This document shows positions 1 to 64,000 of a stretch of DNA of 64,000 nt, piece after piece. Each line of letters opens with the position of its first letter. Within the stretch, counting starts at the first letter, position 1. The translations under genes were made by a program, and so were the position numbers. The notes beneath the pieces were generated by a model, which made no database searches, was not told where the DNA came from, and saw only the letters and a list, made by a program, of their open reading frames with translations. The stretch comes from Nakazawaea peltata. Taxonomy: Eukaryota > Ascomycota > Pichiomycetes > Alaninales > Pachysolenaceae. The stretch is from positions 1,286,032-1,350,031 of the forward strand of contig BCGQ01000003.1 in NCBI GenBank assembly GCA_001599355.1, written 5' to 3'.

Positions 1-2980
1 GCTTGTAGTCGTATTCTGATGGGAACTCAACTTGGTATTCAAATAATCTTTGAAGTAAAATAAGGCATGAATTTTGTAATTTAAATTTCCGGTCATTGGT
101 CCGTTTTTGGTGGGACTCGAAGTCGAATTCAATGCCAAGATCAGCACATTGATCTGATGTGATTGAAAATTCACAATTTTTCGAAAGAATCGACCCTATG
201 ATTTCGAACAGTTCTGTTTTTGTCAGCTGATCACACCATTTTTCCAAGAACTTCAAGAGCGATGTTAACGAGTTCCTGGACATTTTATTAGATGAGATTA
301 ACGCTCCAGCTAGAAGACAGTATCCCTTCCAAAATTCTTGTTTCTCTAAAGAAGAACTGGAAGAATACACATTCTTTAATAGGTAGTCAAAATAAGACTC
401 ATTATTAGTGATGATATCAGAAGGTGTATCGGGTAATTGATATGTCTTAGCAAAAAGTCGAAACGACTCCTCTCTGAGTCTGTCAATCATGTCAAAATTC
501 AATCTTGTCAATTTACAATTAACGTAATTCTTTAGCAGTTGATCTTGCAATATATTTTGTAAATTATTGCTCACAAATCTTACTGTAGCCCCTCTGAGTT
601 TTGCTCCGACATCTCCTTGGCTGGTGATCGTATAATCATCGAATTGGTTGATGATCCGAATGAGGAAAGGTCTCTCAAGTCCATGTTTTGAATTATAAAC
701 AGAAAGACTATCTATTAATGTGGCTCGTACTTCATGGTCTTGCTTTGGTTCTTCAATAATATTCAACAATTGATTTAGCTGCAGAGAATTCAACAAGTTA
801 AAAGCACGGAAACTACGAGATACCCCAACATTATTACCCATTTTCACATAATAGATCAACTTATCGAAAAATTCTGGTGACATTTCAGGCAAATTCTCCA
901 CAATTGCTTCGAATTTTTCATGAATTGGATCAGAAGAGGTCATTTTGATTATACTGAAAATTAGATCCTGTGTACTGTCGAAGATCGAGAGATCTCCGTA
1001 TACTGACATAATAACGGAAATCAAGTGCAATATCTCCTCACCTTTACTCCAATTATCTCTATGAGTATTGAAAGTTTGGGAAATGACCAACTCTTTTACT
1101 GAATTTAATTGTTCTTGATCGATACGTTTCTTTTTGAGTAACTCCAGAAGCATATAAAGCAGGCCGGGCAGTCGTTTACGAGAATCCAGAAACAGCATTG
1201 CCTGCTCGATTGAAATATCAGAGTCGAGCAGTGGAATTAACCTCTCAAGACTCAATTTCCTAATTTGATAGTCATGGTGGAAACAGTTGTTTGACAAATG
1301 CTCCGAGATGAATGAGCTGAAATCGCTATTGAATTCATTTACCAAAATTTGCGATAATAAATAAGACTTCTTGATATCACCCAAGGCCGTGAAATCTAGA
1401 TACTCGATCAATTTTAATTTGAAATAGTTAGGGGATATTCCCCAGTTGGTATATTTATCGTAGATTGTATCCCCAAATCTACCTACTAATTCTTGCATGA
1501 CAGCACTAGCAGCTCTTCTGATCATCAAATCCTTATCAAACAAACAGGCTAGTAAAAGGTCCTGGAAGATGCTCTTCAAATATGTTTCCTCTATAGATCT
1601 GTATTTCTTTACAAGGCACCACAGGACATAACACGACAGGTCTCTAATGTTAGATCCTACAGTATGGGTCAATCGGTTCTGTTCGAGGAACAAAGTCTTG
1701 TGAAGAATCGATACTATGGACAGAACATAGCTAGGTAAGACCAATCTAGCATTCAAATACTCTGCTATAATGAGCAAGACCCCATGAAACTTATTAATAT
1801 TGATCAAGTCTGGATCAAAATGTAACTCTACGAGATTTTGAGAAGCCAAATCCAAATATGGGATCTCCAAATCGGAAAGAACAGTTTCAAGTAATTGCAG
1901 TTGAAAATCTTCGTCTTCCAACTTAAGAGAGATCTTAGCAAACTGTCTGGCGACACAGTATCTTATAGGAGTGTTATTATAGTCCAATTTGGAGATCAAA
2001 CAATTAATTATATCTTCTACAATATCAGCACGGTCAAGCAATACCAGAACTTCACCAATTTTCCCCAAATTCTTCAATGAGTACTTCAAGATATTAATAT
2101 TACCGGTTTGTTCGAGATGATACTTTGAAAATTCGTAATGCACATCGATAAACCCTTGGATCGTGAACACTTTGGATATTTTTACTAAATTATTCAAAAC
2201 TGTGAGATAGTTGAGGATTATGAATTCAGAGCTGTTCTCTCCTTGTTGGGCCGGGAGTTGCTTATGATAGAACTCTTCCAAAAACTCGGTACTATCAGGC
2301 CTAGAAAGAAATCTACTCAATAACACAGCTGCAACGTCCAGCTCTTTACTGTTAGTAGTGAAGAAAGAGAGCCCCAATTGATATATTCTACGAGGAATTA
2401 GAGGGTTTACGGCGCTCAATTCAAATGGGTTTAATACCAATATCGAGAGCCAAAGTAAGAGCATGAAATGTTGCTTCCAATTGCTGGTCACTTTATCACT
2501 GTTACTAGTTGATGATTCGAGTCTCTCTACAATAGGCTCTATCAAGTACACGTCACTAGGTAAACAGCTACTCAAACTCTTAAACCCTCGCACTTTAGTG
2601 AGTTGATAGAATATATCAGCGATCTCCAAGTTCTTAGACTCAAGTTCCAGCCTTTTATCACTGTCATCATTGATCGTGTACCCCTTACAAAGCTGGCTGA
2701 TGAAAACATTCAATTTTGAATCGAGCAATTGAGGAGCTGGCTGGAATTCTTGAATAGCATTTAATACTTTTTCTAGCACAGAATTACTGGTAGTACCTTC
2801 ATAATCGTCAGAATCACGAAAATCACCGCCCATTCTCACATCGTCATCGTCCGAGACCTCATCGGTCGCGATCAAAGAGTCTCTTTCTGCCTCAAATCGG
2901 ACAATATCTGTTATACCAGCACTGATCGCGCCAAGTAACTGGTCCTTGACCTTGATGATCTCGATTTCGTCCTTATCCAT
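1..2980 (-). CDS. CIN1: Tubulin-folding cofactor D (CIN1), 3' end outside the window
   Basis: The reading frame starts at the ATG complementary to 2978-2980 and stays open to the left edge, so about 993 codons are visible and the C-terminus is missing. It encodes an all-helical HEAT/ARM-type protein. The signature (T)VGSNIRDxSCYVxWCL, encoded around 1616-1660, matches the cofactor D family (VGSNVRDAACYVCWA). Cofactor D captures beta-tubulin and takes part in alpha/beta heterodimer assembly with cofactors C and E; in yeast its loss affects microtubule stability. The N-terminus is acidic with a DDDD run. The two x positions in the signature are CTG codons, and the first falls where the family has Ala. 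The promoter (2981-3305) carries two CArG palindromes. The family call is confident; the missing C-terminal part is unverified. Confidence 0.85.
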   Translation of the reverse strand, partial: MDKDEIEIIKVKDQLLGAISAGITDIVRFEAERDSLIATDEVSDDDDVRMGGDFRDSDDYEGTTSNSVLEKVLNAIQEFQPAPQLLDSKLNVFISQLCKGYTINDDSDKRLELESKNLEIADIFYQLTKVRGFKSLSSCLPSDVYLIEPIVERLESSTSNSDKVTSNWKQHFMLLLWLSILVLNPFELSAVNPLIPRRIYQLGLSFFTTNSKELDVAAVLLSRFLSRPDSTEFLEEFYHKQLPAQQGENSSEFIILNYLTVLNNLVKISKVFTIQGFIDVHYEFSKYHLEQTGNINILKYSLKNLGKIGEVLVLLDRADIVEDIINCLISKLDYNNTPIRYCVARQFAKISLKLEDEDFQLQLLETVLSDLEIPYLDLASQNLVELHFDPDLININKFHGVLLIIAEYLNARLVLPSYVLSIVSILHKTLFLEQNRLTHTVGSNIRDLSCYVLWCLVKKYRSIEETYLKSIFQDLLLACLFDKDLMIRRAASAVMQELVGRFGDTIYDKYTNWGISPNYFKLKLIEYLDFTALGDIKKSYLLSQILVNEFNSDFSSFISEHLSNNCFHHDYQIRKLSLERLIPLLDSDISIEQAMLFLDSRKRLPGLLYMLLELLKKKRIDQEQLNSVKELVISQTFNTHRDNWSKGEEILHLISVIMSVYGDLSIFDSTQDLIFSIIKMTSSDPIHEKFEAIVENLPEMSPEFFDKLIYYVKMGNNVGVSRSFRAFNLLNSLQLNQLLNIIEEPKQDHEVRATLIDSLSVYNSKHGLERPFLIRIINQFDDYTITSQGDVGAKLRGATVRFVSNNLQNILQDQLLKNYVNCKLTRLNFDMIDRLREESFRLFAKTYQLPDTPSDIITNNESYFDYLLKNVYSSSSSLEKQEFWKGYCLLAGALISSNKMSRNSLTSLLKFLEKWCDQLTKTELFEIIGSILSKNCEFSITSDQCADLGIEFDFESHQKRTNDRKFKLQNSCLILLQRLFEYQVEFPSEYDYK

Positions 2981-3305
2981 AGTACAAAACACGAGCGTCA
3001 CGTACCAATTGCCGATTTTTCACCACCCAAACTCAACAGTCATCACTTGAGATCCAAATCAAAATAAGGTTACGTGAGGTAGTGGAGTAGAGCACAATTT
3101 CCCAATTGGGATTTTAGTCGTGTGATAATGTCTAAAATACCTAATAAGGAAATCTATGCGATAACATATTAAATTGGGGGTTCTTCAAAGAGGGGTGGAT
3201 TCATCAAGGGTATAGAAAGACCCATGAAACAGGCCACCACGGCCCATAAGACTATACTATTCCTACAACATGTCATATCAATAAATATAATAAATATACA
3301 TTGCC
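2981..3305. promoter_or_regulatory. CIN1 upstream region with two CArG/Mcm1-like palindromes
   Basis: No gene is seen here. The stretch lies between the CIN1 start and the stop of the next minus-strand gene. It contains TTTCCCAATTGGGATTT (the CCCAATTGGG core is at 3101-3110) and TACCTAATAAGGAAAT (the CCTAATAAGG core is at 3140-3149). Both fit the MADS-box consensus CC(N/W)6GG bound by Mcm1-type factors. Binding is inferred only. Confidence 0.4.
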
Positions 3306-4241
3306 TTACAAAATATCCTTGAAACTGATGTTAGCAGAACCTCTTTGCAGAGGTTGTGGCTGACTAGCCAGCTTCTTCCATCCTATGAAGAATAAAATAC
3401 GGAAGGTCAGGGGTAAGATGATCTTATTGATGGATTGGTCAACTTCCCCGTGTAGAGTCTTGTAAACTGAGTCTGCAGCAATGATAGTGTCACGTGATAA
3501 TGCAATATTTTCTATTCCCGTGACACTGTTACTCTCCCCCATCATTTGGAGATCCTTCATAAGGGCGAGTAAGTCAGGGTAGCACACCACTATCTCCTCT
3601 ACATCAATGGTGACCAACTCAAAACCGCATTGTTTTAACAAATTGGACAAATCCTCTGAGCGAATAAAAGGAGAAACATGCGGGGAAACCCCTCCTTTCC
3701 TTTCCAACTCGGCAATTTGAAGAGAAGTCCTCAACTCAAATAAAGTGTCCGTGGTAAAGACGGATCCCATGAACATTCCGTCGGGTTTCAACAGTAAATT
3801 GATCTCCTTGAATACCCCACTCAAGTCATTAGTCCAATGCAAGGCGAGATTTGATACTACCCCATCGAAAGTGCCGTATTTTTCGACATCGAATCGGTAC
3901 GTCTCCTCATCTTCACAGACTTTGATCACCTCTAAATCTTCAGCCTCAGGGATCGAGTCTAGAAGAACTTTTGACCCTTCTAAGCACCACACAGTCTGTA
4001 ATTTTTCCTCTACGATCTTTTTTGTAGTCAAATCCGATGTCTTCTCTAGCATTCGAAGAAAATTGGATCCATGTGATCCGTAGTCCATCATCTGTGGGAA
4101 GTCTCTTTTAATGTAGGAGAGTCTCTCGATAGTTCTGCGAGCTACTTCATCACGTAAATATTCCACATTTTGGTTGAATCCCACACGTTGTTTCTGGGTG
4201 AGTTTCACCGATCTATCAAAAACTCTCAGAATTCTATTCAT
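3306..4241 (-). CDS. NDUFAF5: NDUFAF5-like complex I assembly factor, mitochondrial
   Basis: This 311-aa protein belongs to the class I methyltransferase-like NDUFAF5 family, which in animals hydroxylates an arginine of the NDUFS7 subunit during complex I assembly in the mitochondrial matrix. Family-specific blocks are clear: NVEYLRDEVARR near residue 25, SNLALHW at 130-136, LLLKPDGMFMGSVF, the RxSLQIAExERxGGxSPHxSPF block, LMKDLQMMGESN, and a C-terminal IGWK followed by RGSANISF. The SAM-binding loop, normally DLGCGRG, reads DYGSHGS at 53-59, so two of its glycines are displaced. CTG codons at 3408-3410 and 3348-3350 fall in P-x-TF and P-x-QRGSA, where the family has Ala. The gene implies that the species retains a proton-pumping complex I. 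Start and length fit the family. Confidence 0.88.
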   Translation of the reverse strand: MNRILRVFDRSVKLTQKQRVGFNQNVEYLRDEVARRTIERLSYIKRDFPQMMDYGSHGSNFLRMLEKTSDLTTKKIVEEKLQTVWCLEGSKVLLDSIPEAEDLEVIKVCEDEETYRFDVEKYGTFDGVVSNLALHWTNDLSGVFKEINLLLKPDGMFMGSVFTTDTLFELRTSLQIAELERKGGVSPHVSPFIRSEDLSNLLKQCGFELVTIDVEEIVVCYPDLLALMKDLQMMGESNSVTGIENIALSRDTIIAADSVYKTLHGEVDQSINKIILPLTFRILFFIGWKKLASQPQPLQRGSANISFKDIL

Positions 4242-4575
4242 TGTGATTTACCTCATAAGATCACCTTCTGTTCACCACCCCAAACGTCCCTGAAGACTTC
4301 AGCAAATGTGGGGTGGAAGAGGTGAGCCGAAAATGAAAATTTGGGTGGGAAAAAACGATGGAAAAGACGTGGGAAAATAGAGCTTTGTATTCAGCAAAAT
4401 ACGAATTCATGCGTTAACCCCACCTTTGTGTTGAGGAAGATGCCCTTCTGCGCTCCACCCAGTCTCCGCCTACAGCTCCTATGAAAAATATCATTTTCGG
4501 AAGGAGAGTCTTGGGGAGGAAATATCGAAGGCGGATGATCAAATTGACCATTAGTTGGTGATTTCATTCAAAATA
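4242..4575. promoter_or_regulatory. Divergent promoter between NDUFAF5 and the PPR-like gene
   Basis: This 334-bp spacer separates two mitochondrial-protein genes transcribed away from each other, so shared control is possible. I see no clear TATA box or recognisable factor site beyond GGGTGG-type purine runs (for example GTGGGG near 4310 and GGGTGGG near 4342). Confidence 0.3.
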
Positions 4576-6498
4576 ATGCCCAGTAACTTGCATATACAGC
4601 TTCTAGCTCGTTTCAAAGTACGTTCACATGTGTCATTGCCCCCATTACGTAGACATTATTCTTCAGGAAGTGGCATCGTACGAGAGATCCTCCAACAGCA
4701 GAACTTGATCAGGAGAGATGACAATAAATTGGGTACGAAAACTGAAGACAGAGGGCCCGTAAAGGTTTCCTCTGCCCCCTCAGATGATGTTTTGCTTCGA
4801 CAACTGACCGAGGTCCAAATGTTGTACGATCAATTGAAACTGACAAGGTCCAAGTCTCATTTTGACCACCGACTCTCGGAAATCCTCAAAACTTATAACA
4901 ACACTGGACAGATTGAGCCGTTTTATCAGCTTCTTAAGAAGCTTGAGTTCATGAGACTGGATATGGTGCCCAACATTGAGGTATATAACCAGATTTTGCG
5001 GTCACTTCTCCTACAATCGAAGACCAAGACTTCATTTTTCGATCCCGGTTCTAAGAATTCTTTGGCTCTGTTTCTGTTGAAGTTAGTCGAAGAATGTGAT
5101 GGGTATAATGTGGCATTGAATGAACAGACATTTCATTATCTCGATAAGATTGTGTCTCTGCTGGACTTAATTCAGTTGCAGTTACAATATCAGCAGCTCT
5201 TGAGCCGCCACGGCTATTTCAGTATTCAGTATTTGATTGCGAGTGGACAGTACGAGAGATCTATGGACCTTTTCGACTCGGTATGGGCCCAACATCAAGG
5301 AAAAACACTTGAAGAACGTTCGAGATGTCTTCATGACTTAAAAATCTTCCAATTGCTTATGTCAAGCTTGAGTAGAGGTGACTCTTCTAGGGTGATTTTA
5401 CTTCTTGAGGCTCTAGCAGAGGCTGGGATTCCTGTTAATGGTAACTACTGGGCGAAGGTGGTAAGTCATGGTATTCTTTACGATGATATTAACTTGATTA
5501 AGTACTGTCTTGAGCACCATATTGGACCACTAGGGTATCAAAACTTCACAGAGACCATGCTTTCTGATATTGCCAATGTTTTTGCTAGACTGGGAGATCA
5601 TTTGCTGTTGACTAGTCTTGTACATCGAGTAGGATTAGTATATAATTTGAATGGTCGATCCGACGTGTTCTTAGGATTTATACAGAGTCATTGCCTGTCT
5701 GAAGGATATGAGCTGGGTCTCAAATTGATGAATCAGTACGCTGATATGGCTCTGAAAATCTCTCAAGATGAGTTTGCATTTTTGAGTGAGTATTTCCCTG
5801 TCCCGAAATCGGTTGATAAAACGGCTAAACTTGTGGAGAAGATTGTAGCCTTGGATTTAGATCTGAGGGTAGAGGATATTGCCTTCCATTGTCTTTTCCG
5901 TAAATTCCACGATAGTACGAACTTGTCTGGAGTGTGTCATTTAATGCGGGGATTGATTGATCTGCAGAAAGAGGACCAAATCTTCAAGAATGTTCAATGC
6001 ATAGTACATTCGATTTCTAGGTCAAACAGTGCTAAATTGTTTACCTACGAGTTCTATCGTATTTGTACGTTTCCGCAAGCCGGAGTCGTCTTCTCCCCTA
6101 AAGATTTCCATTATTTGATGAAAAATGCTTTGTTTAGTGAGGGAGAAGCAGATGGTTACAATCTTCTTAGATTCTTTATATTGGAACAGATCAAGATTTA
6201 TGGTGCATTGACCCCATTACAATTGCAACTTATTGGGAGAGTAGCTGAATCAGACCCGGGTCTTGCTTCTTTCCTACTGAAGTATCTTGAAGATTCAGTA
6301 CTGAAAAAAGATCTAAAACAGTCAGTTTTGAACTACGAACAGTTAATAGGATTAGACTTGGAACGAGTTTCAACTCTGCCACAAGTATCAGGTGGTACTT
6401 TTAAGGTGAAGAATTATATCCCAAAGTACGATATGGTCAATTACGAGCTTGCTTTGGAACCATTGAAGGGTCGATATTTGTTAAATCGGGGCTCATAA
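4576..6498 (+). CDS. PPR-like mitochondrial protein, function unassigned
   Basis: The first ATG is at 4576; the frame is open a little upstream but has no ATG there. The product has 640 residues. It begins with a basic, Ser/Arg-rich leader that includes RRHYSSGSG, as expected of a mitochondrial presequence with a cleavage site. The rest is predicted helical. A segment near residue 125 (FYQLLKKLEFMRLDMVPNIEVYNQIL) has the pattern of a pentatricopeptide repeat, with a second weak match near residue 290 (LLLEALAEAGIPVNGNYW). Such proteins bind mitochondrial RNA and act in its processing or translation. I could not match it to CCM1, PET309 or another named yeast PPR protein. It is transcribed divergently from NDUFAF5. 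Confidence 0.65.
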   Translation: MPSNLHIQLLARFKVRSHVSLPPLRRHYSSGSGIVREILQQQNLIRRDDNKLGTKTEDRGPVKVSSAPSDDVLLRQLTEVQMLYDQLKLTRSKSHFDHRLSEILKTYNNTGQIEPFYQLLKKLEFMRLDMVPNIEVYNQILRSLLLQSKTKTSFFDPGSKNSLALFLLKLVEECDGYNVALNEQTFHYLDKIVSLLDLIQLQLQYQQLLSRHGYFSIQYLIASGQYERSMDLFDSVWAQHQGKTLEERSRCLHDLKIFQLLMSSLSRGDSSRVILLLEALAEAGIPVNGNYWAKVVSHGILYDDINLIKYCLEHHIGPLGYQNFTETMLSDIANVFARLGDHLLLTSLVHRVGLVYNLNGRSDVFLGFIQSHCLSEGYELGLKLMNQYADMALKISQDEFAFLSEYFPVPKSVDKTAKLVEKIVALDLDLRVEDIAFHCLFRKFHDSTNLSGVCHLMRGLIDLQKEDQIFKNVQCIVHSISRSNSAKLFTYEFYRICTFPQAGVVFSPKDFHYLMKNALFSEGEADGYNLLRFFILEQIKIYGALTPLQLQLIGRVAESDPGLASFLLKYLEDSVLKKDLKQSVLNYEQLIGLDLERVSTLPQVSGGTFKVKNYIPKYDMVNYELALEPLKGRYLLNRGS

Positions 6499-6966
6499 CC
6501 TTTTGTAATTATTACCAAATCAAGTATTTTATATTAATGCCTATTGAAGAAATCATATCAATAAAATACTTTATCAGGAAATTAACAATATTTCCTATCC
6601 CGTTAATCAAAAATTTAATTTCGCCTTCCATAGTAAGTAATAATCATCGTTTCCCAATCTGGAATCCCCCATATTTGTCTTCCAATTTCACGCATTCTCA
6701 TTGGCCAATTTCCCCCTATTGAAAATTTTTTTTTCCTGCTTAACACGAGCAGCGGAATCTGAGTTTGTTTCTTTTTTAGTGTGAAAGCATTCGATTTTAT
6801 TTAGACGGGTTTTGCAAGATTCAGACACCTTAGGGATTTGGAATTATAGAGTTTTATAGAGCTTGGAAGAAGTATAGATTTCTTGTTAATTGAAACTTAT
6901 ACATAGCACAATCACATCTTCTGACCCCCCTTGAGTTATCACTACTATAATACTATACACATAATA
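6499..6966. other. Intergenic region upstream of the small 61-aa gene
   Basis: No gene is supported. The stretch is AT-rich, with a T-run near 6727. It holds one Mcm1-like half-palindrome, TTTCCCAATCTGGAAT, at 6650-6665, similar to sites elsewhere in the window. It would serve as terminator of the PPR-like gene and promoter of the 61-aa gene. Confidence 0.35.
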
Positions 6967-7152
6967 ATGTTCGCTAGAGCTTCGTCGAGAAATAAGGTGA
7001 CCCAGTCGTTGTTTTCCACTACATTTGTAGTGGCATTTGGGTTAGTACTGCTGAACCAAGTGATGCCATGTCCAGTTGATCATTCTATGAACAATGATTC
7101 TCCAGTGCCGCAGACACCAGAGAAGCAGCCTCAACAGCTGAGAGAAGAGTAG
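6967..7152 (+). CDS. Small one-helix protein with a CPV motif, probably mitochondrial
   Basis: The first ATG in frame is at 6967 and gives 61 residues. The N-terminus MFARASSRNK is basic and lacks acidic residues. It is followed by one hydrophobic helix (roughly residues 15-33, VTQSLFSTTFVVAFGLVLL) and a short polar tail containing PCPVDHSM. This is the layout of small inner-membrane respiratory-chain assembly proteins. The CPV dipeptide-Cys motif resembles the heme regulatory motifs near the N-terminus of cytochrome c heme lyase. I do not recognise a named family. Reality is supported by the coherent leader/helix/tail layout and the space available; function is inference. Confidence 0.5.
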   Translation: MFARASSRNKVTQSLFSTTFVVAFGLVLLNQVMPCPVDHSMNNDSPVPQTPEKQPQQLREE

Positions 7153-7798
7153 AGAGTGACGATAAAGCGAGATGAAAGATATTTCAGAGATTGGTTCTGG
7201 CGTAGGGCTATGACCTTCACCACATACAGACTATCCTATGCTCTCACCTACTGGTCTACGCTCGCATCTACTGGTCTACACTCGCTACTTACTCACTGGC
7301 CTATAATATTGGCCTACACACACACCACATACATATTCAGCATTGGAGATAAAGATGGCCTCGGAAGCTCAATCGGAAGCTCAATCGGAAGCACCCGATC
7401 CCATCTCTCTCCTCCTACTATTCACTTCTGTACATTATTTATTCATCGATGGTGATAATTATGGTTTATTTAAGGGAACAGCATCATGTTCATATTTATA
7501 TATCCTGCTGCACTAATAAACACGGCCCGAGGCCTCTTGTTTGATATTTGTATTATAAAGTCCAATTGAAAATTTTGCAATTGGCTGTAGAGATAGGGGG
7601 GAATTGTAGGTATGATATATTGAGGGGGGGAAGAATCTTGGGATGAAAGTTGGTGGAGCACATTGGCGTACTCTCAAATACTCATAATGTCAAATTAGTC
7701 TTCCACAAGACCCGCTTGTTTGGAAATTGACACTCATCCAACTCATCTAACCCCTCTATGCATTAGTCCCTAAGTTTGTTGAGCAATTTATCATTTTA
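7153..7798. other. Intergenic region, no gene seen
   Basis: Short open frames on both strands lack ATG starts or coding character. The stretch holds the 3' flank of the 61-aa gene, a short repeated CTACTGGTCTAC element near 7249-7280, a 12-bp triplicated repeat at 7361-7394 and the 3' flank of the TMEM170-like gene. Confidence 0.4.
7361..7394 (+). repeat. 12-bp tandem repeat, about 2.8 copies
   Basis: TCGGAAGCTCAA is repeated directly at 7361, 7373 and 7385, the last copy being partial. It lies in non-coding DNA downstream of the 61-aa gene. No function is suggested. Confidence 0.7.
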
Positions 7799-8296
7799 TC
7801 ATAAGATCACAGAAGTCATCGAATAAGAGGTGATGATGTTGAAAAGGATCTGAATAATAGCCCAAACAAAGGGTATCCAAGTCGACATGGAGAATTTCCC
7901 ACTTTTGTAGATCTCTGCAATTCTAAAAATGTAATTAGTTAGTAAAAATTGTATGCTTAGGATCCAAGATTTCATTACTTACATCACTCCACAAACACTG
8001 CCACTAATAAAGCCTTGTAATCCTCCAACTGCAAGATAACCGAGGATATAAAGAAGTCCTATGGATACTCTTCGACGCGAATGATTCACACACAGGATCA
8101 CTCCAGACAGAAAATAGAACCCACAAAACAAAATCACCGTCCATAGCACGGTGAACGCCCAGATATCTTTAGTGTGGTATAAATAAGCAAATTGGTACAG
8201 ATCAGTTTTGGGGCCGACCGGCCAAAAAAGTGATGGAAATGGGGGTCTTGAGTACCCTAAGGGCACGTTATCCGATGTTATGAATGAAGATACCAT
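7799..8296 (-). CDS. TMEM170-family membrane protein, two exons joined across a 60-nt intron
   Basis: Exon 1 runs 8296-7983 and exon 2 runs 7922-7799; the intron is 7982-7923. The donor is GTAAGT, the branch point TACTAAC, and the acceptor TTTTTAG. The joined frame gives 145 residues and 438 nt including the stop, an exact multiple of three. Without splicing, exon 1 would stop directly at the donor. The product has three to four membrane helices: DIWAFTVLWTVILFCGFYF, a second after the HSRRR loop, LQGFISGSVCGVI, and the C-terminal FVWAIIQILFNIITSYSM encoded by exon 2. The layout and the MSTWIPFVWAxIxIL block fit the fungal TMEM170 family, whose human members shape endoplasmic reticulum membranes and the nuclear envelope. 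The gene is divergent from the protease gene at 8631. Confidence 0.8.
7923..7982 (-). other. Spliceosomal intron (60 nt)
   Basis: Read on the minus strand it begins GTAAGT, has TACTAAC about 15 nt before the end, and finishes ATTTTTAG. It joins codon position 2 to position 3 and keeps the frame. It is the only intron in the window that I can support with donor, branch point and acceptor together. Confidence 0.88.
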
Positions 8297-8630
8297 GACT
8301 TGAGCAATAAACCGCCAGTTCCTTAGCCAGCGTTATCTAACTTTGTTTTGACTTATTGATAAATTTATCTGAGCAATATATTAAACTTTATTAATACTTT
8401 AATTTTTTAGCGAGATTTCTAAGTACTTTGTCTATTTTTAATAAACTGCTCATATTTATTGCTTCTTGCTCTGCTCTCCTATTGTTGCTTACTGTGACCT
8501 CGAAGCAGGTCCATCTGACTGTGCGCTGCGTTTTTTTCCTTTCCTAATCTTATGCCAAGGAAGAGCTTCAGATCTGGGTAGTATTTCACTTTAGAGTTGA
8601 GGCAGAAGTGTAGATGGTTGGGAGGATCTG
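8297..8630. promoter_or_regulatory. Divergent promoter, TMEM170-like gene and protease gene
   Basis: This 334-bp AT-rich spacer has no recognisable gene. It contains a run of A/T near 8350-8420 and no clear factor-binding palindrome. Confidence 0.3.
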
Positions 8631-9740
8631 ATGCTTAAGACGTGCTTCTCTACCCGGAAAGGGTTTCATTTGCATGAGGAATATGAAGAGTATGATTTGA
8701 ATGGGAATGAGGGGGGAGAAGGTGTGGAGATGACAGTGGGGTTTGATCAAATGGAGTGGACTAATGATATCGGGAAGGTGTTGCCTAGGAGAGATGGAGG
8801 TGATAATGAACAACAGAATGAGGAAACTAATGGAGATCAAGCTAGAACTGGAGATTCATCTTCTAATGGAACATCCAAGACCCGTTCCAAGCCATCCAAA
8901 CTCGAACGGAAAGAGCTCCGGAAGCAGAAGAGAGATCAAAGGAAACTACCTAAACAGTTGAGAATGCGTTTGAGGTCGGGAGATCTGCTGATTCTGCTGT
9001 CGAACTCTCTAGTCACTGCTAGTCTTAACACACTAATCAAATCTTCTGTGGAACCATTACCTGACAACTGGAGTTGTCAACTTCATAACTCGTCTCTTTA
9101 TAAAGAAGACTTGATGTCACTTAAAGATCAGGAATGGTTAAACGATAATGTGATTATGTACTGTTATAATATCCTTGAACAATATCAATTGATACCGTTC
9201 TACAAGAGGAACCACCTTAGTGAACACACGATCATCCTTGTGCCTCCGTCATTATGTTATCTTGTATTGATCTCTCAAGATCCGACAAGTTTGATCTCTA
9301 TGTTCCCTGCTGAACATTTCCATAAATGTCGATTTTTGATCCTCCCGTTAAATGATGGAGGATCTCATTGGAGTCTCTCAGTGATTTCGATCTTGGATCG
9401 TACTTTTTATTGTTATGACTCTATTGTAAACCTTAACGATGAAGAAAGCACCCAAGTATGTCGTAATTTCAACCAAATCATTGCTAAATTGATGGGCAAG
9501 GATCTCAAACTCGTAAAGCGGAACCTTCCTACTCCACAACAGCCAAATGATTCAGATTGTGGCATATTTGTCATATGTCTCACATGTTTTATCGTGAGTG
9601 AGTTGATCGGAGCAAAGACTTCACGGAATTGCAAATCGTGGAGAATCGATTTTGATTTACAAAAGAAGATCCGGTCGGTAGATCCAGTTGGGATCCGTAA
9701 GATGATTCTCCAGACCGTTGAACCATGGGCTAAGTTGTAA
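8631..9740 (+). CDS. NEDP1: NEDP1/DEN1-like (SENP8) ubiquitin-like protein protease
   Basis: This is a 369-aa cysteine protease of the C48 (ULP/SENP) clan. The first 140 residues are acidic then strongly basic (KLERKELRKQKR) and not conserved. The catalytic domain starts near residue 155 and includes DQEWLNDNVIMYCY, the substrate-gripping LVPPSLCYL block, His246 in GGSHWSL, Asp263 in CYDSI, Gln303/304 in TPQQPNDSDCG and the nucleophile Cys310. The spacing and the small domain fit NEDP1/DEN1/SENP8, which processes NEDD8 and removes it from cullins, better than the larger Ulp1 or Ulp2. An intact triad predicts activity. The 8631 ATG is the first in frame; a shorter start such as Met34 cannot be excluded. 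Confidence 0.8.
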   Translation: MLKTCFSTRKGFHLHEEYEEYDLNGNEGGEGVEMTVGFDQMEWTNDIGKVLPRRDGGDNEQQNEETNGDQARTGDSSSNGTSKTRSKPSKLERKELRKQKRDQRKLPKQLRMRLRSGDLLILLSNSLVTASLNTLIKSSVEPLPDNWSCQLHNSSLYKEDLMSLKDQEWLNDNVIMYCYNILEQYQLIPFYKRNHLSEHTIILVPPSLCYLVLISQDPTSLISMFPAEHFHKCRFLILPLNDGGSHWSLSVISILDRTFYCYDSIVNLNDEESTQVCRNFNQIIAKLMGKDLKLVKRNLPTPQQPNDSDCGIFVICLTCFIVSELIGAKTSRNCKSWRIDFDLQKKIRSVDPVGIRKMILQTVEPWAKL

Positions 9741-9860
9741 TAACTTGTCCAATCTCTATAATGCATAAATTGTATAATATTATAATGAACTACAGCATTT
9801 GATAATGAACACTGGATACCCAAACTATATCATTAATACTATACAATCGTTATACAATAT

Positions 9861-11744
9861 CTATATCTCATTCCACATCTCAAGCAGGTCCTCAAGTAAT
9901 CTCTCGATTAAGTTCTGACTACTATCGTTACTCTGGATATCCTTCAACATGCGGAAACATTGCTGCATCAACAGCAACTTCTCGAACTTCTTCATCTCGC
10001 CGTCCAGGTGAAGATCACTGTCGTCTTCACGGATCCAATTTTCTTCTTCCGCAGTTTCGTAGATGGGGACAATGACTGCATCACGAAGCAGGATCAGAAT
10101 AAGACGTTTTACGTAGAGATTAGAAATGTCCGATTCCGAGGTCAAATCTCTCCAGATTTGGAGATGGTTTTCGGGCTTTATCAAGGATCCAGCACCTTCT
10201 AATTCCAATTGAAGAGGTAAGAATATTCCCTCGAGGTAGTAGAGGATGTCGGTCTTGAAAAGTGTCCAAACCTTGATCACTTTGGATTCCGGGGACTTGT
10301 TTCGTATAGAGACTACATATTTCTCGTAGAGTCTGGAGAACCCACGATAGAGCAAGGACTGGATTTCAGCAAAGAGAGTCGTACGGCGTCCCAGATGCCC
10401 TAAAATGGAGCCAGAGCTTGCAGATGCAACACCAGATCCGGATCCAGATCCCGTCCAGTTGATCCTCAAGTAAATATAAAGCTGAACAAGCTTGTTCATG
10501 TCCTCAATGGGCACTTTTAAGGGCACTCCTGCAAACATAGGCAAAATTAACTGCGATAAAAGGTTGTAGCATTCATTGGCCATGACATCTTTTTGGGGAT
10601 ACAGGTCCAAATCGGTGAAGCTTAGCTGCTCGATCTGCTGGAAGGTCCTCTGGAGGTCCGAAAAGGAACCTCCACCTACGGAAAATGAGTAAAGAGCATT
10701 TGCGGGTTCCGAGATGAACTTGGAATTCGACGATGACGATGAAAGAGGGGTGTCCTTACTACGGGGACGAAGAATATTATGGTGATTCAAATGAAGATGG
10801 TGATGGTGATGAGAAGAGGACGAACCGGATCCACTGGAACTGGTATTAGCAGGTCCAGCACCTCCTAATTGAGGAGAGGTGAGGGCTCCCATTGTCTCGA
10901 CCGATTTGATCAATGGAGATTGTCGCTCTAATCGTGAAGAATTTAAATTTGAAGTTTGAATGAAAAGATCCATGGGTCTCTTGAGGTTTCTTTTCTCCTT
11001 GATGGACCTACTGATGCTCATTTGACGCTGTAAAGAGTTAGAGCCGTCATCTAAGGATGAAGACTCGGCCCCACTCGACGAGTCCTGCTCGTTCGAGCTT
11101 TCTATAGGTGTCATTGTTGGAGTCTCAGAGCGTCGTTTCGATTTGGATGATCTGGACGATGAGAACAATCTTGAAAGTCGATTAGAAGACTTATTATGCA
11201 GCTGAGGTAATGACGTAGTGGATGTTGAAGATCCCTGGGTGTTTGATACCCCCGAGGGATGCATTTCTAGCAAGGGAGAGCCCAAATTCCCCGTGGTTTG
11301 GATACTGTTGAAGGAAACAGTCCTTGAAAGAGGGAGTAAAGTGGATGAAGATGAGTTGGCATGCTTGAAAAATGGTCCGGGCGACGTTTTGGCATGTTGA
11401 GGCTGTGTCTGTTGGTGTAAAGCAGGAGAAGTCTGCTGATGATTCGGACTAGTAAAGGTCTGTTGATGAGAAGGTCTCAATGGGCTGTCGAATATGGCTG
11501 AAGATGATTCATCTGAGGGTGAATTGACCAACGATTCGAATGATCCACGTTTGCGGTAGTAAGAGTCGCTGAATTTGGCTGCCGGAGGCTGAAATGAGCC
11601 CGGTGGGAGCAGCAGACTCGCGTCTTCATCGGCGCTATTTGAACGGGCGTGAGAAAAGCGGACAGAATTAGCTGAAAGTGAACCCTTTCTGTCTCTAGTA
11701 GACTGGAATTGGGCAGTTGATGCACTTAGTGGCGTCTGAGGCAT
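9861..11744 (-). CDS. BIT61: TORC2 subunit BIT61/HbrB-like
   Basis: The protein has 627 residues. About the first 350 are low-complexity, rich in Ser, Gln, Pro and His (a HHHHHLHLNHH stretch near 310), with many potential phosphorylation sites. The C-terminal region from about residue 370 carries the HbrB fold: NKLVQLYIYLRINW, LFAEIQSLLYRGFSRLY, a VWTLFKTDILYYLEGIFLPL block and RLILILLRDAVIVP. HbrB proteins (Bit61/Bit2 in yeast, PRR5/Protor in animals) are TOR complex 2 subunits at the plasma membrane, acting in Ypk1 signalling and actin and sphingolipid control. The GSGSGSGVASASSGS insertion near residue 435 is a linker. It faces MON1 across a 244-bp divergent promoter. Confidence 0.8.
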   Translation of the reverse strand: MPQTPLSASTAQFQSTRDRKGSLSANSVRFSHARSNSADEDASLLLPPGSFQPPAAKFSDSYYRKRGSFESLVNSPSDESSSAIFDSPLRPSHQQTFTSPNHQQTSPALHQQTQPQHAKTSPGPFFKHANSSSSTLLPLSRTVSFNSIQTTGNLGSPLLEMHPSGVSNTQGSSTSTTSLPQLHNKSSNRLSRLFSSSRSSKSKRRSETPTMTPIESSNEQDSSSGAESSSLDDGSNSLQRQMSISRSIKEKRNLKRPMDLFIQTSNLNSSRLERQSPLIKSVETMGALTSPQLGGAGPANTSSSGSGSSSSHHHHHLHLNHHNILRPRSKDTPLSSSSSNSKFISEPANALYSFSVGGGSFSDLQRTFQQIEQLSFTDLDLYPQKDVMANECYNLLSQLILPMFAGVPLKVPIEDMNKLVQLYIYLRINWTGSGSGSGVASASSGSILGHLGRRTTLFAEIQSLLYRGFSRLYEKYVVSIRNKSPESKVIKVWTLFKTDILYYLEGIFLPLQLELEGAGSLIKPENHLQIWRDLTSESDISNLYVKRLILILLRDAVIVPIYETAEEENWIREDDSDLHLDGEMKKFEKLLLMQQCFRMLKDIQSNDSSQNLIERLLEDLLEMWNEI

Positions 11745-11988
11745 CGTTTCAAGTCAATTCCACCTAATATATCCCCCCTGGATCTGCCCTTCAATATCAA
11801 TTGTATAATTTAATTGAACTTTTTTTTTACGTTTATAAGGGAGAAAGTTGAGGTGACAATAGTAGGGTCTAAAGCGGCCGGTTTCGGGTGATATTGGAGT
11901 CAATTAGAACGTTGAGACGTGTATTGATAAGAGCGGTGTGTTTTTGATTTGGAATTTGTGGTAATTGAGCGTGATATTGCACTGATCA
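11745..11988. promoter_or_regulatory. Divergent promoter, BIT61 and MON1
   Basis: This 244-bp spacer contains an ATCCCCCC block near 11771 and a T-run near 11819. No other feature is seen. Confidence 0.3.
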
Positions 11989-13968
11989 ATGGACTCATCA
12001 CTTTACGAGGACTATCTAGAAGGAAGAGAAGGATTAGGGGGCCGAAAGACGGTGGAGAGGGGGATTAGCGGGGATATTTTGGCAATGGATAATGTACTGG
12101 AGGGCACTGGAGTCGATTTGAGTCCTCAGATGGGACTCTCCCCTCCAAAATTGACCCATAGAACATCGGTAGTCTCACTTGCTAATAATACGTTGGTTCT
12201 TCCGGAGTTGATGGAGGCGTCAAGGGCTCTGACCACGTCTGTATCACTTGAAGATGGGGTCAGTACGTTCAATATGGATATAGGAGGTGGAAATGATGTA
12301 GTTTCGCTATTTGGCGGTCGTAGCAGTGCTCCCACGTTGAATATCCACGACGGAGATCACTCTGTAGATAGTTCTGAAGAAGATTCAGCTAGTATAATCG
12401 AGCGTAGGATAAGTGAATTGATTAATGATGACCGTAGTATCATGAGAGAGTCTATGATGCTCCACTCTACTAGCTCACGGGGTAGCACCTATGCATCTAG
12501 TTCTGTGGGAGGGTTGATGGGGGAGTCGGATTACTTTTTAGAGGGGTTACCTGCTGTTACGGAGCCTCAAAGTGCCGATAATGTGGATGATTTGGAGGAA
12601 TTCTTGAAGTTTCCGAAACATTTCTTCATTCTCTCATCGGCAGGAAAGCCTATTTACTCTATGCATGGCTCCGATGAGATCATATCGGGGTATATGGGGG
12701 TGATCCAGACGATTATCAGCTATTTTAAAGAGACAAATGAGGATAATTTGAGGTCTTTTGAGACTTCTAATGGTACGAAGTTCTCATTTTACATTCAGTC
12801 ACCTATAATATTGTTACTGATATCTACAAATAGTATGGAAACTGACCTTCAGTTGCTCCAACAGCTTCAATTCTTATATAATTTCTTACTTATGACACTT
12901 TCCAAGCCACATATTGGCCGGGTGTTCGCTAAACGGGAGAATTACGACTTGAGAAAGTTACTCGGGAGGTCAGATATTGCCTGTTTGGACTCGATATGTG
13001 CAGAATTATGCAATAACGTGAACCCTGGTTTGGTAATTGGAGGGTTAGAACTGATAAAATTAAAATTACCCGTGAGAAATGCCTTGGGAAGCATCTTACT
13101 CTCTCATAGGACACCCAATTTGCTTTATGGGCTTGTTGTGGCTCCTAAAGGACGTCTTCTCACGGTTCTCCGGCCTCGTAGACATACTTTACACATCTCA
13201 GATCTTCAATTATTGTTCGAAATGATCTTTAACACTAAGACATTCCGTTCTACTGCCGATAATGCATACAGTGAAGAAGAGTTTTGGGTTCCTACGTGTC
13301 TCCCGAGATTCAATGTAAATGGTTTCCTATATAGTTTTATCAAATTTGTGGATTTGAGTTTGCATCTCGCTCTAGAAGAGCTCGAAGGGCTTTCGGAGGA
13401 GCAAATCGACAACAATAAGCTCACACTTATCCTCATTTCGGCAGACAAGTCGGCATTCTTCGAGATGCGAGAGCTGCTGAGTAAGATCATTGCCGATCTT
13501 TGCTCTCAAAAAGGCCATAGTAAGAGAGTATTTGACGAATTAGTAAGGTGTCTTTATAGTCCTAGATCGCGGATCCGGATGAATGTGGATGTGCCCACTC
13601 CTTTGGTCCGTCATTTCCTGTATAAATCTCGTACACACATCCAGTATGTGTTCCCAGAGTGGGAGAGTAGTAGTGAGACGTCCTATGGCAAGTTGATGTA
13701 CATTTACAAGAGGCTTCAGACGTTAGTTCTTCGTCATTATGACGGGGGGAATCTGAGATCGAATTTCATCTCGTATTTGAAGTTCGATGTAGGTGAGGGC
13801 AAGCAGGTCTTGGGATTTGTATTGATTACAAAGACGTATGAGTTGTATATGGTGACCAATGATGGTATTATCAATAAGGAAATATTGATGGAGAGTTGTA
13901 AGAAGATTGTGAGGTGGTGCCTGAAGAATCAGGAGAGGTTATTTGTTTGTGGAGGAGCTGTATTTTAA
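11989..13968 (+). CDS. MON1: Vacuolar fusion protein MON1
   Basis: The protein has 659 residues. About the first 200 are acidic and disordered. The conserved part begins at FPKHFFILSSAGKPIYSMHGSD near residue 205, the first longin strand typical of Mon1. It continues through SPIILLLISTNS, QLQFLYNFLLM, the LxLPVRNALGSIL block and a C-terminal third longin region. Mon1 pairs with Ccz1 as the guanine-nucleotide exchange factor that activates Ypt7 (Rab7) on late endosomes, autophagosomes and vacuoles. Length and domain order fit the family. The DDLEEF segment ahead of the first longin domain may be a regulatory phospho-region. The gene is convergent with the IZH-like gene. Confidence 0.88.
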   Translation: MDSSLYEDYLEGREGLGGRKTVERGISGDILAMDNVLEGTGVDLSPQMGLSPPKLTHRTSVVSLANNTLVLPELMEASRALTTSVSLEDGVSTFNMDIGGGNDVVSLFGGRSSAPTLNIHDGDHSVDSSEEDSASIIERRISELINDDRSIMRESMMLHSTSSRGSTYASSSVGGLMGESDYFLEGLPAVTEPQSADNVDDLEEFLKFPKHFFILSSAGKPIYSMHGSDEIISGYMGVIQTIISYFKETNEDNLRSFETSNGTKFSFYIQSPIILLLISTNSMETDLQLLQQLQFLYNFLLMTLSKPHIGRVFAKRENYDLRKLLGRSDIACLDSICAELCNNVNPGLVIGGLELIKLKLPVRNALGSILLSHRTPNLLYGLVVAPKGRLLTVLRPRRHTLHISDLQLLFEMIFNTKTFRSTADNAYSEEEFWVPTCLPRFNVNGFLYSFIKFVDLSLHLALEELEGLSEEQIDNNKLTLILISADKSAFFEMRELLSKIIADLCSQKGHSKRVFDELVRCLYSPRSRIRMNVDVPTPLVRHFLYKSRTHIQYVFPEWESSSETSYGKLMYIYKRLQTLVLRHYDGGNLRSNFISYLKFDVGEGKQVLGFVLITKTYELYMVTNDGIINKEILMESCKKIVRWCLKNQERLFVCGGAVF

Positions 13969-14149
13969 TGAATGGAGGAGTATTGAAGATAGTGTAGATA
14001 TGACGTTGTAGTGTAGTTGGTTTGTAGAACTGTATTTGTAAACTGTAGTATAGTGAAGATTGTAATGAGTTGTAATGTTGGATATTGGGGGTTAGATTTT
14101 GGGGGGTTAGCAGATCATTAGAAGAAGGATATAGCATTATAGATCTAAA

Positions 14150-15094
14150 TTATATACTTCTCGCATATTCATAACTATTCAACAACAGTTTCCCATGGCA
14201 ACAGGCAGCAATGACTACAAAGAAATGGAAGATCTGATGAGAGTGACCGAAATAATCGTACTTTCCTGGATGGAATCTTTCTGGTACCCTTGCGGCGTAG
14301 ATCAGAGCACCTGCTATATAGAAAAACAGCTCTAAGAAGACATAGGTCAATGAACAACGACGCCAGGCTTCGACAGAACCCAAAACCACAACTCCGTATG
14401 CCACTGGGAACACATTGCTCAACCCAAAAGCGACGAACATCAGAGCTCTGAACAGGATCCAAGAGGGGTGTCTGAATTTATCTTTAAGACTTACGATGGC
14501 ACATATGAGACCCAATATGAGGGTGACAGCGATGAAACATCCAGCTACAATCGGTCTATCTATAAATGAGTAGTATATCAAGCCTACTGCTGAGGTTACG
14601 ATCAATATTACGATTCCCAAGTAGTCCAATTTATTTCCCAGGACAGATACGTGAAGAGAGTGGCATTTAATGCAGTGAAATATAGATGACATGGTCAAGC
14701 AGCAGCCCAGTCCAAATAAGAATAATCCTAATATGAGAATATCCATGGTGCCGGGCCCATTGGCAACAGTTCCGTCGGTCAAACAGCTCCCCAAAAACAC
14801 CACCAAGACCACACTGCTGAGGGCTCCTGGGATGAGATGGGAATAGATATTGACACTTTCGTTGTGGAGGAAGAGTAATGATTGGAGACATTTGACCATT
14901 GATCTTGTCTCTCGCACGTATCCTTGTAAGATGAAGTCGTTGTCGCGTTGCCACCTGGGGAGCTCATCCCAAGAACATAATTGGGGGAAATGGGAGAGAT
15001 CATTGGTGGTTGGGGAAGGATCTGAGGCAAGTAAAGGGGAAGATTCGGATTCTGGGACCATATGTGAAGTCCTTTGTCTATTCTTCAATGTCAT
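14150..15094 (-). CDS. PAQR/hemolysin-III family membrane receptor-like protein (IZH type)
   Basis: The protein has 314 residues with seven predicted membrane helices. PAQR signatures are intact: LQSLLFLHNESVNIYSHLIPG ahead of TM1, SSIFHCIKCHS with the metal-binding His, LDYLGI, and the C-terminal HSHQIFHFF pair of histidines. These coordinate Zn2+ in adiponectin-receptor relatives, which have ceramidase-like activity. Yeast Izh1-4 act in zinc and sterol homeostasis. A second in-frame ATG at 15061 (Met12) may be the true start. The promoter side carries three CACGTG E-boxes. Which IZH paralogue it corresponds to cannot be decided here. Confidence 0.85.
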   Translation of the reverse strand: MTLKNRQRTSHMVPESESSPLLASDPSPTTNDLSHFPQLCSWDELPRWQRDNDFILQGYVRETRSMVKCLQSLLFLHNESVNIYSHLIPGALSSVVLVVFLGSCLTDGTVANGPGTMDILILGLFLFGLGCCLTMSSIFHCIKCHSLHVSVLGNKLDYLGIVILIVTSAVGLIYYSFIDRPIVAGCFIAVTLILGLICAIVSLKDKFRHPSWILFRALMFVAFGLSNVFPVAYGVVVLGSVEAWRRCSLTYVFLELFFYIAGALIYAARVPERFHPGKYDYFGHSHQIFHFFVVIAACCHGKLLLNSYEYARSI

Positions 15095-15685
15095 ATGTGT
15101 TTGGAATGGAATTGGGCAGGCGGAGGGGGTGTATCTCTCGACTTTTTAAAGGTTGTGGGGAGTCATCTGACGGTTTTGATCACGTGATATTCCGGGGGTG
15201 AGTGAGACCCCGAAGATGACCGGGGGTAAATTTTATGACTTCCTAACTAGGAAATGACAAAGTCACGTGTTCTGAGTCACGTGACCGGGAATCTGTGAAT
15301 ATTCAGAAGGGGGTGATTGGGGTCAGGCAAAGAGCAGAAACACTTGGAAAGCTTCTAAATTTGAGGGTACATCTCGGAGGACTAGTTAAGCTGAACCAGC
15401 AAGTCTCTGCGCACCTCAATATTGCTGCGATCTCCTATCATTATCGGCGATATCGTCTCCTCCAGCCGTTCTCCTATAATTGTATATGCATGATCGGCCC
15501 ACGGTGACTTGGACCGAGGCCTGTACTGGGGATGAAGCCTGGAGTGGCTGTAGTAAGAGGGAAGTAGTGTCATTAGGTGCATTAGAGCCGCGACGCGAAA
15601 TTTGGGTGCGCCCTTCCGCAGTATATATACCGGGGTAACCCCCAATTTTCACCTAGAAAGCTACTGGATAATTTAATTATAAAAA
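15095..15685. promoter_or_regulatory. Divergent promoter with three CACGTG E-boxes and one Mcm1-like site
   Basis: CACGTG occurs at 15181-15186, 15264-15269 and 15278-15283; the last two are 14 bp apart in the same orientation context (GTCACGTG). This is the core bound by Cbf1 and Pho4. TTCCTAACTAGGAAA at 15240-15254 resembles the CArG sites elsewhere in the window. A TATATATA box at 15622-15629 precedes the GPI-protein ATG by about 60 bp. Regulation by phosphate or methionine factors is inferred. Confidence 0.5.
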
Positions 15686-16408
15686 ATGGTCAGTTTGAGA
15701 AATTTCGCAATTGCTGCCGGTGCCGTGCAATTGGCCAGTGCCTCTGCTTATTTAGATCTCTTGGAAAGAGATTTTGAGTTGCCAGAAGAATTACAATTGA
15801 TTAAAAGAGAAGCTGAAGATACTGCTACTTACCAATGTCATTCTGATTGTGGATATGCTATTTTGGCCGTCTATGCCTGTTCTGATAACGGGGATGAGAC
15901 TGCACCATTTGACGATAGTTGTTTATGTGCTGACAATTCTACTTTCAACAGTTTGATGCCAGATTGTTTGGACTGTGGTTGGTGTCTTTACACCGATTAC
16001 TGGCCATATTTGGAGACTGCCATTGCAGAGTGTAAGACTCTTCCAGTTACTCCTACTGGGTCTACATGTTCACCATCTAGTTCAATTTCTTTGATTATAT
16101 ATGAAGAGAGTGGTGCTAGTGCTGAGTCCAGTGGTATTGCTAGTGCTACTGATAGTGGTAGTGCTAGTGCTACTGATAGTGCAAGTGCCAGTGCTACTGA
16201 GGGATCCAGTTCTAGTTCTAAGTCAAGTTCTAAATCCAGTTCAAGCTCTGAAGCTAGTGGTAGTGCTAGTGGTAGTGCCAGTGGTAGTTCCAGTGCCAGT
16301 GCCAGTGCAAGCTCCTCCTCAGACTCTACTACTGCCTCTGGTATGGCCAACCGTCTTGCCTTCAGTGGAGTCCTCGGTGCCTTGGCCGTTGGTTTCTTGA
16401 TGATTTGA
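15686..16408 (+). CDS. Secreted GPI-anchored cell-wall protein, Cys- and Ser/Ala-rich
   Basis: The protein has 240 residues. There is a signal peptide at 1-20 (SLRNFAIAAGAVQLASASA), then a KREA-type Kex2-like site (LIKREAED) near residue 40. A compact domain at 48-132 holds about ten cysteines (CHSDCGYAI, CLCADNSTF, CLDCGWC), which suggests disulfide pairing. Next comes a long SASASG/TDSASA low-complexity stalk. The C-terminus, SGMANRLAFSGVLGALAVGFLMI, is a GPI-attachment signal. It would be covalently linked to wall glucan after processing. Yeast species carry many such lineage-specific proteins, and I cannot name an orthologue. The TATA box 60 bp upstream fits regulated or strong expression. 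Confidence 0.8.
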   Translation: MVSLRNFAIAAGAVQLASASAYLDLLERDFELPEELQLIKREAEDTATYQCHSDCGYAILAVYACSDNGDETAPFDDSCLCADNSTFNSLMPDCLDCGWCLYTDYWPYLETAIAECKTLPVTPTGSTCSPSSSISLIIYEESGASAESSGIASATDSGSASATDSASASATEGSSSSSKSSSKSSSSSEASGSASGSASGSSSASASASSSSDSTTASGMANRLAFSGVLGALAVGFLMI

Positions 16409-16472
16409 TGAGTTAATTAGATAATATAAGTTTAGTTTTTAGTCTACAGTGATGTAAGAGTGTAATATTTAA

Positions 16473-19400
16473 TTAAAGGAAGTCATTCATGGAGTAATCT
16501 TGGACAAAACCTCGATTAAGAGGGTCTTCAAGAAGACTATTTAAATTCAAATCGATGTAGTGAGTATTACGTTGAGAGTGATGCTCTTGAGGCAGTGACT
16601 GTGATGGGAATGGAGACAGTGACCAATTGGGGGTGTTATATTGGAGGGGTTGAGGAGTATTTGACATGTGAGAGGGGATATGAGGGGGGATATTTTGATG
16701 GGGAACAGTTTGGGGCAGACCAGTCTGTTGAGGAAGGTTTTGTGGAGTCATTTGCATTTGCATAGGCAATTGAATTGGTTGTTGAGATTGGGGGTGAGGT
16801 TGAGGTTGAGGTTGTCCCATCTGCCCATAAAATTGTGGCAGCATCGCAACCAATGATGAGAAATCAGGTTGCTGCCACATCCGATACTGCTCTTGCTGTT
16901 GCTCTTGAAGCATCAGTTGTAATTGATCTTGGAAATGAATCTCATCACCGAAACCTTCCTCCTGCTTGGAATTCATCAATTCTATCCAAATCTCATCGAC
17001 TTCTTTACTGAAACTCTCGGAGTAATTGTTGAAAGTCGTAGAAGAAACTGGAGACTCGGTGGTGGCTGAAGATCCGGCAGCTGGGGGTTCATTCAAGATA
17101 TGAGCAAGCAGAGCAGGACTACGAGCAGGACTACGATGATTTACTTGAGGGAATACCTTGACTGAGAGGTCATCATCAACATCGACATTCAGATTCTCAC
17201 CATGGCCGAGTTTAGAGGACATTTCTTTGAATTCTTTCAATTCCTTGAAAGTGTAAAGATCTTGTAACTCGGCTAGGGAGATGGTGGAGAAGATGGAGAA
17301 TTGAGGGACATCGAAATCTACACCATGATGAGCTTCGGGAGCTGCTGATGCCTCTGAAGGTATCCCATCCTCTTTCAGAATTACGATCTTACCATCTCTA
17401 ATTATATAAATCGACTCAGCTGATAAAAGCTGGTAGATCAGGTTTTGGGCCTTGAACATCTTCCAGGCGTAATAAACAGTCGGAGTAAGCTTCTTGAGTT
17501 CTTTTAAATGAACTGCTACGTTATGAAGTATGGCTTTTTTCAACGTCAGAACTACGGCGAAAGTTGAGGATGTTTTAGGTTCACCTTGGAGCTCAAGAAC
17601 AGCTTCATAATGGCCTAAACGTGATAAGAAATCGAACTGACCTTGAATAGCACGATGAATAGCGTTTAAAATATCGGAAGTGAGGTAAAAATCGAACCCC
17701 TCGCCCAAATATTTGCTTAATTTATTGATTATTCGTGGTAAAATGGCCATTAATTCGTTACTGATCAGCATTACTTTACGGAACATCGCCATAGCACAGG
17801 GCAGATTACCTCTCGAGTCATAATGAGACGTCAAATGGACGTAAAGACAGAAAGAAGTGGCTGAAATGTCGAGATAATTATGGATTTGTCTCAGTTTATG
17901 GAGTTTTTCAAGGTGTGAAGTCGCTGGAACGTTGAGAAGGATGTGAGAAAGTGATTTATAGAACTTTACCATCTTAGTTTCACCGTCAAGCAACAAAGTA
18001 AGGATATCGGAGATTCTCGAGGTGCCTTGAAGGTCAAGAACAAGCAGGTTGGCCCTATCTAAAAGGCCCATAAGATCATTATATACGTGCAGACAGTGGA
18101 TTACGAATCTTTCGATAGCTATAGTAGGAGAATTTATGGCCAGCATGTTTTCCTCGACTAAATGAGGTACCTTGACGTTATGAGATAGTACTCGGATGTA
18201 GGAAGAGCTTCCAAGGACCATTCCATGGTAAGATTCTAAGGAAAGTAAGGCGTACCAAATCTTCCTACGGAGTTGGTAGACTTTTGGGGAGTGGGTAGGG
18301 GTTAAGAGTTGTTCTGGGTCTACGTTGAGTCCTATAGAGATGGCCATTTGGAAGAGCATTCCATGATAAATTCTGGAATCATTACCGGCACCTGCTCCGT
18401 CACCTTCTTCTGGGGAAAACCGGTAGCAAAGTCTCATGTAGAGGGCACATTGGAGGATTTCTAGGTTTGTACCACGGAGAAGACGGAATTGGTTGAGACA
18501 ATTTTGGGCCAGGGTGGTGAAGACGGCCGTGATATCTATGGAAGCGAGGCATTTTTTACATAAACAGGACGTAGAAGAGCAAGAACAACTGGAAGAAGGG
18601 GATTTTGAGCAAGAACAGGTGGAATTTTGGTCATCTGATGAGCAACTACAAGTTTTAACAGCCGCTAAGGACAATGAAGAGAGTCTAAGGACCAATAAGA
18701 AGGTTCCTAGAGTTGCGAAATCGACTCTTTTGGTGATTCCTAGCTGATGAACTCTTGAAGAGCCATATTCTGGGTCTTTTGGAGCTTCTGGAGACCCAGG
18801 ACGAGGTCCTACAAGTTTCAGAACTTGTTGTAAGAAGTTCTCGTAGTCTAAGTATGGTACGAAGGGGTAAACGTAATAGAAGAAGTGCTCACAGAGGGCC
18901 CAGAGGTGGTTACGGCAAGGTAAGATGCGAAGAACGAGTTGGATAGTTCCGTAAGCTGAGTCTGGGCGATGATTACGGGTGAAACCCATCATACTTGAGT
19001 GAGAAGCCGTCGTGAGATTGCTGGTACGGGCATGAGAAGGTGGAGCAGGTGTTGCTACGGGTGTCTCAACTGTTGAAGGGATATTTGCAGGTGCAGTTGT
19101 TGGCTGAGGAGCCGATTTTGAAATTGGATTTGAAGCTGAAGAATTTCCTGGTGGTCGAGGCGAATTAGAAGCCAGACCTGAATGTTCGGAAGTCTCAATT
19201 GCCGGTCCTATGCCTTGGATCAGTTCTACAGGATCATCGGCATCTTGTTCGTCATCGGCATCACCCAGTTTACCACTGATGATCAAAGAGGAACCAAATC
19301 TTGAGGAGAGCACTTTACTCCAAATTACACGAACAAAGACGTCTCTTTTGACGAGGGTGACCCATGATAATGGACCGTGGTTGAATACTCGTGACTCGTC

Positions 19401-20030
19401 TACCTGAAGAGAGGAGTATCCCTCGTAAAAATTGATGGTCTCGGTGGGGTCTATGTAAACGTTGAAAGCTGGGAAATTTGGTGGGGGAGCCGGTTGTTGA
19501 GGGAAGGAATTGGAAGGCTCGAGTTTGATTTTCGGGACTGGGTGTACTTCTGAGTGGTTAGAAACGACTGGACGGGTATTTGACCCGGAATTCGTGGGTA
19601 TAGAGGGACCTTTCTGAGACTTAAACGTGTGGGAAGGTCCAGATGAGGTGTTGATCCGGAATTGAGTGACTTGCAGAGGTGGTGGATGACTCTGAAAATT
19701 TGACTGGGGTTGCATTGGCACCTGATTTATTGGGTTATCGTGTTTTTGGCCCGGTTTTCTTGGTGTGAATGAGCCTTGTTGGACATTCAAATCGATCGGT
19801 ACCTGGCGTTGGGGTGGGGCTGAAGATCCAAAGTTCAATATATGACGAGACAGGTCTCCTACAGAGCTGGCAGTTCCTGAGCGGATTTCCTCGTATCGGC
19901 ATTCTACTTGGGCTCTCATACAGGAGCTGCAAGTTGGGCGTAGCTTGTCGCATCTGACCTTCTTCTTACGGCAAGCTTCGCAAGATATGGGGACTCTCAT
20001 CCGCTTTCGAGGGCCCTCGGCGGAGGACAT
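16473..20030 (-). CDS. Zn(II)2Cys6 transcription factor with a CxC-rich insertion
   Basis: The protein has 1185 residues. An N-terminal binuclear zinc cluster CEACRKKKVRCDKLRPTC...C (C-x2-C-x6-C-x6-C-x2-C-x6-C) lies at about 17-45. It is followed by a conserved TETINFYEGYSSLQV / NHGPLSWVTLVKRD block near 205. The fungal transcription-factor middle domain spans about 375-700 (RRKIWYALLSLESYHGMVLG). The C-terminus is acidic and Gln/Pro-rich. Residues 461-494 contain nine cysteines as CSC, CSC, CSC, CLC and KKC, an insertion that its paralogue at 21374-24667 lacks. The block resembles Oaf1/Hap1-type regulators, but the exact orthologue and target genes are unknown. Confidence 0.8.
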   Translation of the reverse strand: MSSAEGPRKRMRVPISCEACRKKKVRCDKLRPTCSSCMRAQVECRYEEIRSGTASSVGDLSRHILNFGSSAPPQRQVPIDLNVQQGSFTPRKPGQKHDNPINQVPMQPQSNFQSHPPPLQVTQFRINTSSGPSHTFKSQKGPSIPTNSGSNTRPVVSNHSEVHPVPKIKLEPSNSFPQQPAPPPNFPAFNVYIDPTETINFYEGYSSLQVDESRVFNHGPLSWVTLVKRDVFVRVIWSKVLSSRFGSSLIISGKLGDADDEQDADDPVELIQGIGPAIETSEHSGLASNSPRPPGNSSASNPISKSAPQPTTAPANIPSTVETPVATPAPPSHARTSNLTTASHSSMMGFTRNHRPDSAYGTIQLVLRILPCRNHLWALCEHFFYYVYPFVPYLDYENFLQQVLKLVGPRPGSPEAPKDPEYGSSRVHQLGITKRVDFATLGTFLLVLRLSSLSLAAVKTCSCSSDDQNSTCSCSKSPSSSCSCSSTSCLCKKCLASIDITAVFTTLAQNCLNQFRLLRGTNLEILQCALYMRLCYRFSPEEGDGAGAGNDSRIYHGMLFQMAISIGLNVDPEQLLTPTHSPKVYQLRRKIWYALLSLESYHGMVLGSSSYIRVLSHNVKVPHLVEENMLAINSPTIAIERFVIHCLHVYNDLMGLLDRANLLVLDLQGTSRISDILTLLLDGETKMVKFYKSLSHILLNVPATSHLEKLHKLRQIHNYLDISATSFCLYVHLTSHYDSRGNLPCAMAMFRKVMLISNELMAILPRIINKLSKYLGEGFDFYLTSDILNAIHRAIQGQFDFLSRLGHYEAVLELQGEPKTSSTFAVVLTLKKAILHNVAVHLKELKKLTPTVYYAWKMFKAQNLIYQLLSAESIYIIRDGKIVILKEDGIPSEASAAPEAHHGVDFDVPQFSIFSTISLAELQDLYTFKELKEFKEMSSKLGHGENLNVDVDDDLSVKVFPQVNHRSPARSPALLAHILNEPPAAGSSATTESPVSSTTFNNYSESFSKEVDEIWIELMNSKQEEGFGDEIHFQDQLQLMLQEQQQEQYRMWQQPDFSSLVAMLPQFYGQMGQPQPQPHPQSQQPIQLPMQMQMTPQNLPQQTGLPQTVPHQNIPPHIPSHMSNTPQPLQYNTPNWSLSPFPSQSLPQEHHSQRNTHYIDLNLNSLLEDPLNRGFVQDYSMNDFL

Positions 20031-20785
20031 TTTTGAAGGGGAAAGAGGGGTTCTTCGTGGAGATGGGGGGTTCCAGGAGGAAGTGTTTGTGTCTAGGATA
20101 CTTTGGGTAGTATCCAGACGTCAATTGTGGGTGTTTAACTGATCAATTGAGATGGCGATTTAAAGAAAGTCCGTTTAAGTCTCGAGAAAAATAAGATTAT
20201 GCTTTTTTTGAGGTGGACACGCGCGGATTACGGACTAAACAGGGGGAAAATATGCGCATATTTTTAGAGTTGGATCGAATGGTGGGGGTGGCTGAGATGG
20301 AAAGAGTTAACGAGGGAGGGAGTTAGGAGGAGAGCGATGGGCAATCAGGTAGGGGGGTCGGATAGGGGGAGGAGGTGAGAATTTGGGGAATCTAAAGATG
20401 ACTCTGGCCAATTCAATATATGGAAGAACTGAGATCTCGAAATATTATTTTATCTGACTCATTGTCTCAGTTTCGGATGAATTTCCCTAAGTTTGCGTGA
20501 TCAATTGGGGGTGATTCTAATTAAATGCTCTTGAGGTTGCTTCACCTATTTAATTCTTATTATTCATTATCGCTCTATGTACCACCTCAACTATTAGACC
20601 TTCTTTATATGTACTGCTGTCTATAAATTCATATAATATTTATTCTGTATTCCCTTCGTATCCACGTTGTACCCCACATCATCTCGTAGTATCCCTCTTC
20701 CGCTACACAATATTCCTATAATATGATTTCTGTTCCCTGATCTATATATTTCCCTCTCTGCATCCCTCTCCTACATCCCTCTCCT
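20031..20785. promoter_or_regulatory. Long upstream region of the first Zn2Cys6 regulator
   Basis: About 750 bp without a gene. The proximal part is G-rich on the plus strand (for example AGGTAGGGGGGTCGG near 20350) and contains AATATGCGCATATTT, a palindromic run, near 20250. The distal part becomes CT-rich and grades into the minisatellite. Confidence 0.3.
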
Positions 20786-21340
20786 ACATATATCTCTCTA
20801 CATATATCTCTCTACATATATCTCTCTACATATATCTCTCTACATATATCTCTCTACATATATCTCTCTACATATATCTCNNNNNNNNNNNNNNNNNNNN
20901 NNNNNNNNNNNNNNNNNNNNNNNNNNNNNNNNNNNNNNNNNNNNNNNNNNNNNNNNNNNNNNNNNNNNNNNNNNNNNNNNNNNNNNNNNNNNNNNNNNNN
21001 NNNNNNNNNNNNNNNNNNNNNNNNNNNNNNNNNNNNNNNNNNNNNNNNNNNNNNNNNNNNNNNNNNNNNNNNNNNNNNNNNNNNNNNNNNNNNNNNNNNN
21101 NNNNNNNNNNNNNNNNNNNNNNNNNNNNNNNNNNNNNNNNNNNNNNNNNNNNNNNNNNNNNNNNNNNNNNNNNNNNNNNNNNNNNNNNNNNNNNNNNNNN
21201 NNNNNNNNNNNNNNNNNNNNNNNNNNNNNNNNNNNNNNNNNNNNNACATATATCTCTCTACATATATCTCTCTACATATATCTCTCTACATATATCTCTC
21301 TACATATATCTCTCTACATATATCTCTCTACATATATCTC
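20786..21340 (+). repeat. 14-bp minisatellite interrupted by an assembly gap
   Basis: Tandem ACATATATCTCTCT units occupy 20786-20880 (about 6.8 copies) and 21246-21340 (about 6.8 copies). Between them lie 365 undetermined bases at 20881-21245. Degenerate units (CTACATCCCTCTC) precede the array at about 20760. The true copy number is unknown because the gap falls inside the array. It lies between the upstream region of one regulator and the 3' end of its paralogue. Confidence 0.95.
20881..21245. other. Run of 365 N (assembly gap)
   Basis: Unresolved bases bounded on both sides by the same 14-bp repeat. The sequence shown gives no information on content. Any reading frame across it is meaningless. 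Confidence 1.
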
Positions 21341-21373
21341 ATTCAACTTCACTTAACTATAAAAAATCAACTC

Positions 21374-24300
21374 CTAAATATTCATTATATTATCAAGACT
21401 AAAATTAGGATCAAAATTAGAAAGCTCTTCAAAAAGTTGACCCCACATCGAACCACCTTGTTCTTCACAAGTCAGCTTATTTTCATTATTCTCCGTGAAG
21501 ACATTTTCCAGGAATTGGGCCATCCAGTTTTCAGAACCATGGGGGATGTCAATTGCTGAAGAGCCGTTTGGAAAGTGGAAATGTCCAGAGGCTCCGGCAT
21601 TTATTGGCGTTATTGCTGGAGTATTGTATACTCCGTTAGATATTCCATTGTATAGACCGTTTGGTATACCATTGGATGTTTTATTTGTAGGGATAACTCC
21701 TGGCATGGTGTCTGAAACACTCGAAACACCTGATCTCAGACCATTTGTTCCTGGACCACTAGATCCATTCACAGGCTCAGGCTTCACTTCCTCTACCAAT
21801 TCCTTCCAACTGGACCGAATCTCTTGAGTTCTGATCTCTCTGAAATCGGTCTGTGGATGTTCCATAGTTCCTTCCAGTCCCTCCAGTTTTACAGGAGGTT
21901 TAATCTTAACCCTCTCAGTAAGCTCAGCTAAAAATTCATAAACTTCCTCGAGTTGTTCCTCTGTATAATTAGTCAAGAAAGACCGGTCAGGAATTGGAAC
22001 TATATCGTCATCATCTCCACGGACTTTAAGTCTACGAATACCCGTTTTAGGGTCTACAATGGGCGTTATCAAGAAATCCTTCAGCCCATAATCTGCCTCA
22101 ATCAAAGAAAGACACACCAAGAACACTTTACCAGCTTTCCAAGCGTAGAAATACTTACGAGCAAGCTGGTTCAATGGCTTCAAAGCACCATAAAGTTTGG
22201 AAGTGAGTAAATCCAAACTGGCACGGAGAGTCTTGTCCATTCTTGGAGTGAACCGACCTTCCAACTGAGCCTTAGCTCGAGTATGAGAGAATCGATTCAG
22301 CGTAGCATAAAGAACTATACAACATTTATGAGAAAGGTACTCGATGACTGGGACGGCAGCATACTGGAAACCTTGGCCAATCAGGCAATCAGAATGCTCT
22401 ACAATGTACGGGAACAGGTCTACGATCTCAATGGCTGTACTCAAAGTCTTACGGAAATAGTACAGAGCAGCTTGAGACTGAGCTTGAGATTCATAATGGG
22501 AGAAAAGATGATGCCAAACCACAAGCGTCACTGATTTCAGTGTGTAGAAAGCTATGATCGAAGCCAGTTTGTTGAACCGACGAATATGAATATCAGCAGA
22601 ACTAAGAGAAGGTTTGGATCCTCCCAGACTCAGGTCAGGTTCATCGATTCCAAGTCCCGCATCTCCAGCTATAGTGGAATCTGCGGCTTCAGGATCCATT
22701 CTACAAATGTCCAGGAGCGAACCATACTTTTTAGCGATCAAATCATCAAGTTCGGTCACCATACTTACTAAATTACCCACCTTCTCTCTTTTGGAGATAC
22801 TAAGGACCGCTTCCAATACCGCAGTCACCTTGTCATTGAGACAAATGGCATCACAAAATACGGTCCACGACAGTTTATCAAGTTTCAAACTAGTCGTATT
22901 TCTAGATTTGGCCATTGGAAGCAGAGGAGGTTTAGTATCGTAAACTTCCAGCATCACAGAAGGTGGAGACCCTAAGACACACTTTTGATAACCGTCAAAA
23001 AGACGAATTCCGTACCATAATTTACGACGAAGATTAGCGGTCTGTGGAGACTGAGTTTTAGTGACTACAGGACATCTATTATCGGGGTCTCTATTGAGTC
23101 CCAAGGCAAGACCCATTTGAAGGATCATCCCATTGGCAATATGAGGACCATTTTCATAGAAATCTCCATTCTCCGGACAATATCGATCATAAAGTCTGAG
23201 AAGAAGAGTAGCTTGAAGAACCGATAAAGAATTACGAGTGAATATACCGAAATTAAAGAGATAGTAGTAGGCAGCCTTCATGATATTTGGGCTGGTCCTG
23301 TTGAGAAGAAGGTACCGTTCATCCCGAGTGAGATGGTGTTTGGACTCGTCCAAAAACATCAAACTAAGTCTGCTCATGGCCAGGACAAGAAGAGCCGTGA
23401 TAGTGAACAGGTAATCTGAAGGTTTAGAGATATTGATGTCTTGGAAACGAGTTTCTGAATGGTCAAGTGGTCCAAGTAACATCTCGACTCTTTTATGGAA
23501 CATAGACTCGTCCACATATGGAATAAATGGGTAACAATATTTAAAGAAACGATCTACTGAGAGCAGGAAGAGCTTTTTGGAGGGGAATATGAGAAGGACA
23601 TCACGTTTGAATTGCAGGTGGATGTACTGTTGAGAAGAAGTGATCAAGAGATCTGCAAATACGTCTGTTTTATGGGATTCCATAGTGGCTTCAGCAGTTT
23701 GAGGTTCGTCGATATCGTTATCATATTCTCTGTCGATGGGATGTTTGTCTCCAGCTCTCAAATTGAGTCTCTCTTCGGATGATATGGTGTCCTTCATGAA
23801 CTGACACTTCCCTTTATAGTCCTCCAGGGTTCTAAGGCCACCTAAACGGTTATTGATCTGATCTTCTGGGACATAGAAGGTCCAGAAATAGATATCTCGA
23901 GCTTTTAAAGTCAAATTCTTATTGAACCGGAGAACTTCTGGGAAATGAGAGTCTTTCTTACTAAGTTGGGATTGCAGAATGAGAAGCAAACACCAATTAA
24001 TCTTGATAAATCTGTCTTTTTTAACAAATCCATTCCAATTGAACGGATTTACGTTCAAAATCGCTCCTTTGTTCACTTGAAGAGGGTTATAACCGTCGTA
24101 AAGTGAGATGGTCTCGTTGGTGTCTATGGCAGGATGACCTTCTGGGAGTTTTGCCCCAGTCCGACTTTCTTCATATCGTTTATTACTGTCGACAAGTCGT
24201 TTTCTTAAGGTCCTGATCTCTTGTTCAAGTAAATCTGTGTAGAGACGTTTGGAATCGACGTAAAAATATCCTGGTGTGTCACTAGGCTCGGCAGAATGTT

Positions 24301-24667
24301 CCACAGACCCTTCCAGTCCACTTTCCGGTGAAGCCGATTCCACCCGGAACTTACACCTTTCCTCCTGAGGGCCCTCAATAGCATCCATCCGGATCTCGAT
24401 CCCATCTACCTCATTAGACCAGGTGAATTTCTCATAGGAGCAGGTGGCCTGACGTCCCAGCCTCACACAGTTGGAGCAAGGCCGTCCTTTGTCACACCGC
24501 ACCTTCTTATTCCGGCAGTGGTTGCATGTTAAGACCACTCTCAGCCGTCTCTTCGATTTAAATACTTTGGATTTCTCGTCTAAAGCCGTGCTTGAAAAAT
24601 TGTGAGCCTTCAGCATTGTATCTGTGGCTGTTTGGTCGGGGTTTTCCAGGTGATTAGATGAAAACAT
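21374..24667 (-). CDS. Zn(II)2Cys6 transcription factor, paralogue of the neighbour
   Basis: The protein has 1097 residues. The zinc cluster CNHCRNKKVRCDKGRPCSNC (C-x2-C-x6-C-x5-C-x2-C) is at about 49-68, followed by a sixth Cys in ATCSYEK. A short coiled-coil-like segment (LLEQEIRTLRKRLVDSNKRYEE) near 145 could dimerise it. NETISLYDGYNPLQV / NVNPFNWNGFVKKDRFIKINW near 185-225, RRKLWYGIRLFDGYQKCVLGSP and the overall order mirror the adjacent regulator, so the two are a tandem duplication that has diverged strongly. The C-terminus holds Asn/Gly-rich repeats (PNGLYNGISNGVYN). Targets are unknown. Confidence 0.8.
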   Translation of the reverse strand: MFSSNHLENPDQTATDTMLKAHNFSSTALDEKSKVFKSKRRLRVVLTCNHCRNKKVRCDKGRPCSNCVRLGRQATCSYEKFTWSNEVDGIEIRMDAIEGPQEERCKFRVESASPESGLEGSVEHSAEPSDTPGYFYVDSKRLYTDLLEQEIRTLRKRLVDSNKRYEESRTGAKLPEGHPAIDTNETISLYDGYNPLQVNKGAILNVNPFNWNGFVKKDRFIKINWCLLLILQSQLSKKDSHFPEVLRFNKNLTLKARDIYFWTFYVPEDQINNRLGGLRTLEDYKGKCQFMKDTISSEERLNLRAGDKHPIDREYDNDIDEPQTAEATMESHKTDVFADLLITSSQQYIHLQFKRDVLLIFPSKKLFLLSVDRFFKYCYPFIPYVDESMFHKRVEMLLGPLDHSETRFQDINISKPSDYLFTITALLVLAMSRLSLMFLDESKHHLTRDERYLLLNRTSPNIMKAAYYYLFNFGIFTRNSLSVLQATLLLRLYDRYCPENGDFYENGPHIANGMILQMGLALGLNRDPDNRCPVVTKTQSPQTANLRRKLWYGIRLFDGYQKCVLGSPPSVMLEVYDTKPPLLPMAKSRNTTSLKLDKLSWTVFCDAICLNDKVTAVLEAVLSISKREKVGNLVSMVTELDDLIAKKYGSLLDICRMDPEAADSTIAGDAGLGIDEPDLSLGGSKPSLSSADIHIRRFNKLASIIAFYTLKSVTLVVWHHLFSHYESQAQSQAALYYFRKTLSTAIEIVDLFPYIVEHSDCLIGQGFQYAAVPVIEYLSHKCCIVLYATLNRFSHTRAKAQLEGRFTPRMDKTLRASLDLLTSKLYGALKPLNQLARKYFYAWKAGKVFLVCLSLIEADYGLKDFLITPIVDPKTGIRRLKVRGDDDDIVPIPDRSFLTNYTEEQLEEVYEFLAELTERVKIKPPVKLEGLEGTMEHPQTDFREIRTQEIRSSWKELVEEVKPEPVNGSSGPGTNGLRSGVSSVSDTMPGVIPTNKTSNGIPNGLYNGISNGVYNTPAITPINAGASGHFHFPNGSSAIDIPHGSENWMAQFLENVFTENNENKLTCEEQGGSMWGQLFEELSNFDPNFSLDNIMNI

Positions 24668-24884
24668 GACACCAGATGTATTAGCAGTCTCTTTTGGAGA
24701 GTTTCTAGATGGCCAACTCGATGTTTCCCGGCTGATTTCCAGTAAGATTCACTGTGGATTAAGGTTTCTGCGTGAGCTTAAATTTCGACACAGTTTATTA
24801 TTATGAGATGACTAAGCGCGTGCATATTACGAATTTTAGCGGGGAGGGGGGGAAGAACTTTAAAGTTTAAATAGGGGGGAGTAT

Positions 24885-27614
24885 TTATTCGATGATCAGT
24901 TTTCTCTTTTTGACCTTTTTCTTTGGTTTTTCTGGGTTTGATGGATCGATGGACTCGGTAGTAGTCTTCTTCTTCTTCTTTTTCTTTTTCTTCTCTTCAG
25001 TAGGAGGAATATGTGTCTCCAGGAGTTCTTTTCTTAATTTTTCAACCTCGTATTCACCGAAAGTGGAGTCTTCCAGGTTTGAATCGGCCTTTAAGTCGAA
25101 ACCGATCAATTGGGAGTCATCCATTTTGAATTTCAATTTGGTATGAGGGATCGAAGATTGGAGTGCAGGAGGAAGTGGGGAATGAGAACTTCTGGTATCC
25201 AGAGCCACGTCTTCCTCATCGATAATTGTCACCATCTGTTTTTGACGTAAATGTTTCTTCTTCTTTTTCTTTTTCAGGTCCGGAGCTGTCGAAGAAGACT
25301 CTGTTGGAGCTTTTGATGATGCTGCTTCACCATTAGAATCGGTAAATATATAGAACGGGTCATCCTTGAGCTCTTCAAGTCTTTCTTTACGACGTTTTTC
25401 GGCCTCTTCATCATCTATATCAATTAACAGATGTTTTTCTGAATCATCGGAGTCGACTTCGTTGGAAAATAAGTCATTATGAGTGTCTTCTTCACCGTAA
25501 GCCTCGAAATCTTCCACTTCTTCGTCAGAAAATCCATCCACCATCTCAGAAAGACTCAATAAATTGGAAAAGGCCGCCTCATTGATTGGTTCTTCCATAT
25601 TGATTCCTTCAGGAATGGCAAGACGTTGTTGAAGACCCACTGCGATAGGTTTAAGTTCATACAGAGTGAAGAGTTGGGGTAAAGCCTGGGTTAAGAATAA
25701 TGGAGGAGCCACATAACCTTGTAATTCCAGTTCCAGTTTAACTTTCAGTTGCTCTAAAGATTCTTTCAAGATTTTAAATAACTCAGAAAGCGTTATTGCT
25801 CGTTCTTGGGTCTCGAAATGGAACGAATATTGAAGTTTCTCAACCCATTTCAATACGTTTTCCAATAATTTGATGGAATCTTGGTAATAAGAAGGGGTCC
25901 ATAACGAGAAATCTCCACTATCACGATTCAAAAACTTGATTATCAGTTTAAAGAGAGCTGAAATAAACGTTGGAAAGAGTTCATGGGAATTTGGAACCGA
26001 TGAAAGATTGTTGAAAGTCGATTCTGAAGTCATGAATTTGATGATTTTAACCGATTCTTTGTCTTCTTCATCCTCTTCATCCTCATCTTCAAGTAAATCC
26101 TCCATATATTCAGAAATACACCATACACATTCACTCCACCAAAGTCCAGCTGGTAAAGTGTCATCAGTAACTACATCTATACAAGTCTCTACGATGCTAC
26201 TGCGTATAGAAGGTGCTCTGAGTCCAAGTTGCAGCAATTGACGGCTGATTTGAAGCATTGTAGGCAAATCTTGTTGCATAAGATGCAAAAGATCCCTTAA
26301 AGTCGCCAAATACCAATCAAAATTAGGCACCAAAGAGAAATTCTTCATAGAGCAAATCTGAAGAATCTTCTTAGCTAATTCAAGCTTATATGTAAATGGT
26401 AAAGGTGAAATATTCGAAGGATTTTCATCGGCTAATTGTAATAATAATTGTGAAACAATGTCAACGATATTTTCACCATCTACAAGTCCATCTACGAGCT
26501 CTAAAGTCTTTGTCCTGAGGGTCAAATCATCCCCATTCAACCATTTAAGCATAAGAGCTTGGTGCTTTTTCACGAGCAGAGGATGGATATGAATAATCTT
26601 GAGAAATGCCAAGATACACACATATTTCAAATTTGGATCTTGCGCAAATTGATATTGGACTAATTGATCCACCATTTTGGTCGCAATAGTCACATTATCT
26701 GGATCAAGCATATCTCCAGTTAAAATACAGTTTATACATTCATAAATCAACGAACTCAGTTTTGTAGAATCCATTAAATTCACTACTGCGGGAAGAAGTT
26801 TCCTCTTTAAACGTGGTTCCACAAGAGAAAGTGAGGAAAAAAGCTTCAAAAGTCTAATTATCATCCAATTGTTACTTGAAGTGGTCAATAATTCGAAGAA
26901 TCTTGGAGTCAATTCGACATAATTATTAGCATTTTTCTTCAGCAACTCACAAATCACATTTATGGTGGCACTAACCACAGAAATGTCTTCGGAATCATCC
27001 AATTTATCTACAAGACGATTATAATTTAATTTTAAAGACTCAGGGTACCGTAAGAACACTTTGTATGAAGCCAAAATGGCCTTCTTACGGATATAAGGCT
27101 TCGAATGTGAAAGCATTTTCATCAAATCATCAACCACATCTTGCAGTAATTCTCTAGTCACAATAGAAGACAAACAACTTATAGCCATTCCCACTTCTAC
27201 ATGGTTCAGAGAGGTGAGATCCTTCTTCAACAAGTTCGTCATCAACATCAACACATCATCATTATTCTCTCTTGAAAGTACTTGCATCAGAGCAAGGTAT
27301 CCTATACGTTTTTGTTGGAATTTAGGCGAGGACATCACTTCCAAAATTTGAAAATTCATGAAGGGAAGGTCAAAGCCGTACATTTCAAGGTATGTGAGCT
27401 TCAAAATCGCCATTGATTTCAATTCCATATCGTTTGCTTTAAGTTCAGATCGACATTCCTCGATCGATTTCGTGAAAAATGCCGCCAATTTCGCCTTGTC
27501 TCCATTGTTTGACCGGATCCCTTTGATAAGATCGGAGAGAGACCTTTCGAAAGAGATACCGAACGGACGTAATCTCGACCGGAATTGCTCACTGGTGACG
27601 TCGACGAGTGACAT
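24885..27614 (-). CDS. APL5: AP-3 complex delta-adaptin APL5
   Basis: The protein has 909 residues. The N-terminal 550 or so form the adaptin trunk: SLSDLIKGIRSN, a KSMAILKLTYLEMYGFD block, QQKRIGYLA-x-MQVLSR and SKPYIRKKAILASYKVFLRYPESL, all characteristic of AP-3 delta. The hinge is acidic (EDEDEEDEEDKE near 520; DDEEAEKRRKERLEE near 745) and the tail is Lys-rich with several runs of seven or more lysines. AP-3 sorts cargo such as alkaline phosphatase from the Golgi directly to the vacuole. The CTG at 27288-27290 sits in GYLA-x, where delta adaptins have Ala. It is divergent from DDC1. Confidence 0.9.
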   Translation of the reverse strand: MSLVDVTSEQFRSRLRPFGISFERSLSDLIKGIRSNNGDKAKLAAFFTKSIEECRSELKANDMELKSMAILKLTYLEMYGFDLPFMNFQILEVMSSPKFQQKRIGYLALMQVLSRENNDDVLMLMTNLLKKDLTSLNHVEVGMAISCLSSIVTRELLQDVVDDLMKMLSHSKPYIRKKAILASYKVFLRYPESLKLNYNRLVDKLDDSEDISVVSATINVICELLKKNANNYVELTPRFFELLTTSSNNWMIIRLLKLFSSLSLVEPRLKRKLLPAVVNLMDSTKLSSLIYECINCILTGDMLDPDNVTIATKMVDQLVQYQFAQDPNLKYVCILAFLKIIHIHPLLVKKHQALMLKWLNGDDLTLRTKTLELVDGLVDGENIVDIVSQLLLQLADENPSNISPLPFTYKLELAKKILQICSMKNFSLVPNFDWYLATLRDLLHLMQQDLPTMLQISRQLLQLGLRAPSIRSSIVETCIDVVTDDTLPAGLWWSECVWCISEYMEDLLEDEDEEDEEDKESVKIIKFMTSESTFNNLSSVPNSHELFPTFISALFKLIIKFLNRDSGDFSLWTPSYYQDSIKLLENVLKWVEKLQYSFHFETQERAITLSELFKILKESLEQLKVKLELELQGYVAPPLFLTQALPQLFTLYELKPIAVGLQQRLAIPEGINMEEPINEAAFSNLLSLSEMVDGFSDEEVEDFEAYGEEDTHNDLFSNEVDSDDSEKHLLIDIDDEEAEKRRKERLEELKDDPFYIFTDSNGEAASSKAPTESSSTAPDLKKKKKKKHLRQKQMVTIIDEEDVALDTRSSHSPLPPALQSSIPHTKLKFKMDDSQLIGFDLKADSNLEDSTFGEYEVEKLRKELLETHIPPTEEKKKKKKKKKTTTESIDPSNPEKPKKKVKKRKLIIE

Positions 27615-28100
27615 AGTATCAAATGAGGCTAAATCGGGTCAAATCAGTTCAATTCACCTAGCTTTATAACTCAACACTTAACTCTCTTCCAAAGGAGAAC
27701 TTGATGATCAATGGGTGGATGAGTTGGAGGTCGGAAATCTCAATTTTTTATATGAAAACAGTGGGGTTTTTTCGGTAATTCCTCACTCTGGGTGTCTACA
27801 ATACACAATAACCTCGTTAATTCGACTCCTTTCCCTTAATTGCACCTAGCGCTATCACCTTCAAATCATCGGTGGTTTCCCACCGGTTGAGATTGTGAGA
27901 GAAAATGAAGAACTGATGGCGCGGTGGGTTTCGCATCGGGACACCAAATTTTTGGGAGACGCAGAGAATTTTACATCGGGACACCAAGTTTGGGGACGCG
28001 ATGGAGAAGACACGAGAAGACGCGGAAGGTAGAAGTTTAGTGGAGAAGATCAGAGGTAGGTGCCCGGTCAGAGCGTTATAATTGGTGAAGTAGCGACATA
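27615..28100. promoter_or_regulatory. Divergent promoter of APL5 and DDC1 with a direct repeat and ACGCG motifs
   Basis: CATCGGGACACCAA is repeated at 27934 and 27974, a 40-bp period whose similarity extends into GGGAGACGC / GGGGACGC. ACGCG cores, as in MCB elements bound by MBF, lie at 27996-28000 and 28020-28024. They are 80 to 105 bp ahead of the DDC1 ATG, a plausible place for G1/S control of a checkpoint gene. Confidence 0.45.
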
Positions 28101-29789
28101 ATGAGCGTCCAGGCTTCAATCTCCCAGAAAGAATATCAAGAATTATGGGCGAAAACAGTCCATTCTCTTGCCACTATTTCCGACACTTTGAGGCTTCATT
28201 TCACCCCCAAATCGGTCCATATCTCGGCTATTAATACGACCAAGACTTCATTGCTCTCGGTTTCTTTCAATTCAGCCAAGTATTTCGCGGAATATAAGCT
28301 TCTAGATCATTCAACAGCTCTGGAAATTGATACTGCTTCCTCTGAAACCTCCTCTAAAGAGTCTGGTTTCAGTATTTTGGTGTCCTCTAAACTGCTCGAT
28401 TTGATATTCAGGAATTACAGACTTGGGTCGGAGCAGAATGACACGGAAAGTTTTAAATTCACAATTAATGAAACCGCTCATAATAGTCGACTCAGTAGAT
28501 CTAGGAATAAACTTTTCATAGAGATACAGACCGCTACTAATGTTCGTAAAACTTATAATTTCAGCTTCTCTAGATGTTTAGGAAGTGAATTGAAGATTAG
28601 TGGGGTTTATAGAGATCAGTTAATGGCACAATTGGCCAATTCTTCTGATAATACTCTGCCAGAATCGGATCGTGTTCACTATCTTATGCTAGAAACCTCT
28701 ATTCTTAAGAATTTCCTAGAGATGTTCCCCCCAAATATAGAAGATTTCAAGCTTGAAGTGACACCTGAGTCTGAAAAATTGCATTTAGTCGGTTTTAATA
28801 AACAACAAGTACTGACTTCATCGGGAAATTTACCCAAAGAATCTCAACTGCTCCGACAACCAATGTCATTATCAATCGGACTCAGTTTAAATGACATATT
28901 AGGTGATAATTTCCATGATGAAAATGGGGATACCTCCTCTACAGGTAAAATGTCTGTCGTTTATCGATTGCGAGACTATAAAACGTTTATCTATCTTGTA
29001 AATTCGCTTAATTTCGGTGCAATCCTTGGAAAAAATAATAGCCGTGATCAACAGGTTCATCAGCAGCCTCAATATTTACAGAATTTCGTAGAAATTTTAT
29101 TCACCAAACCAGGCTACCCAATTCTCTTCACTAGAAGATGTGAATTGCCTAATATTTATGATACGGTACCTGTTACTAATACTATGGATAATGTAAATGA
29201 GGATTTTGAGTTATTCAAGATTGAATTAATTCTTTTAAGTGATTATGAGGGTGATAATATTCAGATTAATAAGGTAAATGAATTGGTGATTCCAGATGTT
29301 CATATTGTGGAGGGAAAGCAAGAGGAGTCATTGTTTGTTAGTGATAAGAGAGAGCAGATCAATGCTTCGAATGTTGGTCTTGCAAATGTTGCACCTATCC
29401 ATGATGCTCCTGTAAATGAATCTCCCGTGAATCCCCCTGTGATTGCCACTGCCTCTACCAATTCTGCCCCGTCTAAAACCCCCTTCACAAGAAGAAAATT
29501 CAATTTACGTCCCTTTGTCGAAAACTCAAATCCTAATCCTATCCCACAATCAAATTCAATTCTTGATGGCGCATTTTCAGCAATTAACAACGCTGGCCCA
29601 TCCTCTCAAAGTGTACTGTGGGTCGACCAATATAATCGGCTGAATGAGGCCGGAGACGAGTTCTCCAAACGTCTGAAACTCACAAATGATCGGGAATCCC
29701 CAGATCCTGACCCAACTCAATCTTCAACTTCAGATGAACCTCTCGGGCCCACTCAAGGCATATTTAAAGTCCGTGGTCTTTTCGACTGA
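28101..29789 (+). CDS. DDC1: DNA-damage checkpoint clamp subunit DDC1 (Rad9 family)
   Basis: The protein has 562 residues. The N-terminal 400 resemble the PCNA-like Rad9/Ddc1 fold: LWAKTVHSLATISDTLRLHFTP, VHISAINTTKTSLLSVSF, the FSFSRCLGSELK strand, FLEMFPPNIEDFKLEVTPE and SQLLRQPMSLSIGLSL. The C-terminal tail is disordered and rich in Asn, Pro and Ser, with SSQSVLW and SQS/TQG sites suitable for Mec1/Tel1-type phosphorylation. It ends in GPTQGIFKVRGLFD. With Rad17 and Mec3 homologues it would form the 9-1-1 clamp loaded at damaged DNA. The start is the first ATG after the ACGCG-bearing promoter. Confidence 0.85.
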   Translation: MSVQASISQKEYQELWAKTVHSLATISDTLRLHFTPKSVHISAINTTKTSLLSVSFNSAKYFAEYKLLDHSTALEIDTASSETSSKESGFSILVSSKLLDLIFRNYRLGSEQNDTESFKFTINETAHNSRLSRSRNKLFIEIQTATNVRKTYNFSFSRCLGSELKISGVYRDQLMAQLANSSDNTLPESDRVHYLMLETSILKNFLEMFPPNIEDFKLEVTPESEKLHLVGFNKQQVLTSSGNLPKESQLLRQPMSLSIGLSLNDILGDNFHDENGDTSSTGKMSVVYRLRDYKTFIYLVNSLNFGAILGKNNSRDQQVHQQPQYLQNFVEILFTKPGYPILFTRRCELPNIYDTVPVTNTMDNVNEDFELFKIELILLSDYEGDNIQINKVNELVIPDVHIVEGKQEESLFVSDKREQINASNVGLANVAPIHDAPVNESPVNPPVIATASTNSAPSKTPFTRRKFNLRPFVENSNPNPIPQSNSILDGAFSAINNAGPSSQSVLWVDQYNRLNEAGDEFSKRLKLTNDRESPDPDPTQSSTSDEPLGPTQGIFKVRGLFD

Positions 29790-30217
29790 TCTATATAAAT
29801 CTCTATGCATTTCATTACCCCCTTTTTTCATAAAAGGTCGTGTGTTTCGGCCCAATCCGGTCATATCCATCCCGTAAACATAGTACATATGCAGAGGTGC
29901 TTTAGGTGTTACTGTCATTTCGATGTCCTTGTAGAGTTGACTGCTTCCAATGACCATAGCTGCGTATCCAATATCCAAGTTTTCATCTCCCCCTCCCCTC
30001 CGTATCTATTCCCTCTCATAATCCTTCTCTACCCCTCCTACTACTCTTCTTGGTGTAACGATGTTTCTGGATCATCCCTGCCCGTCCCCACCTTAAATCT
30101 CCTCTTCACGCCGCGCTCTCTGCATAAAAAAAAAGTCATCAAAATTTTTCCCACTAACTCAAAAGCAATAAGAATCCAATTGAAGAAGAAGGAGGTACAG
30201 TGGTAATACGAGTCACA
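29790..30217. other. Spacer between DDC1 and MPC1
   Basis: This 428-bp stretch is pyrimidine-rich from about 29985 to 30120 (CTCCCCCTCCCCTCCG and CTACCCCTCC). It has an A-run at 30126-30134, about 85 bp ahead of the MPC1 ATG. It serves as DDC1 terminator and MPC1 promoter. No gene is seen. Confidence 0.35.
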
Positions 30218-30577
30218 ATGTCTAACAAAGCAAGCAAATTCATCAACTTGGAGACTCTTTTCACTAAAGAAAATCTCAAATACGTTTTCACCACCCATTT
30301 CTGGGGTCCAGTATCCAACTTTGGTATTCCAATCGCTGCTGTTTTGGACTTGAAGAACAAGTCGCCTGAGGTTATCTCAGGTCCAATGACTGTTTCCTTG
30401 TGTCTTTATTCGGGTGTTTTCATGCGTTTCCTGTTAGCTGTTCAGCCAACTAACTACTTGTTGTTCGGATGTCACTTTGTCAATGAGGTTGCTCAATTGG
30501 GTCAATTGTACAGATTCACCCAGTACAACTACCTTGGAGGTAATGCTCTGGCTCTTCCACCTCTGGATGAGAAATAA
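30218..30577 (+). CDS. MPC1: Mitochondrial pyruvate carrier subunit MPC1
   Basis: The first in-frame ATG is at 30218 and gives 119 residues, the usual length. The signature [18 protein letters not shown], the [23 protein letters not shown] block and [12 protein letters not shown] are diagnostic of MPC1. With Mpc2 or Mpc3 it forms the heterodimer that imports pyruvate through the inner mitochondrial membrane. Two to three short hydrophobic helices are visible and no cleavable presequence is needed. The neighbouring JEN-type carrier at 31555 could bring pyruvate or lactate into the cell, but the pairing may be chance. Confidence 0.95.
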
Positions 30578-31554
30578 GATGGAGATGTGCTTCCTTTAAT
30601 AGGTTGACCATGAATTTGTAATGTTTGAATTAATGTGGGTTATATAGTCATATAAATACTATATTTATTGTTATGATACTACCAAAAATAGGAGAGTTCG
30701 ACGTCTCGGCTCTTTTCTGTAATACTGTAATCGGTGTGAGTTGTGAATTGATCCCAAATCCAGCCCCAATTCTTCCTCCTTCCAATCTCTTATAACTCCC
30801 GAACTAACCGGTTCTCCCTTCAAAAACCTTAGGGGTCCTATATTGGTCGTGCACACGATCCCAAATTTAATTTAGCATATTACCAATTTTAATTTCGTTA
30901 TTTGCTCATATGACAAATGTCCTGCATCGGCTGCAAGTTGCGCAACTCCCATATACAAAAAACAGCGGGACCGCTCTACTCGCGCAGCTGGCTTTTCCTC
31001 TGCAAGCTTCCAGAGCCTATTTCTTACATAGAGGTCATTCACTCTTGTCGGAGTAGCGATTAGCGTACAGGAGACGTCTTTAGCGATTTTTGCTTGTTAG
31101 GAGGGCATCCCTTGGCAAGCCAAGAATGTAGAGGGGTCTGGCAGGGTCAATAAAGCTTGTACTTATTGTAACCGAGGGGTCAGTCTTGGCCGAACTTGTG
31201 TCATTTTTAATCTGACTAACCTCTTACTACCCCCATGGCTCCTCTCTCACCACCCCCTCTAATCAGACCCCAGTTCTCCACATATTGGCTTCCCCTGTCT
31301 ATTTAATCCGATGCCATCATCTTTAAACTTTTCTCATTCGCTACTTATTTCATATCTATGCAAGTTTGTTTCCCGCTGCATTTCATCTCACACCCCTTTT
31401 TTATTACTACCGGCATGAAATCTTTAAAAAAGAAATGTGGATGACTCTCGTACGCCTAAAATTTTTCACTTGTCAGGTAGTTTATAGGTAGAAATATATA
31501 TATAGCGTGACACGTCTTCGTTCCTTGTAGCTACATGTGTATCGTTAGTTAGTC
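30578..31554. promoter_or_regulatory. Long promoter of the JEN-type carboxylate carrier
   Basis: 977 bp with no supported gene. From about 31200 to 31300 it is rich in CCCC blocks (TACCCCCATGG, CACCCCCTC, GACCCCAG, TTCCCCTGT), which fit Mig1-like SYGGRG sites in reverse. A TATATATATA box at about 31495-31504 lies some 50 bp before the ATG. Glucose repression, as known for yeast JEN1, is inferred. Confidence 0.4.
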
Positions 31555-33087
31555 ATGACTCAAATTGAAAAAGAACTTGTAGAGGCCAATACCAATTCCT
31601 CGAGCGCCAGCTCTGTCAACAAGGCTTATGAGCCAGTTGTCGATGAACCTGTGTACAAATTAGAAGTCAACAGCCGCACTGTGGCCAAGTACTTCCGTAC
31701 CAGAGTTACCGACCTCATTCCTAGAAAACAAAAATTCAAGGACAATTTACACCAATTGAATATCTTCAAGCCATTGGGTGAAATTAACCGTAAGACATGG
31801 TTCTTCATTATGAGTGCCTTCTTCTCATTCACATGGGAACTGTTCGATTTCTTCACCGTCTCTTTGAATGTCAAAAAGATCCTGTTGGAATTTAACGTCT
31901 CCACCACCGATGTTACATATGGTATTATGTGTCTGTTATTGACTCGTACTGCAGGTGCCGTTATTTTCGGTATTGTAGGTGACAAGTATGGTAGAAAGCA
32001 GGCCTTCTTGTTCAACTTGGGTATGATGTGTGTCTTGGAAATTGGAACAGGTTTTGTCAAGACTTTCAAACAATTTTTGCTGGTCAGAGCTTTGTTCGGT
32101 TTGCTGCTTGGTGGTGTATTTGGTTCTGCTGCAGCTCAAACTTTTGACGATTGTCCTGCCCTGGCCAAAGACTTTATCGGTGGTTTCTTCCAACAAGGTT
32201 ATACCTTTGGATATTTATTGGCTGTTGTTTTCACCAGAGCCATTGCCGACACCACTGAGAAATCTTGGAGAGCTGTTTTCTGGTTCGCTGCCGGTGTCTC
32301 TTTCCTCTTATTGGTCATCAGAGCCATTTTGCCAGAGACTGAAGCCTTCCTTGCTAGAAAAGAAGAAAGAAGAAAAGCCGCTGAAGCTGGTGTTCCAATG
32401 AACTCCATCGGTAGAGATTTGTGGGAATCTTTCAGAAATTACTGGTACATGATCGTTTACATGGTCCTCATGATGGTAGGATTCAATTATCTTTCTCATG
32501 GTACTCAAGATTTGTTCCCAACCATGCTTACCAACCAACTGGAATTCAGTGCTGACCGTTCCACCGTCACTAACTGTTTGGCCAACATTGGAGCTATCTG
32601 TGGTGGTTTAACTCTTCCACATTTGGCCACATTGACCAACAGAAGATTCGTCATGATCTGCAGTTGTTTGTGTGCTGCTTGTCTTATTTATCCATGGGGT
32701 TTCATTCACGACAATTCCATCAATGCCAGTGTCTTCTTCTTGCAATTCTTCATCCAAGGTGCTTGGGGATTAGTTCCATCTCATTTGAACCACTTGGCTC
32801 CAGACAAAAAAACCCACGCCTTCTACGTTGGTTTATCTTATCAATTGGGTAATATGGCAAGTAGTGCTTGTTCCACTATCGAGACCACCATCGGTGAGAG
32901 ATTCCCAATCGTTTCCTCATCCGGTGCTACCGTCTTCGATTATGGTAGAGTCATGTCCATCCTTGTCGGTGCCGTCCTTGCATACTTAGTCTTAGTGCTT
33001 TTCTTAGGTCCTGAACAAAGACCTTCTCTGAACGCCACTAATGAAGAAGCTGAGATTTCATCTCAAATCGAAGACCAAAAGGTTTAA
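31555..33087 (+). CDS. JEN1: JEN-family mono/dicarboxylate:H+ symporter
   Basis: The protein has 510 residues and twelve membrane helices of the SHS/JEN family, with soluble ends of roughly 80 and 35 residues. The transport signature NYLSHGTQDLFPT begins at residue 311 and contains the N..S/T-H-x-S/T-Q-D-x3-T pattern unique to Jen carriers. The MFS motif A GDKYGRKQ follows helix 2 and QQGYTFGYLLA marks helix 5. Jen proteins import lactate, pyruvate, succinate or malate with protons at the plasma membrane; Jen1 versus Jen2 specificity cannot be settled here. CTG codons at 31840 (WE-x-FDFF), 32080 (FL-x-VRALFG) and 32104 (FGL-x-LGG) replace residues that are Ala in relatives. Confidence 0.9.
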   Translation: MTQIEKELVEANTNSSSASSVNKAYEPVVDEPVYKLEVNSRTVAKYFRTRVTDLIPRKQKFKDNLHQLNIFKPLGEINRKTWFFIMSAFFSFTWELFDFFTVSLNVKKILLEFNVSTTDVTYGIMCLLLTRTAGAVIFGIVGDKYGRKQAFLFNLGMMCVLEIGTGFVKTFKQFLLVRALFGLLLGGVFGSAAAQTFDDCPALAKDFIGGFFQQGYTFGYLLAVVFTRAIADTTEKSWRAVFWFAAGVSFLLLVIRAILPETEAFLARKEERRKAAEAGVPMNSIGRDLWESFRNYWYMIVYMVLMMVGFNYLSHGTQDLFPTMLTNQLEFSADRSTVTNCLANIGAICGGLTLPHLATLTNRRFVMICSCLCAACLIYPWGFIHDNSINASVFFLQFFIQGAWGLVPSHLNHLAPDKKTHAFYVGLSYQLGNMASSACSTIETTIGERFPIVSSSGATVFDYGRVMSILVGAVLAYLVLVLFLGPEQRPSLNATNEEAEISSQIEDQKV

Positions 33088-33312
33088 AGGTGTTATCTGT
33101 AATTGTAGACTGTTTAATTTTAATGTTAATGAATGCTTATTGATCTTTACTAACCCCTTAGCGTTTTACGAATATTCAATCACCCCCTCTTGTTTTTAGC
33201 ATTTTATGAATAATCGTATTGTAGCAGTTTACGAAATTTTGATGAAAATCTCACTATAAATTTTTTACCTACAGAAGAAGATGAGAAGAGATGGAATAGC
33301 GAGGATATCAAG

Positions 33313-34161
33313 ATGAGTTCAGGTAATAATGATGACTTTTTTCTGAATTTCAAGCTTCCCACGCATCTTCCGAATGCTATTCAAACTAATTCATCTCAAA
33401 AAAAAGAAAATATACCTGCTGTGCCAGCAACCCTTCCATCGGTTCCTGATCTTCCCTCGTCTTTACCATCGAAGCCGCCGGTTAATTCATGGTCCAGTAG
33501 TAGTGCCAGTTCAACTTTAGCATCTCTGGCGCTGAGATTACCATCTGTTTCCAGGACAAAAGTATTGCCACCATTGTCGAAGTCCAAGCTGCCTCAAAAT
33601 GCAGTTCTAAAACAGGACCAGTTGGAGTCTCAATCTGATGCTCCAGATTCCGACCTACTAGACGACTCCGATGACCCTGTTCTGATCCCGGGAACCACAA
33701 TTGTGTTACAAACAGATGAAGATATTCAGAAATGGATAGCCGAAAGAAAGAAAAACTGGCCATCGAAGAAGAGAATGGAGGAGAAACTGCAACTGCTCCT
33801 GCTGCAGAAAAGAAAGAGAGACGATGGTGATGATTCAGAGACGAATAACGACCATAAACGTCAGAAAAGATACTGCAAATTCTTCCTCAGAGGAAATTGT
33901 CGTAATAGCAAATGTCCTAATTTACATGAGACTCCTGCTGTCTCGGTCCGTCCTCTTCCCAACAACAAAATCGTCTACCATCATAACATTCCAATCAACA
34001 TTCCAGACAGATTTGGGAAACCGTCCAACTTTGGAAAGTCATTGCACAGTTTAGTGGTCGAACATGATTACTACAAATATGAAAATACCAAGATCTTACA
34101 AGTCATCGATGCCCTTGTCAAGCTGGGACATATCAAACAAGACTACGATAGATTTAAATAA
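33313..34161 (+). CDS. RSA1: RSA1/NUFIP-like CCCH zinc-finger protein (snoRNP assembly)
   Basis: The protein has 282 residues. The first 130 are disordered, rich in Pro and Ser. DEDIQKWIAERKKNWPSKKR near residue 138 is the NUFIP1 conserved motif that binds Snu13/15.5K, the platform for box C/D snoRNP assembly with R2TP and Hsp90. A CCCH finger (CKFFLRGNCRNSKCPNLH, C-x7-C-x4-C-x3-H) follows near 191. The C-terminal helical block (FGKSLHSLVVEHDYYKYENTKILQVIDALV) is typical of fungal members. In yeast, Rsa1 also aids 60S subunit biogenesis in the nucleoplasm. The start is the first ATG. It is convergent with the FHA gene, 167 bp apart. Confidence 0.8.
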   Translation: MSSGNNDDFFLNFKLPTHLPNAIQTNSSQKKENIPAVPATLPSVPDLPSSLPSKPPVNSWSSSSASSTLASLALRLPSVSRTKVLPPLSKSKLPQNAVLKQDQLESQSDAPDSDLLDDSDDPVLIPGTTIVLQTDEDIQKWIAERKKNWPSKKRMEEKLQLLLLQKRKRDDGDDSETNNDHKRQKRYCKFFLRGNCRNSKCPNLHETPAVSVRPLPNNKIVYHHNIPINIPDRFGKPSNFGKSLHSLVVEHDYYKYENTKILQVIDALVKLGHIKQDYDRFK

Positions 34162-34328
34162 CGACTAAATTGCATCCTATAAGTAATATTGAAATCCTGT
34201 AGGAGCAGCTGTCCTGATGCTGCTCTTGTCAACCTGCTGCGAACCGGCAGCTAACCATTTCCAATCCTAGCCCGAACGAATAAACACCACTGAAATAATA
34301 AAAAATAACAAAAACAAATAAAAACCGC

Positions 34329-35639
34329 TTATAAAGTTGATCCAAGTTTGGCCAAACCTGAGAATGTCAAAAGCGAACCAACAGCCAGCCCTGCAACAAC
34401 CAATCCGATATCTTTCTTCCAAGAAGATGCTGGTTCGGAGATTTTTCTGACCTTACGCTGAGGTTGATCGTCCTCTTCTTCTGAATCTTCGTCGTAACTG
34501 GATTCATCCGATGAGTCTTCTGAAGACTCCTCCGAGCTCTCTTCTGAACTTTCATCGTATTTCCGTTTGTTGGAGTTGAAGATATCTTCAATTTCACATA
34601 TCATAGGAGGACATTCACCACAGTAAAGAAGCAGGTTTCCTTGTTCTTCACAAGAAGAACACGACAAATTCTCTTCCTCATCATCATTTTGCGAATCTTG
34701 TTGATAAATATGGTCATCTTCACTAGACTCAGCATCATCACTGTAAAGTAAATGAGCCAAAGTTGAAGCTTCTTCGGCAACTCCTGCAGCCAAATCGGAA
34801 TCAGAATCATATTCGATAATAATCGATTCAGAATCGGTTGAAATCGATGAAGATGATTGACTTCCATTTGAATCTGAATCCGACGATGTCAAATCCAAAG
34901 ATTCACTATCGGTCGATACTTCACCATCTTCTTCTTCACCCTCATAACTGAACGGAACAACAGCCACACCTTCTTCACTATCTTCAGATTTGGTCTTGAA
35001 AAGATAATCAATCTCCGGAGGTGAAGAATCTCCATCATCCTCTTCATCAAAGAACAGAGCATCCTCTTCACCGCCATTCTCAGAATCTATATGATCATAA
35101 TACTCCAAAGTGGACAATCTCAAAACAGCAATCTGTCCTCTTGACTCAAGGAACTTCAATAAGACCCTAGTATGAGGGATAATATCATCGACACTAAGAA
35201 TATCGGACGACTGCTGTTCTTTGGCCAATTCAACAGAAACACAAATCAAATCTCCAGATCTCAACAGAAATCCCTCAGTGGAATCAACCTTAGTGACAGT
35301 TGAATCAGAAATGACAAAAGTGCCGTGGCGAGAGTCAAGATCGTACAAATAGTAAGTGAAAGAAGCTCCATCCTCGGAGCCATCACCACCATCGCTATGA
35401 TCCTCCATATAAACCACGATTTTGGCATGCTTCAGCGATAAGGTCTTGTTGTTGAAATAGAGACTGTCCTTAGCGCTGTGTCTTTCTGAAGAAAGGGATC
35501 CCGATGATCTCCCGATAATCAATTCTGCGATTTCGCCCCCGCGAAGAGCAGCTGTCTCAGCGTCGATATCGGCAAAAGAAATACGCCGAATTGGTTTGGC
35601 CTCATGATGCCTGTCTAAAAACTTATCGTAAAACTCCAT
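34329..35639 (-). CDS. FHA-domain protein with acidic region and C-terminal hydrophobic tail
   Basis: The first ATG is at 35639 and gives 436 residues. An FHA domain covers about 15-140: ELIIGRSSGSLSSERHS, SLKHAKIVVYM and YDLDSRHGTFV hold the Arg, Ser and His typical of phosphothreonine binding. It is followed by 200 residues of Asp/Glu/Ser-rich sequence. Then comes a four-cysteine motif CSSCEEQGNLLLYCGEC near 329 that could bind zinc, a second acidic and basic stretch, and a hydrophobic C-terminus (IGLVVAGLAVGSLLTFSGLAKLG) able to act as a tail anchor. Tos4/Plm2 (cell-cycle FHA proteins) and the tail-anchored Far10/Vps64 are both partial matches, and I cannot choose between them. Confidence 0.7.
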   Translation of the reverse strand: MEFYDKFLDRHHEAKPIRRISFADIDAETAALRGGEIAELIIGRSSGSLSSERHSAKDSLYFNNKTLSLKHAKIVVYMEDHSDGGDGSEDGASFTYYLYDLDSRHGTFVISDSTVTKVDSTEGFLLRSGDLICVSVELAKEQQSSDILSVDDIIPHTRVLLKFLESRGQIAVLRLSTLEYYDHIDSENGGEEDALFFDEEDDGDSSPPEIDYLFKTKSEDSEEGVAVVPFSYEGEEEDGEVSTDSESLDLTSSDSDSNGSQSSSSISTDSESIIIEYDSDSDLAAGVAEEASTLAHLLYSDDAESSEDDHIYQQDSQNDDEEENLSCSSCEEQGNLLLYCGECPPMICEIEDIFNSNKRKYDESSEESSEESSEDSSDESSYDEDSEEEDDQPQRKVRKISEPASSWKKDIGLVVAGLAVGSLLTFSGLAKLGSTL

Positions 35640-37125
35640 CTGGTCTATCACTTGTCTCCTTCTATATTTATGTCCTTACCTCTTGTATCCTACCCCCTTT
35701 CCAAAGGCAAATTAATTAATTAAATTTGTAATTTTTTCTGCAGACGCCAAAAAGACATCCTTCCCGATGAGGAAGGAGATGATGGGGGGCGATGGGCAGG
35801 AGCTTGCGACTGGAAATTTGTATGGGGTGCACGACTTTGAATGATGGGAAGGGATTTATATGGTGTATGGCTTTATGTGGTGCACGATTTTGTGTGGATG
35901 GAATTTGTATAGTGCACGACTTGGAGGGAGATGGTAAATGAGTGAAGAGGGGTTAGAGGGGTCAGAGGAGAGCATTGAAGTTGAGATACGGGAAAACGGA
36001 GAATAAGTTGAACGGTGATAAGGAATACTCCGAATTAAAACTGGAGAAAGCAAGATTGAACTGCATAAAAGTCGATACCATTTGACTATCTCCGATCTAA
36101 AGAGGCGGAAATGAACTCAATTGATAAGGTAGGGCGGAAAAGCATGAGACAATTGAAGAACACAACTTGGTAAACACCATCTTCAAATATGATGGAGTTG
36201 CCTAATTCAGCATTACACCTTATCTTTCCACCACCACTATAACTCCAGGATATTTTACCTTGGCACTTCCGTTACTCGAAGAACATTGCTGTACACAGAT
36301 AAACACTGCGTCTTACAAGGGCATTATCCCTTGGGAAAAAAGTGGATCAAATTTCCCAATTAGGAAACTTGAATCACCACTCGTTTTTTTGCGCTAAGAA
36401 TACCTAATCTGATAAGGTAAACACTCAAATGGAGAGGTCAATTTCAAGATAAAGATGACTTGTTGAAGCCCAAGCCACTCTTGAAACTTGATCGTCCTCG
36501 ACTGAATCTGAATTGACTAGTCAATAAAGTTGCTTTTTGCTTCGTTGTGTTCTTCCCCTAACATCCCCACCACAAAATATCCCTACTAACACCCATTCTT
36601 TTCGGAACGCGCCAGCACTCGTTTCTTTCCAAATCGTTATCGCTAACTGATAAGACTGGGCTTAAGCAGGAAAAAGAAGCTTAATCTGCAACGTTGGAAA
36701 GAATTATTCTGAAAAAAAACTAACCGCCCAGCCAATAGTGGCTTCCAATCGTAATTCCGAAAGTTTATTTGTCTGCATGTTGCAATCTTCCCGCAAGTAC
36801 CTGCCTCTATTCTTAACATCATTGCGATTTAACTTGCCTGCAATGGTAACTTGTGTCACTTTGCAGCTAATCGACAATAGTCAGGAATATTTTTATGATT
36901 TGTCGATCGTTGCTTCTTATCCCTCGCTGCAAGATAGAGAGATAGCTTAAACTTTTCTATCATGCTCCTAGTTTAATATTATCTATTGGATCCCTTTTTT
37001 ACCAGCTCAAAAAATTTTCCATCATCTTTCATCTTCGATGAGCTGGATAATATATATAGTTAAAGTATTCAGCACATTTTGAAATTTTTTAGGATATCAT
37101 CGATTGTATCATCACAAGATCAACA
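35640..37125. promoter_or_regulatory. 1.5-kb divergent promoter with GATAAG cluster, GTGCACGA repeats and a Mcm1-like palindrome
   Basis: No gene is supported; the short open frames here lack ATG starts or coding character. GATAAG sites, as used by nitrogen-regulatory GATA factors, occur at 36017, 36123, 36411 and 36649, with one reversed at 36219-36224. GTGCACGAYTT occurs at 35827, 35880 and 35912. TTTCCCAATTAGGAAACT lies at 36352-36369. ATATATATAG at 37051-37060 is a TATA candidate 66 bp before the permease ATG. The GATA cluster suits a nitrogen-source permease. Confidence 0.55.
36352..36369. promoter_or_regulatory. Mcm1-like palindrome upstream of the UGA4-like permease
   Basis: TTTCCCAATTAGGAAACT. 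The 16-bp core fits the Mcm1 P-box TTWCCNNWWWNGGWAA. It is identical over 18 bp to the site at 52807. It lies about 760 bp before the ATG, among GATAAG sites. Confidence 0.5.
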
Positions 37126-38856
37126 ATGTCCCTTTCAGCACAGCCAACTAAAGATCTCAGTATCCGTGTCACTGTCTCTAAGTATCGTGATCAAGCTCAT
37201 GGTGAGCTTGACCCAACTCATGCTCTGAGTGATAATGAATTATTGGCTGCCATTGGTTATAAAGCCGAGTTAAAAAGACAATTTTCCACACTTCAAGTTT
37301 TTGGTGTTGCCTTCAGTATTATGGGTTTGTTACCATCTCAAGCTTCTGTCTTTTCACAAGCTTTGACTGGTGGTCCAGCTGGTATGATTTGGGGTTGGTT
37401 CACCGCTTCCTTCTTTGTTCTTCTTATCGGGTTGAGTATGGCTGAATTGGCCAGTGCCATGCCAACTAGTGGTGGTTTATACTACTGGTCTTGGTACTAT
37501 GCTCCAGAAGGATGGAAGATCCCAATCTCTTATATTGTTGGTAATACCAACTCCGTTGCATTGGTCGCTGCTTTGTGTAGTGTTGACTATGGTTTTGCTA
37601 AGGAACTTTTGGCTGCCATTTACTTGGGTTATGATGGGGACTTTGAAGTCACCAATGCCAAGGCTTATGGTGTCTATGTTGCCTGTGTTGTTGCTCATAT
37701 TATCATCACCTGTGCTTCCTCTCATGTTTGTTCCAGATTGCAAACTATTTCCATCACTTGTAACTCTTTGCTTGTCGTTTTCTTCCTCATTGTCTTACCT
37801 ATTGGTACCAAAATCAACAGAGGAGGCTTCAATGATGGTCTGTATATGTTCGGAGACTATCAAAATCTTTCTGGATGGTCCAGTGATGGTTGGAATTTCA
37901 TGACCAATGGTTTAATGCCTAGTGTTTGGACTATCGGAGCCTTTGACAGTTGTGTCCACATGAGTGAAGAGCTGAAAAATGCTGTCAAAAGTGTACCTAT
38001 CGGTATCATCGGATCTATTTCTGCCTGTTTCAGTGTTGGTTTCTTCATCTTCATCCTGTGTGCTGCCTGTATGACCCAAGATTTAGACTCGATCATCTCC
38101 ACCCCATCTGGTCAACCAATGGCTCAATTGATTTACGACTCTTTAGGAAAGAAATGGGCCATTGCCTTCATGGTTTTGATCCTGTTCTGTCAATTCTTGA
38201 TGGGTCTGTCTATCTTGACTGCTATTTCCAGACAAATCTGGGCTTTCTCCAGAGATAACGGTTTACCAGGTTCCTCTTATATCAAGGTTGTCAACAAGAA
38301 GTTGTCCACACCTTTAAGAGCTGTCATCTTTGGTGGTGTATTGGCTATTGTCTTGGGTCTGTTGTGTTTGGTCGGTGAAAGTGCTGGTGCTACCCTGTTG
38401 TTCACTATGTATATCTGTGGTAACTACTTCCTGTGGGGGGTTCCAATTCTTCTTGCTAACACTACCGGTAAACATAAGGTTGTTAAAGGTCCTTTCAACT
38501 TAGGATTCATGTCTCCATTCGTTCATTGGACTGCTATAATCTTCATGTTGTATATCATCATTTCTGTCAACTTCCCAGCTGCTAGTACCGTCACCAAGGA
38601 CTCCATGAACTATACTTGTGTCATTACCCCAGGTTTCATGATCTTTGCTGCTATCTATTACGCTGTCTACGGTAAGAAATACTTCCATGGTCCAGCCAAG
38701 AATGTCGACGATTACGAAGTTTACAAGGATGGTGACGAAATCCCAGATGGCCAGGAACTTATTGCTATCAACAGCGAGACTGGAGAGGAAATTTACGATG
38801 GCATAGAACAACGTCAAGATCTGTCCGACTCTAGCAGTCAAAAAGAAAAGGTCTAG
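37126..38856 (+). CDS. UGA4: UGA4-like GABA/amine permease (APC superfamily, ACT family)
   Basis: The protein has 576 residues and twelve predicted helices. Family blocks are FSTLQVFGVAFSIMGL ahead of TM1, GGPAGMIWGW, MAELASAMPTSGGLYYW, GAFDSCVHMSEE and SRQIWAFSRDNGLPGS. These are typical of fungal GABA, choline and polyamine permeases (Uga4, Hnm1, Tpo5). GABA uptake is the first guess because of the GATA-rich promoter, but the substrate is unproven. The C-terminus is acidic and Ser-rich, suited to ubiquitin-dependent turnover. CTG codons at 37972 (HMSEE-x-KNA) and 38431 (NYF-x-WG) fall on Ala positions. Codon bias suggests strong expression. Confidence 0.8.
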   Translation: MSLSAQPTKDLSIRVTVSKYRDQAHGELDPTHALSDNELLAAIGYKAELKRQFSTLQVFGVAFSIMGLLPSQASVFSQALTGGPAGMIWGWFTASFFVLLIGLSMAELASAMPTSGGLYYWSWYYAPEGWKIPISYIVGNTNSVALVAALCSVDYGFAKELLAAIYLGYDGDFEVTNAKAYGVYVACVVAHIIITCASSHVCSRLQTISITCNSLLVVFFLIVLPIGTKINRGGFNDGLYMFGDYQNLSGWSSDGWNFMTNGLMPSVWTIGAFDSCVHMSEELKNAVKSVPIGIIGSISACFSVGFFIFILCAACMTQDLDSIISTPSGQPMAQLIYDSLGKKWAIAFMVLILFCQFLMGLSILTAISRQIWAFSRDNGLPGSSYIKVVNKKLSTPLRAVIFGGVLAIVLGLLCLVGESAGATLLFTMYICGNYFLWGVPILLANTTGKHKVVKGPFNLGFMSPFVHWTAIIFMLYIIISVNFPAASTVTKDSMNYTCVITPGFMIFAAIYYAVYGKKYFHGPAKNVDDYEVYKDGDEIPDGQELIAINSETGEEIYDGIEQRQDLSDSSSQKEKV

Positions 38857-39026
38857 GGTATTTAGCTCTTTTATTATGTGTTTTAGTTCGTTTTTGTATA
38901 GTTTGGATGTATTTTATTCCTATGAGTGGTTGTTTGTAGTTGATAGTCTTGAATTGATTTGGAGTTATTGGGGGGGTTCAATTGAAAAAAAATAGAAAAA
39001 GAATAATCAAAAAAAAAAAAGAGAAC

Positions 39027-39098
39027 AGGTCGTACCCGGATTCGAACCGGGGTTGTTCGGATCAAAACCGAAAGTGATAACCACTACACTATACAACC
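39027..39098 (-). tRNA. tRNA-Gln(UUG)
   Basis: Seventy-two bases without an intron. The acceptor arm is GGTTGTA/TACGACC. The D arm GTGTAGTGGTTATCAC, the anticodon loop TTTTGAT with anticodon TTG, and the T arm CCGGTTCGAATCCGG all pair. The body is close to the Saccharomyces tRNA-Gln. It reads CAA codons. Its A and B boxes (TAGTGTAGTGG, GGTTCGAATCC) are intact, and a T-run complementary to 39010-39020 terminates RNA polymerase III just downstream. Confidence 0.97.
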
Positions 39099-39247
39099 AA
39101 ATTCATATGAGAAAAAGTCTTTTGTTTTTTATATTGCGCATACATTGTAAATTGTACACGACCCATCACATTCATCTCTCATTAGTTCATCATTTACAAG
39201 GTTTCAATGATATAGCGTAAAATTAAAATATATAGCATCAATGGAAA

Positions 39248-41380
39248 TCACCAGCTGCTTCCGACATCCAACATAAGACTCGGTGTCACGCAAATAAGGT
39301 CCTTTTTTATTCTCTTCATACCATTAGAATCCTCGTAATGAACACCAAGTTTGATATCTCCACCCCAGCCAAGTGGAGATGGGCCCCAAGTAGGCACAAA
39401 ACATATAGCATCGTATCCACATACCTGTGTACATCTGTAGAAATACGACCAATTCAAGGTATCTATAAACTCATTTAAACTTTGGTACAGATGGACTATC
39501 GATTTGTGCAATGTTGGCTCCAATAGCAGGTTCTCATTATTATCGACATACCTATCTCTTAAAATAGACTCTCCAATCTGTAAAAGAGAGAATAACTGAT
39601 CTACAAGTTCCTTCTGAACCTTAGTTACTGAGGCCCAGATCAAATAATCACTCTCAGATTGGATATTCTGGTAAGGATGAGCATAGTCCCATACCCACAT
39701 GCTTAAAAGATCTTTCTGACGTTCCTCAGAGTTCAAATCATAGTGTCCATCACTATATCTTCTGAAGATATTGAAGGTCCAGGTGGTCAAATTTGATCCT
39801 AAAGTTCCTAAAATGTCCAATTGGGCTTCTATGTCACCAATTGACTGTTTTTCATTGTCGAATATTCTCTCGTACTCAGTCAAATAGTTGTTCATAGTTA
39901 TGTTTAAGGTCATCAAAATAGGAGCAAACTTTGTGACAATTCTATGAGTTACTACTTCCCAATTTGTACTACTATATGGATCAAAAGATGGACCTCTAAG
40001 GATAGAGTCAATCTCTCCCAATATAGTCATGTTGACATCTTGGCTGATGTTATGGATACGACGGGTATATGGATCTGGAGAGACATAGGTCTTGTTAATT
40101 ACGGTGACAAATTTGGAGAAATCCAAATGGATTCTTGGATCTCCATCATAAACATAAACTCCAGAGTATAAATGATCATAGCCAGCCATGATCTCGTAAA
40201 TATCGAGAATTTGAGATCTCAGAGAACTCAAATCGTCTGAGCCTTCTTCACGTTTCAGTGGGGGGTGACTCTTTTCTTGTTCTTGCTCGTTCTCTTTCTG
40301 TTCTTCGACTGGTGCCTCAGCAGGGAAACCAATAAGCTCGGTAGCAGTTCCACTTAAAGTCAAGTTCTGGACCATTTCCAACTTGTCGAAGAAATCACAA
40401 ATGATGATCTCAAATCCCACCTCTAATCTGATTACACCATCCAATTTACGGCCGTTTGAGTTTCCCCATTTACAAATTAAGTCAGCACCAGTATATTCGT
40501 CATAGTCGTCATAATCTGCTAATTGAGATAACAAGAATTGAGTGTCCATTTCACCAGTCGTGGTCTTTGCGGCAGAAGCACCTCCAAGGTAAAGAAGTTT
40601 ATCCAATGGTTGTGTAACTCTGAATGTGAATAATGAAGAATTGGTGTTTCTGAATCCTGGCCATTTTGGACGCTTTCCGCCAAATGGAGGTTTTCCTTTT
40701 GGAGGGTGTCCATTTGGAGGATATCCATTTGGAGGCAGTTCACCATCTGGAGGTGGTGGCATCCCACCTCCCGGACCATCACTTGGACCATCCCCTGGAC
40801 CACCTGGATGCTTCGTATCGTTACGTCCCGGCCATCCAGGGAAACGTCTCCCAGGTCTAGCTCTAGGGAAATGAGCAAAATTATAACTGAACTCATAGTC
40901 CATTGCAACCCAATCAAAACTTGGAGGAATCTCTCCATTTCTGTTAGAATGATAAAGGTATGTTCCTTCTGGAATATATGCTGGGAAAAAACTGACTCCA
41001 ATAGGATTCAAATCGGCATTCTTTTGCTTGACCGCATTCTCGACTTCATTGAAAATGGCTGAAGAATTCACTAAATCCATCCGAGCATCCTCCAAGAACT
41101 GGTCCCAATTCTCCTTCGAAAGTGAGCTATATTTATCAAGAGCACTCTTCTTTGAAGATCCATCGCCCCAATGCTGGCCTGCCAAATGATAATCCCCTTT
41201 GTATCCATGGTCATGGGACTTCCACTGATAAGACAGTACTATAAAAGTCGCTAGTATAAGGTTCAAAAGAGCGCCAGCATAAAACAAGGTCTTGGCCTCG
41301 GGTAAACGATATCCATACACGTATACTCCGCCAGACACCTTGTTATCGTCTAAAAGAGAAGTATATCTCATTTTGTGCAT
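39248..41380 (-). CDS. Fungal type II membrane protein of unknown function
   Basis: The protein has 710 residues. A short cytosolic N-terminus is followed by one membrane helix at about 30-50 (LFYAGALLNLILATFIVLSY) and a large extracytosolic part. A Gly/Pro-rich loop at about 176-235 has tandem PPNG/PPKG units and splits the first conserved region (YEFSYNFAHFPRARPGRRF) from the next. Many NxS/T sites and a few paired cysteines (CTQVCGYDAICFVPTWGPSPLGWG near 655) fit a luminal glycoprotein. I recognise it only as a conserved fungal hypothetical protein. Met4 at 41371 is a possible alternative start. It lies next to tRNA-Gln. Confidence 0.75.
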   Translation of the reverse strand: MHKMRYTSLLDDNKVSGGVYVYGYRLPEAKTLFYAGALLNLILATFIVLSYQWKSHDHGYKGDYHLAGQHWGDGSSKKSALDKYSSLSKENWDQFLEDARMDLVNSSAIFNEVENAVKQKNADLNPIGVSFFPAYIPEGTYLYHSNRNGEIPPSFDWVAMDYEFSYNFAHFPRARPGRRFPGWPGRNDTKHPGGPGDGPSDGPGGGMPPPPDGELPPNGYPPNGHPPKGKPPFGGKRPKWPGFRNTNSSLFTFRVTQPLDKLLYLGGASAAKTTTGEMDTQFLLSQLADYDDYDEYTGADLICKWGNSNGRKLDGVIRLEVGFEIIICDFFDKLEMVQNLTLSGTATELIGFPAEAPVEEQKENEQEQEKSHPPLKREEGSDDLSSLRSQILDIYEIMAGYDHLYSGVYVYDGDPRIHLDFSKFVTVINKTYVSPDPYTRRIHNISQDVNMTILGEIDSILRGPSFDPYSSTNWEVVTHRIVTKFAPILMTLNITMNNYLTEYERIFDNEKQSIGDIEAQLDILGTLGSNLTTWTFNIFRRYSDGHYDLNSEERQKDLLSMWVWDYAHPYQNIQSESDYLIWASVTKVQKELVDQLFSLLQIGESILRDRYVDNNENLLLEPTLHKSIVHLYQSLNEFIDTLNWSYFYRCTQVCGYDAICFVPTWGPSPLGWGGDIKLGVHYEDSNGMKRIKKDLICVTPSLMLDVGSSW

Positions 41381-42499
41381 CTCCTTCCAGATCTCGATCT
41401 CCTACTTTTGGTCCTTGTCTTTCAGATAGGGCGCTAATTATAGCCTTTTATATAGCGCGGGAAAAAATGCAGACTTAATTTCAATACCTAAGCCCGAAAT
41501 TAATCGGCATGGTGAATAGAGAAGGAAGGATAGGGGAAGGAAGGGGAGATAATGATGTACATAAGATGCAGTGATAGGTGGGGTACGATGTAGGACGCGA
41601 TTGTGTCACTTTATGGCCTTTTGTTGTGTCTTAGAATTAGTAATGTCTTACAATCTACTGACTAAAGTTAATTTAAGATTAGGCAGCTGTCGGCGATTAA
41701 GCACGGAGAGTAAACAAAGATTTAAAACTATATTTGAGTTGAAATGAAATAAAGATGGTGGGTTTGTGTTGTAGAGTCTAGTTAGAGTTATTCTTCTCCA
41801 AATATACTGTAATTATTAGTGGTATTTTCTTCTTTACTTCATCTCCGGTATCTCAAGGTGACGTACATGCCGAATTTGGAAAGCCGACCGATAAATCTGA
41901 TTGGCTGGTTTTTGTTCTGGCAATGCCCATCCCCGGAACGGCGGTTCTGATAAATTGCTAAGCAATAATTTTTCAAGATAATTTTAGCAAATTATCAAAT
42001 ACATCATTTTGTATGAGAAAAAAGATATATTTTATATAGTTTGAGATTAAAATGAAGTGTTATTCAGAACAGATACGAATGGATTCATGAATATCCGATC
42101 ATTGTAATAAAATTAGATATTGAGAGTGTGATAATAAAACCGGGATATTATTTTGTTGACCGGGATAATGAATGATCTCTCAAGTCAGTGTACACAACGA
42201 GTAGAACCCAACCTTATGATCTCCACCATAATTTAAGTAATACCTCTATCCCGATTGTGACCCAACAAGCACTGAGTCATCACTGAATATGAGATTAATC
42301 ATCTGATTAGCTACCCCTATTGGCTCATCTTTCCTAAATCAAGTCACTCGACCCCCTTTTTGCACCCAACATAACAAAATGTGTCACCCCTTTTGCAGTT
42401 GCGATGATTCACATAACATTGCCTATTTAGGAAGTAGTCATCGCAAAATCCCCGAGAAACAAAAAATATTTTTTGAATTTTTCAGCTGCATCGAGAGCG
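41381..42499. promoter_or_regulatory. Divergent promoter, type II membrane protein and ACS transporter
   Basis: 1.1 kb, AT-rich, with no supported gene. GCCTATTTAGGAAG at 42421-42434 contains a perfect CArG box (CCTATTTAGG, 42422-42431), about 70 bp ahead of the transporter ATG. Two GTGACC/GGGATA elements near 42150-42170 and CTGATAA at 41947 were also noticed; no clear TATA box was found. Confidence 0.35.
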
Positions 42500-44107
42500 A
42501 TGACTTGTGATATAAAGAGGGTCCAGTTCTCTAGGGTTTGGGGAAAAAAGGCCAGGAAACTTGAAATTGAAATGGCGTCAGGAGAATATCAAGAGAGTAT
42601 GAGTGTATCGAAAGAAGAATCCGAAAGAGAGGATACTGTGTTGGATTTAGAGGGACAGAATGCAGGGCTGGAGAAAGAATTGGATAAAGTGTACAGGCAT
42701 TTAGACTATCGGATTATCCCGCTGTTATGGTGTTTATATTTTTTGACATCGTTTGGATCTTCAGCATATGGAAATACTTTGACAATGAACTCTGCTGATG
42801 GTCATACCTTACCAATGACTTTGGGTTTAGGTAGCAAAGACCTTTCTACAGCTTCTGCATTGTGCTATGTTGGATACATCATATTTGATGTGCCTATGAA
42901 CATTATGATGACCAGATTATCACCTCAGGTGTGGTTGTGTAGAATTGTCATGACTGTTGGTTTGGTCAATACTTGTTATTCGGCATTAACAAATGCTTCA
43001 GGTATCAAGGCAATCAGATTTATAAGCGGATTATGTGGAGCCGGAACTTGGCCAGGTTTGAGTTATTATATTTCGTTGTGGTATCCAAATCACCGTTCTG
43101 CCAAAAGAATTGGATACTATTTTACTGCTGCTCAGTTAAGTGCCTCACTGCTGGGTTTAGTGGCCGCTGGATTTCAGAAAATGGATATGGCTCGTGGTTT
43201 GGAAGGCTGGAAATGGTTGTTCATAGTTTATGGATCAGTAACTATTTGTGTAGGATTCTCTCTCTTATGGTGGTTGCCTGATAGACCAGCTCATTTAACT
43301 AGTTTCTCGTCGTGGAACAGCTCTTGGTCTATCACGAGATTCCTTGGCCAAAATAAACAGCCTTTGAATGCATACGAGACTGAATTACACAAGCGTGATA
43401 TGATTAAACGTTATAAGAAGGTGGAATACGGTTGGATCGATGTGGCCAAGATTTTCTATGATGTCAGAATTTGGCCTTTAATTCTCATGTATTTCGGAGT
43501 GGTGGGAACTGGATTTGGTTTAGCCGTTTTTGGTACTACTCTTATCAAGGCCAATAATCCCAACTTGACTGGAATCGATGTTTCTTTATTATATGCACCA
43601 ATTTGGTTATTCGACTTAGCACTGATATTGATCGTGACTCCAATTGCCGACAGGTATAGGAGATTGAGACCTGTTTTCTTTAGTCTTTCTACATTAATTA
43701 TCATTGTAGGAATGTTAGTCACCACATATGCTCATGGTTGGAGTAGTTATGGTGGTTTGCTTATCGCTGGTTTCGGTTTAGGACCTACAGTACCAATTTG
43801 TATGGCATGGACTGCTGAGATCTTCTTCAAATCCCATGGAGATGTTGGTTGTGCTGTGAGTGCGGCTGTAGTTAGTGGGTTAGGTAATTTAGGAAGTGTC
43901 ACAGCTACATACGCCTTATATTCTGGATGGCCAGCTGATGCACTGAGACTTTATCAATATTCCAATATGATGTTAATTGTCATGCTCGGTGTCAGCATAA
44001 TTGCTTCTGCAGTTTGTTATTACATCCAAGACTACGGAACTGAGAAATTCGTGAAAGCAAGAGAGGCCGCTGAACTGGAGGACAATGAGGAGGTGGTATA
44101 TAGGTAG
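42500..44107 (+). CDS. MFS anion:cation symporter family transporter (DAL5/TNA1-like)
   Basis: The first ATG is at 42500 (535 residues). A later in-frame ATG at 42572 (MASGEYQ) would drop a basic leader and may be the true start. Twelve helices are seen, with the ACS-family blocks YRHLDYRIIPLLWCLYFLTS, DVPMNIMM (usually PSN), RFISGLCGAGTWPGLSYYISLWYP and GWKWLFIVYGSVT. Family members carry allantoate, nicotinate, pantothenate, biotin or short peptides with protons. The SAN/PSN helix-2 motif is altered to DVPMNI, so the substrate cannot be guessed. It is convergent with KXD1, whose stop is only 30 bp away. Confidence 0.8.
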   Translation: MTCDIKRVQFSRVWGKKARKLEIEMASGEYQESMSVSKEESEREDTVLDLEGQNAGLEKELDKVYRHLDYRIIPLLWCLYFLTSFGSSAYGNTLTMNSADGHTLPMTLGLGSKDLSTASALCYVGYIIFDVPMNIMMTRLSPQVWLCRIVMTVGLVNTCYSALTNASGIKAIRFISGLCGAGTWPGLSYYISLWYPNHRSAKRIGYYFTAAQLSASLLGLVAAGFQKMDMARGLEGWKWLFIVYGSVTICVGFSLLWWLPDRPAHLTSFSSWNSSWSITRFLGQNKQPLNAYETELHKRDMIKRYKKVEYGWIDVAKIFYDVRIWPLILMYFGVVGTGFGLAVFGTTLIKANNPNLTGIDVSLLYAPIWLFDLALILIVTPIADRYRRLRPVFFSLSTLIIIVGMLVTTYAHGWSSYGGLLIAGFGLGPTVPICMAWTAEIFFKSHGDVGCAVSAAVVSGLGNLGSVTATYALYSGWPADALRLYQYSNMMLIVMLGVSIIASAVCYYIQDYGTEKFVKAREAAELEDNEEVVYR

Positions 44108-44136
44108 GAATTTATTTAAAGACTGTAATCATTGAT

Positions 44137-44730
44137 TCATACATACATATCGTCATCATCATTCGAAACTCTATTTAGCACCTTATCTTTACTCTTCAGG
44201 TACTCGATGGGATATCGTGTTTGTAGCTTAGCAGTAATCTTGGCCAGCTTTTTCTCACTTTTCTGAAGTTGACTAATCAATTCCGGTATCACATATCTCT
44301 CGCAATGTGCGACTTTCTCTCGATACTCTTTCAATAAGCTGTGCAATTCATCTATCCTTACGACTAATTCTTGTGTCTTGTTATTCAAGGAACCACTGAG
44401 CTGTGATTGCATGGCGACAGCTCTGTCCAATTCAAGGCTGCTTAAACTCGAGCTTAAAGATTTCATCAAGTATCCAACGGCATCAAATTTAGACTTTGTA
44501 AGACTCCTTGGGTCCTCATTATCAAGCTCTGAGTGATCGTGGTCCTCTTGATCTTCGTCTGATGAGGAGGAGGTTGTGTTGTGGAGGGAAGAATCCGAGG
44601 TATTCACGTCATAATATGACAGATTAACGGCAAATTCGGTCGAATTGATCGAAGGTGTCCTTGAATGAGATCTAGGTGGATCACTCATGTCGTCAATACT
44701 AACAGTAAGCCACTGTTTAACTAGCGTCAT
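44137..44730 (-). CDS. KXD1: BLOC-1 subunit KXD1
   Basis: The protein has 197 residues. The N-terminal half is acidic and Ser-rich with RTPSINS, which recurs in yeast Kxd1. The C-terminal half is a long coiled coil: ELDRAVAMQSQLSGSLNNKT, ELVVRIDELHSLLKEYREKV and the closing YPIEYLKSKDKVLNRV block that carries the KxDx pattern naming the family. Yeast BLOC-1 sits on endosomes and tethers the Rab5 GAP Msb3, tuning Rab5 output. The VPS9 gene in this window encodes the Rab5 exchange factor, so both sides of that control are nearby by coincidence. Met15 is another possible start. Confidence 0.8.
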   Translation of the reverse strand: MTLVKQWLTVSIDDMSDPPRSHSRTPSINSTEFAVNLSYYDVNTSDSSLHNTTSSSSDEDQEDHDHSELDNEDPRSLTKSKFDAVGYLMKSLSSSLSSLELDRAVAMQSQLSGSLNNKTQELVVRIDELHSLLKEYREKVAHCERYVIPELISQLQKSEKKLAKITAKLQTRYPIEYLKSKDKVLNRVSNDDDDMYV

Positions 44731-44844
44731 ACTCTTTCTGTATATAATATCAAGCTTAGCAATTTACTAAAATTATACAAGAAAATTTGCCAGAGATAAA
44801 TTAGCAATTTATTAATTATTTTGATTACCAATTATAGAAAGTAC

Positions 44845-45888
44845 CTATTTAGGAACAGCTACGTTCTGACCATCAGCGGCACTACTTTCAAGGGCAGCAG
44901 CAACGATGGCCAAGTGGTGGTAGCAGTGGTCTGGGGATGAGATGATCTTAGACTTGTCATTTGAGCGGACCAGCTCGGCAAAGACCGAGAATTCCTTGTC
45001 CAAATTAAGATTTTCATCCTTAATCTCAACAATCTCTTTTTTAGATGGTCCACTATCTGGACCAATTTGAATCGAGATGTTACGAGTAACAGAAGGGGAG
45101 AAATCAAGCTTGATCGAACCGTTGTCCCCCATAATCTCAAAAGTGTTGGATTTGTCAGTGGCTCCGAACAGAGAACCGTAGGTGAAAGTACCAATGACAC
45201 CAGACTTCATCTTGCAAGTAGAGTACATGATGTCGTCAGTTCCTGAAAGTTCACGGACTTGTTTGGTGTAGGCAGAAATACGGTCGACCTCACCCAAAAC
45301 ACCAGTCAAGAGAGCCAATTGGTGGACACCACCATCACTCAAGAAACCACCGATATGTTCTGGCTTCAATCTCCAACTAGTGCTCAAGTACTTGTTGGAG
45401 GTATTGAAAGGGCCGGTACTTTTGTAAGAAAAAGAGACAATGTTTCCAATAAGTGGCAATTTGCTCTTCAAAAGGTCAACAGCCTTGAAATAAGACCATT
45501 GCTCCAAAATGAAGACTGGCAATGAGGTGGAATTGGCCATCTCGACAATCTTCTTAGCTTGCTCCAAGTTGGCAGCGATTGGCTTCTCGAAACAGATGGG
45601 TTTGTTATGCTTAATGGCTAACAGCACCAGGTCAGCATTGAATTGAACTGGCAACAAAGCATCAATCACATCAACCTCTTCATCAGCGAAGATATCCTCC
45701 AAAGATTCATGGACTTTGGACTCAGAAATCCCCAGCAATTTGGCAAAGGCCACGGCCTTATCTTTACTTCTATTGTAACAAGCGGTGACGACGAAATCGT
45801 CACTCAATCTTTTTAAGGCTGGCAAATGGGAATCAGATGCAAAGATCCCAGTTCCGACAACTCCTACTCTCAATGGTTTGGCACACAT
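44845..45888 (-). CDS. Gfo/Idh/MocA-family NAD(P)-dependent oxidoreductase (YMR315W-like)
   Basis: The protein has 347 residues. An N-terminal Rossmann motif, VGVVGTGIFA at 8-17, is followed by YNRSKDKA, the conserved catalytic CFEKPIA near 100 and the C-terminal beta-sheet domain (GGFLSDGGVHQLALL). Overall it resembles Saccharomyces YMR315W, an NADP-linked enzyme that helps balance NADPH under stress. The substrate is unknown. The C-terminus GQNVAVPK is complete. A CArG-like string at 44844-44853 overlaps the stop region and is probably coincidental. The gene upstream (46445-48448) is on the same strand. Confidence 0.85.
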   Translation of the reverse strand: MCAKPLRVGVVGTGIFASDSHLPALKRLSDDFVVTACYNRSKDKAVAFAKLLGISESKVHESLEDIFADEEVDVIDALLPVQFNADLVLLAIKHNKPICFEKPIAANLEQAKKIVEMANSTSLPVFILEQWSYFKAVDLLKSKLPLIGNIVSFSYKSTGPFNTSNKYLSTSWRLKPEHIGGFLSDGGVHQLALLTGVLGEVDRISAYTKQVRELSGTDDIMYSTCKMKSGVIGTFTYGSLFGATDKSNTFEIMGDNGSIKLDFSPSVTRNISIQIGPDSGPSKKEIVEIKDENLNLDKEFSVFAELVRSNDKSKIISSPDHCYHHLAIVAAALESSAADGQNVAVPK

Positions 45889-46444
45889 ATTTTCTTAATT
45901 CTTGACTTATATCGAGCTAATTATTCCGATCGATCTGTCCACCCCACGTATATTTATAGTGCAGATCTTGAGCTTTCCTGTTTTGGCAGGTTTCAGTTTC
46001 GGGCTTGCGCTTTCGAAGGACCCCTCTTTTCGGGACGCACGGTGCAAAAAAAACGGAAGGTCGATGCGTTATGCAGGAGCCTCTTTAGTCATTTTCCGAG
46101 GGGTGTTAGAGGCGTTGAGATATTTTTCCGGGGGTAAGTCATGTGATGTGGATGGGGTCCTATGGGGTCCTCACTCTGATTGCTATGCGGGATATAGGAC
46201 CTATTTTTAGGATGTGCGGAGTTTTCACATTTGAGGCCTTTTTTTTTGCGGGGCAGCGCCGTGCGAAGCGAGTGGCATTTTGACACCTCGGATACAAACC
46301 GAAGAACTCATTACGGCTAAGATGTCGGTACGAGGAATGCGATAGGTGAATGCCAATACAAGTGGGAGTATCCTGAAAAGAAAAAATTAGTATGCAGATG
46401 TATTAAATAGCGTATAAGGTAATAATAATAAATGCTGGGGGTCA
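45889..46444. promoter_or_regulatory. Promoter of the oxidoreductase gene and 3' flank of the DHA1 transporter
   Basis: 556 bp with several open but unsupported frames. A tATTTATAG element near 45951-45958 on the plus strand is a TATA candidate on the minus strand. The distal part has a mixed GC content and no repeats. I see no RNA gene. Confidence 0.3.
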
Positions 46445-48448
46445 TTAGGCCGATAACTTTTCAGCCTCGGCCATTTGCCTTTTCATGGCATCAAAACCGA
46501 ATTGAGATCTCAGTCTAAGCGCAGGACCCCATTTTTCAAAGATCCAAGGAACAGGGACCATGACCAAAGCGATGAAACCAAAAATTGATGAGGCCCAACC
46601 GTTGCCAAGTCTCTCGTACATTTGGACGGTGAACAATGGGAAGACAGAAGCCATGAGGTAACGGGCAAGATTGTTGGCCAGTAACAGGGAGGCCACGTTC
46701 AAAGGAGGGTAGCTCATGGTGAAGTAGATCATGACGACGAAGAAGATCAAAACCAATGAGAATCCAAAGAAAACACCAGCAACTACTGGCACCATGTAGT
46801 GGACGTTTTCTCTAGCGGACCAACCTAACCAAAATAATGATGGGGGGAAGGAAACCGAGGCAATCTTGCAAATGATCAATCTTGACTCTGGAGTATGTAC
46901 AAATGGTTCGCCATTCTTTCCCTTACGGCCTAAAGATCCGTCCGGATTCTTCTTGAAGAAGTATAATCTGTCGAACAGAATGAACAAAAATGTTCCGAGG
47001 AACAATCCTACACCGATACCTAAGAAGGGCAAACCGGAGACACCTAAATCCATACGGTAAGTACCACGGAAGATGACTGGGTAGGCTTCGAAGAACCCGA
47101 ATAAGACAGCAAAGACAAAGGCGACGTAAATACTGAAGGCCATGACAATTGGCTCAACTACTAACATCTTCATAGGACGGAGTAAAGTGACAGTAATGAT
47201 GAACTTGAAGAATGCAGAGGGTGGCATACTCAGACGGACCTTGATATTACGCTTCAAAGCTCTACGCTTCAAAAGTGTTGGTTTATAAGTTTCACCAGAC
47301 AAAAGAACACATGGCAAGATAGCACCTGCGGCCATCAAGTTGACCCACATAGTCCATTTCCATCCCTTGTGTTCTGCAACGAAACCACCAATGACAGGAC
47401 CAATGACAGGACCTAAGAATGGGGCCAAACAGAAGGTCGACATAGCCAAACCAATCATATCTGGACTCCAAACGTCGGAAATAGTACCTCCGGCAACCAG
47501 CATCAGTGGGGATGCAAAGAAACCGGCAAAGAAACGTAAGACCAAGATACTTCCAATGTTCTTTGAAAGACCAACACCCATAATAAACAACATGGAGATC
47601 GGTAATGATGAGACATAGACAACTTTACGGCCAAATAACTCAGATAAAGGTGCGGCAAACAGAGGACCAAGAGCCAAACCAACAAGGTATAAAGTTAATC
47701 CTACAAGGACCAATTCTTGAGAAGCACCAAACTCGAGCATGATATATGAGGTTCCCGAAACATACAAGGAGGAACCAAATGTGACGACAAGACAAATACC
47801 AGCAGCACTCATTGTGACGAACCATTTCTTTGCCTTGGACCAATTCTGAGGATTATCAGGATCAGTTGGAGAATCCCAATCCAATTCTGATATCAACACA
47901 CCTTCTGCTTTATCATCTGTTGTCTTGTCCATGACTGGATGTTGAGAAGAATATGATGTCATGGCTCTTTCAAGATCACGTTCATAGTATTCAGATTGAG
48001 TACGTTCAATTCCATCATCTGGGAAGTAGTCTTCTTGTCTTGTATCATGTGAAAAATTGGACGAAACCTTCTTCAATTCGTTAGATTCTGTACCCTCAGT
48101 AGTTTGCGCCAGTCCCAGAGACGACGACGTGGTACTATCCAGTCCATGCTCGTATTCCCTCAGACCTTGTAATGTAGATACCTCATTAGCATCACTCTTC
48201 CCAGTATACAGACTGATCAGATCATCATCAGCATCGAGGGCAGACTGGAACCTAACAGCCTCATTGTCCTCACCTTCGTAATCACTGAGTTCATTCAACG
48301 ATTCCAGAGGAGTCTCGTAGTCCGAAGTATTCACCGTAGTAAGTGTGGAGCGGGTAGCACTATGGGATAAATTCATATCCAGTAAATTGGGCGTTCCAAA
48401 AATATTGCCATTCACCTCTTCTTCGAGGTCTTTCTTGTGATCAACCAT
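46445..48448 (-). CDS. MFS DHA1 drug/polyamine:H+ antiporter (TPO/FLU1-like)
   Basis: The first ATG is at 48448 and gives 667 residues. About 200 residues of acidic, Ser/Thr-rich cytosolic leader precede twelve helices. DPDNPQNWSKAKKWFVT ahead of TM1, the GPVIGPVIGGFV antiporter motif C, and the LSELFGRK motif A place it in the DHA1 family with Tpo1-4 and Flu1. Such transporters export polyamines, fluconazole, mycophenolic acid and similar compounds at the plasma membrane. The long phosphorylatable N-terminus is typical of the Tpo1 group. Exact orthology is uncertain. Codon use suggests good expression. Confidence 0.85.
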   Translation of the reverse strand: MVDHKKDLEEEVNGNIFGTPNLLDMNLSHSATRSTLTTVNTSDYETPLESLNELSDYEGEDNEAVRFQSALDADDDLISLYTGKSDANEVSTLQGLREYEHGLDSTTSSSLGLAQTTEGTESNELKKVSSNFSHDTRQEDYFPDDGIERTQSEYYERDLERAMTSYSSQHPVMDKTTDDKAEGVLISELDWDSPTDPDNPQNWSKAKKWFVTMSAAGICLVVTFGSSLYVSGTSYIMLEFGASQELVLVGLTLYLVGLALGPLFAAPLSELFGRKVVYVSSLPISMLFIMGVGLSKNIGSILVLRFFAGFFASPLMLVAGGTISDVWSPDMIGLAMSTFCLAPFLGPVIGPVIGGFVAEHKGWKWTMWVNLMAAGAILPCVLLSGETYKPTLLKRRALKRNIKVRLSMPPSAFFKFIITVTLLRPMKMLVVEPIVMAFSIYVAFVFAVLFGFFEAYPVIFRGTYRMDLGVSGLPFLGIGVGLFLGTFLFILFDRLYFFKKNPDGSLGRKGKNGEPFVHTPESRLIICKIASVSFPPSLFWLGWSARENVHYMVPVVAGVFFGFSLVLIFFVVMIYFTMSYPPLNVASLLLANNLARYLMASVFPLFTVQMYERLGNGWASSIFGFIALVMVPVPWIFEKWGPALRLRSQFGFDAMKRQMAEAEKLSA

Positions 48449-49535
48449 TGTGTATGTCACTTTAGTTGGTCCCCAAGCAGGATCTCCTCCAACGACGGAG
48501 CACCTGCACCTTTATATATTCCCCCCCTACTACTATTGTACTAAGTGAGGAAAAAAAGAAAGAAAAATTTTCCTATTCTTGCAAGCAAAAACAAACTTTC
48601 AGAGGAGCAACATGCATAAAAAACGGGGAGTGAGAGACAAATTACGGGTTTTTTAGTATGGATATCACTAATTTGTAGCGTGTCTGGGGCAGAGGCAGAT
48701 GGGTGTTAATTGCGGGGCGTACGAGTTTAGGGGGATACCCGAGGAATGGTGGAAGAATAAACGAAGAAATTGAGGAAGATATCGAATAAGGTTCATTCGG
48801 AATTAAAACATCACCAGTCTTACCGAACTTTGATGCGCTCTCATAAACTGAACGGTACTCTCATATGTTCCATCCTCTCTCCAAAAAAATGTGCCTGCTT
48901 ATTATTTAATTTTTTTTATAGCCGAATGATCTGGAAGACATAAGCTTGTTTTTTTTTCTTTAACAATTTTATTACCGAGATAACAAGGGGGGACGCTGAA
49001 TGATTTACAGACTAGAAGAATCCGCTTTATTTGCCGAAATTGCTCTCACTTCGCCTCTCGGATACCTCAAGCTCACTCGCATTCGGATTCCTTTGCCGAA
49101 CACCATTGCATTCCCCAAATGGGTCTCCATAGGGTCCTGACTATTTTTATAATGTCAAAACTATGACGTCTCTATTTATTATTCATCCTCGGTTATATTT
49201 TTGTAAAGCTTCAGATTCTCGTAGCCTCGGCAACAAATTTCAAAACCCATTTTTTCGTTTTAGCCTCTCGCTCAAAGATCGTCCATGTTCCATGACACTT
49301 TTTTTAATCTGCTCTGGTCTGAACCCCTTGCTGTGTCCTCTTTTCCTCTTTTCCTCTTTTCGTCTCTGGGGTTTCCCACACGACCACTCTTTCCATTCTT
49401 AGCAAATTATCACAAAAACTCTCCAGATCCTGCTTGTCCCTATCAGCTCTGTCTTAAAGTTTTTACAAGGAAAAATATGGTGAAATACGGAGGAAACGGC
49501 GTAGAGTTGATATTGGAAGGTAGAGAATTGCGGCG
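48449..49535. promoter_or_regulatory. Divergent promoter, DHA1 transporter and VPS9
   Basis: 1.1 kb without a supported gene. It has long A- and T-runs (48548-48556, 48909-48915, 48950-48957) and pyrimidine tracts near 49300-49360 (TCCTCTTTTCCTC repeated). A TTTATATATTCCCC element near 48512 is a TATA candidate for the transporter. Confidence 0.3.
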
Positions 49536-51491
49536 ATGTCGTTCAACAAATCGTTCAATAACAACAGTAATAAGTTCATTTTGGGGACAACTTCCTTCAA
49601 ATCGCTGCCATCGACTGGTGGACCCACAGTGAGTCTCAATAATGAGGACGATTTGGTGATAAAGAGCTCCGCCACCACCACCACCACCACTTCTATAGGT
49701 CTGGAGCCACTCGAGCCGAAGACCAACGACCCATTGATCGATTTATTAGTACAGATAGATGACTCTAAAGAATCTGTAAAGCCTGTTGAAGATGATGATG
49801 CTTCTTTGGACAGTGATAATGCAGATGACGATGCTCTTGTGGAGATGAGTGAGAAAAGAGCCGAGCCAATGGAGCATGGAAGTAGTAGTACCAATATGGT
49901 TGAAGATTTCGGTGCTAAGTCACAGGTGAATGAGTTGGAGATTCCACTGAAGGATGTTCAGGAAGATGTAGTGGAAGACCAGAAGGTTGTAGATGAGCCT
50001 CTTATTCAAATTGGAAGTGAGTCCAAGGAAGAGCCGGTTGAATTGATTGAACATAGTCGGTCACTGGATAGCCTGTCACTGCTGGAGGTGAAAGGGAATG
50101 ATACACTTGAACTGGATCTGTTAATCGAAGGTACTGGTTCTTCTGTAGATGATTCACTGTCACTGTCACTGTCACTGTCACAACCTCAGCCACTGTCTCA
50201 GCCACTGTCACTGTCTCAGCCACAGTCCCAGCCACTGCCTCCACCTTCCCCAAACTCCCACTCGTCTACCCCCTTTGACTTCCAACAATTCCTCAAACAA
50301 TTGAAATCCAAACAATGTGAACCCATCATTAAATACATAAAATCATTCATGAGACAATTCTCCTTGAAAAACTGGTCAATTGAAGAACAAACCAAATTAG
50401 TTAAAGACTTTGAAAGCTTCATCTATGAAAAATTCGTCGAGATCGAACAATTCCAGCATCTCTCACCCTCAGAACTGGATAATGTCAGAGAAGGATTCGA
50501 AAAATTGGTCATGTCACGATTATACACCCAGGTATTTTCTCCTCTGTTGGTGGAATCTCCTAAATTGACCAAATCACATAGAGAAGAATTGCTTCAAGAT
50601 GTAAAGTTACTGGAAAATTACTTGAAGTTCCTGTGGATTGAGAATAAACACCTTGATATTCCTGATAGTGTGATGGAGAATGCCAAGTCGTTCATCGTGC
50701 TAAGTTCCAATGAAATTAACAAATTGAACAACTATAAATCCCCAAGGGATAAGATCATTTGCATTTTGAACTGTTGTAAAGTCATTTACGGATTATTGAG
50801 AAGACAAAAGGCCAAAGAGGAGAATGCCGACACTTTTGTACCATTATTAATTTATATCATCCTCAAGGCAAGGCCTAAACATTTGGTCTCTAATATTGGC
50901 TACATTGAGAGATTTAGAAATGAACAATTTTTGAGTGGTGAGGCTATGTACTATTTATCTTCGTTACAGTTGCTGGCTAATTTCATATTGAAGGTGACTC
51001 CCGATTTACTCACGATTGAAGAAGAGGAGTTTAACGAGAATGTTCTGAAACTGGAGCTGGAAATCAAGAAAAGAAAAGAAGCTGCTGCTGCTGCTACAGC
51101 ATCTACACCTCCTAAATTCATATCTCCAATGCCTTTAATTGCTGGGAAATTCTCAAACGAAAGACTCCAAGACTTATCACCATCCCAAATTTTGGCTACT
51201 TCTGCATCTGCTGTTCAACACAAATTCGGTCAAATTTTCGCATCATCCCCATCCCCACCAGAAGCAGCTGAACCTCACGAGTCAGAGAACCAGATCCTCT
51301 CTCGTATCAAACAGATTTCTATCAGAGAGGAAGAAGAACGTCTGACTTCTACAAAGAAACATGAAGAAGTATTAGAAAATTTGAAGTCGATCTTCCCTCA
51401 AATTGAGGACGAAATCTTGAAAGACATCATAGTACTGAAAAATTACAATATAGGTGATTGTATTGACTCTTGTTTAGAATTACTGGGATGA
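49536..51491 (+). CDS. VPS9: VPS9, Rab5-type (Vps21) exchange factor with CUE domain
   Basis: The protein has 651 residues. The N-terminal 240 are acidic and include a repeated SLSLSQPQPLSQP tract encoded by CTGTCACTGTCA repeats at about 50157-50230. A helical bundle (WSIEEQTKLVKDFESFIYEKF) precedes the VPS9 catalytic domain: SPRDKIICILNCCKVIYGLL, ADTFVPLLIYIILKARPKHLVSNIGYIERFR and GEAMYYLSSLQ. The invariant Asp and Pro residues of that domain are present. The last 40 residues form a ubiquitin-binding CUE domain (LKSIFPQIEDEILKDIIVLKNYNIGDCIDSCLELL). It activates Vps21 on early endosomes. Its stop codon overlaps the end of the convergent dioxygenase gene by 12 bp. Confidence 0.92.
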   Translation: MSFNKSFNNNSNKFILGTTSFKSLPSTGGPTVSLNNEDDLVIKSSATTTTTTSIGLEPLEPKTNDPLIDLLVQIDDSKESVKPVEDDDASLDSDNADDDALVEMSEKRAEPMEHGSSSTNMVEDFGAKSQVNELEIPLKDVQEDVVEDQKVVDEPLIQIGSESKEEPVELIEHSRSLDSLSLLEVKGNDTLELDLLIEGTGSSVDDSLSLSLSLSQPQPLSQPLSLSQPQSQPLPPPSPNSHSSTPFDFQQFLKQLKSKQCEPIIKYIKSFMRQFSLKNWSIEEQTKLVKDFESFIYEKFVEIEQFQHLSPSELDNVREGFEKLVMSRLYTQVFSPLLVESPKLTKSHREELLQDVKLLENYLKFLWIENKHLDIPDSVMENAKSFIVLSSNEINKLNNYKSPRDKIICILNCCKVIYGLLRRQKAKEENADTFVPLLIYIILKARPKHLVSNIGYIERFRNEQFLSGEAMYYLSSLQLLANFILKVTPDLLTIEEEEFNENVLKLELEIKKRKEAAAAATASTPPKFISPMPLIAGKFSNERLQDLSPSQILATSASAVQHKFGQIFASSPSPPEAAEPHESENQILSRIKQISIREEEERLTSTKKHEEVLENLKSIFPQIEDEILKDIIVLKNYNIGDCIDSCLELLG

Positions 51492-52433
51492 TACTCCCAC
51501 CTTGTTACCTTTGTATAATTGACTAAATTCGGTACTTCCCTCGTCACAAGGTGGCATTTGTAACCAATTGTACTTATCAAACTTGTTCTCTCCCTCGATG
51601 ATGTGGAAAGTGTAGGCGTATCTGCTCTTTTGACTGGTATTCTTCTCACTCTTATGAAGGACAGATCCGTGGATCAACACTAAGGTACCTTTTGGGATCT
51701 CTACTGGTTTGAACGGAGTTGGATCATCCCTCTTCTCATTGTCCAGTGTTTCGTCTTCCTTGGTTTTGTACAACTTTTCACCTTCTTCAGTATTGATGAA
51801 GGTGGTCCCACCATGCTCGAAATCCTTCACCATACGTTTGGTGACAGGTGTTGTCTTATGAGACCCAGGAACAAAACTAAGACACCCATTTTGTAATGTA
51901 CAATCCTCCAAAGCGAACCAAAATCCAACAGCAGATAACGGCTCAGTGTACAAGAATGTGGAATCCTGATGAGAAGGAACCTTTCCTCCAATCTCCGGTT
52001 GCTTGAAGATCAACATGCTCTGCAAGATACGAGGATCTTTATAATTCAATTTACGGGCAATGCCCTGGATCCTCTTGTCAAATGAAAGCTTATAGTAGAA
52101 GTCATTCAACGAGTGGATGTTGTGGCCAATCTTATTAATCAGACGTTCCTTAGGCTTAACCAACTCTCCATCGTCACCAAACAGATCAACCTCGAAGAAA
52201 AATGATATCTTATCGGAACTATCCAAGAAGTATTTGTCCCCCACATGATTACTGCTATCCTCGGTAGTGACAAACTTGGTCATTGGGTGATCTTTAAGAT
52301 CGAAATCGGCCAACATCTTCTTCAGCTCTGCCACCAGCAGATCGGCCTCCTCCGGGCTCAAGAAATCACGGATCGCAAGACAACCTTCCTCTTGGAATTG
52401 TTTCAACTGTTCTTCGCTCAATTCTTCAAACAT
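51480..52433 (-). CDS. Phytanoyl-CoA dioxygenase-family 2-oxoglutarate oxygenase (PHYHD1-like)
   Basis: The protein has 317 residues. The cupin core carries the iron ligands His155 and Asp157 in PSHQDSTFLY and His260 in LIHGSVLHKS. Arg271 in QKSRYAYTFH is positioned for 2-oxoglutarate. CLSFVPGSHK and the closing FHIIEG are very like animal PHYHD1, a soluble enzyme whose natural substrate is unclear. There is no peroxisomal targeting signal (it ends VGVSSQ), so a cytosolic role is likely. All three iron ligands are present, so activity is expected. It shares a divergent promoter with the Zn2Cys6 gene at 52922 and overlaps VPS9 at its 3' end. Confidence 0.88.
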   Translation of the reverse strand: MFEELSEEQLKQFQEEGCLAIRDFLSPEEADLLVAELKKMLADFDLKDHPMTKFVTTEDSSNHVGDKYFLDSSDKISFFFEVDLFGDDGELVKPKERLINKIGHNIHSLNDFYYKLSFDKRIQGIARKLNYKDPRILQSMLIFKQPEIGGKVPSHQDSTFLYTEPLSAVGFWFALEDCTLQNGCLSFVPGSHKTTPVTKRMVKDFEHGGTTFINTEEGEKLYKTKEDETLDNEKRDDPTPFKPVEIPKGTLVLIHGSVLHKSEKNTSQKSRYAYTFHIIEGENKFDKYNWLQMPPCDEGSTEFSQLYKGNKVGVSSQ

Positions 52434-52921
52434 TTTGACTATATTCTACACTACTAAGTTTACGAGACCTTGAGAGGATGTTACAAATACAAAAATTCGA
52501 CTGGTCCGCTCCAGCTGAGTGATAAGGCCTGAGCAGGTTGGGCGGGTTTGGCAGCAGCCGCCTATGCCCTGCGCACCAGGCTAAGCGAGCCAACTCAAAA
52601 GAGAGACGATCAGATGAGAAATTGTGGGGGCAAAAAAATCAATAGAAATTGAGTCTACACAGCAATTCATATCTTATCACTTTACCAAGACTCTCACTAT
52701 CTCTCATCCAAATATCCATATCTCACCTCCTTCTGCACTGACCTTATCACCCCACATTACCGATTTCCGAGCCTCCAAAAATTCCATCGGATCTGGTCCT
52801 TATCACTTTCCCAATTAGGAAACTCGCACGGACCCACTTCCCCTGCGCAGATAAGAAAAAACCCCTACCCAAAACAGAACTATCGCTTAGAAGGGGGAGA
52901 CGACGACGACAGGTAGTAGAG
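52434..52921. promoter_or_regulatory. Divergent promoter of the dioxygenase and its neighbouring regulator, with Mcm1-like palindrome
   Basis: TTTCCCAATTAGGAAACT lies at 52807-52824, identical over 18 bp to the site at 36352. A GC-rich block (52530-52595) contains GGCGGG and CAGCCGCC, giving a CGG/CCG content suited to Zn2Cys6 binding. No gene is seen. Confidence 0.5.
52807..52824. promoter_or_regulatory. Mcm1-like palindrome between the dioxygenase and Zn2Cys6 genes
   Basis: TTTCCCAATTAGGAAACT, 98-115 bp ahead of the regulator ATG and about 375 bp from the dioxygenase start. Identical to the site at 36352. Confidence 0.5.
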
Positions 52922-54217
52922 ATGGGACCTAAAAGAGTGAGAACCGTTGCTGGGAGTTGTTTGAAATGCAAGCAGAGACGTGTGAGATGCGATCTTCAAG
53001 AACCTTGTGAGAAATGTGTGAAAGGAAACTTTAACTGCACTTATAAACGACCTCTCCGATTTCAGATTTTCGAGCCAGGGCTCAGTGAAAGACAGGTGAA
53101 AACTGAGTCGCCAGAATTGGACGATCATCTGCTAGATCCCTCAGTAGATATAGTGGAATTTGATCACAAGTACTTTGAGACTGTGTTGGCACCAAAACTC
53201 ACAATTTTCGGGAATTCCATGAAGATCCAAGAACTTTTAAAAGACCCATTGCTCTATAAATTTGTGGAAGTTGTGTCGAATGCTCATCAACTGTTTACTT
53301 TCAGTGATGATGTATCTATAGCGGTGGCTCAAACAAGCAGGGGACTGGCCATTGATCTGTTCAAAAACACGATAATGGTAGAGTTGAGTAATAAAAATAG
53401 TTTAAAGGTGCTATTTGCTGCTAGTGTTTTCTTGTGTCTTTTAGATGGGGTGATTTACCCCACAGGTCGTGATATCGCCGTGATGCATGTCAAGGGAGGG
53501 AGGGCAATTTTGCAGCAAATGGGAGATCTGGATAACCAGTTCCGTATCTTAGATGAACCCATGTCGTCTATGTTACTTTCATATTTTGCTACCACTGATT
53601 TGATCTATTGTAGCCTCACAAAGACTAGACCTTTTTATGACGCAGAGTTTTGGAATAAATTTGATAATCGTAAACTGTGGTGGGGGGTTATCTCCGCAGG
53701 GGACCCATTTTTAGAGGCCTTTGGAGTCCTTTCGAGGATTGCTCAGATATCTTCTAGTGATGACTCGGCTGTCACTGTCGCTGAATTGAGGTCTATCCAT
53801 GAATATCTCAAAGAGAATGCGATAATTAATACTGTAGAACCATGGCTCGATTTCTGCTCCGCTTTCAACTACACTGCTCTAATTATATTTTATCGTACAG
53901 TTTATGGATTTGGTTTGGCGGATACCGCAGTCCAGGAAATGGTGGCTGCCTGTATTGAAAAGATTGGTAGCTTACAAGATGATCCTCTCCATCATTGCTT
54001 GTTATTTCCTCTTTTAGTAGCAGGATCTCATAGTTTATCGGAGAGCCAGCATGAAATTGTCAGGAAATCGGTCAATTCATGCTTTGAATTCTTGAATTTC
54101 GGCTCCGTTAAAGTTTTGCTTAGCTTCCTAGAGTCTACATGGACTTCAGAAGACCGCTCTGAACAATCCTGGACAGATTTGTTTGATTCGATATCCAAGA
54201 CCGCATTCTTATTTTAA
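52922..54217 (+). CDS. Short Zn(II)2Cys6 transcription factor
   Basis: The protein has 431 residues. The zinc cluster starts at residue 13: C-x2-C-x6-C-x5-C-x2-C-x6-C, in CLKCKQRRVRCDLQEPCEKC and a Cys at 39, followed directly by a basic YKRPLRF linker. The remaining 380 residues are helical, with LFAASVFLCLLDGVIYP, HVKGGRAILQQMGD and a C-terminal regulatory region typical of the fungal_trans_2 type (Uga3, Upc2, Sut-like factors). It sits between a dioxygenase and a RidA/ALDH pair, so it is a candidate local regulator. Its stop is 10 bp from the stop of the convergent RidA gene. Confidence 0.8.
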   Translation: MGPKRVRTVAGSCLKCKQRRVRCDLQEPCEKCVKGNFNCTYKRPLRFQIFEPGLSERQVKTESPELDDHLLDPSVDIVEFDHKYFETVLAPKLTIFGNSMKIQELLKDPLLYKFVEVVSNAHQLFTFSDDVSIAVAQTSRGLAIDLFKNTIMVELSNKNSLKVLFAASVFLCLLDGVIYPTGRDIAVMHVKGGRAILQQMGDLDNQFRILDEPMSSMLLSYFATTDLIYCSLTKTRPFYDAEFWNKFDNRKLWWGVISAGDPFLEAFGVLSRIAQISSSDDSAVTVAELRSIHEYLKENAIINTVEPWLDFCSAFNYTALIIFYRTVYGFGLADTAVQEMVAACIEKIGSLQDDPLHHCLLFPLLVAGSHSLSESQHEIVRKSVNSCFEFLNFGSVKVLLSFLESTWTSEDRSEQSWTDLFDSISKTAFLF

Positions 54218-54227
54218 ATTATATAAT

Positions 54228-54638
54228 TTAATCAGATTTATACAGTTCAATTTCAATCTCAAATAACATTCCAGGAATCCCCAACTTGGTTACCCCGACA
54301 CAGGTCCATGTAGGTTGATGATTTGGCATCCATTTCTTGAATTGCTCAACAAACGGCTCAAATTGAGCTTCCAAATCCATATGGTAACTTCTAACCGAGA
54401 CGACATCGGCCCAGCCGCTTAACCCAGCAGATTTTAAATTCAATTCAACATTTTCAAATGCCAATTGAACTTGTTTCTCGAAATTTCCTTCATCCAAATT
54501 CCCATCTTTATCCCAACCACCTTGTCCCGAGCATCTAACAAATGGTCCAATCTTCACAGCCTGAGAGTAAGAGTATAATTTGTTATTCTCTTCACCGACA
54601 CCGGGATAGTTTGAAAATACTGCAGCTCCAAAGGTCAT
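54228..54638 (-). CDS. RidA/YjgF/UK114-family protein without the usual arginine
   Basis: The protein has 136 residues, the family length. The fold markers SYSQAVKIGPFVRCSGQGG, AFENVELNLKSAGL, WADVVSVRSYHMD and the closing GMLFEIEIELY are clear. True RidA enzymes hydrolyse reactive imines and enamines made by PLP enzymes, using an Arg in a late ARSAVxV strand. Here that strand reads PTWTCVGVTKL, so the Arg is absent, as in several Rid subgroups whose function is unknown. The Glu that follows (EIEIE) is kept. It shares a 413-bp divergent promoter with the aldehyde dehydrogenase. Confidence 0.88.
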   Translation of the reverse strand: MTFGAAVFSNYPGVGEENNKLYSYSQAVKIGPFVRCSGQGGWDKDGNLDEGNFEKQVQLAFENVELNLKSAGLSGWADVVSVRSYHMDLEAQFEPFVEQFKKWMPNHQPTWTCVGVTKLGIPGMLFEIEIELYKSD

Positions 54639-54743
54639 TGTACAAATTATTAGGTAGGTCTAACCCTTCAGACGCCCTCTTCCCCGGAGCCCTCTCCCTC
54701 TAACCCCCTTATATATCTTCCCTCCTCATCTGGTCCCGTTTAT

Positions 54744-54759
54744 TTTCCCAATCAGGAAA
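54744..54759. promoter_or_regulatory. Mcm1-like palindrome near the RidA-family gene
   Basis: TTTCCCAATCAGGAAA, one base different from the 52807 core, about 105 bp from the RidA-family start codon. Confidence 0.45.
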
Positions 54760-54939
54760 CCATTATCTATGCCATCAACCCCCCTTCAGTTCTGCAGCGC
54801 TCATCACCCCCTTTGAACCCCTTCCTAAATAGCAGTTTACCCCAGAAAGCCCCTATTCCGCGCACTCCCCTTATCTCTCGTAAATGTAACAGCGGAAGCA
54901 ACACTCGGCGGGCGGAATTTGCGTTTACCGCTAAAGCAC

Positions 54940-54955
54940 ATTCCCGATTAGGAAA
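54940..54955. promoter_or_regulatory. Mcm1-like palindrome upstream of the aldehyde dehydrogenase
   Basis: ATTCCCGATTAGGAAA, about 97 bp before the dehydrogenase ATG and 37 bp before its CTATAAG element. Confidence 0.45.
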
Positions 54956-55051
54956 TAGATTTGCCCACATTTTTCAACCGACTCCCCCCCTATAAGAGGG
55001 GAGCATCTGCTGGATTGGAGGACCCAATTGAGAATTGACAAAGCTAACGAC

Positions 55052-56542
55052 ATGTCTTTATTTACCGAAATCACTTTGCCTAACGGCGTCAAGTATCAAC
55101 AACCTTTGGGTATGTTCATTAACAATGAGTACGTCTTGCCAGCCAAGAAGACTTTGATCCCAGTCATCAACCCAGCTACTGAGGAGGAGATCACCCAAGT
55201 TTACGGTGCCACTGCCGAGGATATCGATGTTGCTGTTGCCGCTGCTAGATCCCTGTTCGAGAACCCAGAATGGTCCGAGTTGCCTGCTGTTGAACGTGGT
55301 GCTTTCCTCTACAAAATTGCCGAGTTGGTTTGGAGAGATCGTGAACTCATTGCCGCCATCGATGCCATGGACAACGGTAAGACTTATGCTGGTGCTCTTG
55401 AAGGTGATATGGATGAGAGTTACAATGTTTTCAAATACTACGCCGGATGGGCTGATAAGATCACCGGTAAAACCATTGAGACTTCTCCTCTGAAATTGGC
55501 TTACACTTTACAAGAGCCATTGGGTGTTTGTGCTCAGATCATCCCATGGAATTATCCATTCATGATGCTTGCTTGGAAAATTGCTCCGGCTCTTCTGTGT
55601 GGTAACACTGTTGTTTTGAAGGCTGCTGAGCAAACTCCATTGAGTTGTTTGTACTTCGGTAACTTGATCAAAGAAGCTGGTCTTCCTGCCGGTGTCGTCA
55701 ACTTAATCACCGGTTACGGTAAGGACGCTGGTCTGCCATTGCTGGGTCATATGGGTGTTGACAAGGTTGCCTTCACCGGTTCTACTCTGACTGGTAAGCT
55801 GATCATGAAGGCTGCTGCCGATTCTAACTTGAAAAACGTCACTTTGGAATGTGGTGGTAAGAGTCCTTTGGTAGTCTTTGACGATGCCGACATCGATTTG
55901 GCTGTTGAATGGTCTCATGTTGGTATTTTCGAGAACCAAGGTGAAGTTTGTACCTCTACTTCTCGTATCTTGGTACAAGAAGGTATTTATGAGAAGTATA
56001 TCGAGAAATTTGTCAACTATACCAAGGAGAGAGCCGTTATTGGAGATCCATTTGGTAAAGATACCATCCAAGGTGCTCAAGTTTCCAAGCAACAATTCGA
56101 AAAGGTCTTGGGTTACATCGAGGAAGGTAAGAAAGGTGGTGCTAAGGTCGCTTATGGAGGTCTGAAGGCTGCCGACAAGGGTTACTTCATTCAACCAACT
56201 ATCTTCACCGACTGTACTCAAGATATGAAGATTATCCAAGAGGAGATCTTCGGTCCAGTCGTTGCTGTCTCCACTTTCAAGACAGTTGAAGAGGGTGTCA
56301 AGAAGCTGAATGATACTTCTTATGGTTTAGCTGCTGCTTTGTTCACCAAGGACATCACTAAAGCTCATAAGGTCGCTCTGAAGTTACAAGCTGGTATGGT
56401 CTGGATCAACTCTTCCCAAGATTCTCATTTCGGTATTCCTTTCGGTGGTTACAAGAGTTCTGGTATTGGAAGAGAGTTGGGATCTTATGCTCTTGATGCT
56501 TATACTCAAACTAAGGCTATCCATGTCAATTTGTCTTGTTAA
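55052..56542 (+). CDS. NAD(P)+ aldehyde dehydrogenase, cytosolic type
   Basis: The first ATG in frame is at 55052 and gives 496 residues, with no mitochondrial leader. Class 1/2 ALDH motifs are complete: IIPWNYPFMMLAWKIAPAL with the active-site Asn, KAAEQTP, FTGST, the general base Glu in TLECGGKSP, the catalytic Cys in FENQGEVCTSTSR, EEIFGPV and SFGGYKSSGIGRELG-like FGGYKSSGIGRELG. GEVC replaces the commoner GQCC, but the nucleophile is kept. It oxidises aldehydes to acids; acetaldehyde or an amine-derived aldehyde is possible. Ten CTG codons lie in conserved regions and read well as Ala, notably PAL-x-CGN (55595), AG-x-PL-x-GH (55733, 55742) and KK-x-NDT (56306). Strong codon bias suggests high expression. 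Confidence 0.93.
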   Translation: MSLFTEITLPNGVKYQQPLGMFINNEYVLPAKKTLIPVINPATEEEITQVYGATAEDIDVAVAAARSLFENPEWSELPAVERGAFLYKIAELVWRDRELIAAIDAMDNGKTYAGALEGDMDESYNVFKYYAGWADKITGKTIETSPLKLAYTLQEPLGVCAQIIPWNYPFMMLAWKIAPALLCGNTVVLKAAEQTPLSCLYFGNLIKEAGLPAGVVNLITGYGKDAGLPLLGHMGVDKVAFTGSTLTGKLIMKAAADSNLKNVTLECGGKSPLVVFDDADIDLAVEWSHVGIFENQGEVCTSTSRILVQEGIYEKYIEKFVNYTKERAVIGDPFGKDTIQGAQVSKQQFEKVLGYIEEGKKGGAKVAYGGLKAADKGYFIQPTIFTDCTQDMKIIQEEIFGPVVAVSTFKTVEEGVKKLNDTSYGLAAALFTKDITKAHKVALKLQAGMVWINSSQDSHFGIPFGGYKSSGIGRELGSYALDAYTQTKAIHVNLSC

Positions 56543-56804
56543 TGTTAATAAATGGATATCTGGGTGATTCTCTACGTAGATTTAGGCTGTGAATTCCCTA
56601 TATAGGATTCAGCTGAACTGAGATGATTTATAATATCTGTTCTTATCGAGATCTTAAAGGTCGTGTATGATGCTCAAATTTCTTGATTAGGAAAACATAT
56701 TGGATTTTCATTTCTGGATTACGTAATCCTCTGTCTCACTCTAAACTACAATTCAATAAAATTCAAACAGTATAATCATTAATATATAAAAACATGATAA
56801 ATTT

Positions 56805-58556
56805 CTAACACCAGAAGCTGTAGACTCTGTAGTAGAATGGCTTGGAAGCAATGTAAGCCTTCTCTTCGGCAATTTCTTGCTTCAACAAGTCCAAATCAAC
56901 TTCTCTTCTACCAGAATCCAAATCAAGATCCTTCAGCTTAATGTAAAGCTTCCAGTTTCTAGTCCAAAGCTTGTGACCAATGTAGAAGACCAAGACGACT
57001 GGAGCAGCCAAGTAAGATTGGAAGAAAGCAGAAGCGTCTGGAGATCCACCAAGTGGGAATAAGGCAACCCAGAATTGGGCAATCAAAACCAAAATGTTCA
57101 AGATAACACCGTAGTAAGAACCGTAGACACCACATTGAGAGGTGAAAGCCAATTCATTGGTGTCTCTACCTTGAACCTTCAAAGCATATCTGAATCTGAT
57201 GTGAACCAAACAGATAGCAGTCCAGGTGAACAAAGAGGAAAGACCAGAAATAGCCAACAACCAGTTGAACATATCACCCTCGAAACTAGTCTCAGCAGTG
57301 AAAGCCAACAAACCGAACAGACAGGTGATAAGAATACCAACCAAAGGTCTACCACTTCTGTCAATGTAACCAACAAACTTTGGAGCTTGACCACAGTTGG
57401 ACAAAGCAACAAGAGTTCTGGAACAAGCAAAGACAGCAGAGTTACCGACAGACAAAACGGCAACCATGATGACAACGTTGATAACACTTGGCAAACCAGA
57501 AATACCAGCTCTGGTGATGGCAAGGACGAATGGAGAGGCACTGGCATCGACAGAAGAAGATCCAATCAACTTCTCATCGGTGTATGGAACCAACAAACCA
57601 ATCAAGGTCAAAGAGATGATGTAGAACAAGGTAATTCTCCAGAAAACTTGCTTGGTAGCCTTTGGTAAAGACTTTCTTGGGTTAGCAGTTTCGGCAGCAG
57701 CCAAACCACACAACTCGGTACCCAGGAAACTGAAAGCAGCAGTGACGAAAACGGTACAAACACCCTTGAAACCAGCAGCAAAGGCTCCTGGGTCGTGCCA
57801 GTATCTACCACCAAGGTAACCACCCTTTGGACCACCACCACAAACTAAGATAATACCCAAGATAATGAAACCGATAATGGCCAAAACCTTGATCAGAGAG
57901 AAGATGAACTCCAGCTCACCGTAACCACGAACACCAAACAAGTTGATAGAACAGATAAGAACGTAGAAGATGGCAACCCACAGGTCATGGTTGATAGTAG
58001 AATCCCAGTAGTTAATAGTAATAGAACAGGCAACCAATTCCAATGGCAAGACAATCAACCATTGTAACAGATAGTTCCAAGCCATGGCGAAACCAAAAGA
58101 TGGGTCAATGAATCTAGTGTTATAAGAGACAAAGGAACCGGAAATTGGGAAAGTAACAGCCAATTCTCCCAAACATTGACAAACAGAGTACAACATGGTA
58201 CCAATTAAAGACCAAGCAATCAAAAGAGCCAGTGGACCACCAGTTCTTAACAGAGAACCGGAACCAACGAACAAACCAGTACCGATAGAACCACCAATGG
58301 CAATCATTTGCAAATGTCTGTTCTTCAAGTTTCTGGCCAATGGAGCACGCAGAGTAGCAATAGCAGCTCTCTCTTCCAAAGAAAGGTTAGGGTCCAACTC
58401 TTCAACTTCAAAAGGCTTGAAAGTATCGAGGAAGCCCTTGAAACCACCTCTGGTTGGCTTCTCATTTTGAGTCAGGTCAACTTCACCGGTCTCGTAGACC
58501 AGGTAGTCTTCAGAGACTTGCTTCTTGTAGTCACCACTAGAATTTACAGAAGACAT
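56805..58556 (-). CDS. GAP1: General amino-acid permease (GAP1-like, APC/YAT family)
   Basis: The protein has 583 residues with twelve helices. YAT signatures are complete: LKNRHLQMIAIGGSIGTGLFVGSG in TM1, WNY-x-LQWLIVLPLELV, FGVRGYGE-x-EFIFS, SF-x-GTELCGLAAAE, NPRKSLPKATKQVFWRI and the C-terminal FYYRVYSFWC, whose Cys resembles the palmitoylated Gap1 end. It imports many amino acids with protons and is normally controlled by nitrogen supply through GATA factors and ubiquitin. Seven CTG codons (58251, 58230, 58068, 57981, 57912, 57723, 57318) fall on positions that are Ala in relatives. A TATATATAA box lies at about 58620, with GATAAG at 58771. Confidence 0.93.
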   Translation of the reverse strand: MSSVNSSGDYKKQVSEDYLVYETGEVDLTQNEKPTRGGFKGFLDTFKPFEVEELDPNLSLEERAAIATLRAPLARNLKNRHLQMIAIGGSIGTGLFVGSGSLLRTGGPLALLIAWSLIGTMLYSVCQCLGELAVTFPISGSFVSYNTRFIDPSFGFAMAWNYLLQWLIVLPLELVACSITINYWDSTINHDLWVAIFYVLICSINLFGVRGYGELEFIFSLIKVLAIIGFIILGIILVCGGGPKGGYLGGRYWHDPGAFAAGFKGVCTVFVTAAFSFLGTELCGLAAAETANPRKSLPKATKQVFWRITLFYIISLTLIGLLVPYTDEKLIGSSSVDASASPFVLAITRAGISGLPSVINVVIMVAVLSVGNSAVFACSRTLVALSNCGQAPKFVGYIDRSGRPLVGILITCLFGLLAFTAETSFEGDMFNWLLAISGLSSLFTWTAICLVHIRFRYALKVQGRDTNELAFTSQCGVYGSYYGVILNILVLIAQFWVALFPLGGSPDASAFFQSYLAAPVVLVFYIGHKLWTRNWKLYIKLKDLDLDSGRREVDLDLLKQEIAEEKAYIASKPFYYRVYSFWC

Positions 58557-61500
58557 TTTCTAACAATTAATTGTTAATCAAAGATAAAAGAACAATTACA
58601 AACTCTGGGAATCATCACGTTATATATAATTCAGCGTTATCAGCATAATATGCAACATTGCATGATATCTTTTTATCATGATCAGTTTCAGGGATTCAAG
58701 GCACTTGGTAGGTGAGGAGATAAAAAAAAAGAAAAGAGTTCTCCATTGGATGCCTTACTGCAATACTTAAGATAAGATAACAACCAAGAAAAAACGGGTG
58801 CAAAAAAACTTATTCATGCCAATGTTTTATGTTATCAGTTGAAAACCCCCCTCCCTTCGTTGTGAGATGCGCTTAACAGAAGCAATTTTGTGTGTGAAAA
58901 AAAGAAAGAAAAAAATCTGGCAGAATCCGATGTGAACGGCATTAGGTTTACATTTTGGAGGTGCACTATGGAAAAAAAAAGAACTCATCTGCGAACTGAG
59001 TGGCTCTGCTTTGACTAAATCAAAGTCAGGCGACTAATCTTAAGGCGTTTCCTTAGGTAATAGTTTCGTGATAGTTTCCTATCCGTTATTTATCTCAATT
59101 GGATTAAGCCCCGGGCCCTCGGTCCTTGACACAACTGTGCACAGAGAGTGTTTTTTTTTCTTTTTCTTTTTCAGAGATGAGCTGGCGGAGATGAGCTGTG
59201 TGAGGGTGGTGGATAGTCAGCTTTCATTGAATGCCTTGAGCATGTCCAGATGACCCCTCTTATGTCCCTTTATGATCTAGTCAATTGTCATGTTTGCTGT
59301 AGATCTTCCTACTTTCTACTCGCCTATACTCGGTTGGCGCTGACTTACCCTTCTCGCCTTGTATGGCATTACAAAGTACTGATAATTGAATGTCTAAAAA
59401 AGAAACGACGCATACATTGCGCTTGGGAGAAATTTTTTTCCTTGTGTAAGGCATTATGGTATCAATGTGTGCGCGCTGTTCATTGGTTGATTTTTTTCTC
59501 CTTAGCGCTAACAGCAGCGATGAGCATATGCTTGCTTACTAAATTGGGTTATACCATATATGGAAATATGATCCGCGGATCTATTTTCTGCTAAGTTTTC
59601 TGAGAGTAAGAGGCATTTACAGAAATCCTTGTTAATCCTTATCTTTTTGTTTGCAGCAGTAGATTTGTACTAGTTATCTCTCCTAAAATGTGGTAATTAT
59701 TGCATAAGACCCCTGGTTCTAATCTCTATGCTGAATAACAGAATCTCAATATCAGTGACCTTCGTTATGGAATTGCTTCGTCAGTGCCAAATGACCAACT
59801 GCTAGACTATATTGTTAAGAAAAATAGACAAGCTGCCGAGTTGAGTGCTTATAGAATTTATAGTAGTGTGTTAAATACAGAAATTGAGGGCCGTGCTTTT
59901 ACTAACCCATGCAATCCTCTTACAATACATTGTTTTTGGTAACAAGCTAAAATAACGAAGGACAACCCTTTGCTTGATATCCTCCAGGGGAAGCAAAGCC
60001 TCTTCATTTTTAACCCTGTGAGACTAAAAAATTGCCCAATTACAAGCAGGGTTTATATTTGTGTAGTGTACACAATATCAATTTGATTCTTAATTGCCTA
60101 AGTTTGCAATGTCGATAATTGATTTTGCTATGGCTAATAAATTTCCTATTTGGGATGTCTCCTGAAGCTTAGTAAATGTCATCTGAATATAATCCTGATC
60201 TTACACCCTATCGAGAGATCCATCACTTTCAGGGATAATTAACGATGCTTAGAACAATTCTGAAATTGTTAAGGGCATTAATGAACCATTTATATTGATG
60301 TTGAGAGCTTCAATATTGATCATTTATTTGAGGGCCCTTCTTGGAATATTCCAAAGATCTCTTTCAAAAGTACTCGGGATAAAGTATATTTGATCCTATC
60401 CAAATTAAATGAGTAAAAAGTGGAATTGGAGTAAATACTGATTTAAGACCTTCATTTTGAGGTATAATTACTTGAATATTGAAGATCGTAAGTGCCAACT
60501 CATAAGCTGTTATTTTTTATGAGTTAATAAAGAACTTCTCTAATATCACTCAGTATGTCAGATAGCAGGGGTGTGAGAGCTTGTACTAAAAATATATATC
60601 TCCAAGAGATGATATTCTCCGAAATTTTACTCTTTCCGGTGGTTCTGTTGATATTCACTTAACTGAAATCCTGGTCCAATACCTTGAAGATAAAAGTTTT
60701 GGCTACATGATAATTTTGGAGTTCAAATAACCCTTGGAAAGTTTGTTCTTTCCCAGAAAATGTTGTGCAGATTCTTGTTTGATAACTTGGGAATCTTAGC
60801 GTCCTTTGTACAAGCTTGCAATGTATGTTTTTTTGATGCTTCCGATGAGCTTATAGACACGAAGAACAGCTATATGAATGGAAAACCAATGTCTTCTATT
60901 AATTTCATCTCTTTTGCCAAAGCATAATATTCTGTTCGACCTTATGACATACTTGTATACCCTGGAGCAGACTTCAGAATGAAACATTTCAGAAGTGAGT
61001 CTCCGATATCTACAAATTATACACTTTTTAGAACACATCTCTAATTCTGACGTCCTGGTACAATATTCATCCCTTCAACTATCTCTGAAGGTTGGTGGTC
61101 TTCTTTCAAATTGCGCCATAGTTCTAAATCTAGAAATAAAACCAAATGTAGATCTATGGATTTAACTGCTTAATGAGACATAGACTTGTTAGAAAAGCTC
61201 TGGGCCTTGCAAACAAATTTGTGTGAGTCATACTACTCAGATGTGAATTATTGGTTTGCCTTTGTCTTCAAGAAATGAACTGACTTCTTATCTTCCGCTT
61301 CAGCGGAGTCGACTCGTGATTAAGGAGGGTTTAACCCTTGTAGTTGGAATTCAGCTGAGACACTCTTCCCATAGCTTTCCAAAAGCTCTACAAAAATTGA
61401 AAGGGTCAAGACGCCTAAAAGGGTAAATAATTTGCCAAACGTGGCCATTAAGCCGTATGAAAATACTTTTTTAAAATCCCCAAAAGGTGTTGACAGCCAA

Positions 61501-62237
61501 CTAAAACACGCTTTTTGTATAGATTTTTCTTATAGTACTCCGAAATAGGATAAAAAAAACCTATCATGTAAACAATCTCTGCTCACCGCCCAAAAAATAA
61601 TTTTTCTATTCAAAAATTGCGTCCATAGAGTGCTCGCAAATGCATAAATTGTTTTCTGTCTTTGTGTTTCTTATCAAGCTTTCCAAACATGTCAAAAAAA
61701 AATGAGACAAGATAATAGATCTGCGTTTATCCAAACAGGTTAAAAAAAAATCCACACAAGATAATAGATCTGCGTTCATCCAAACAGGTTAAAAAAAATT
61801 CACACAAGATAATAGATCTGCGTTCATCCAAGAAGGGATAAATTTGGCACAGCACCCAATAATATATAAAGGTACCCCTTTCTAAGCCCCGTTCCAAAAT
61901 CTGTGTCAATCAGATGATACATTTGACATACAAGCAGAAACATTGCATGAGATAAAAGCCTTCGCTTATTATATGAATTTAAACTAAACCACTGTTTGAA
62001 GCTAACACGGGATGGGGATGACATAACCATACACTGTGTAGGCGTTAGGTATATGAAACCATGGGTGCGAGATTGAAACTTTGGCTCTCTCACTCCTGAG
62101 CTGTATGGCATGGGGCTCATAAATTTATGACCTTGTGTATTGATATAAATATAGACTGGTGCCCGTGTCATTTTCTTATGCGAGCTCTAACTTATCAACA
62201 GCTAATTGAATTCGCAGAGATTTTGAAGATAACAATC
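58557..62237. other. 3.7-kb gene-poor AT-rich region, apparently decayed
   Basis: The first 400 bp or so are the permease promoter: a TATATATAA box at 58620, GATAAGATAA at 58771-58780 and several A-runs. From about 59060 to 62230 I find no intact gene. Frames are short, broken by stops, and lack starts. A stop-free stretch of 67 codons without ATG runs 59739-59942. A 48/49-bp tandem repeat lies at 61694-61833. Position next to a flocculin gene suggests subtelomeric decay, but no parent gene could be identified. Confidence 0.5.
61694..61833 (+). repeat. 48/49-bp tandem repeat, three copies
   Basis: Each copy is an A-run of 8-9 followed by a variable 4-5 bases and CACAAGATAATAGATCTGCG (the first copy has GACAAG) and TTCATCCAAACAGG. 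GATAATAGAT starts at 61711, 61760 and 61808, so the periods are 49 and 48 bp. It lies about 400 bp upstream of the adhesin ATG and could be an upstream activating or silencing array, or simply a young duplication. Confidence 0.9.
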
Positions 62238-64000
62238 ATGTTTGGATTTCATGCATGCCTCAGAGGAATATTGATATTCCTCTTATTGCATGTTAATGTT
62301 TCCATGGCAGTCGAAAACCGAAATAACACGTTCGTAGTAAATCACTATGCTTGTGATATTGATGCTAAGCCACAGAATGCTGGATTCAGGGTAACCGCTT
62401 ACAATTACCCTCAAAGGGCCACGAAGGGTGTCAACAATCCCACATATATGGCTTATGGCTACCAAAAATTGCCTGTTTATGGTGGGCGTCAGGGAGTCAC
62501 AGATCCAACTTTTAATAACCAGGCATTGAAAGACAGGGAAAGTGAAGATTCATATACTAAAAAGGTCTATGGTATCACTGTCACCGAGCACCATTTTCTT
62601 GCCGAGTTGATGGGCTACTTTCATGCTACTGAAACTGGTTACTACCAGTTCAGATTGGACAAAATTGATGATGCAGTCATTATCCTCTTTGGTGAATATG
62701 CCTTCGACTGTTGCACAATGAATATTGATCAATCTCACAAAAAGAACTTCGATTATGTCTTCTACAACAGTAATGCAGGCGACTACGTCGATAGCAAGGG
62801 TGACTCATCAACTGACACCTGGTTGGCATCTGTTTACTTGGTGAAAGGTTATTACTATCCAATGAGAATTGTTTACCTGAATATTGGAAAGGGATCGTCT
62901 TTACTCTTTACAATGAAAAATCCGAAGGGTAAAACTATCAATTGGTCAAAATCTGTCACCAGCTTTACTTATATGAAAAAGAAAGACAAGATCTGCAATG
63001 ACGTTGCCGTGCCGCTTCGTAAGACCACTGTCACTCGGCCTTGGAGCGGTGTGCATAGGACAACCACCACACACAGTACGACCTATACCCATGGAACAAA
63101 AATTGGTGAGATAGTGAGTGTCATCGTTAAGACGCCAACTCATAAGCCACACACTGTCACAATCACTAAGCCTTGGACTGGAACTCGTACTACCCGTACT
63201 ACCAAGACTGCCCGTAATAAGGATAAGACTGTCATCGTTAAGACGCCAACTCATAAGCCACATACTGTAACAACCACTAAGCCTTGGACTGGAACTCGTA
63301 CTACCCGTACCACCAAGACCGCACATAATAAAGATGTGACTGTCATAGTTAAGACGCCAACTCATAAGCCAATTACCACTACCACTACAGAGCCGTGGAC
63401 TGGAACTGTTACATCCAGTACTACCACCACTGGCTCGAATGGAGATGTCACTGTTATTGTTGATACCCCAGCCTCAGCTCCGTTCACACTTACTAGAACT
63501 ACAGCTTGGACAGGAAAGGTTAGATCTACCAATACCACTACTGATGAGCTTGGTGATGTGACTGTTATTGTTGAAACTCCAAAGAAGAAGAAACATACTA
63601 CAACTACCACCGTTCCGTGGACAGGAAAGGTCAGATCTACCACCACGACCACCGGAAAAAAAGGTGGTGTCACCGTTATTGTTGAAACTCCAACTCATGA
63701 TCCATCAACTATAACTACAACTGAACCATGGACTGGTACATACACTTCGTACACCACCACTACCGCTTCTAATGGTGATGTGACTGTTATTGTTGATACT
63801 CCCGCTTCTACTCCGTTCACTCTTACTAGAACTACACCTTGGACTGGAACCTTCACATCTACCACTACTACTACTGATGAGCTTGGTGATGTCACAGTTA
63901 TTGTCGAGACTCCTACTGCTTCCGAGCCTGAGTCTTCTGAGGGTCCTTCCACTGTTACTACTACTAGTGGATGGACTGGTACCGAGACCTCAAGTACCAC
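62238..64000 (+). CDS. FLO-type adhesin with PA14/GLEYA-like domain and flocculin repeats, 3' end outside the window
   Basis: The ATG is at 62238 and the frame is open to the right edge (587 full codons). Residues 1-24 are a signal peptide (LIFLLLHVNVSMA). Residues 35-250 resemble the lectin domain of Flo and Epa adhesins: CDIDAKPQNAGF, GYFHATETGYYQFRL, the Ca2+-binding Asp-Asp pair at 144-145 in KIDDAVIILFG, and FDCC at 156-159. From residue 263 there are flocculin repeats of 37 residues centred on PWTGT...DVTVIVxTP. Seven exact-length units run 63138-63914. Such proteins are GPI-anchored in the wall and mediate cell-cell or surface binding by sugar recognition. The anchor end is not visible. 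Confidence 0.9.
   Translation, partial: MFGFHACLRGILIFLLLHVNVSMAVENRNNTFVVNHYACDIDAKPQNAGFRVTAYNYPQRATKGVNNPTYMAYGYQKLPVYGGRQGVTDPTFNNQALKDRESEDSYTKKVYGITVTEHHFLAELMGYFHATETGYYQFRLDKIDDAVIILFGEYAFDCCTMNIDQSHKKNFDYVFYNSNAGDYVDSKGDSSTDTWLASVYLVKGYYYPMRIVYLNIGKGSSLLFTMKNPKGKTINWSKSVTSFTYMKKKDKICNDVAVPLRKTTVTRPWSGVHRTTTTHSTTYTHGTKIGEIVSVIVKTPTHKPHTVTITKPWTGTRTTRTTKTARNKDKTVIVKTPTHKPHTVTTTKPWTGTRTTRTTKTAHNKDVTVIVKTPTHKPITTTTTEPWTGTVTSSTTTTGSNGDVTVIVDTPASAPFTLTRTTAWTGKVRSTNTTTDELGDVTVIVETPKKKKHTTTTTVPWTGKVRSTTTTTGKKGGVTVIVETPTHDPSTITTTEPWTGTYTSYTTTTASNGDVTVIVDTPASTPFTLTRTTPWTGTFTSTTTTTDELGDVTVIVETPTASEPESSEGPSTVTTTSGWTGTETSST
63138..63914 (+). repeat. 111-bp coding repeats of the adhesin, seven units
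   Basis: Units start at 63138, 63249, 63360, 63471, 63582, 63693 and 63804, each 111 bp (37 codons) and ending in VIV-K/D/E-TP. Units 1 and 2 are nearly identical and rich in Lys/Arg. Units 3/4 and 6/7 form a duplicated pair (THxP... then AS-x-PFTLTRTT), showing higher-order duplication. A divergent copy precedes (63018-63137) and another follows into the window end. Confidence 0.92.

Follow-up and report, generated by a model that had tools for sequence, protein, structure and literature searches.

A budding yeast genome in which CUG is most likely read as alanine, a rare change of the genetic code

The reading of CUG as alanine in budding yeasts reportedly goes back to two original reports published in 2016. 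Krassowski et al. 2018 (PMC5951914) assigned Pachysolen, Nakazawaea and Peterozyma to a CUG-Ala clade on the basis of BLAST comparisons and mass spectrometry, and described its tRNA(CAG) as derived from tRNA-Ala. The same source, in its account of the clades that have changed the meaning of CUG, presents the codon as relatively rare and situated mostly at poorly conserved sites. The order name Alaninales appears in a 2024 codon-usage paper (PMC11540330).

We analysed a stretch of 64,000 nucleotides (G000:C3:1286032-1350031, hereafter the window) from an assembly of 11.63 Mb in 11 contigs. Its source is most likely a budding yeast that reads CUG as alanine and not as leucine, which is a rare genetic-code change. 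The full reading, namely a CUG-Ala code in the genome of a yeast of the CUG-Ala clade, with CUG decoded by an alanine-type nuclear tRNA(CAG), is given a probability of about 0.97. A preliminary description of the window had already pointed to this code (NCBI table 26), a proposal now supported by alignment column statistics, by a tRNA with a CAG anticodon and a G3:U70 pair, and, for two of three proteins, by a best named match to Pachysolen tannophilus. The finding is an ordinary one because the clade is known as CUG-Ala: the alanine meaning of CUG is already known and explained there, and the present genome is one more example of a documented reassignment.

Alignment columns at CTG codons

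All 20 positions cited in the preliminary description as alanine-like CTG sites are in-frame CTG codons, and 14 of them were compared with homologues, one in APL5 and 13 in the following three genes:

56805..58556, minus strand: GAP1-like amino-acid permease (Pfam AA_permease); 12 CTG codons, 8 with alanine as modal residue; 102 homologues
55052..56542, plus strand: aldehyde dehydrogenase, ALDH (Pfam Aldedh); 10 CTG codons, 9 with alanine as modal residue; 79 homologues, mostly filamentous fungi by name
37126..38856, plus strand: UGA4-like GABA permease (Pfam AA_permease_2); 10 CTG codons, 5 with alanine and 1 with leucine as modal residue; 94 homologues

Family alignment with CTG masked, the check that the preliminary description had proposed, was carried out for these three window genes and favours alanine over serine and leucine. 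CTG was masked as X in the translations, which were aligned with database homologues drawn from the best 120 matches of each search; three proteins of outlying length and five from Pachysolen or the closest relatives were left out, and a 90% identity filter yielded 102 (GAP1), 79 (ALDH) and 94 (UGA4) reference sequences. The homologue searches used table 26 translations, from which a slight bias towards alanine is possible. Alanine was the modal residue at 22 of the 32 masked columns (GAP1 8/12, ALDH 9/10, UGA4 5/10), which confirms as an observation that CTG behaves as alanine and not as leucine in the window. Random sets of 32 columns from the same alignments gave a mean of 3.24 columns with modal alanine and a maximum of 12 (100,000 draws). 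At a conservation of 80% or higher there were 11 CTG columns, each of them an alanine column, and the summed log10 ratio over the 32 sites was +18.0 for alanine. Applied to the 50 other codons that occur, this scoring agreed with the standard code for 48; the exceptions, TCG and AGC, had a single site each.

Serine, which CUG encodes in the CUG-Ser yeasts (table 12), ranked second to alanine in this scoring and was modal at 2 of the 32 sites. Its summed log10 ratio was nevertheless -2.2 against the strongly positive value for alanine, and it held none of the 11 columns conserved at 80% or more; we regard a serine reading as extremely improbable. A leucine reading under the standard code, with CTG confined to tolerant sites, is just as improbable. 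It can draw on UGA4 38359 and on two sites in MON1 (see below), all of which face leucine, but its sum over the 32 sites was -15.0, while CTT, CTC, TTA and TTG all scored as leucine by the same method.

Alanine was not modal at 10 of the 32 sites. Among the 13 cited positions in GAP1, ALDH and UGA4 the original assignment to alanine columns holds for 12 and fails for GAP1 57318, where the 102 homologues carry mainly other residues (I 29, L 25, V 21, T 12, A 7). Alanine is only weakly modal at GAP1 58251 (48 of 102) and at ALDH 55733 (A 33, K 30 among 79 homologues). At UGA4 38359-38361 leucine is found in 74 of 94 homologues, and P. tannophilus also has leucine. A UGA4 relative from the read archive has leucine at three alanine-rich CTG columns, a pattern that CTG codons at these positions would produce when translated with the standard code.

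Five further genes of the window contain CTG codons:

24885..27614, minus strand: APL5 (AP-3 delta); 18 CTG codons; compared by eye with 7p3x_A, with the query translated by table 26
11989..13968, plus strand: MON1; 9 CTG codons, 7 of which align to 7qla_A (by eye, CTG as leucine in the query)
31555..33087, plus strand: JEN-like MFS transporter (Pfam); 8 CTG codons, three of them cited (31840, 32080, 32104); PDB relatives too distant to settle columns
3306..4241, minus strand: NDUFAF5-like methyltransferase (Pfam); 5 CTG codons, two of them cited (3408, 3348); PDB relatives too distant to settle columns
2..3019, minus strand: CIN1-like tubulin chaperone D (Pfam), open at the window edge; one cited CTG (1637)

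The cited APL5 site at 27288 corresponds to alanine, as claimed, in each of five AP-3 delta sequences displayed (by eye, table 26 query). Over the first two thirds of the alignment with 7p3x_A, four of nine aligned CTG sites face alanine and none faces leucine, three further CTG codons lie opposite gaps, and six in the poorly aligned tail were left uncounted. The seven aligned MON1 sites face alanine once, leucine twice, arginine twice, and cysteine and methionine once each; taken alone MON1 would not support alanine, and it was counted as evidence against it. The few CTG codons at leucine positions of homologues (UGA4 38359-38361 and MON1) may be substitutions or leftovers from the old code.

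Two other features of the window were noted. An open reading frame at 62100-63998 has GLEYA and PA14 domains and Thr-rich repeats, is adhesin-like, and runs to the contig end, and an assembly gap of 365 Ns (20881-21245) separates two large genes that by eye resemble zinc-cluster regulators.

CTG usage in the window and in chaperonin genes

The statement in the preliminary description that CTG is used freely agrees with the codon counts: in the 25 ATG-started open reading frames of at least 150 amino acids, 262 of 13,651 codons are CTG, which would amount to 26% of alanine codons if CTG is alanine. With CTG making up 1.9% of the codons in these window frames, table 26 is the code to use in translating this genome's proteins.

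Chaperonin (CCT) genes provided a comparison beyond the window. Eight genes on six other contigs were used, some with reading frames that begin inside the gene; another chaperonin-type gene, the ninth, and a partial match were left out. Together the eight contain 82 CTG codons among 367 alanine codons by table 26, with a range from 6% to 60% by gene, the upper value being that of CCT5. Aligned paralogue residues at the CTG sites comprised 131 alanines out of 490, with 58 serines and 24 leucines, and those at GCN sites 542 alanines out of 1,729. Of the CTG columns that are conserved, 11 were alanine and 2 glycine. With respect to serine this paralogue test is weak, the serine codons themselves (TCN, AGY) having yielded no conserved serine column.

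The leucine reading fares no better in CCT5 than in the window. Against 4v81_E, the best PDB match and presumably a yeast structure, 19 of 30 CTG codons face alanine and none of the 30 faces leucine, and against 5uyx_A, which we take to be a human structure, alanine is faced by 21 of 29 aligned CTG codons and leucine by none (both by eye); the CCT5 query had CTG translated as leucine, a bias against alanine. Genes that are conserved and use CTG freely, CCT5 among them, could make the genome suitable for studying how a reassigned codon comes back into wider use.

A tRNA with anticodon CAG and its background

The preliminary description had named a tRNA with anticodon CAG and a G3:U70 pair as the gene to look for, and such a gene is present on contig C4:

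G000:C4:81426-81498 (L103:77-149): tRNA(CAG), folded by ARAGORN with anticodon CAG and labelled Leu by the standard code

It was obtained with a T-loop-anchored pattern, which had 46 matches compared with 26 for a reversed control, and from which one match was picked by eye and fetched. The G3:U70 pair is an alanine identity element of tRNA, and the gene combines it with A73 and the short variable loop of class I. In a comparison with 18 class I tRNA types that lack introns, G3:U70 was confined to Ala(AGC) and Ala(UGC), and these two also match the acceptor best (11/15). A U6:U67 mismatch is common to the tRNA(CAG) and this genome's tRNA-Ala. The T arm matches Ala(AGC) and Glu(UUC) equally (14/17), and in a full-length comparison Val(UAC), at 29.0, ranks slightly above Ala(AGC), at 26.5; the gene lies below the Rfam gathering score.

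The D arm resembles those of this genome's tRNAs for Gln, Glu and Val, and the acceptor stem and T arm are alanine-like. The tRNA(CAG) may be a mosaic, in which an alanine identity was built on, or exchanged with, a non-alanine tRNA having a D arm of Gln/Glu/Val type, as opposed to an anticodon mutation of a tRNA-Ala gene, the origin that PMC5951914 gives for the clade; we consider the mosaic unlikely, if conceivable. Six ordinary tRNA-Ala genes were found, four with anticodon AGC and two with UGC, all on contig C9 at 84-299 kb. A tRNA-Ala A-box pattern with CAG and a DNA search with tRNA-Ala both returned ordinary tRNA-Ala genes only.

Searches for other tRNAs bear on the alternatives. An Rfam tRNA search of the genome showed no CAG anticodon among the 63 scored of 608 candidates. 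Three class II (Leu/Ser-type) CAG patterns gave no tRNA(CAG), two being without a match and the two matches of the third overlapping ordinary tRNA-Ser genes, within a tRNA survey that is incomplete: a listing of 411 matches reached only into contig C1, and one of the 46 T-loop-pattern matches was fetched. Within that scope, this result, together with the short variable loop and G3:U70 of the gene that was found, further counts against serine. Of the 13 sequences matched by a tRNA-Leu pattern, one reads as Leu(AAG), five as Leu(CAA) and two as Leu(UAA), and five have two mismatches. One AAG and one CAA gene were confirmed by ARAGORN and both UAA genes by the genome tRNA search. Leu(UAG) was not seen in two tRNA-Leu pattern searches, in which one of the five two-mismatch matches was inspected; this one, a TAG-like match on contig C2, is no tRNA by ARAGORN.

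Ambiguous decoding, in which CUG would be mainly alanine and partly leucine through an undetected tRNA or mischarging, would accommodate the few CTG codons at leucine positions and an incomplete tRNA survey. Pattern searches gave no Leu-type tRNA(CAG) and no Leu(UAG), with one of five two-mismatch matches inspected, and the leucine-facing sites are few and explicable as ordinary substitutions; we hold such a mixture to be very unlikely, if a little less so than a pure serine or leucine code.

Under the preferred alanine reading, the genome would be that of a CUG-Ala clade budding yeast, a membership that we infer beyond the best protein matches themselves. CUG would be read by the nuclear tRNA(CAG) with G3:U70 and A73, which is presumably charged with alanine and used in translation. 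The ancestral tRNA-Leu(CAG) has probably been lost, and a tRNA-Leu(AAG), for which one gene was detected, probably decodes CUU, CUC and CUA as leucine.

Comparison with known clades

Among the best 120 matches listed, the best named match is Pachysolen tannophilus for GAP1 (75%) and UGA4 (71%), and read-archive proteins are closer still (86% and 79%, respectively). The best 120 matches of ALDH are mostly from filamentous fungi, with Ilyonectria at 72% and Kuraishia at 70%, and Pachysolen is absent among those listed; this pattern of matches to the gene at 55052-56542 might reflect transfer or differential loss.

The genome resembles the CUG-Ala clade (Pachysolen, Nakazawaea and Peterozyma; Alaninales; table 26) in having CUG at alanine positions and an alanine-type tRNA(CAG), and in that two of three proteins have P. 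tannophilus as best named match. It is distinct from the database strain of P. tannophilus, at 75% and 71% identity in GAP1 and UGA4. In contrast to the picture of code-changing clades given in PMC5951914, CTG is not confined here to poorly aligned regions, as it accounts for 26% of alanine codons in the window frames and 60% in CCT5. With the CUG-Ser1 and CUG-Ser2 clades the genome shares the reassignment of CUG by a novel tRNA(CAG); unlike those clades, in which that tRNA is a tRNA-Ser according to PMC5951914, the gene found here is a class I tRNA with G3:U70.
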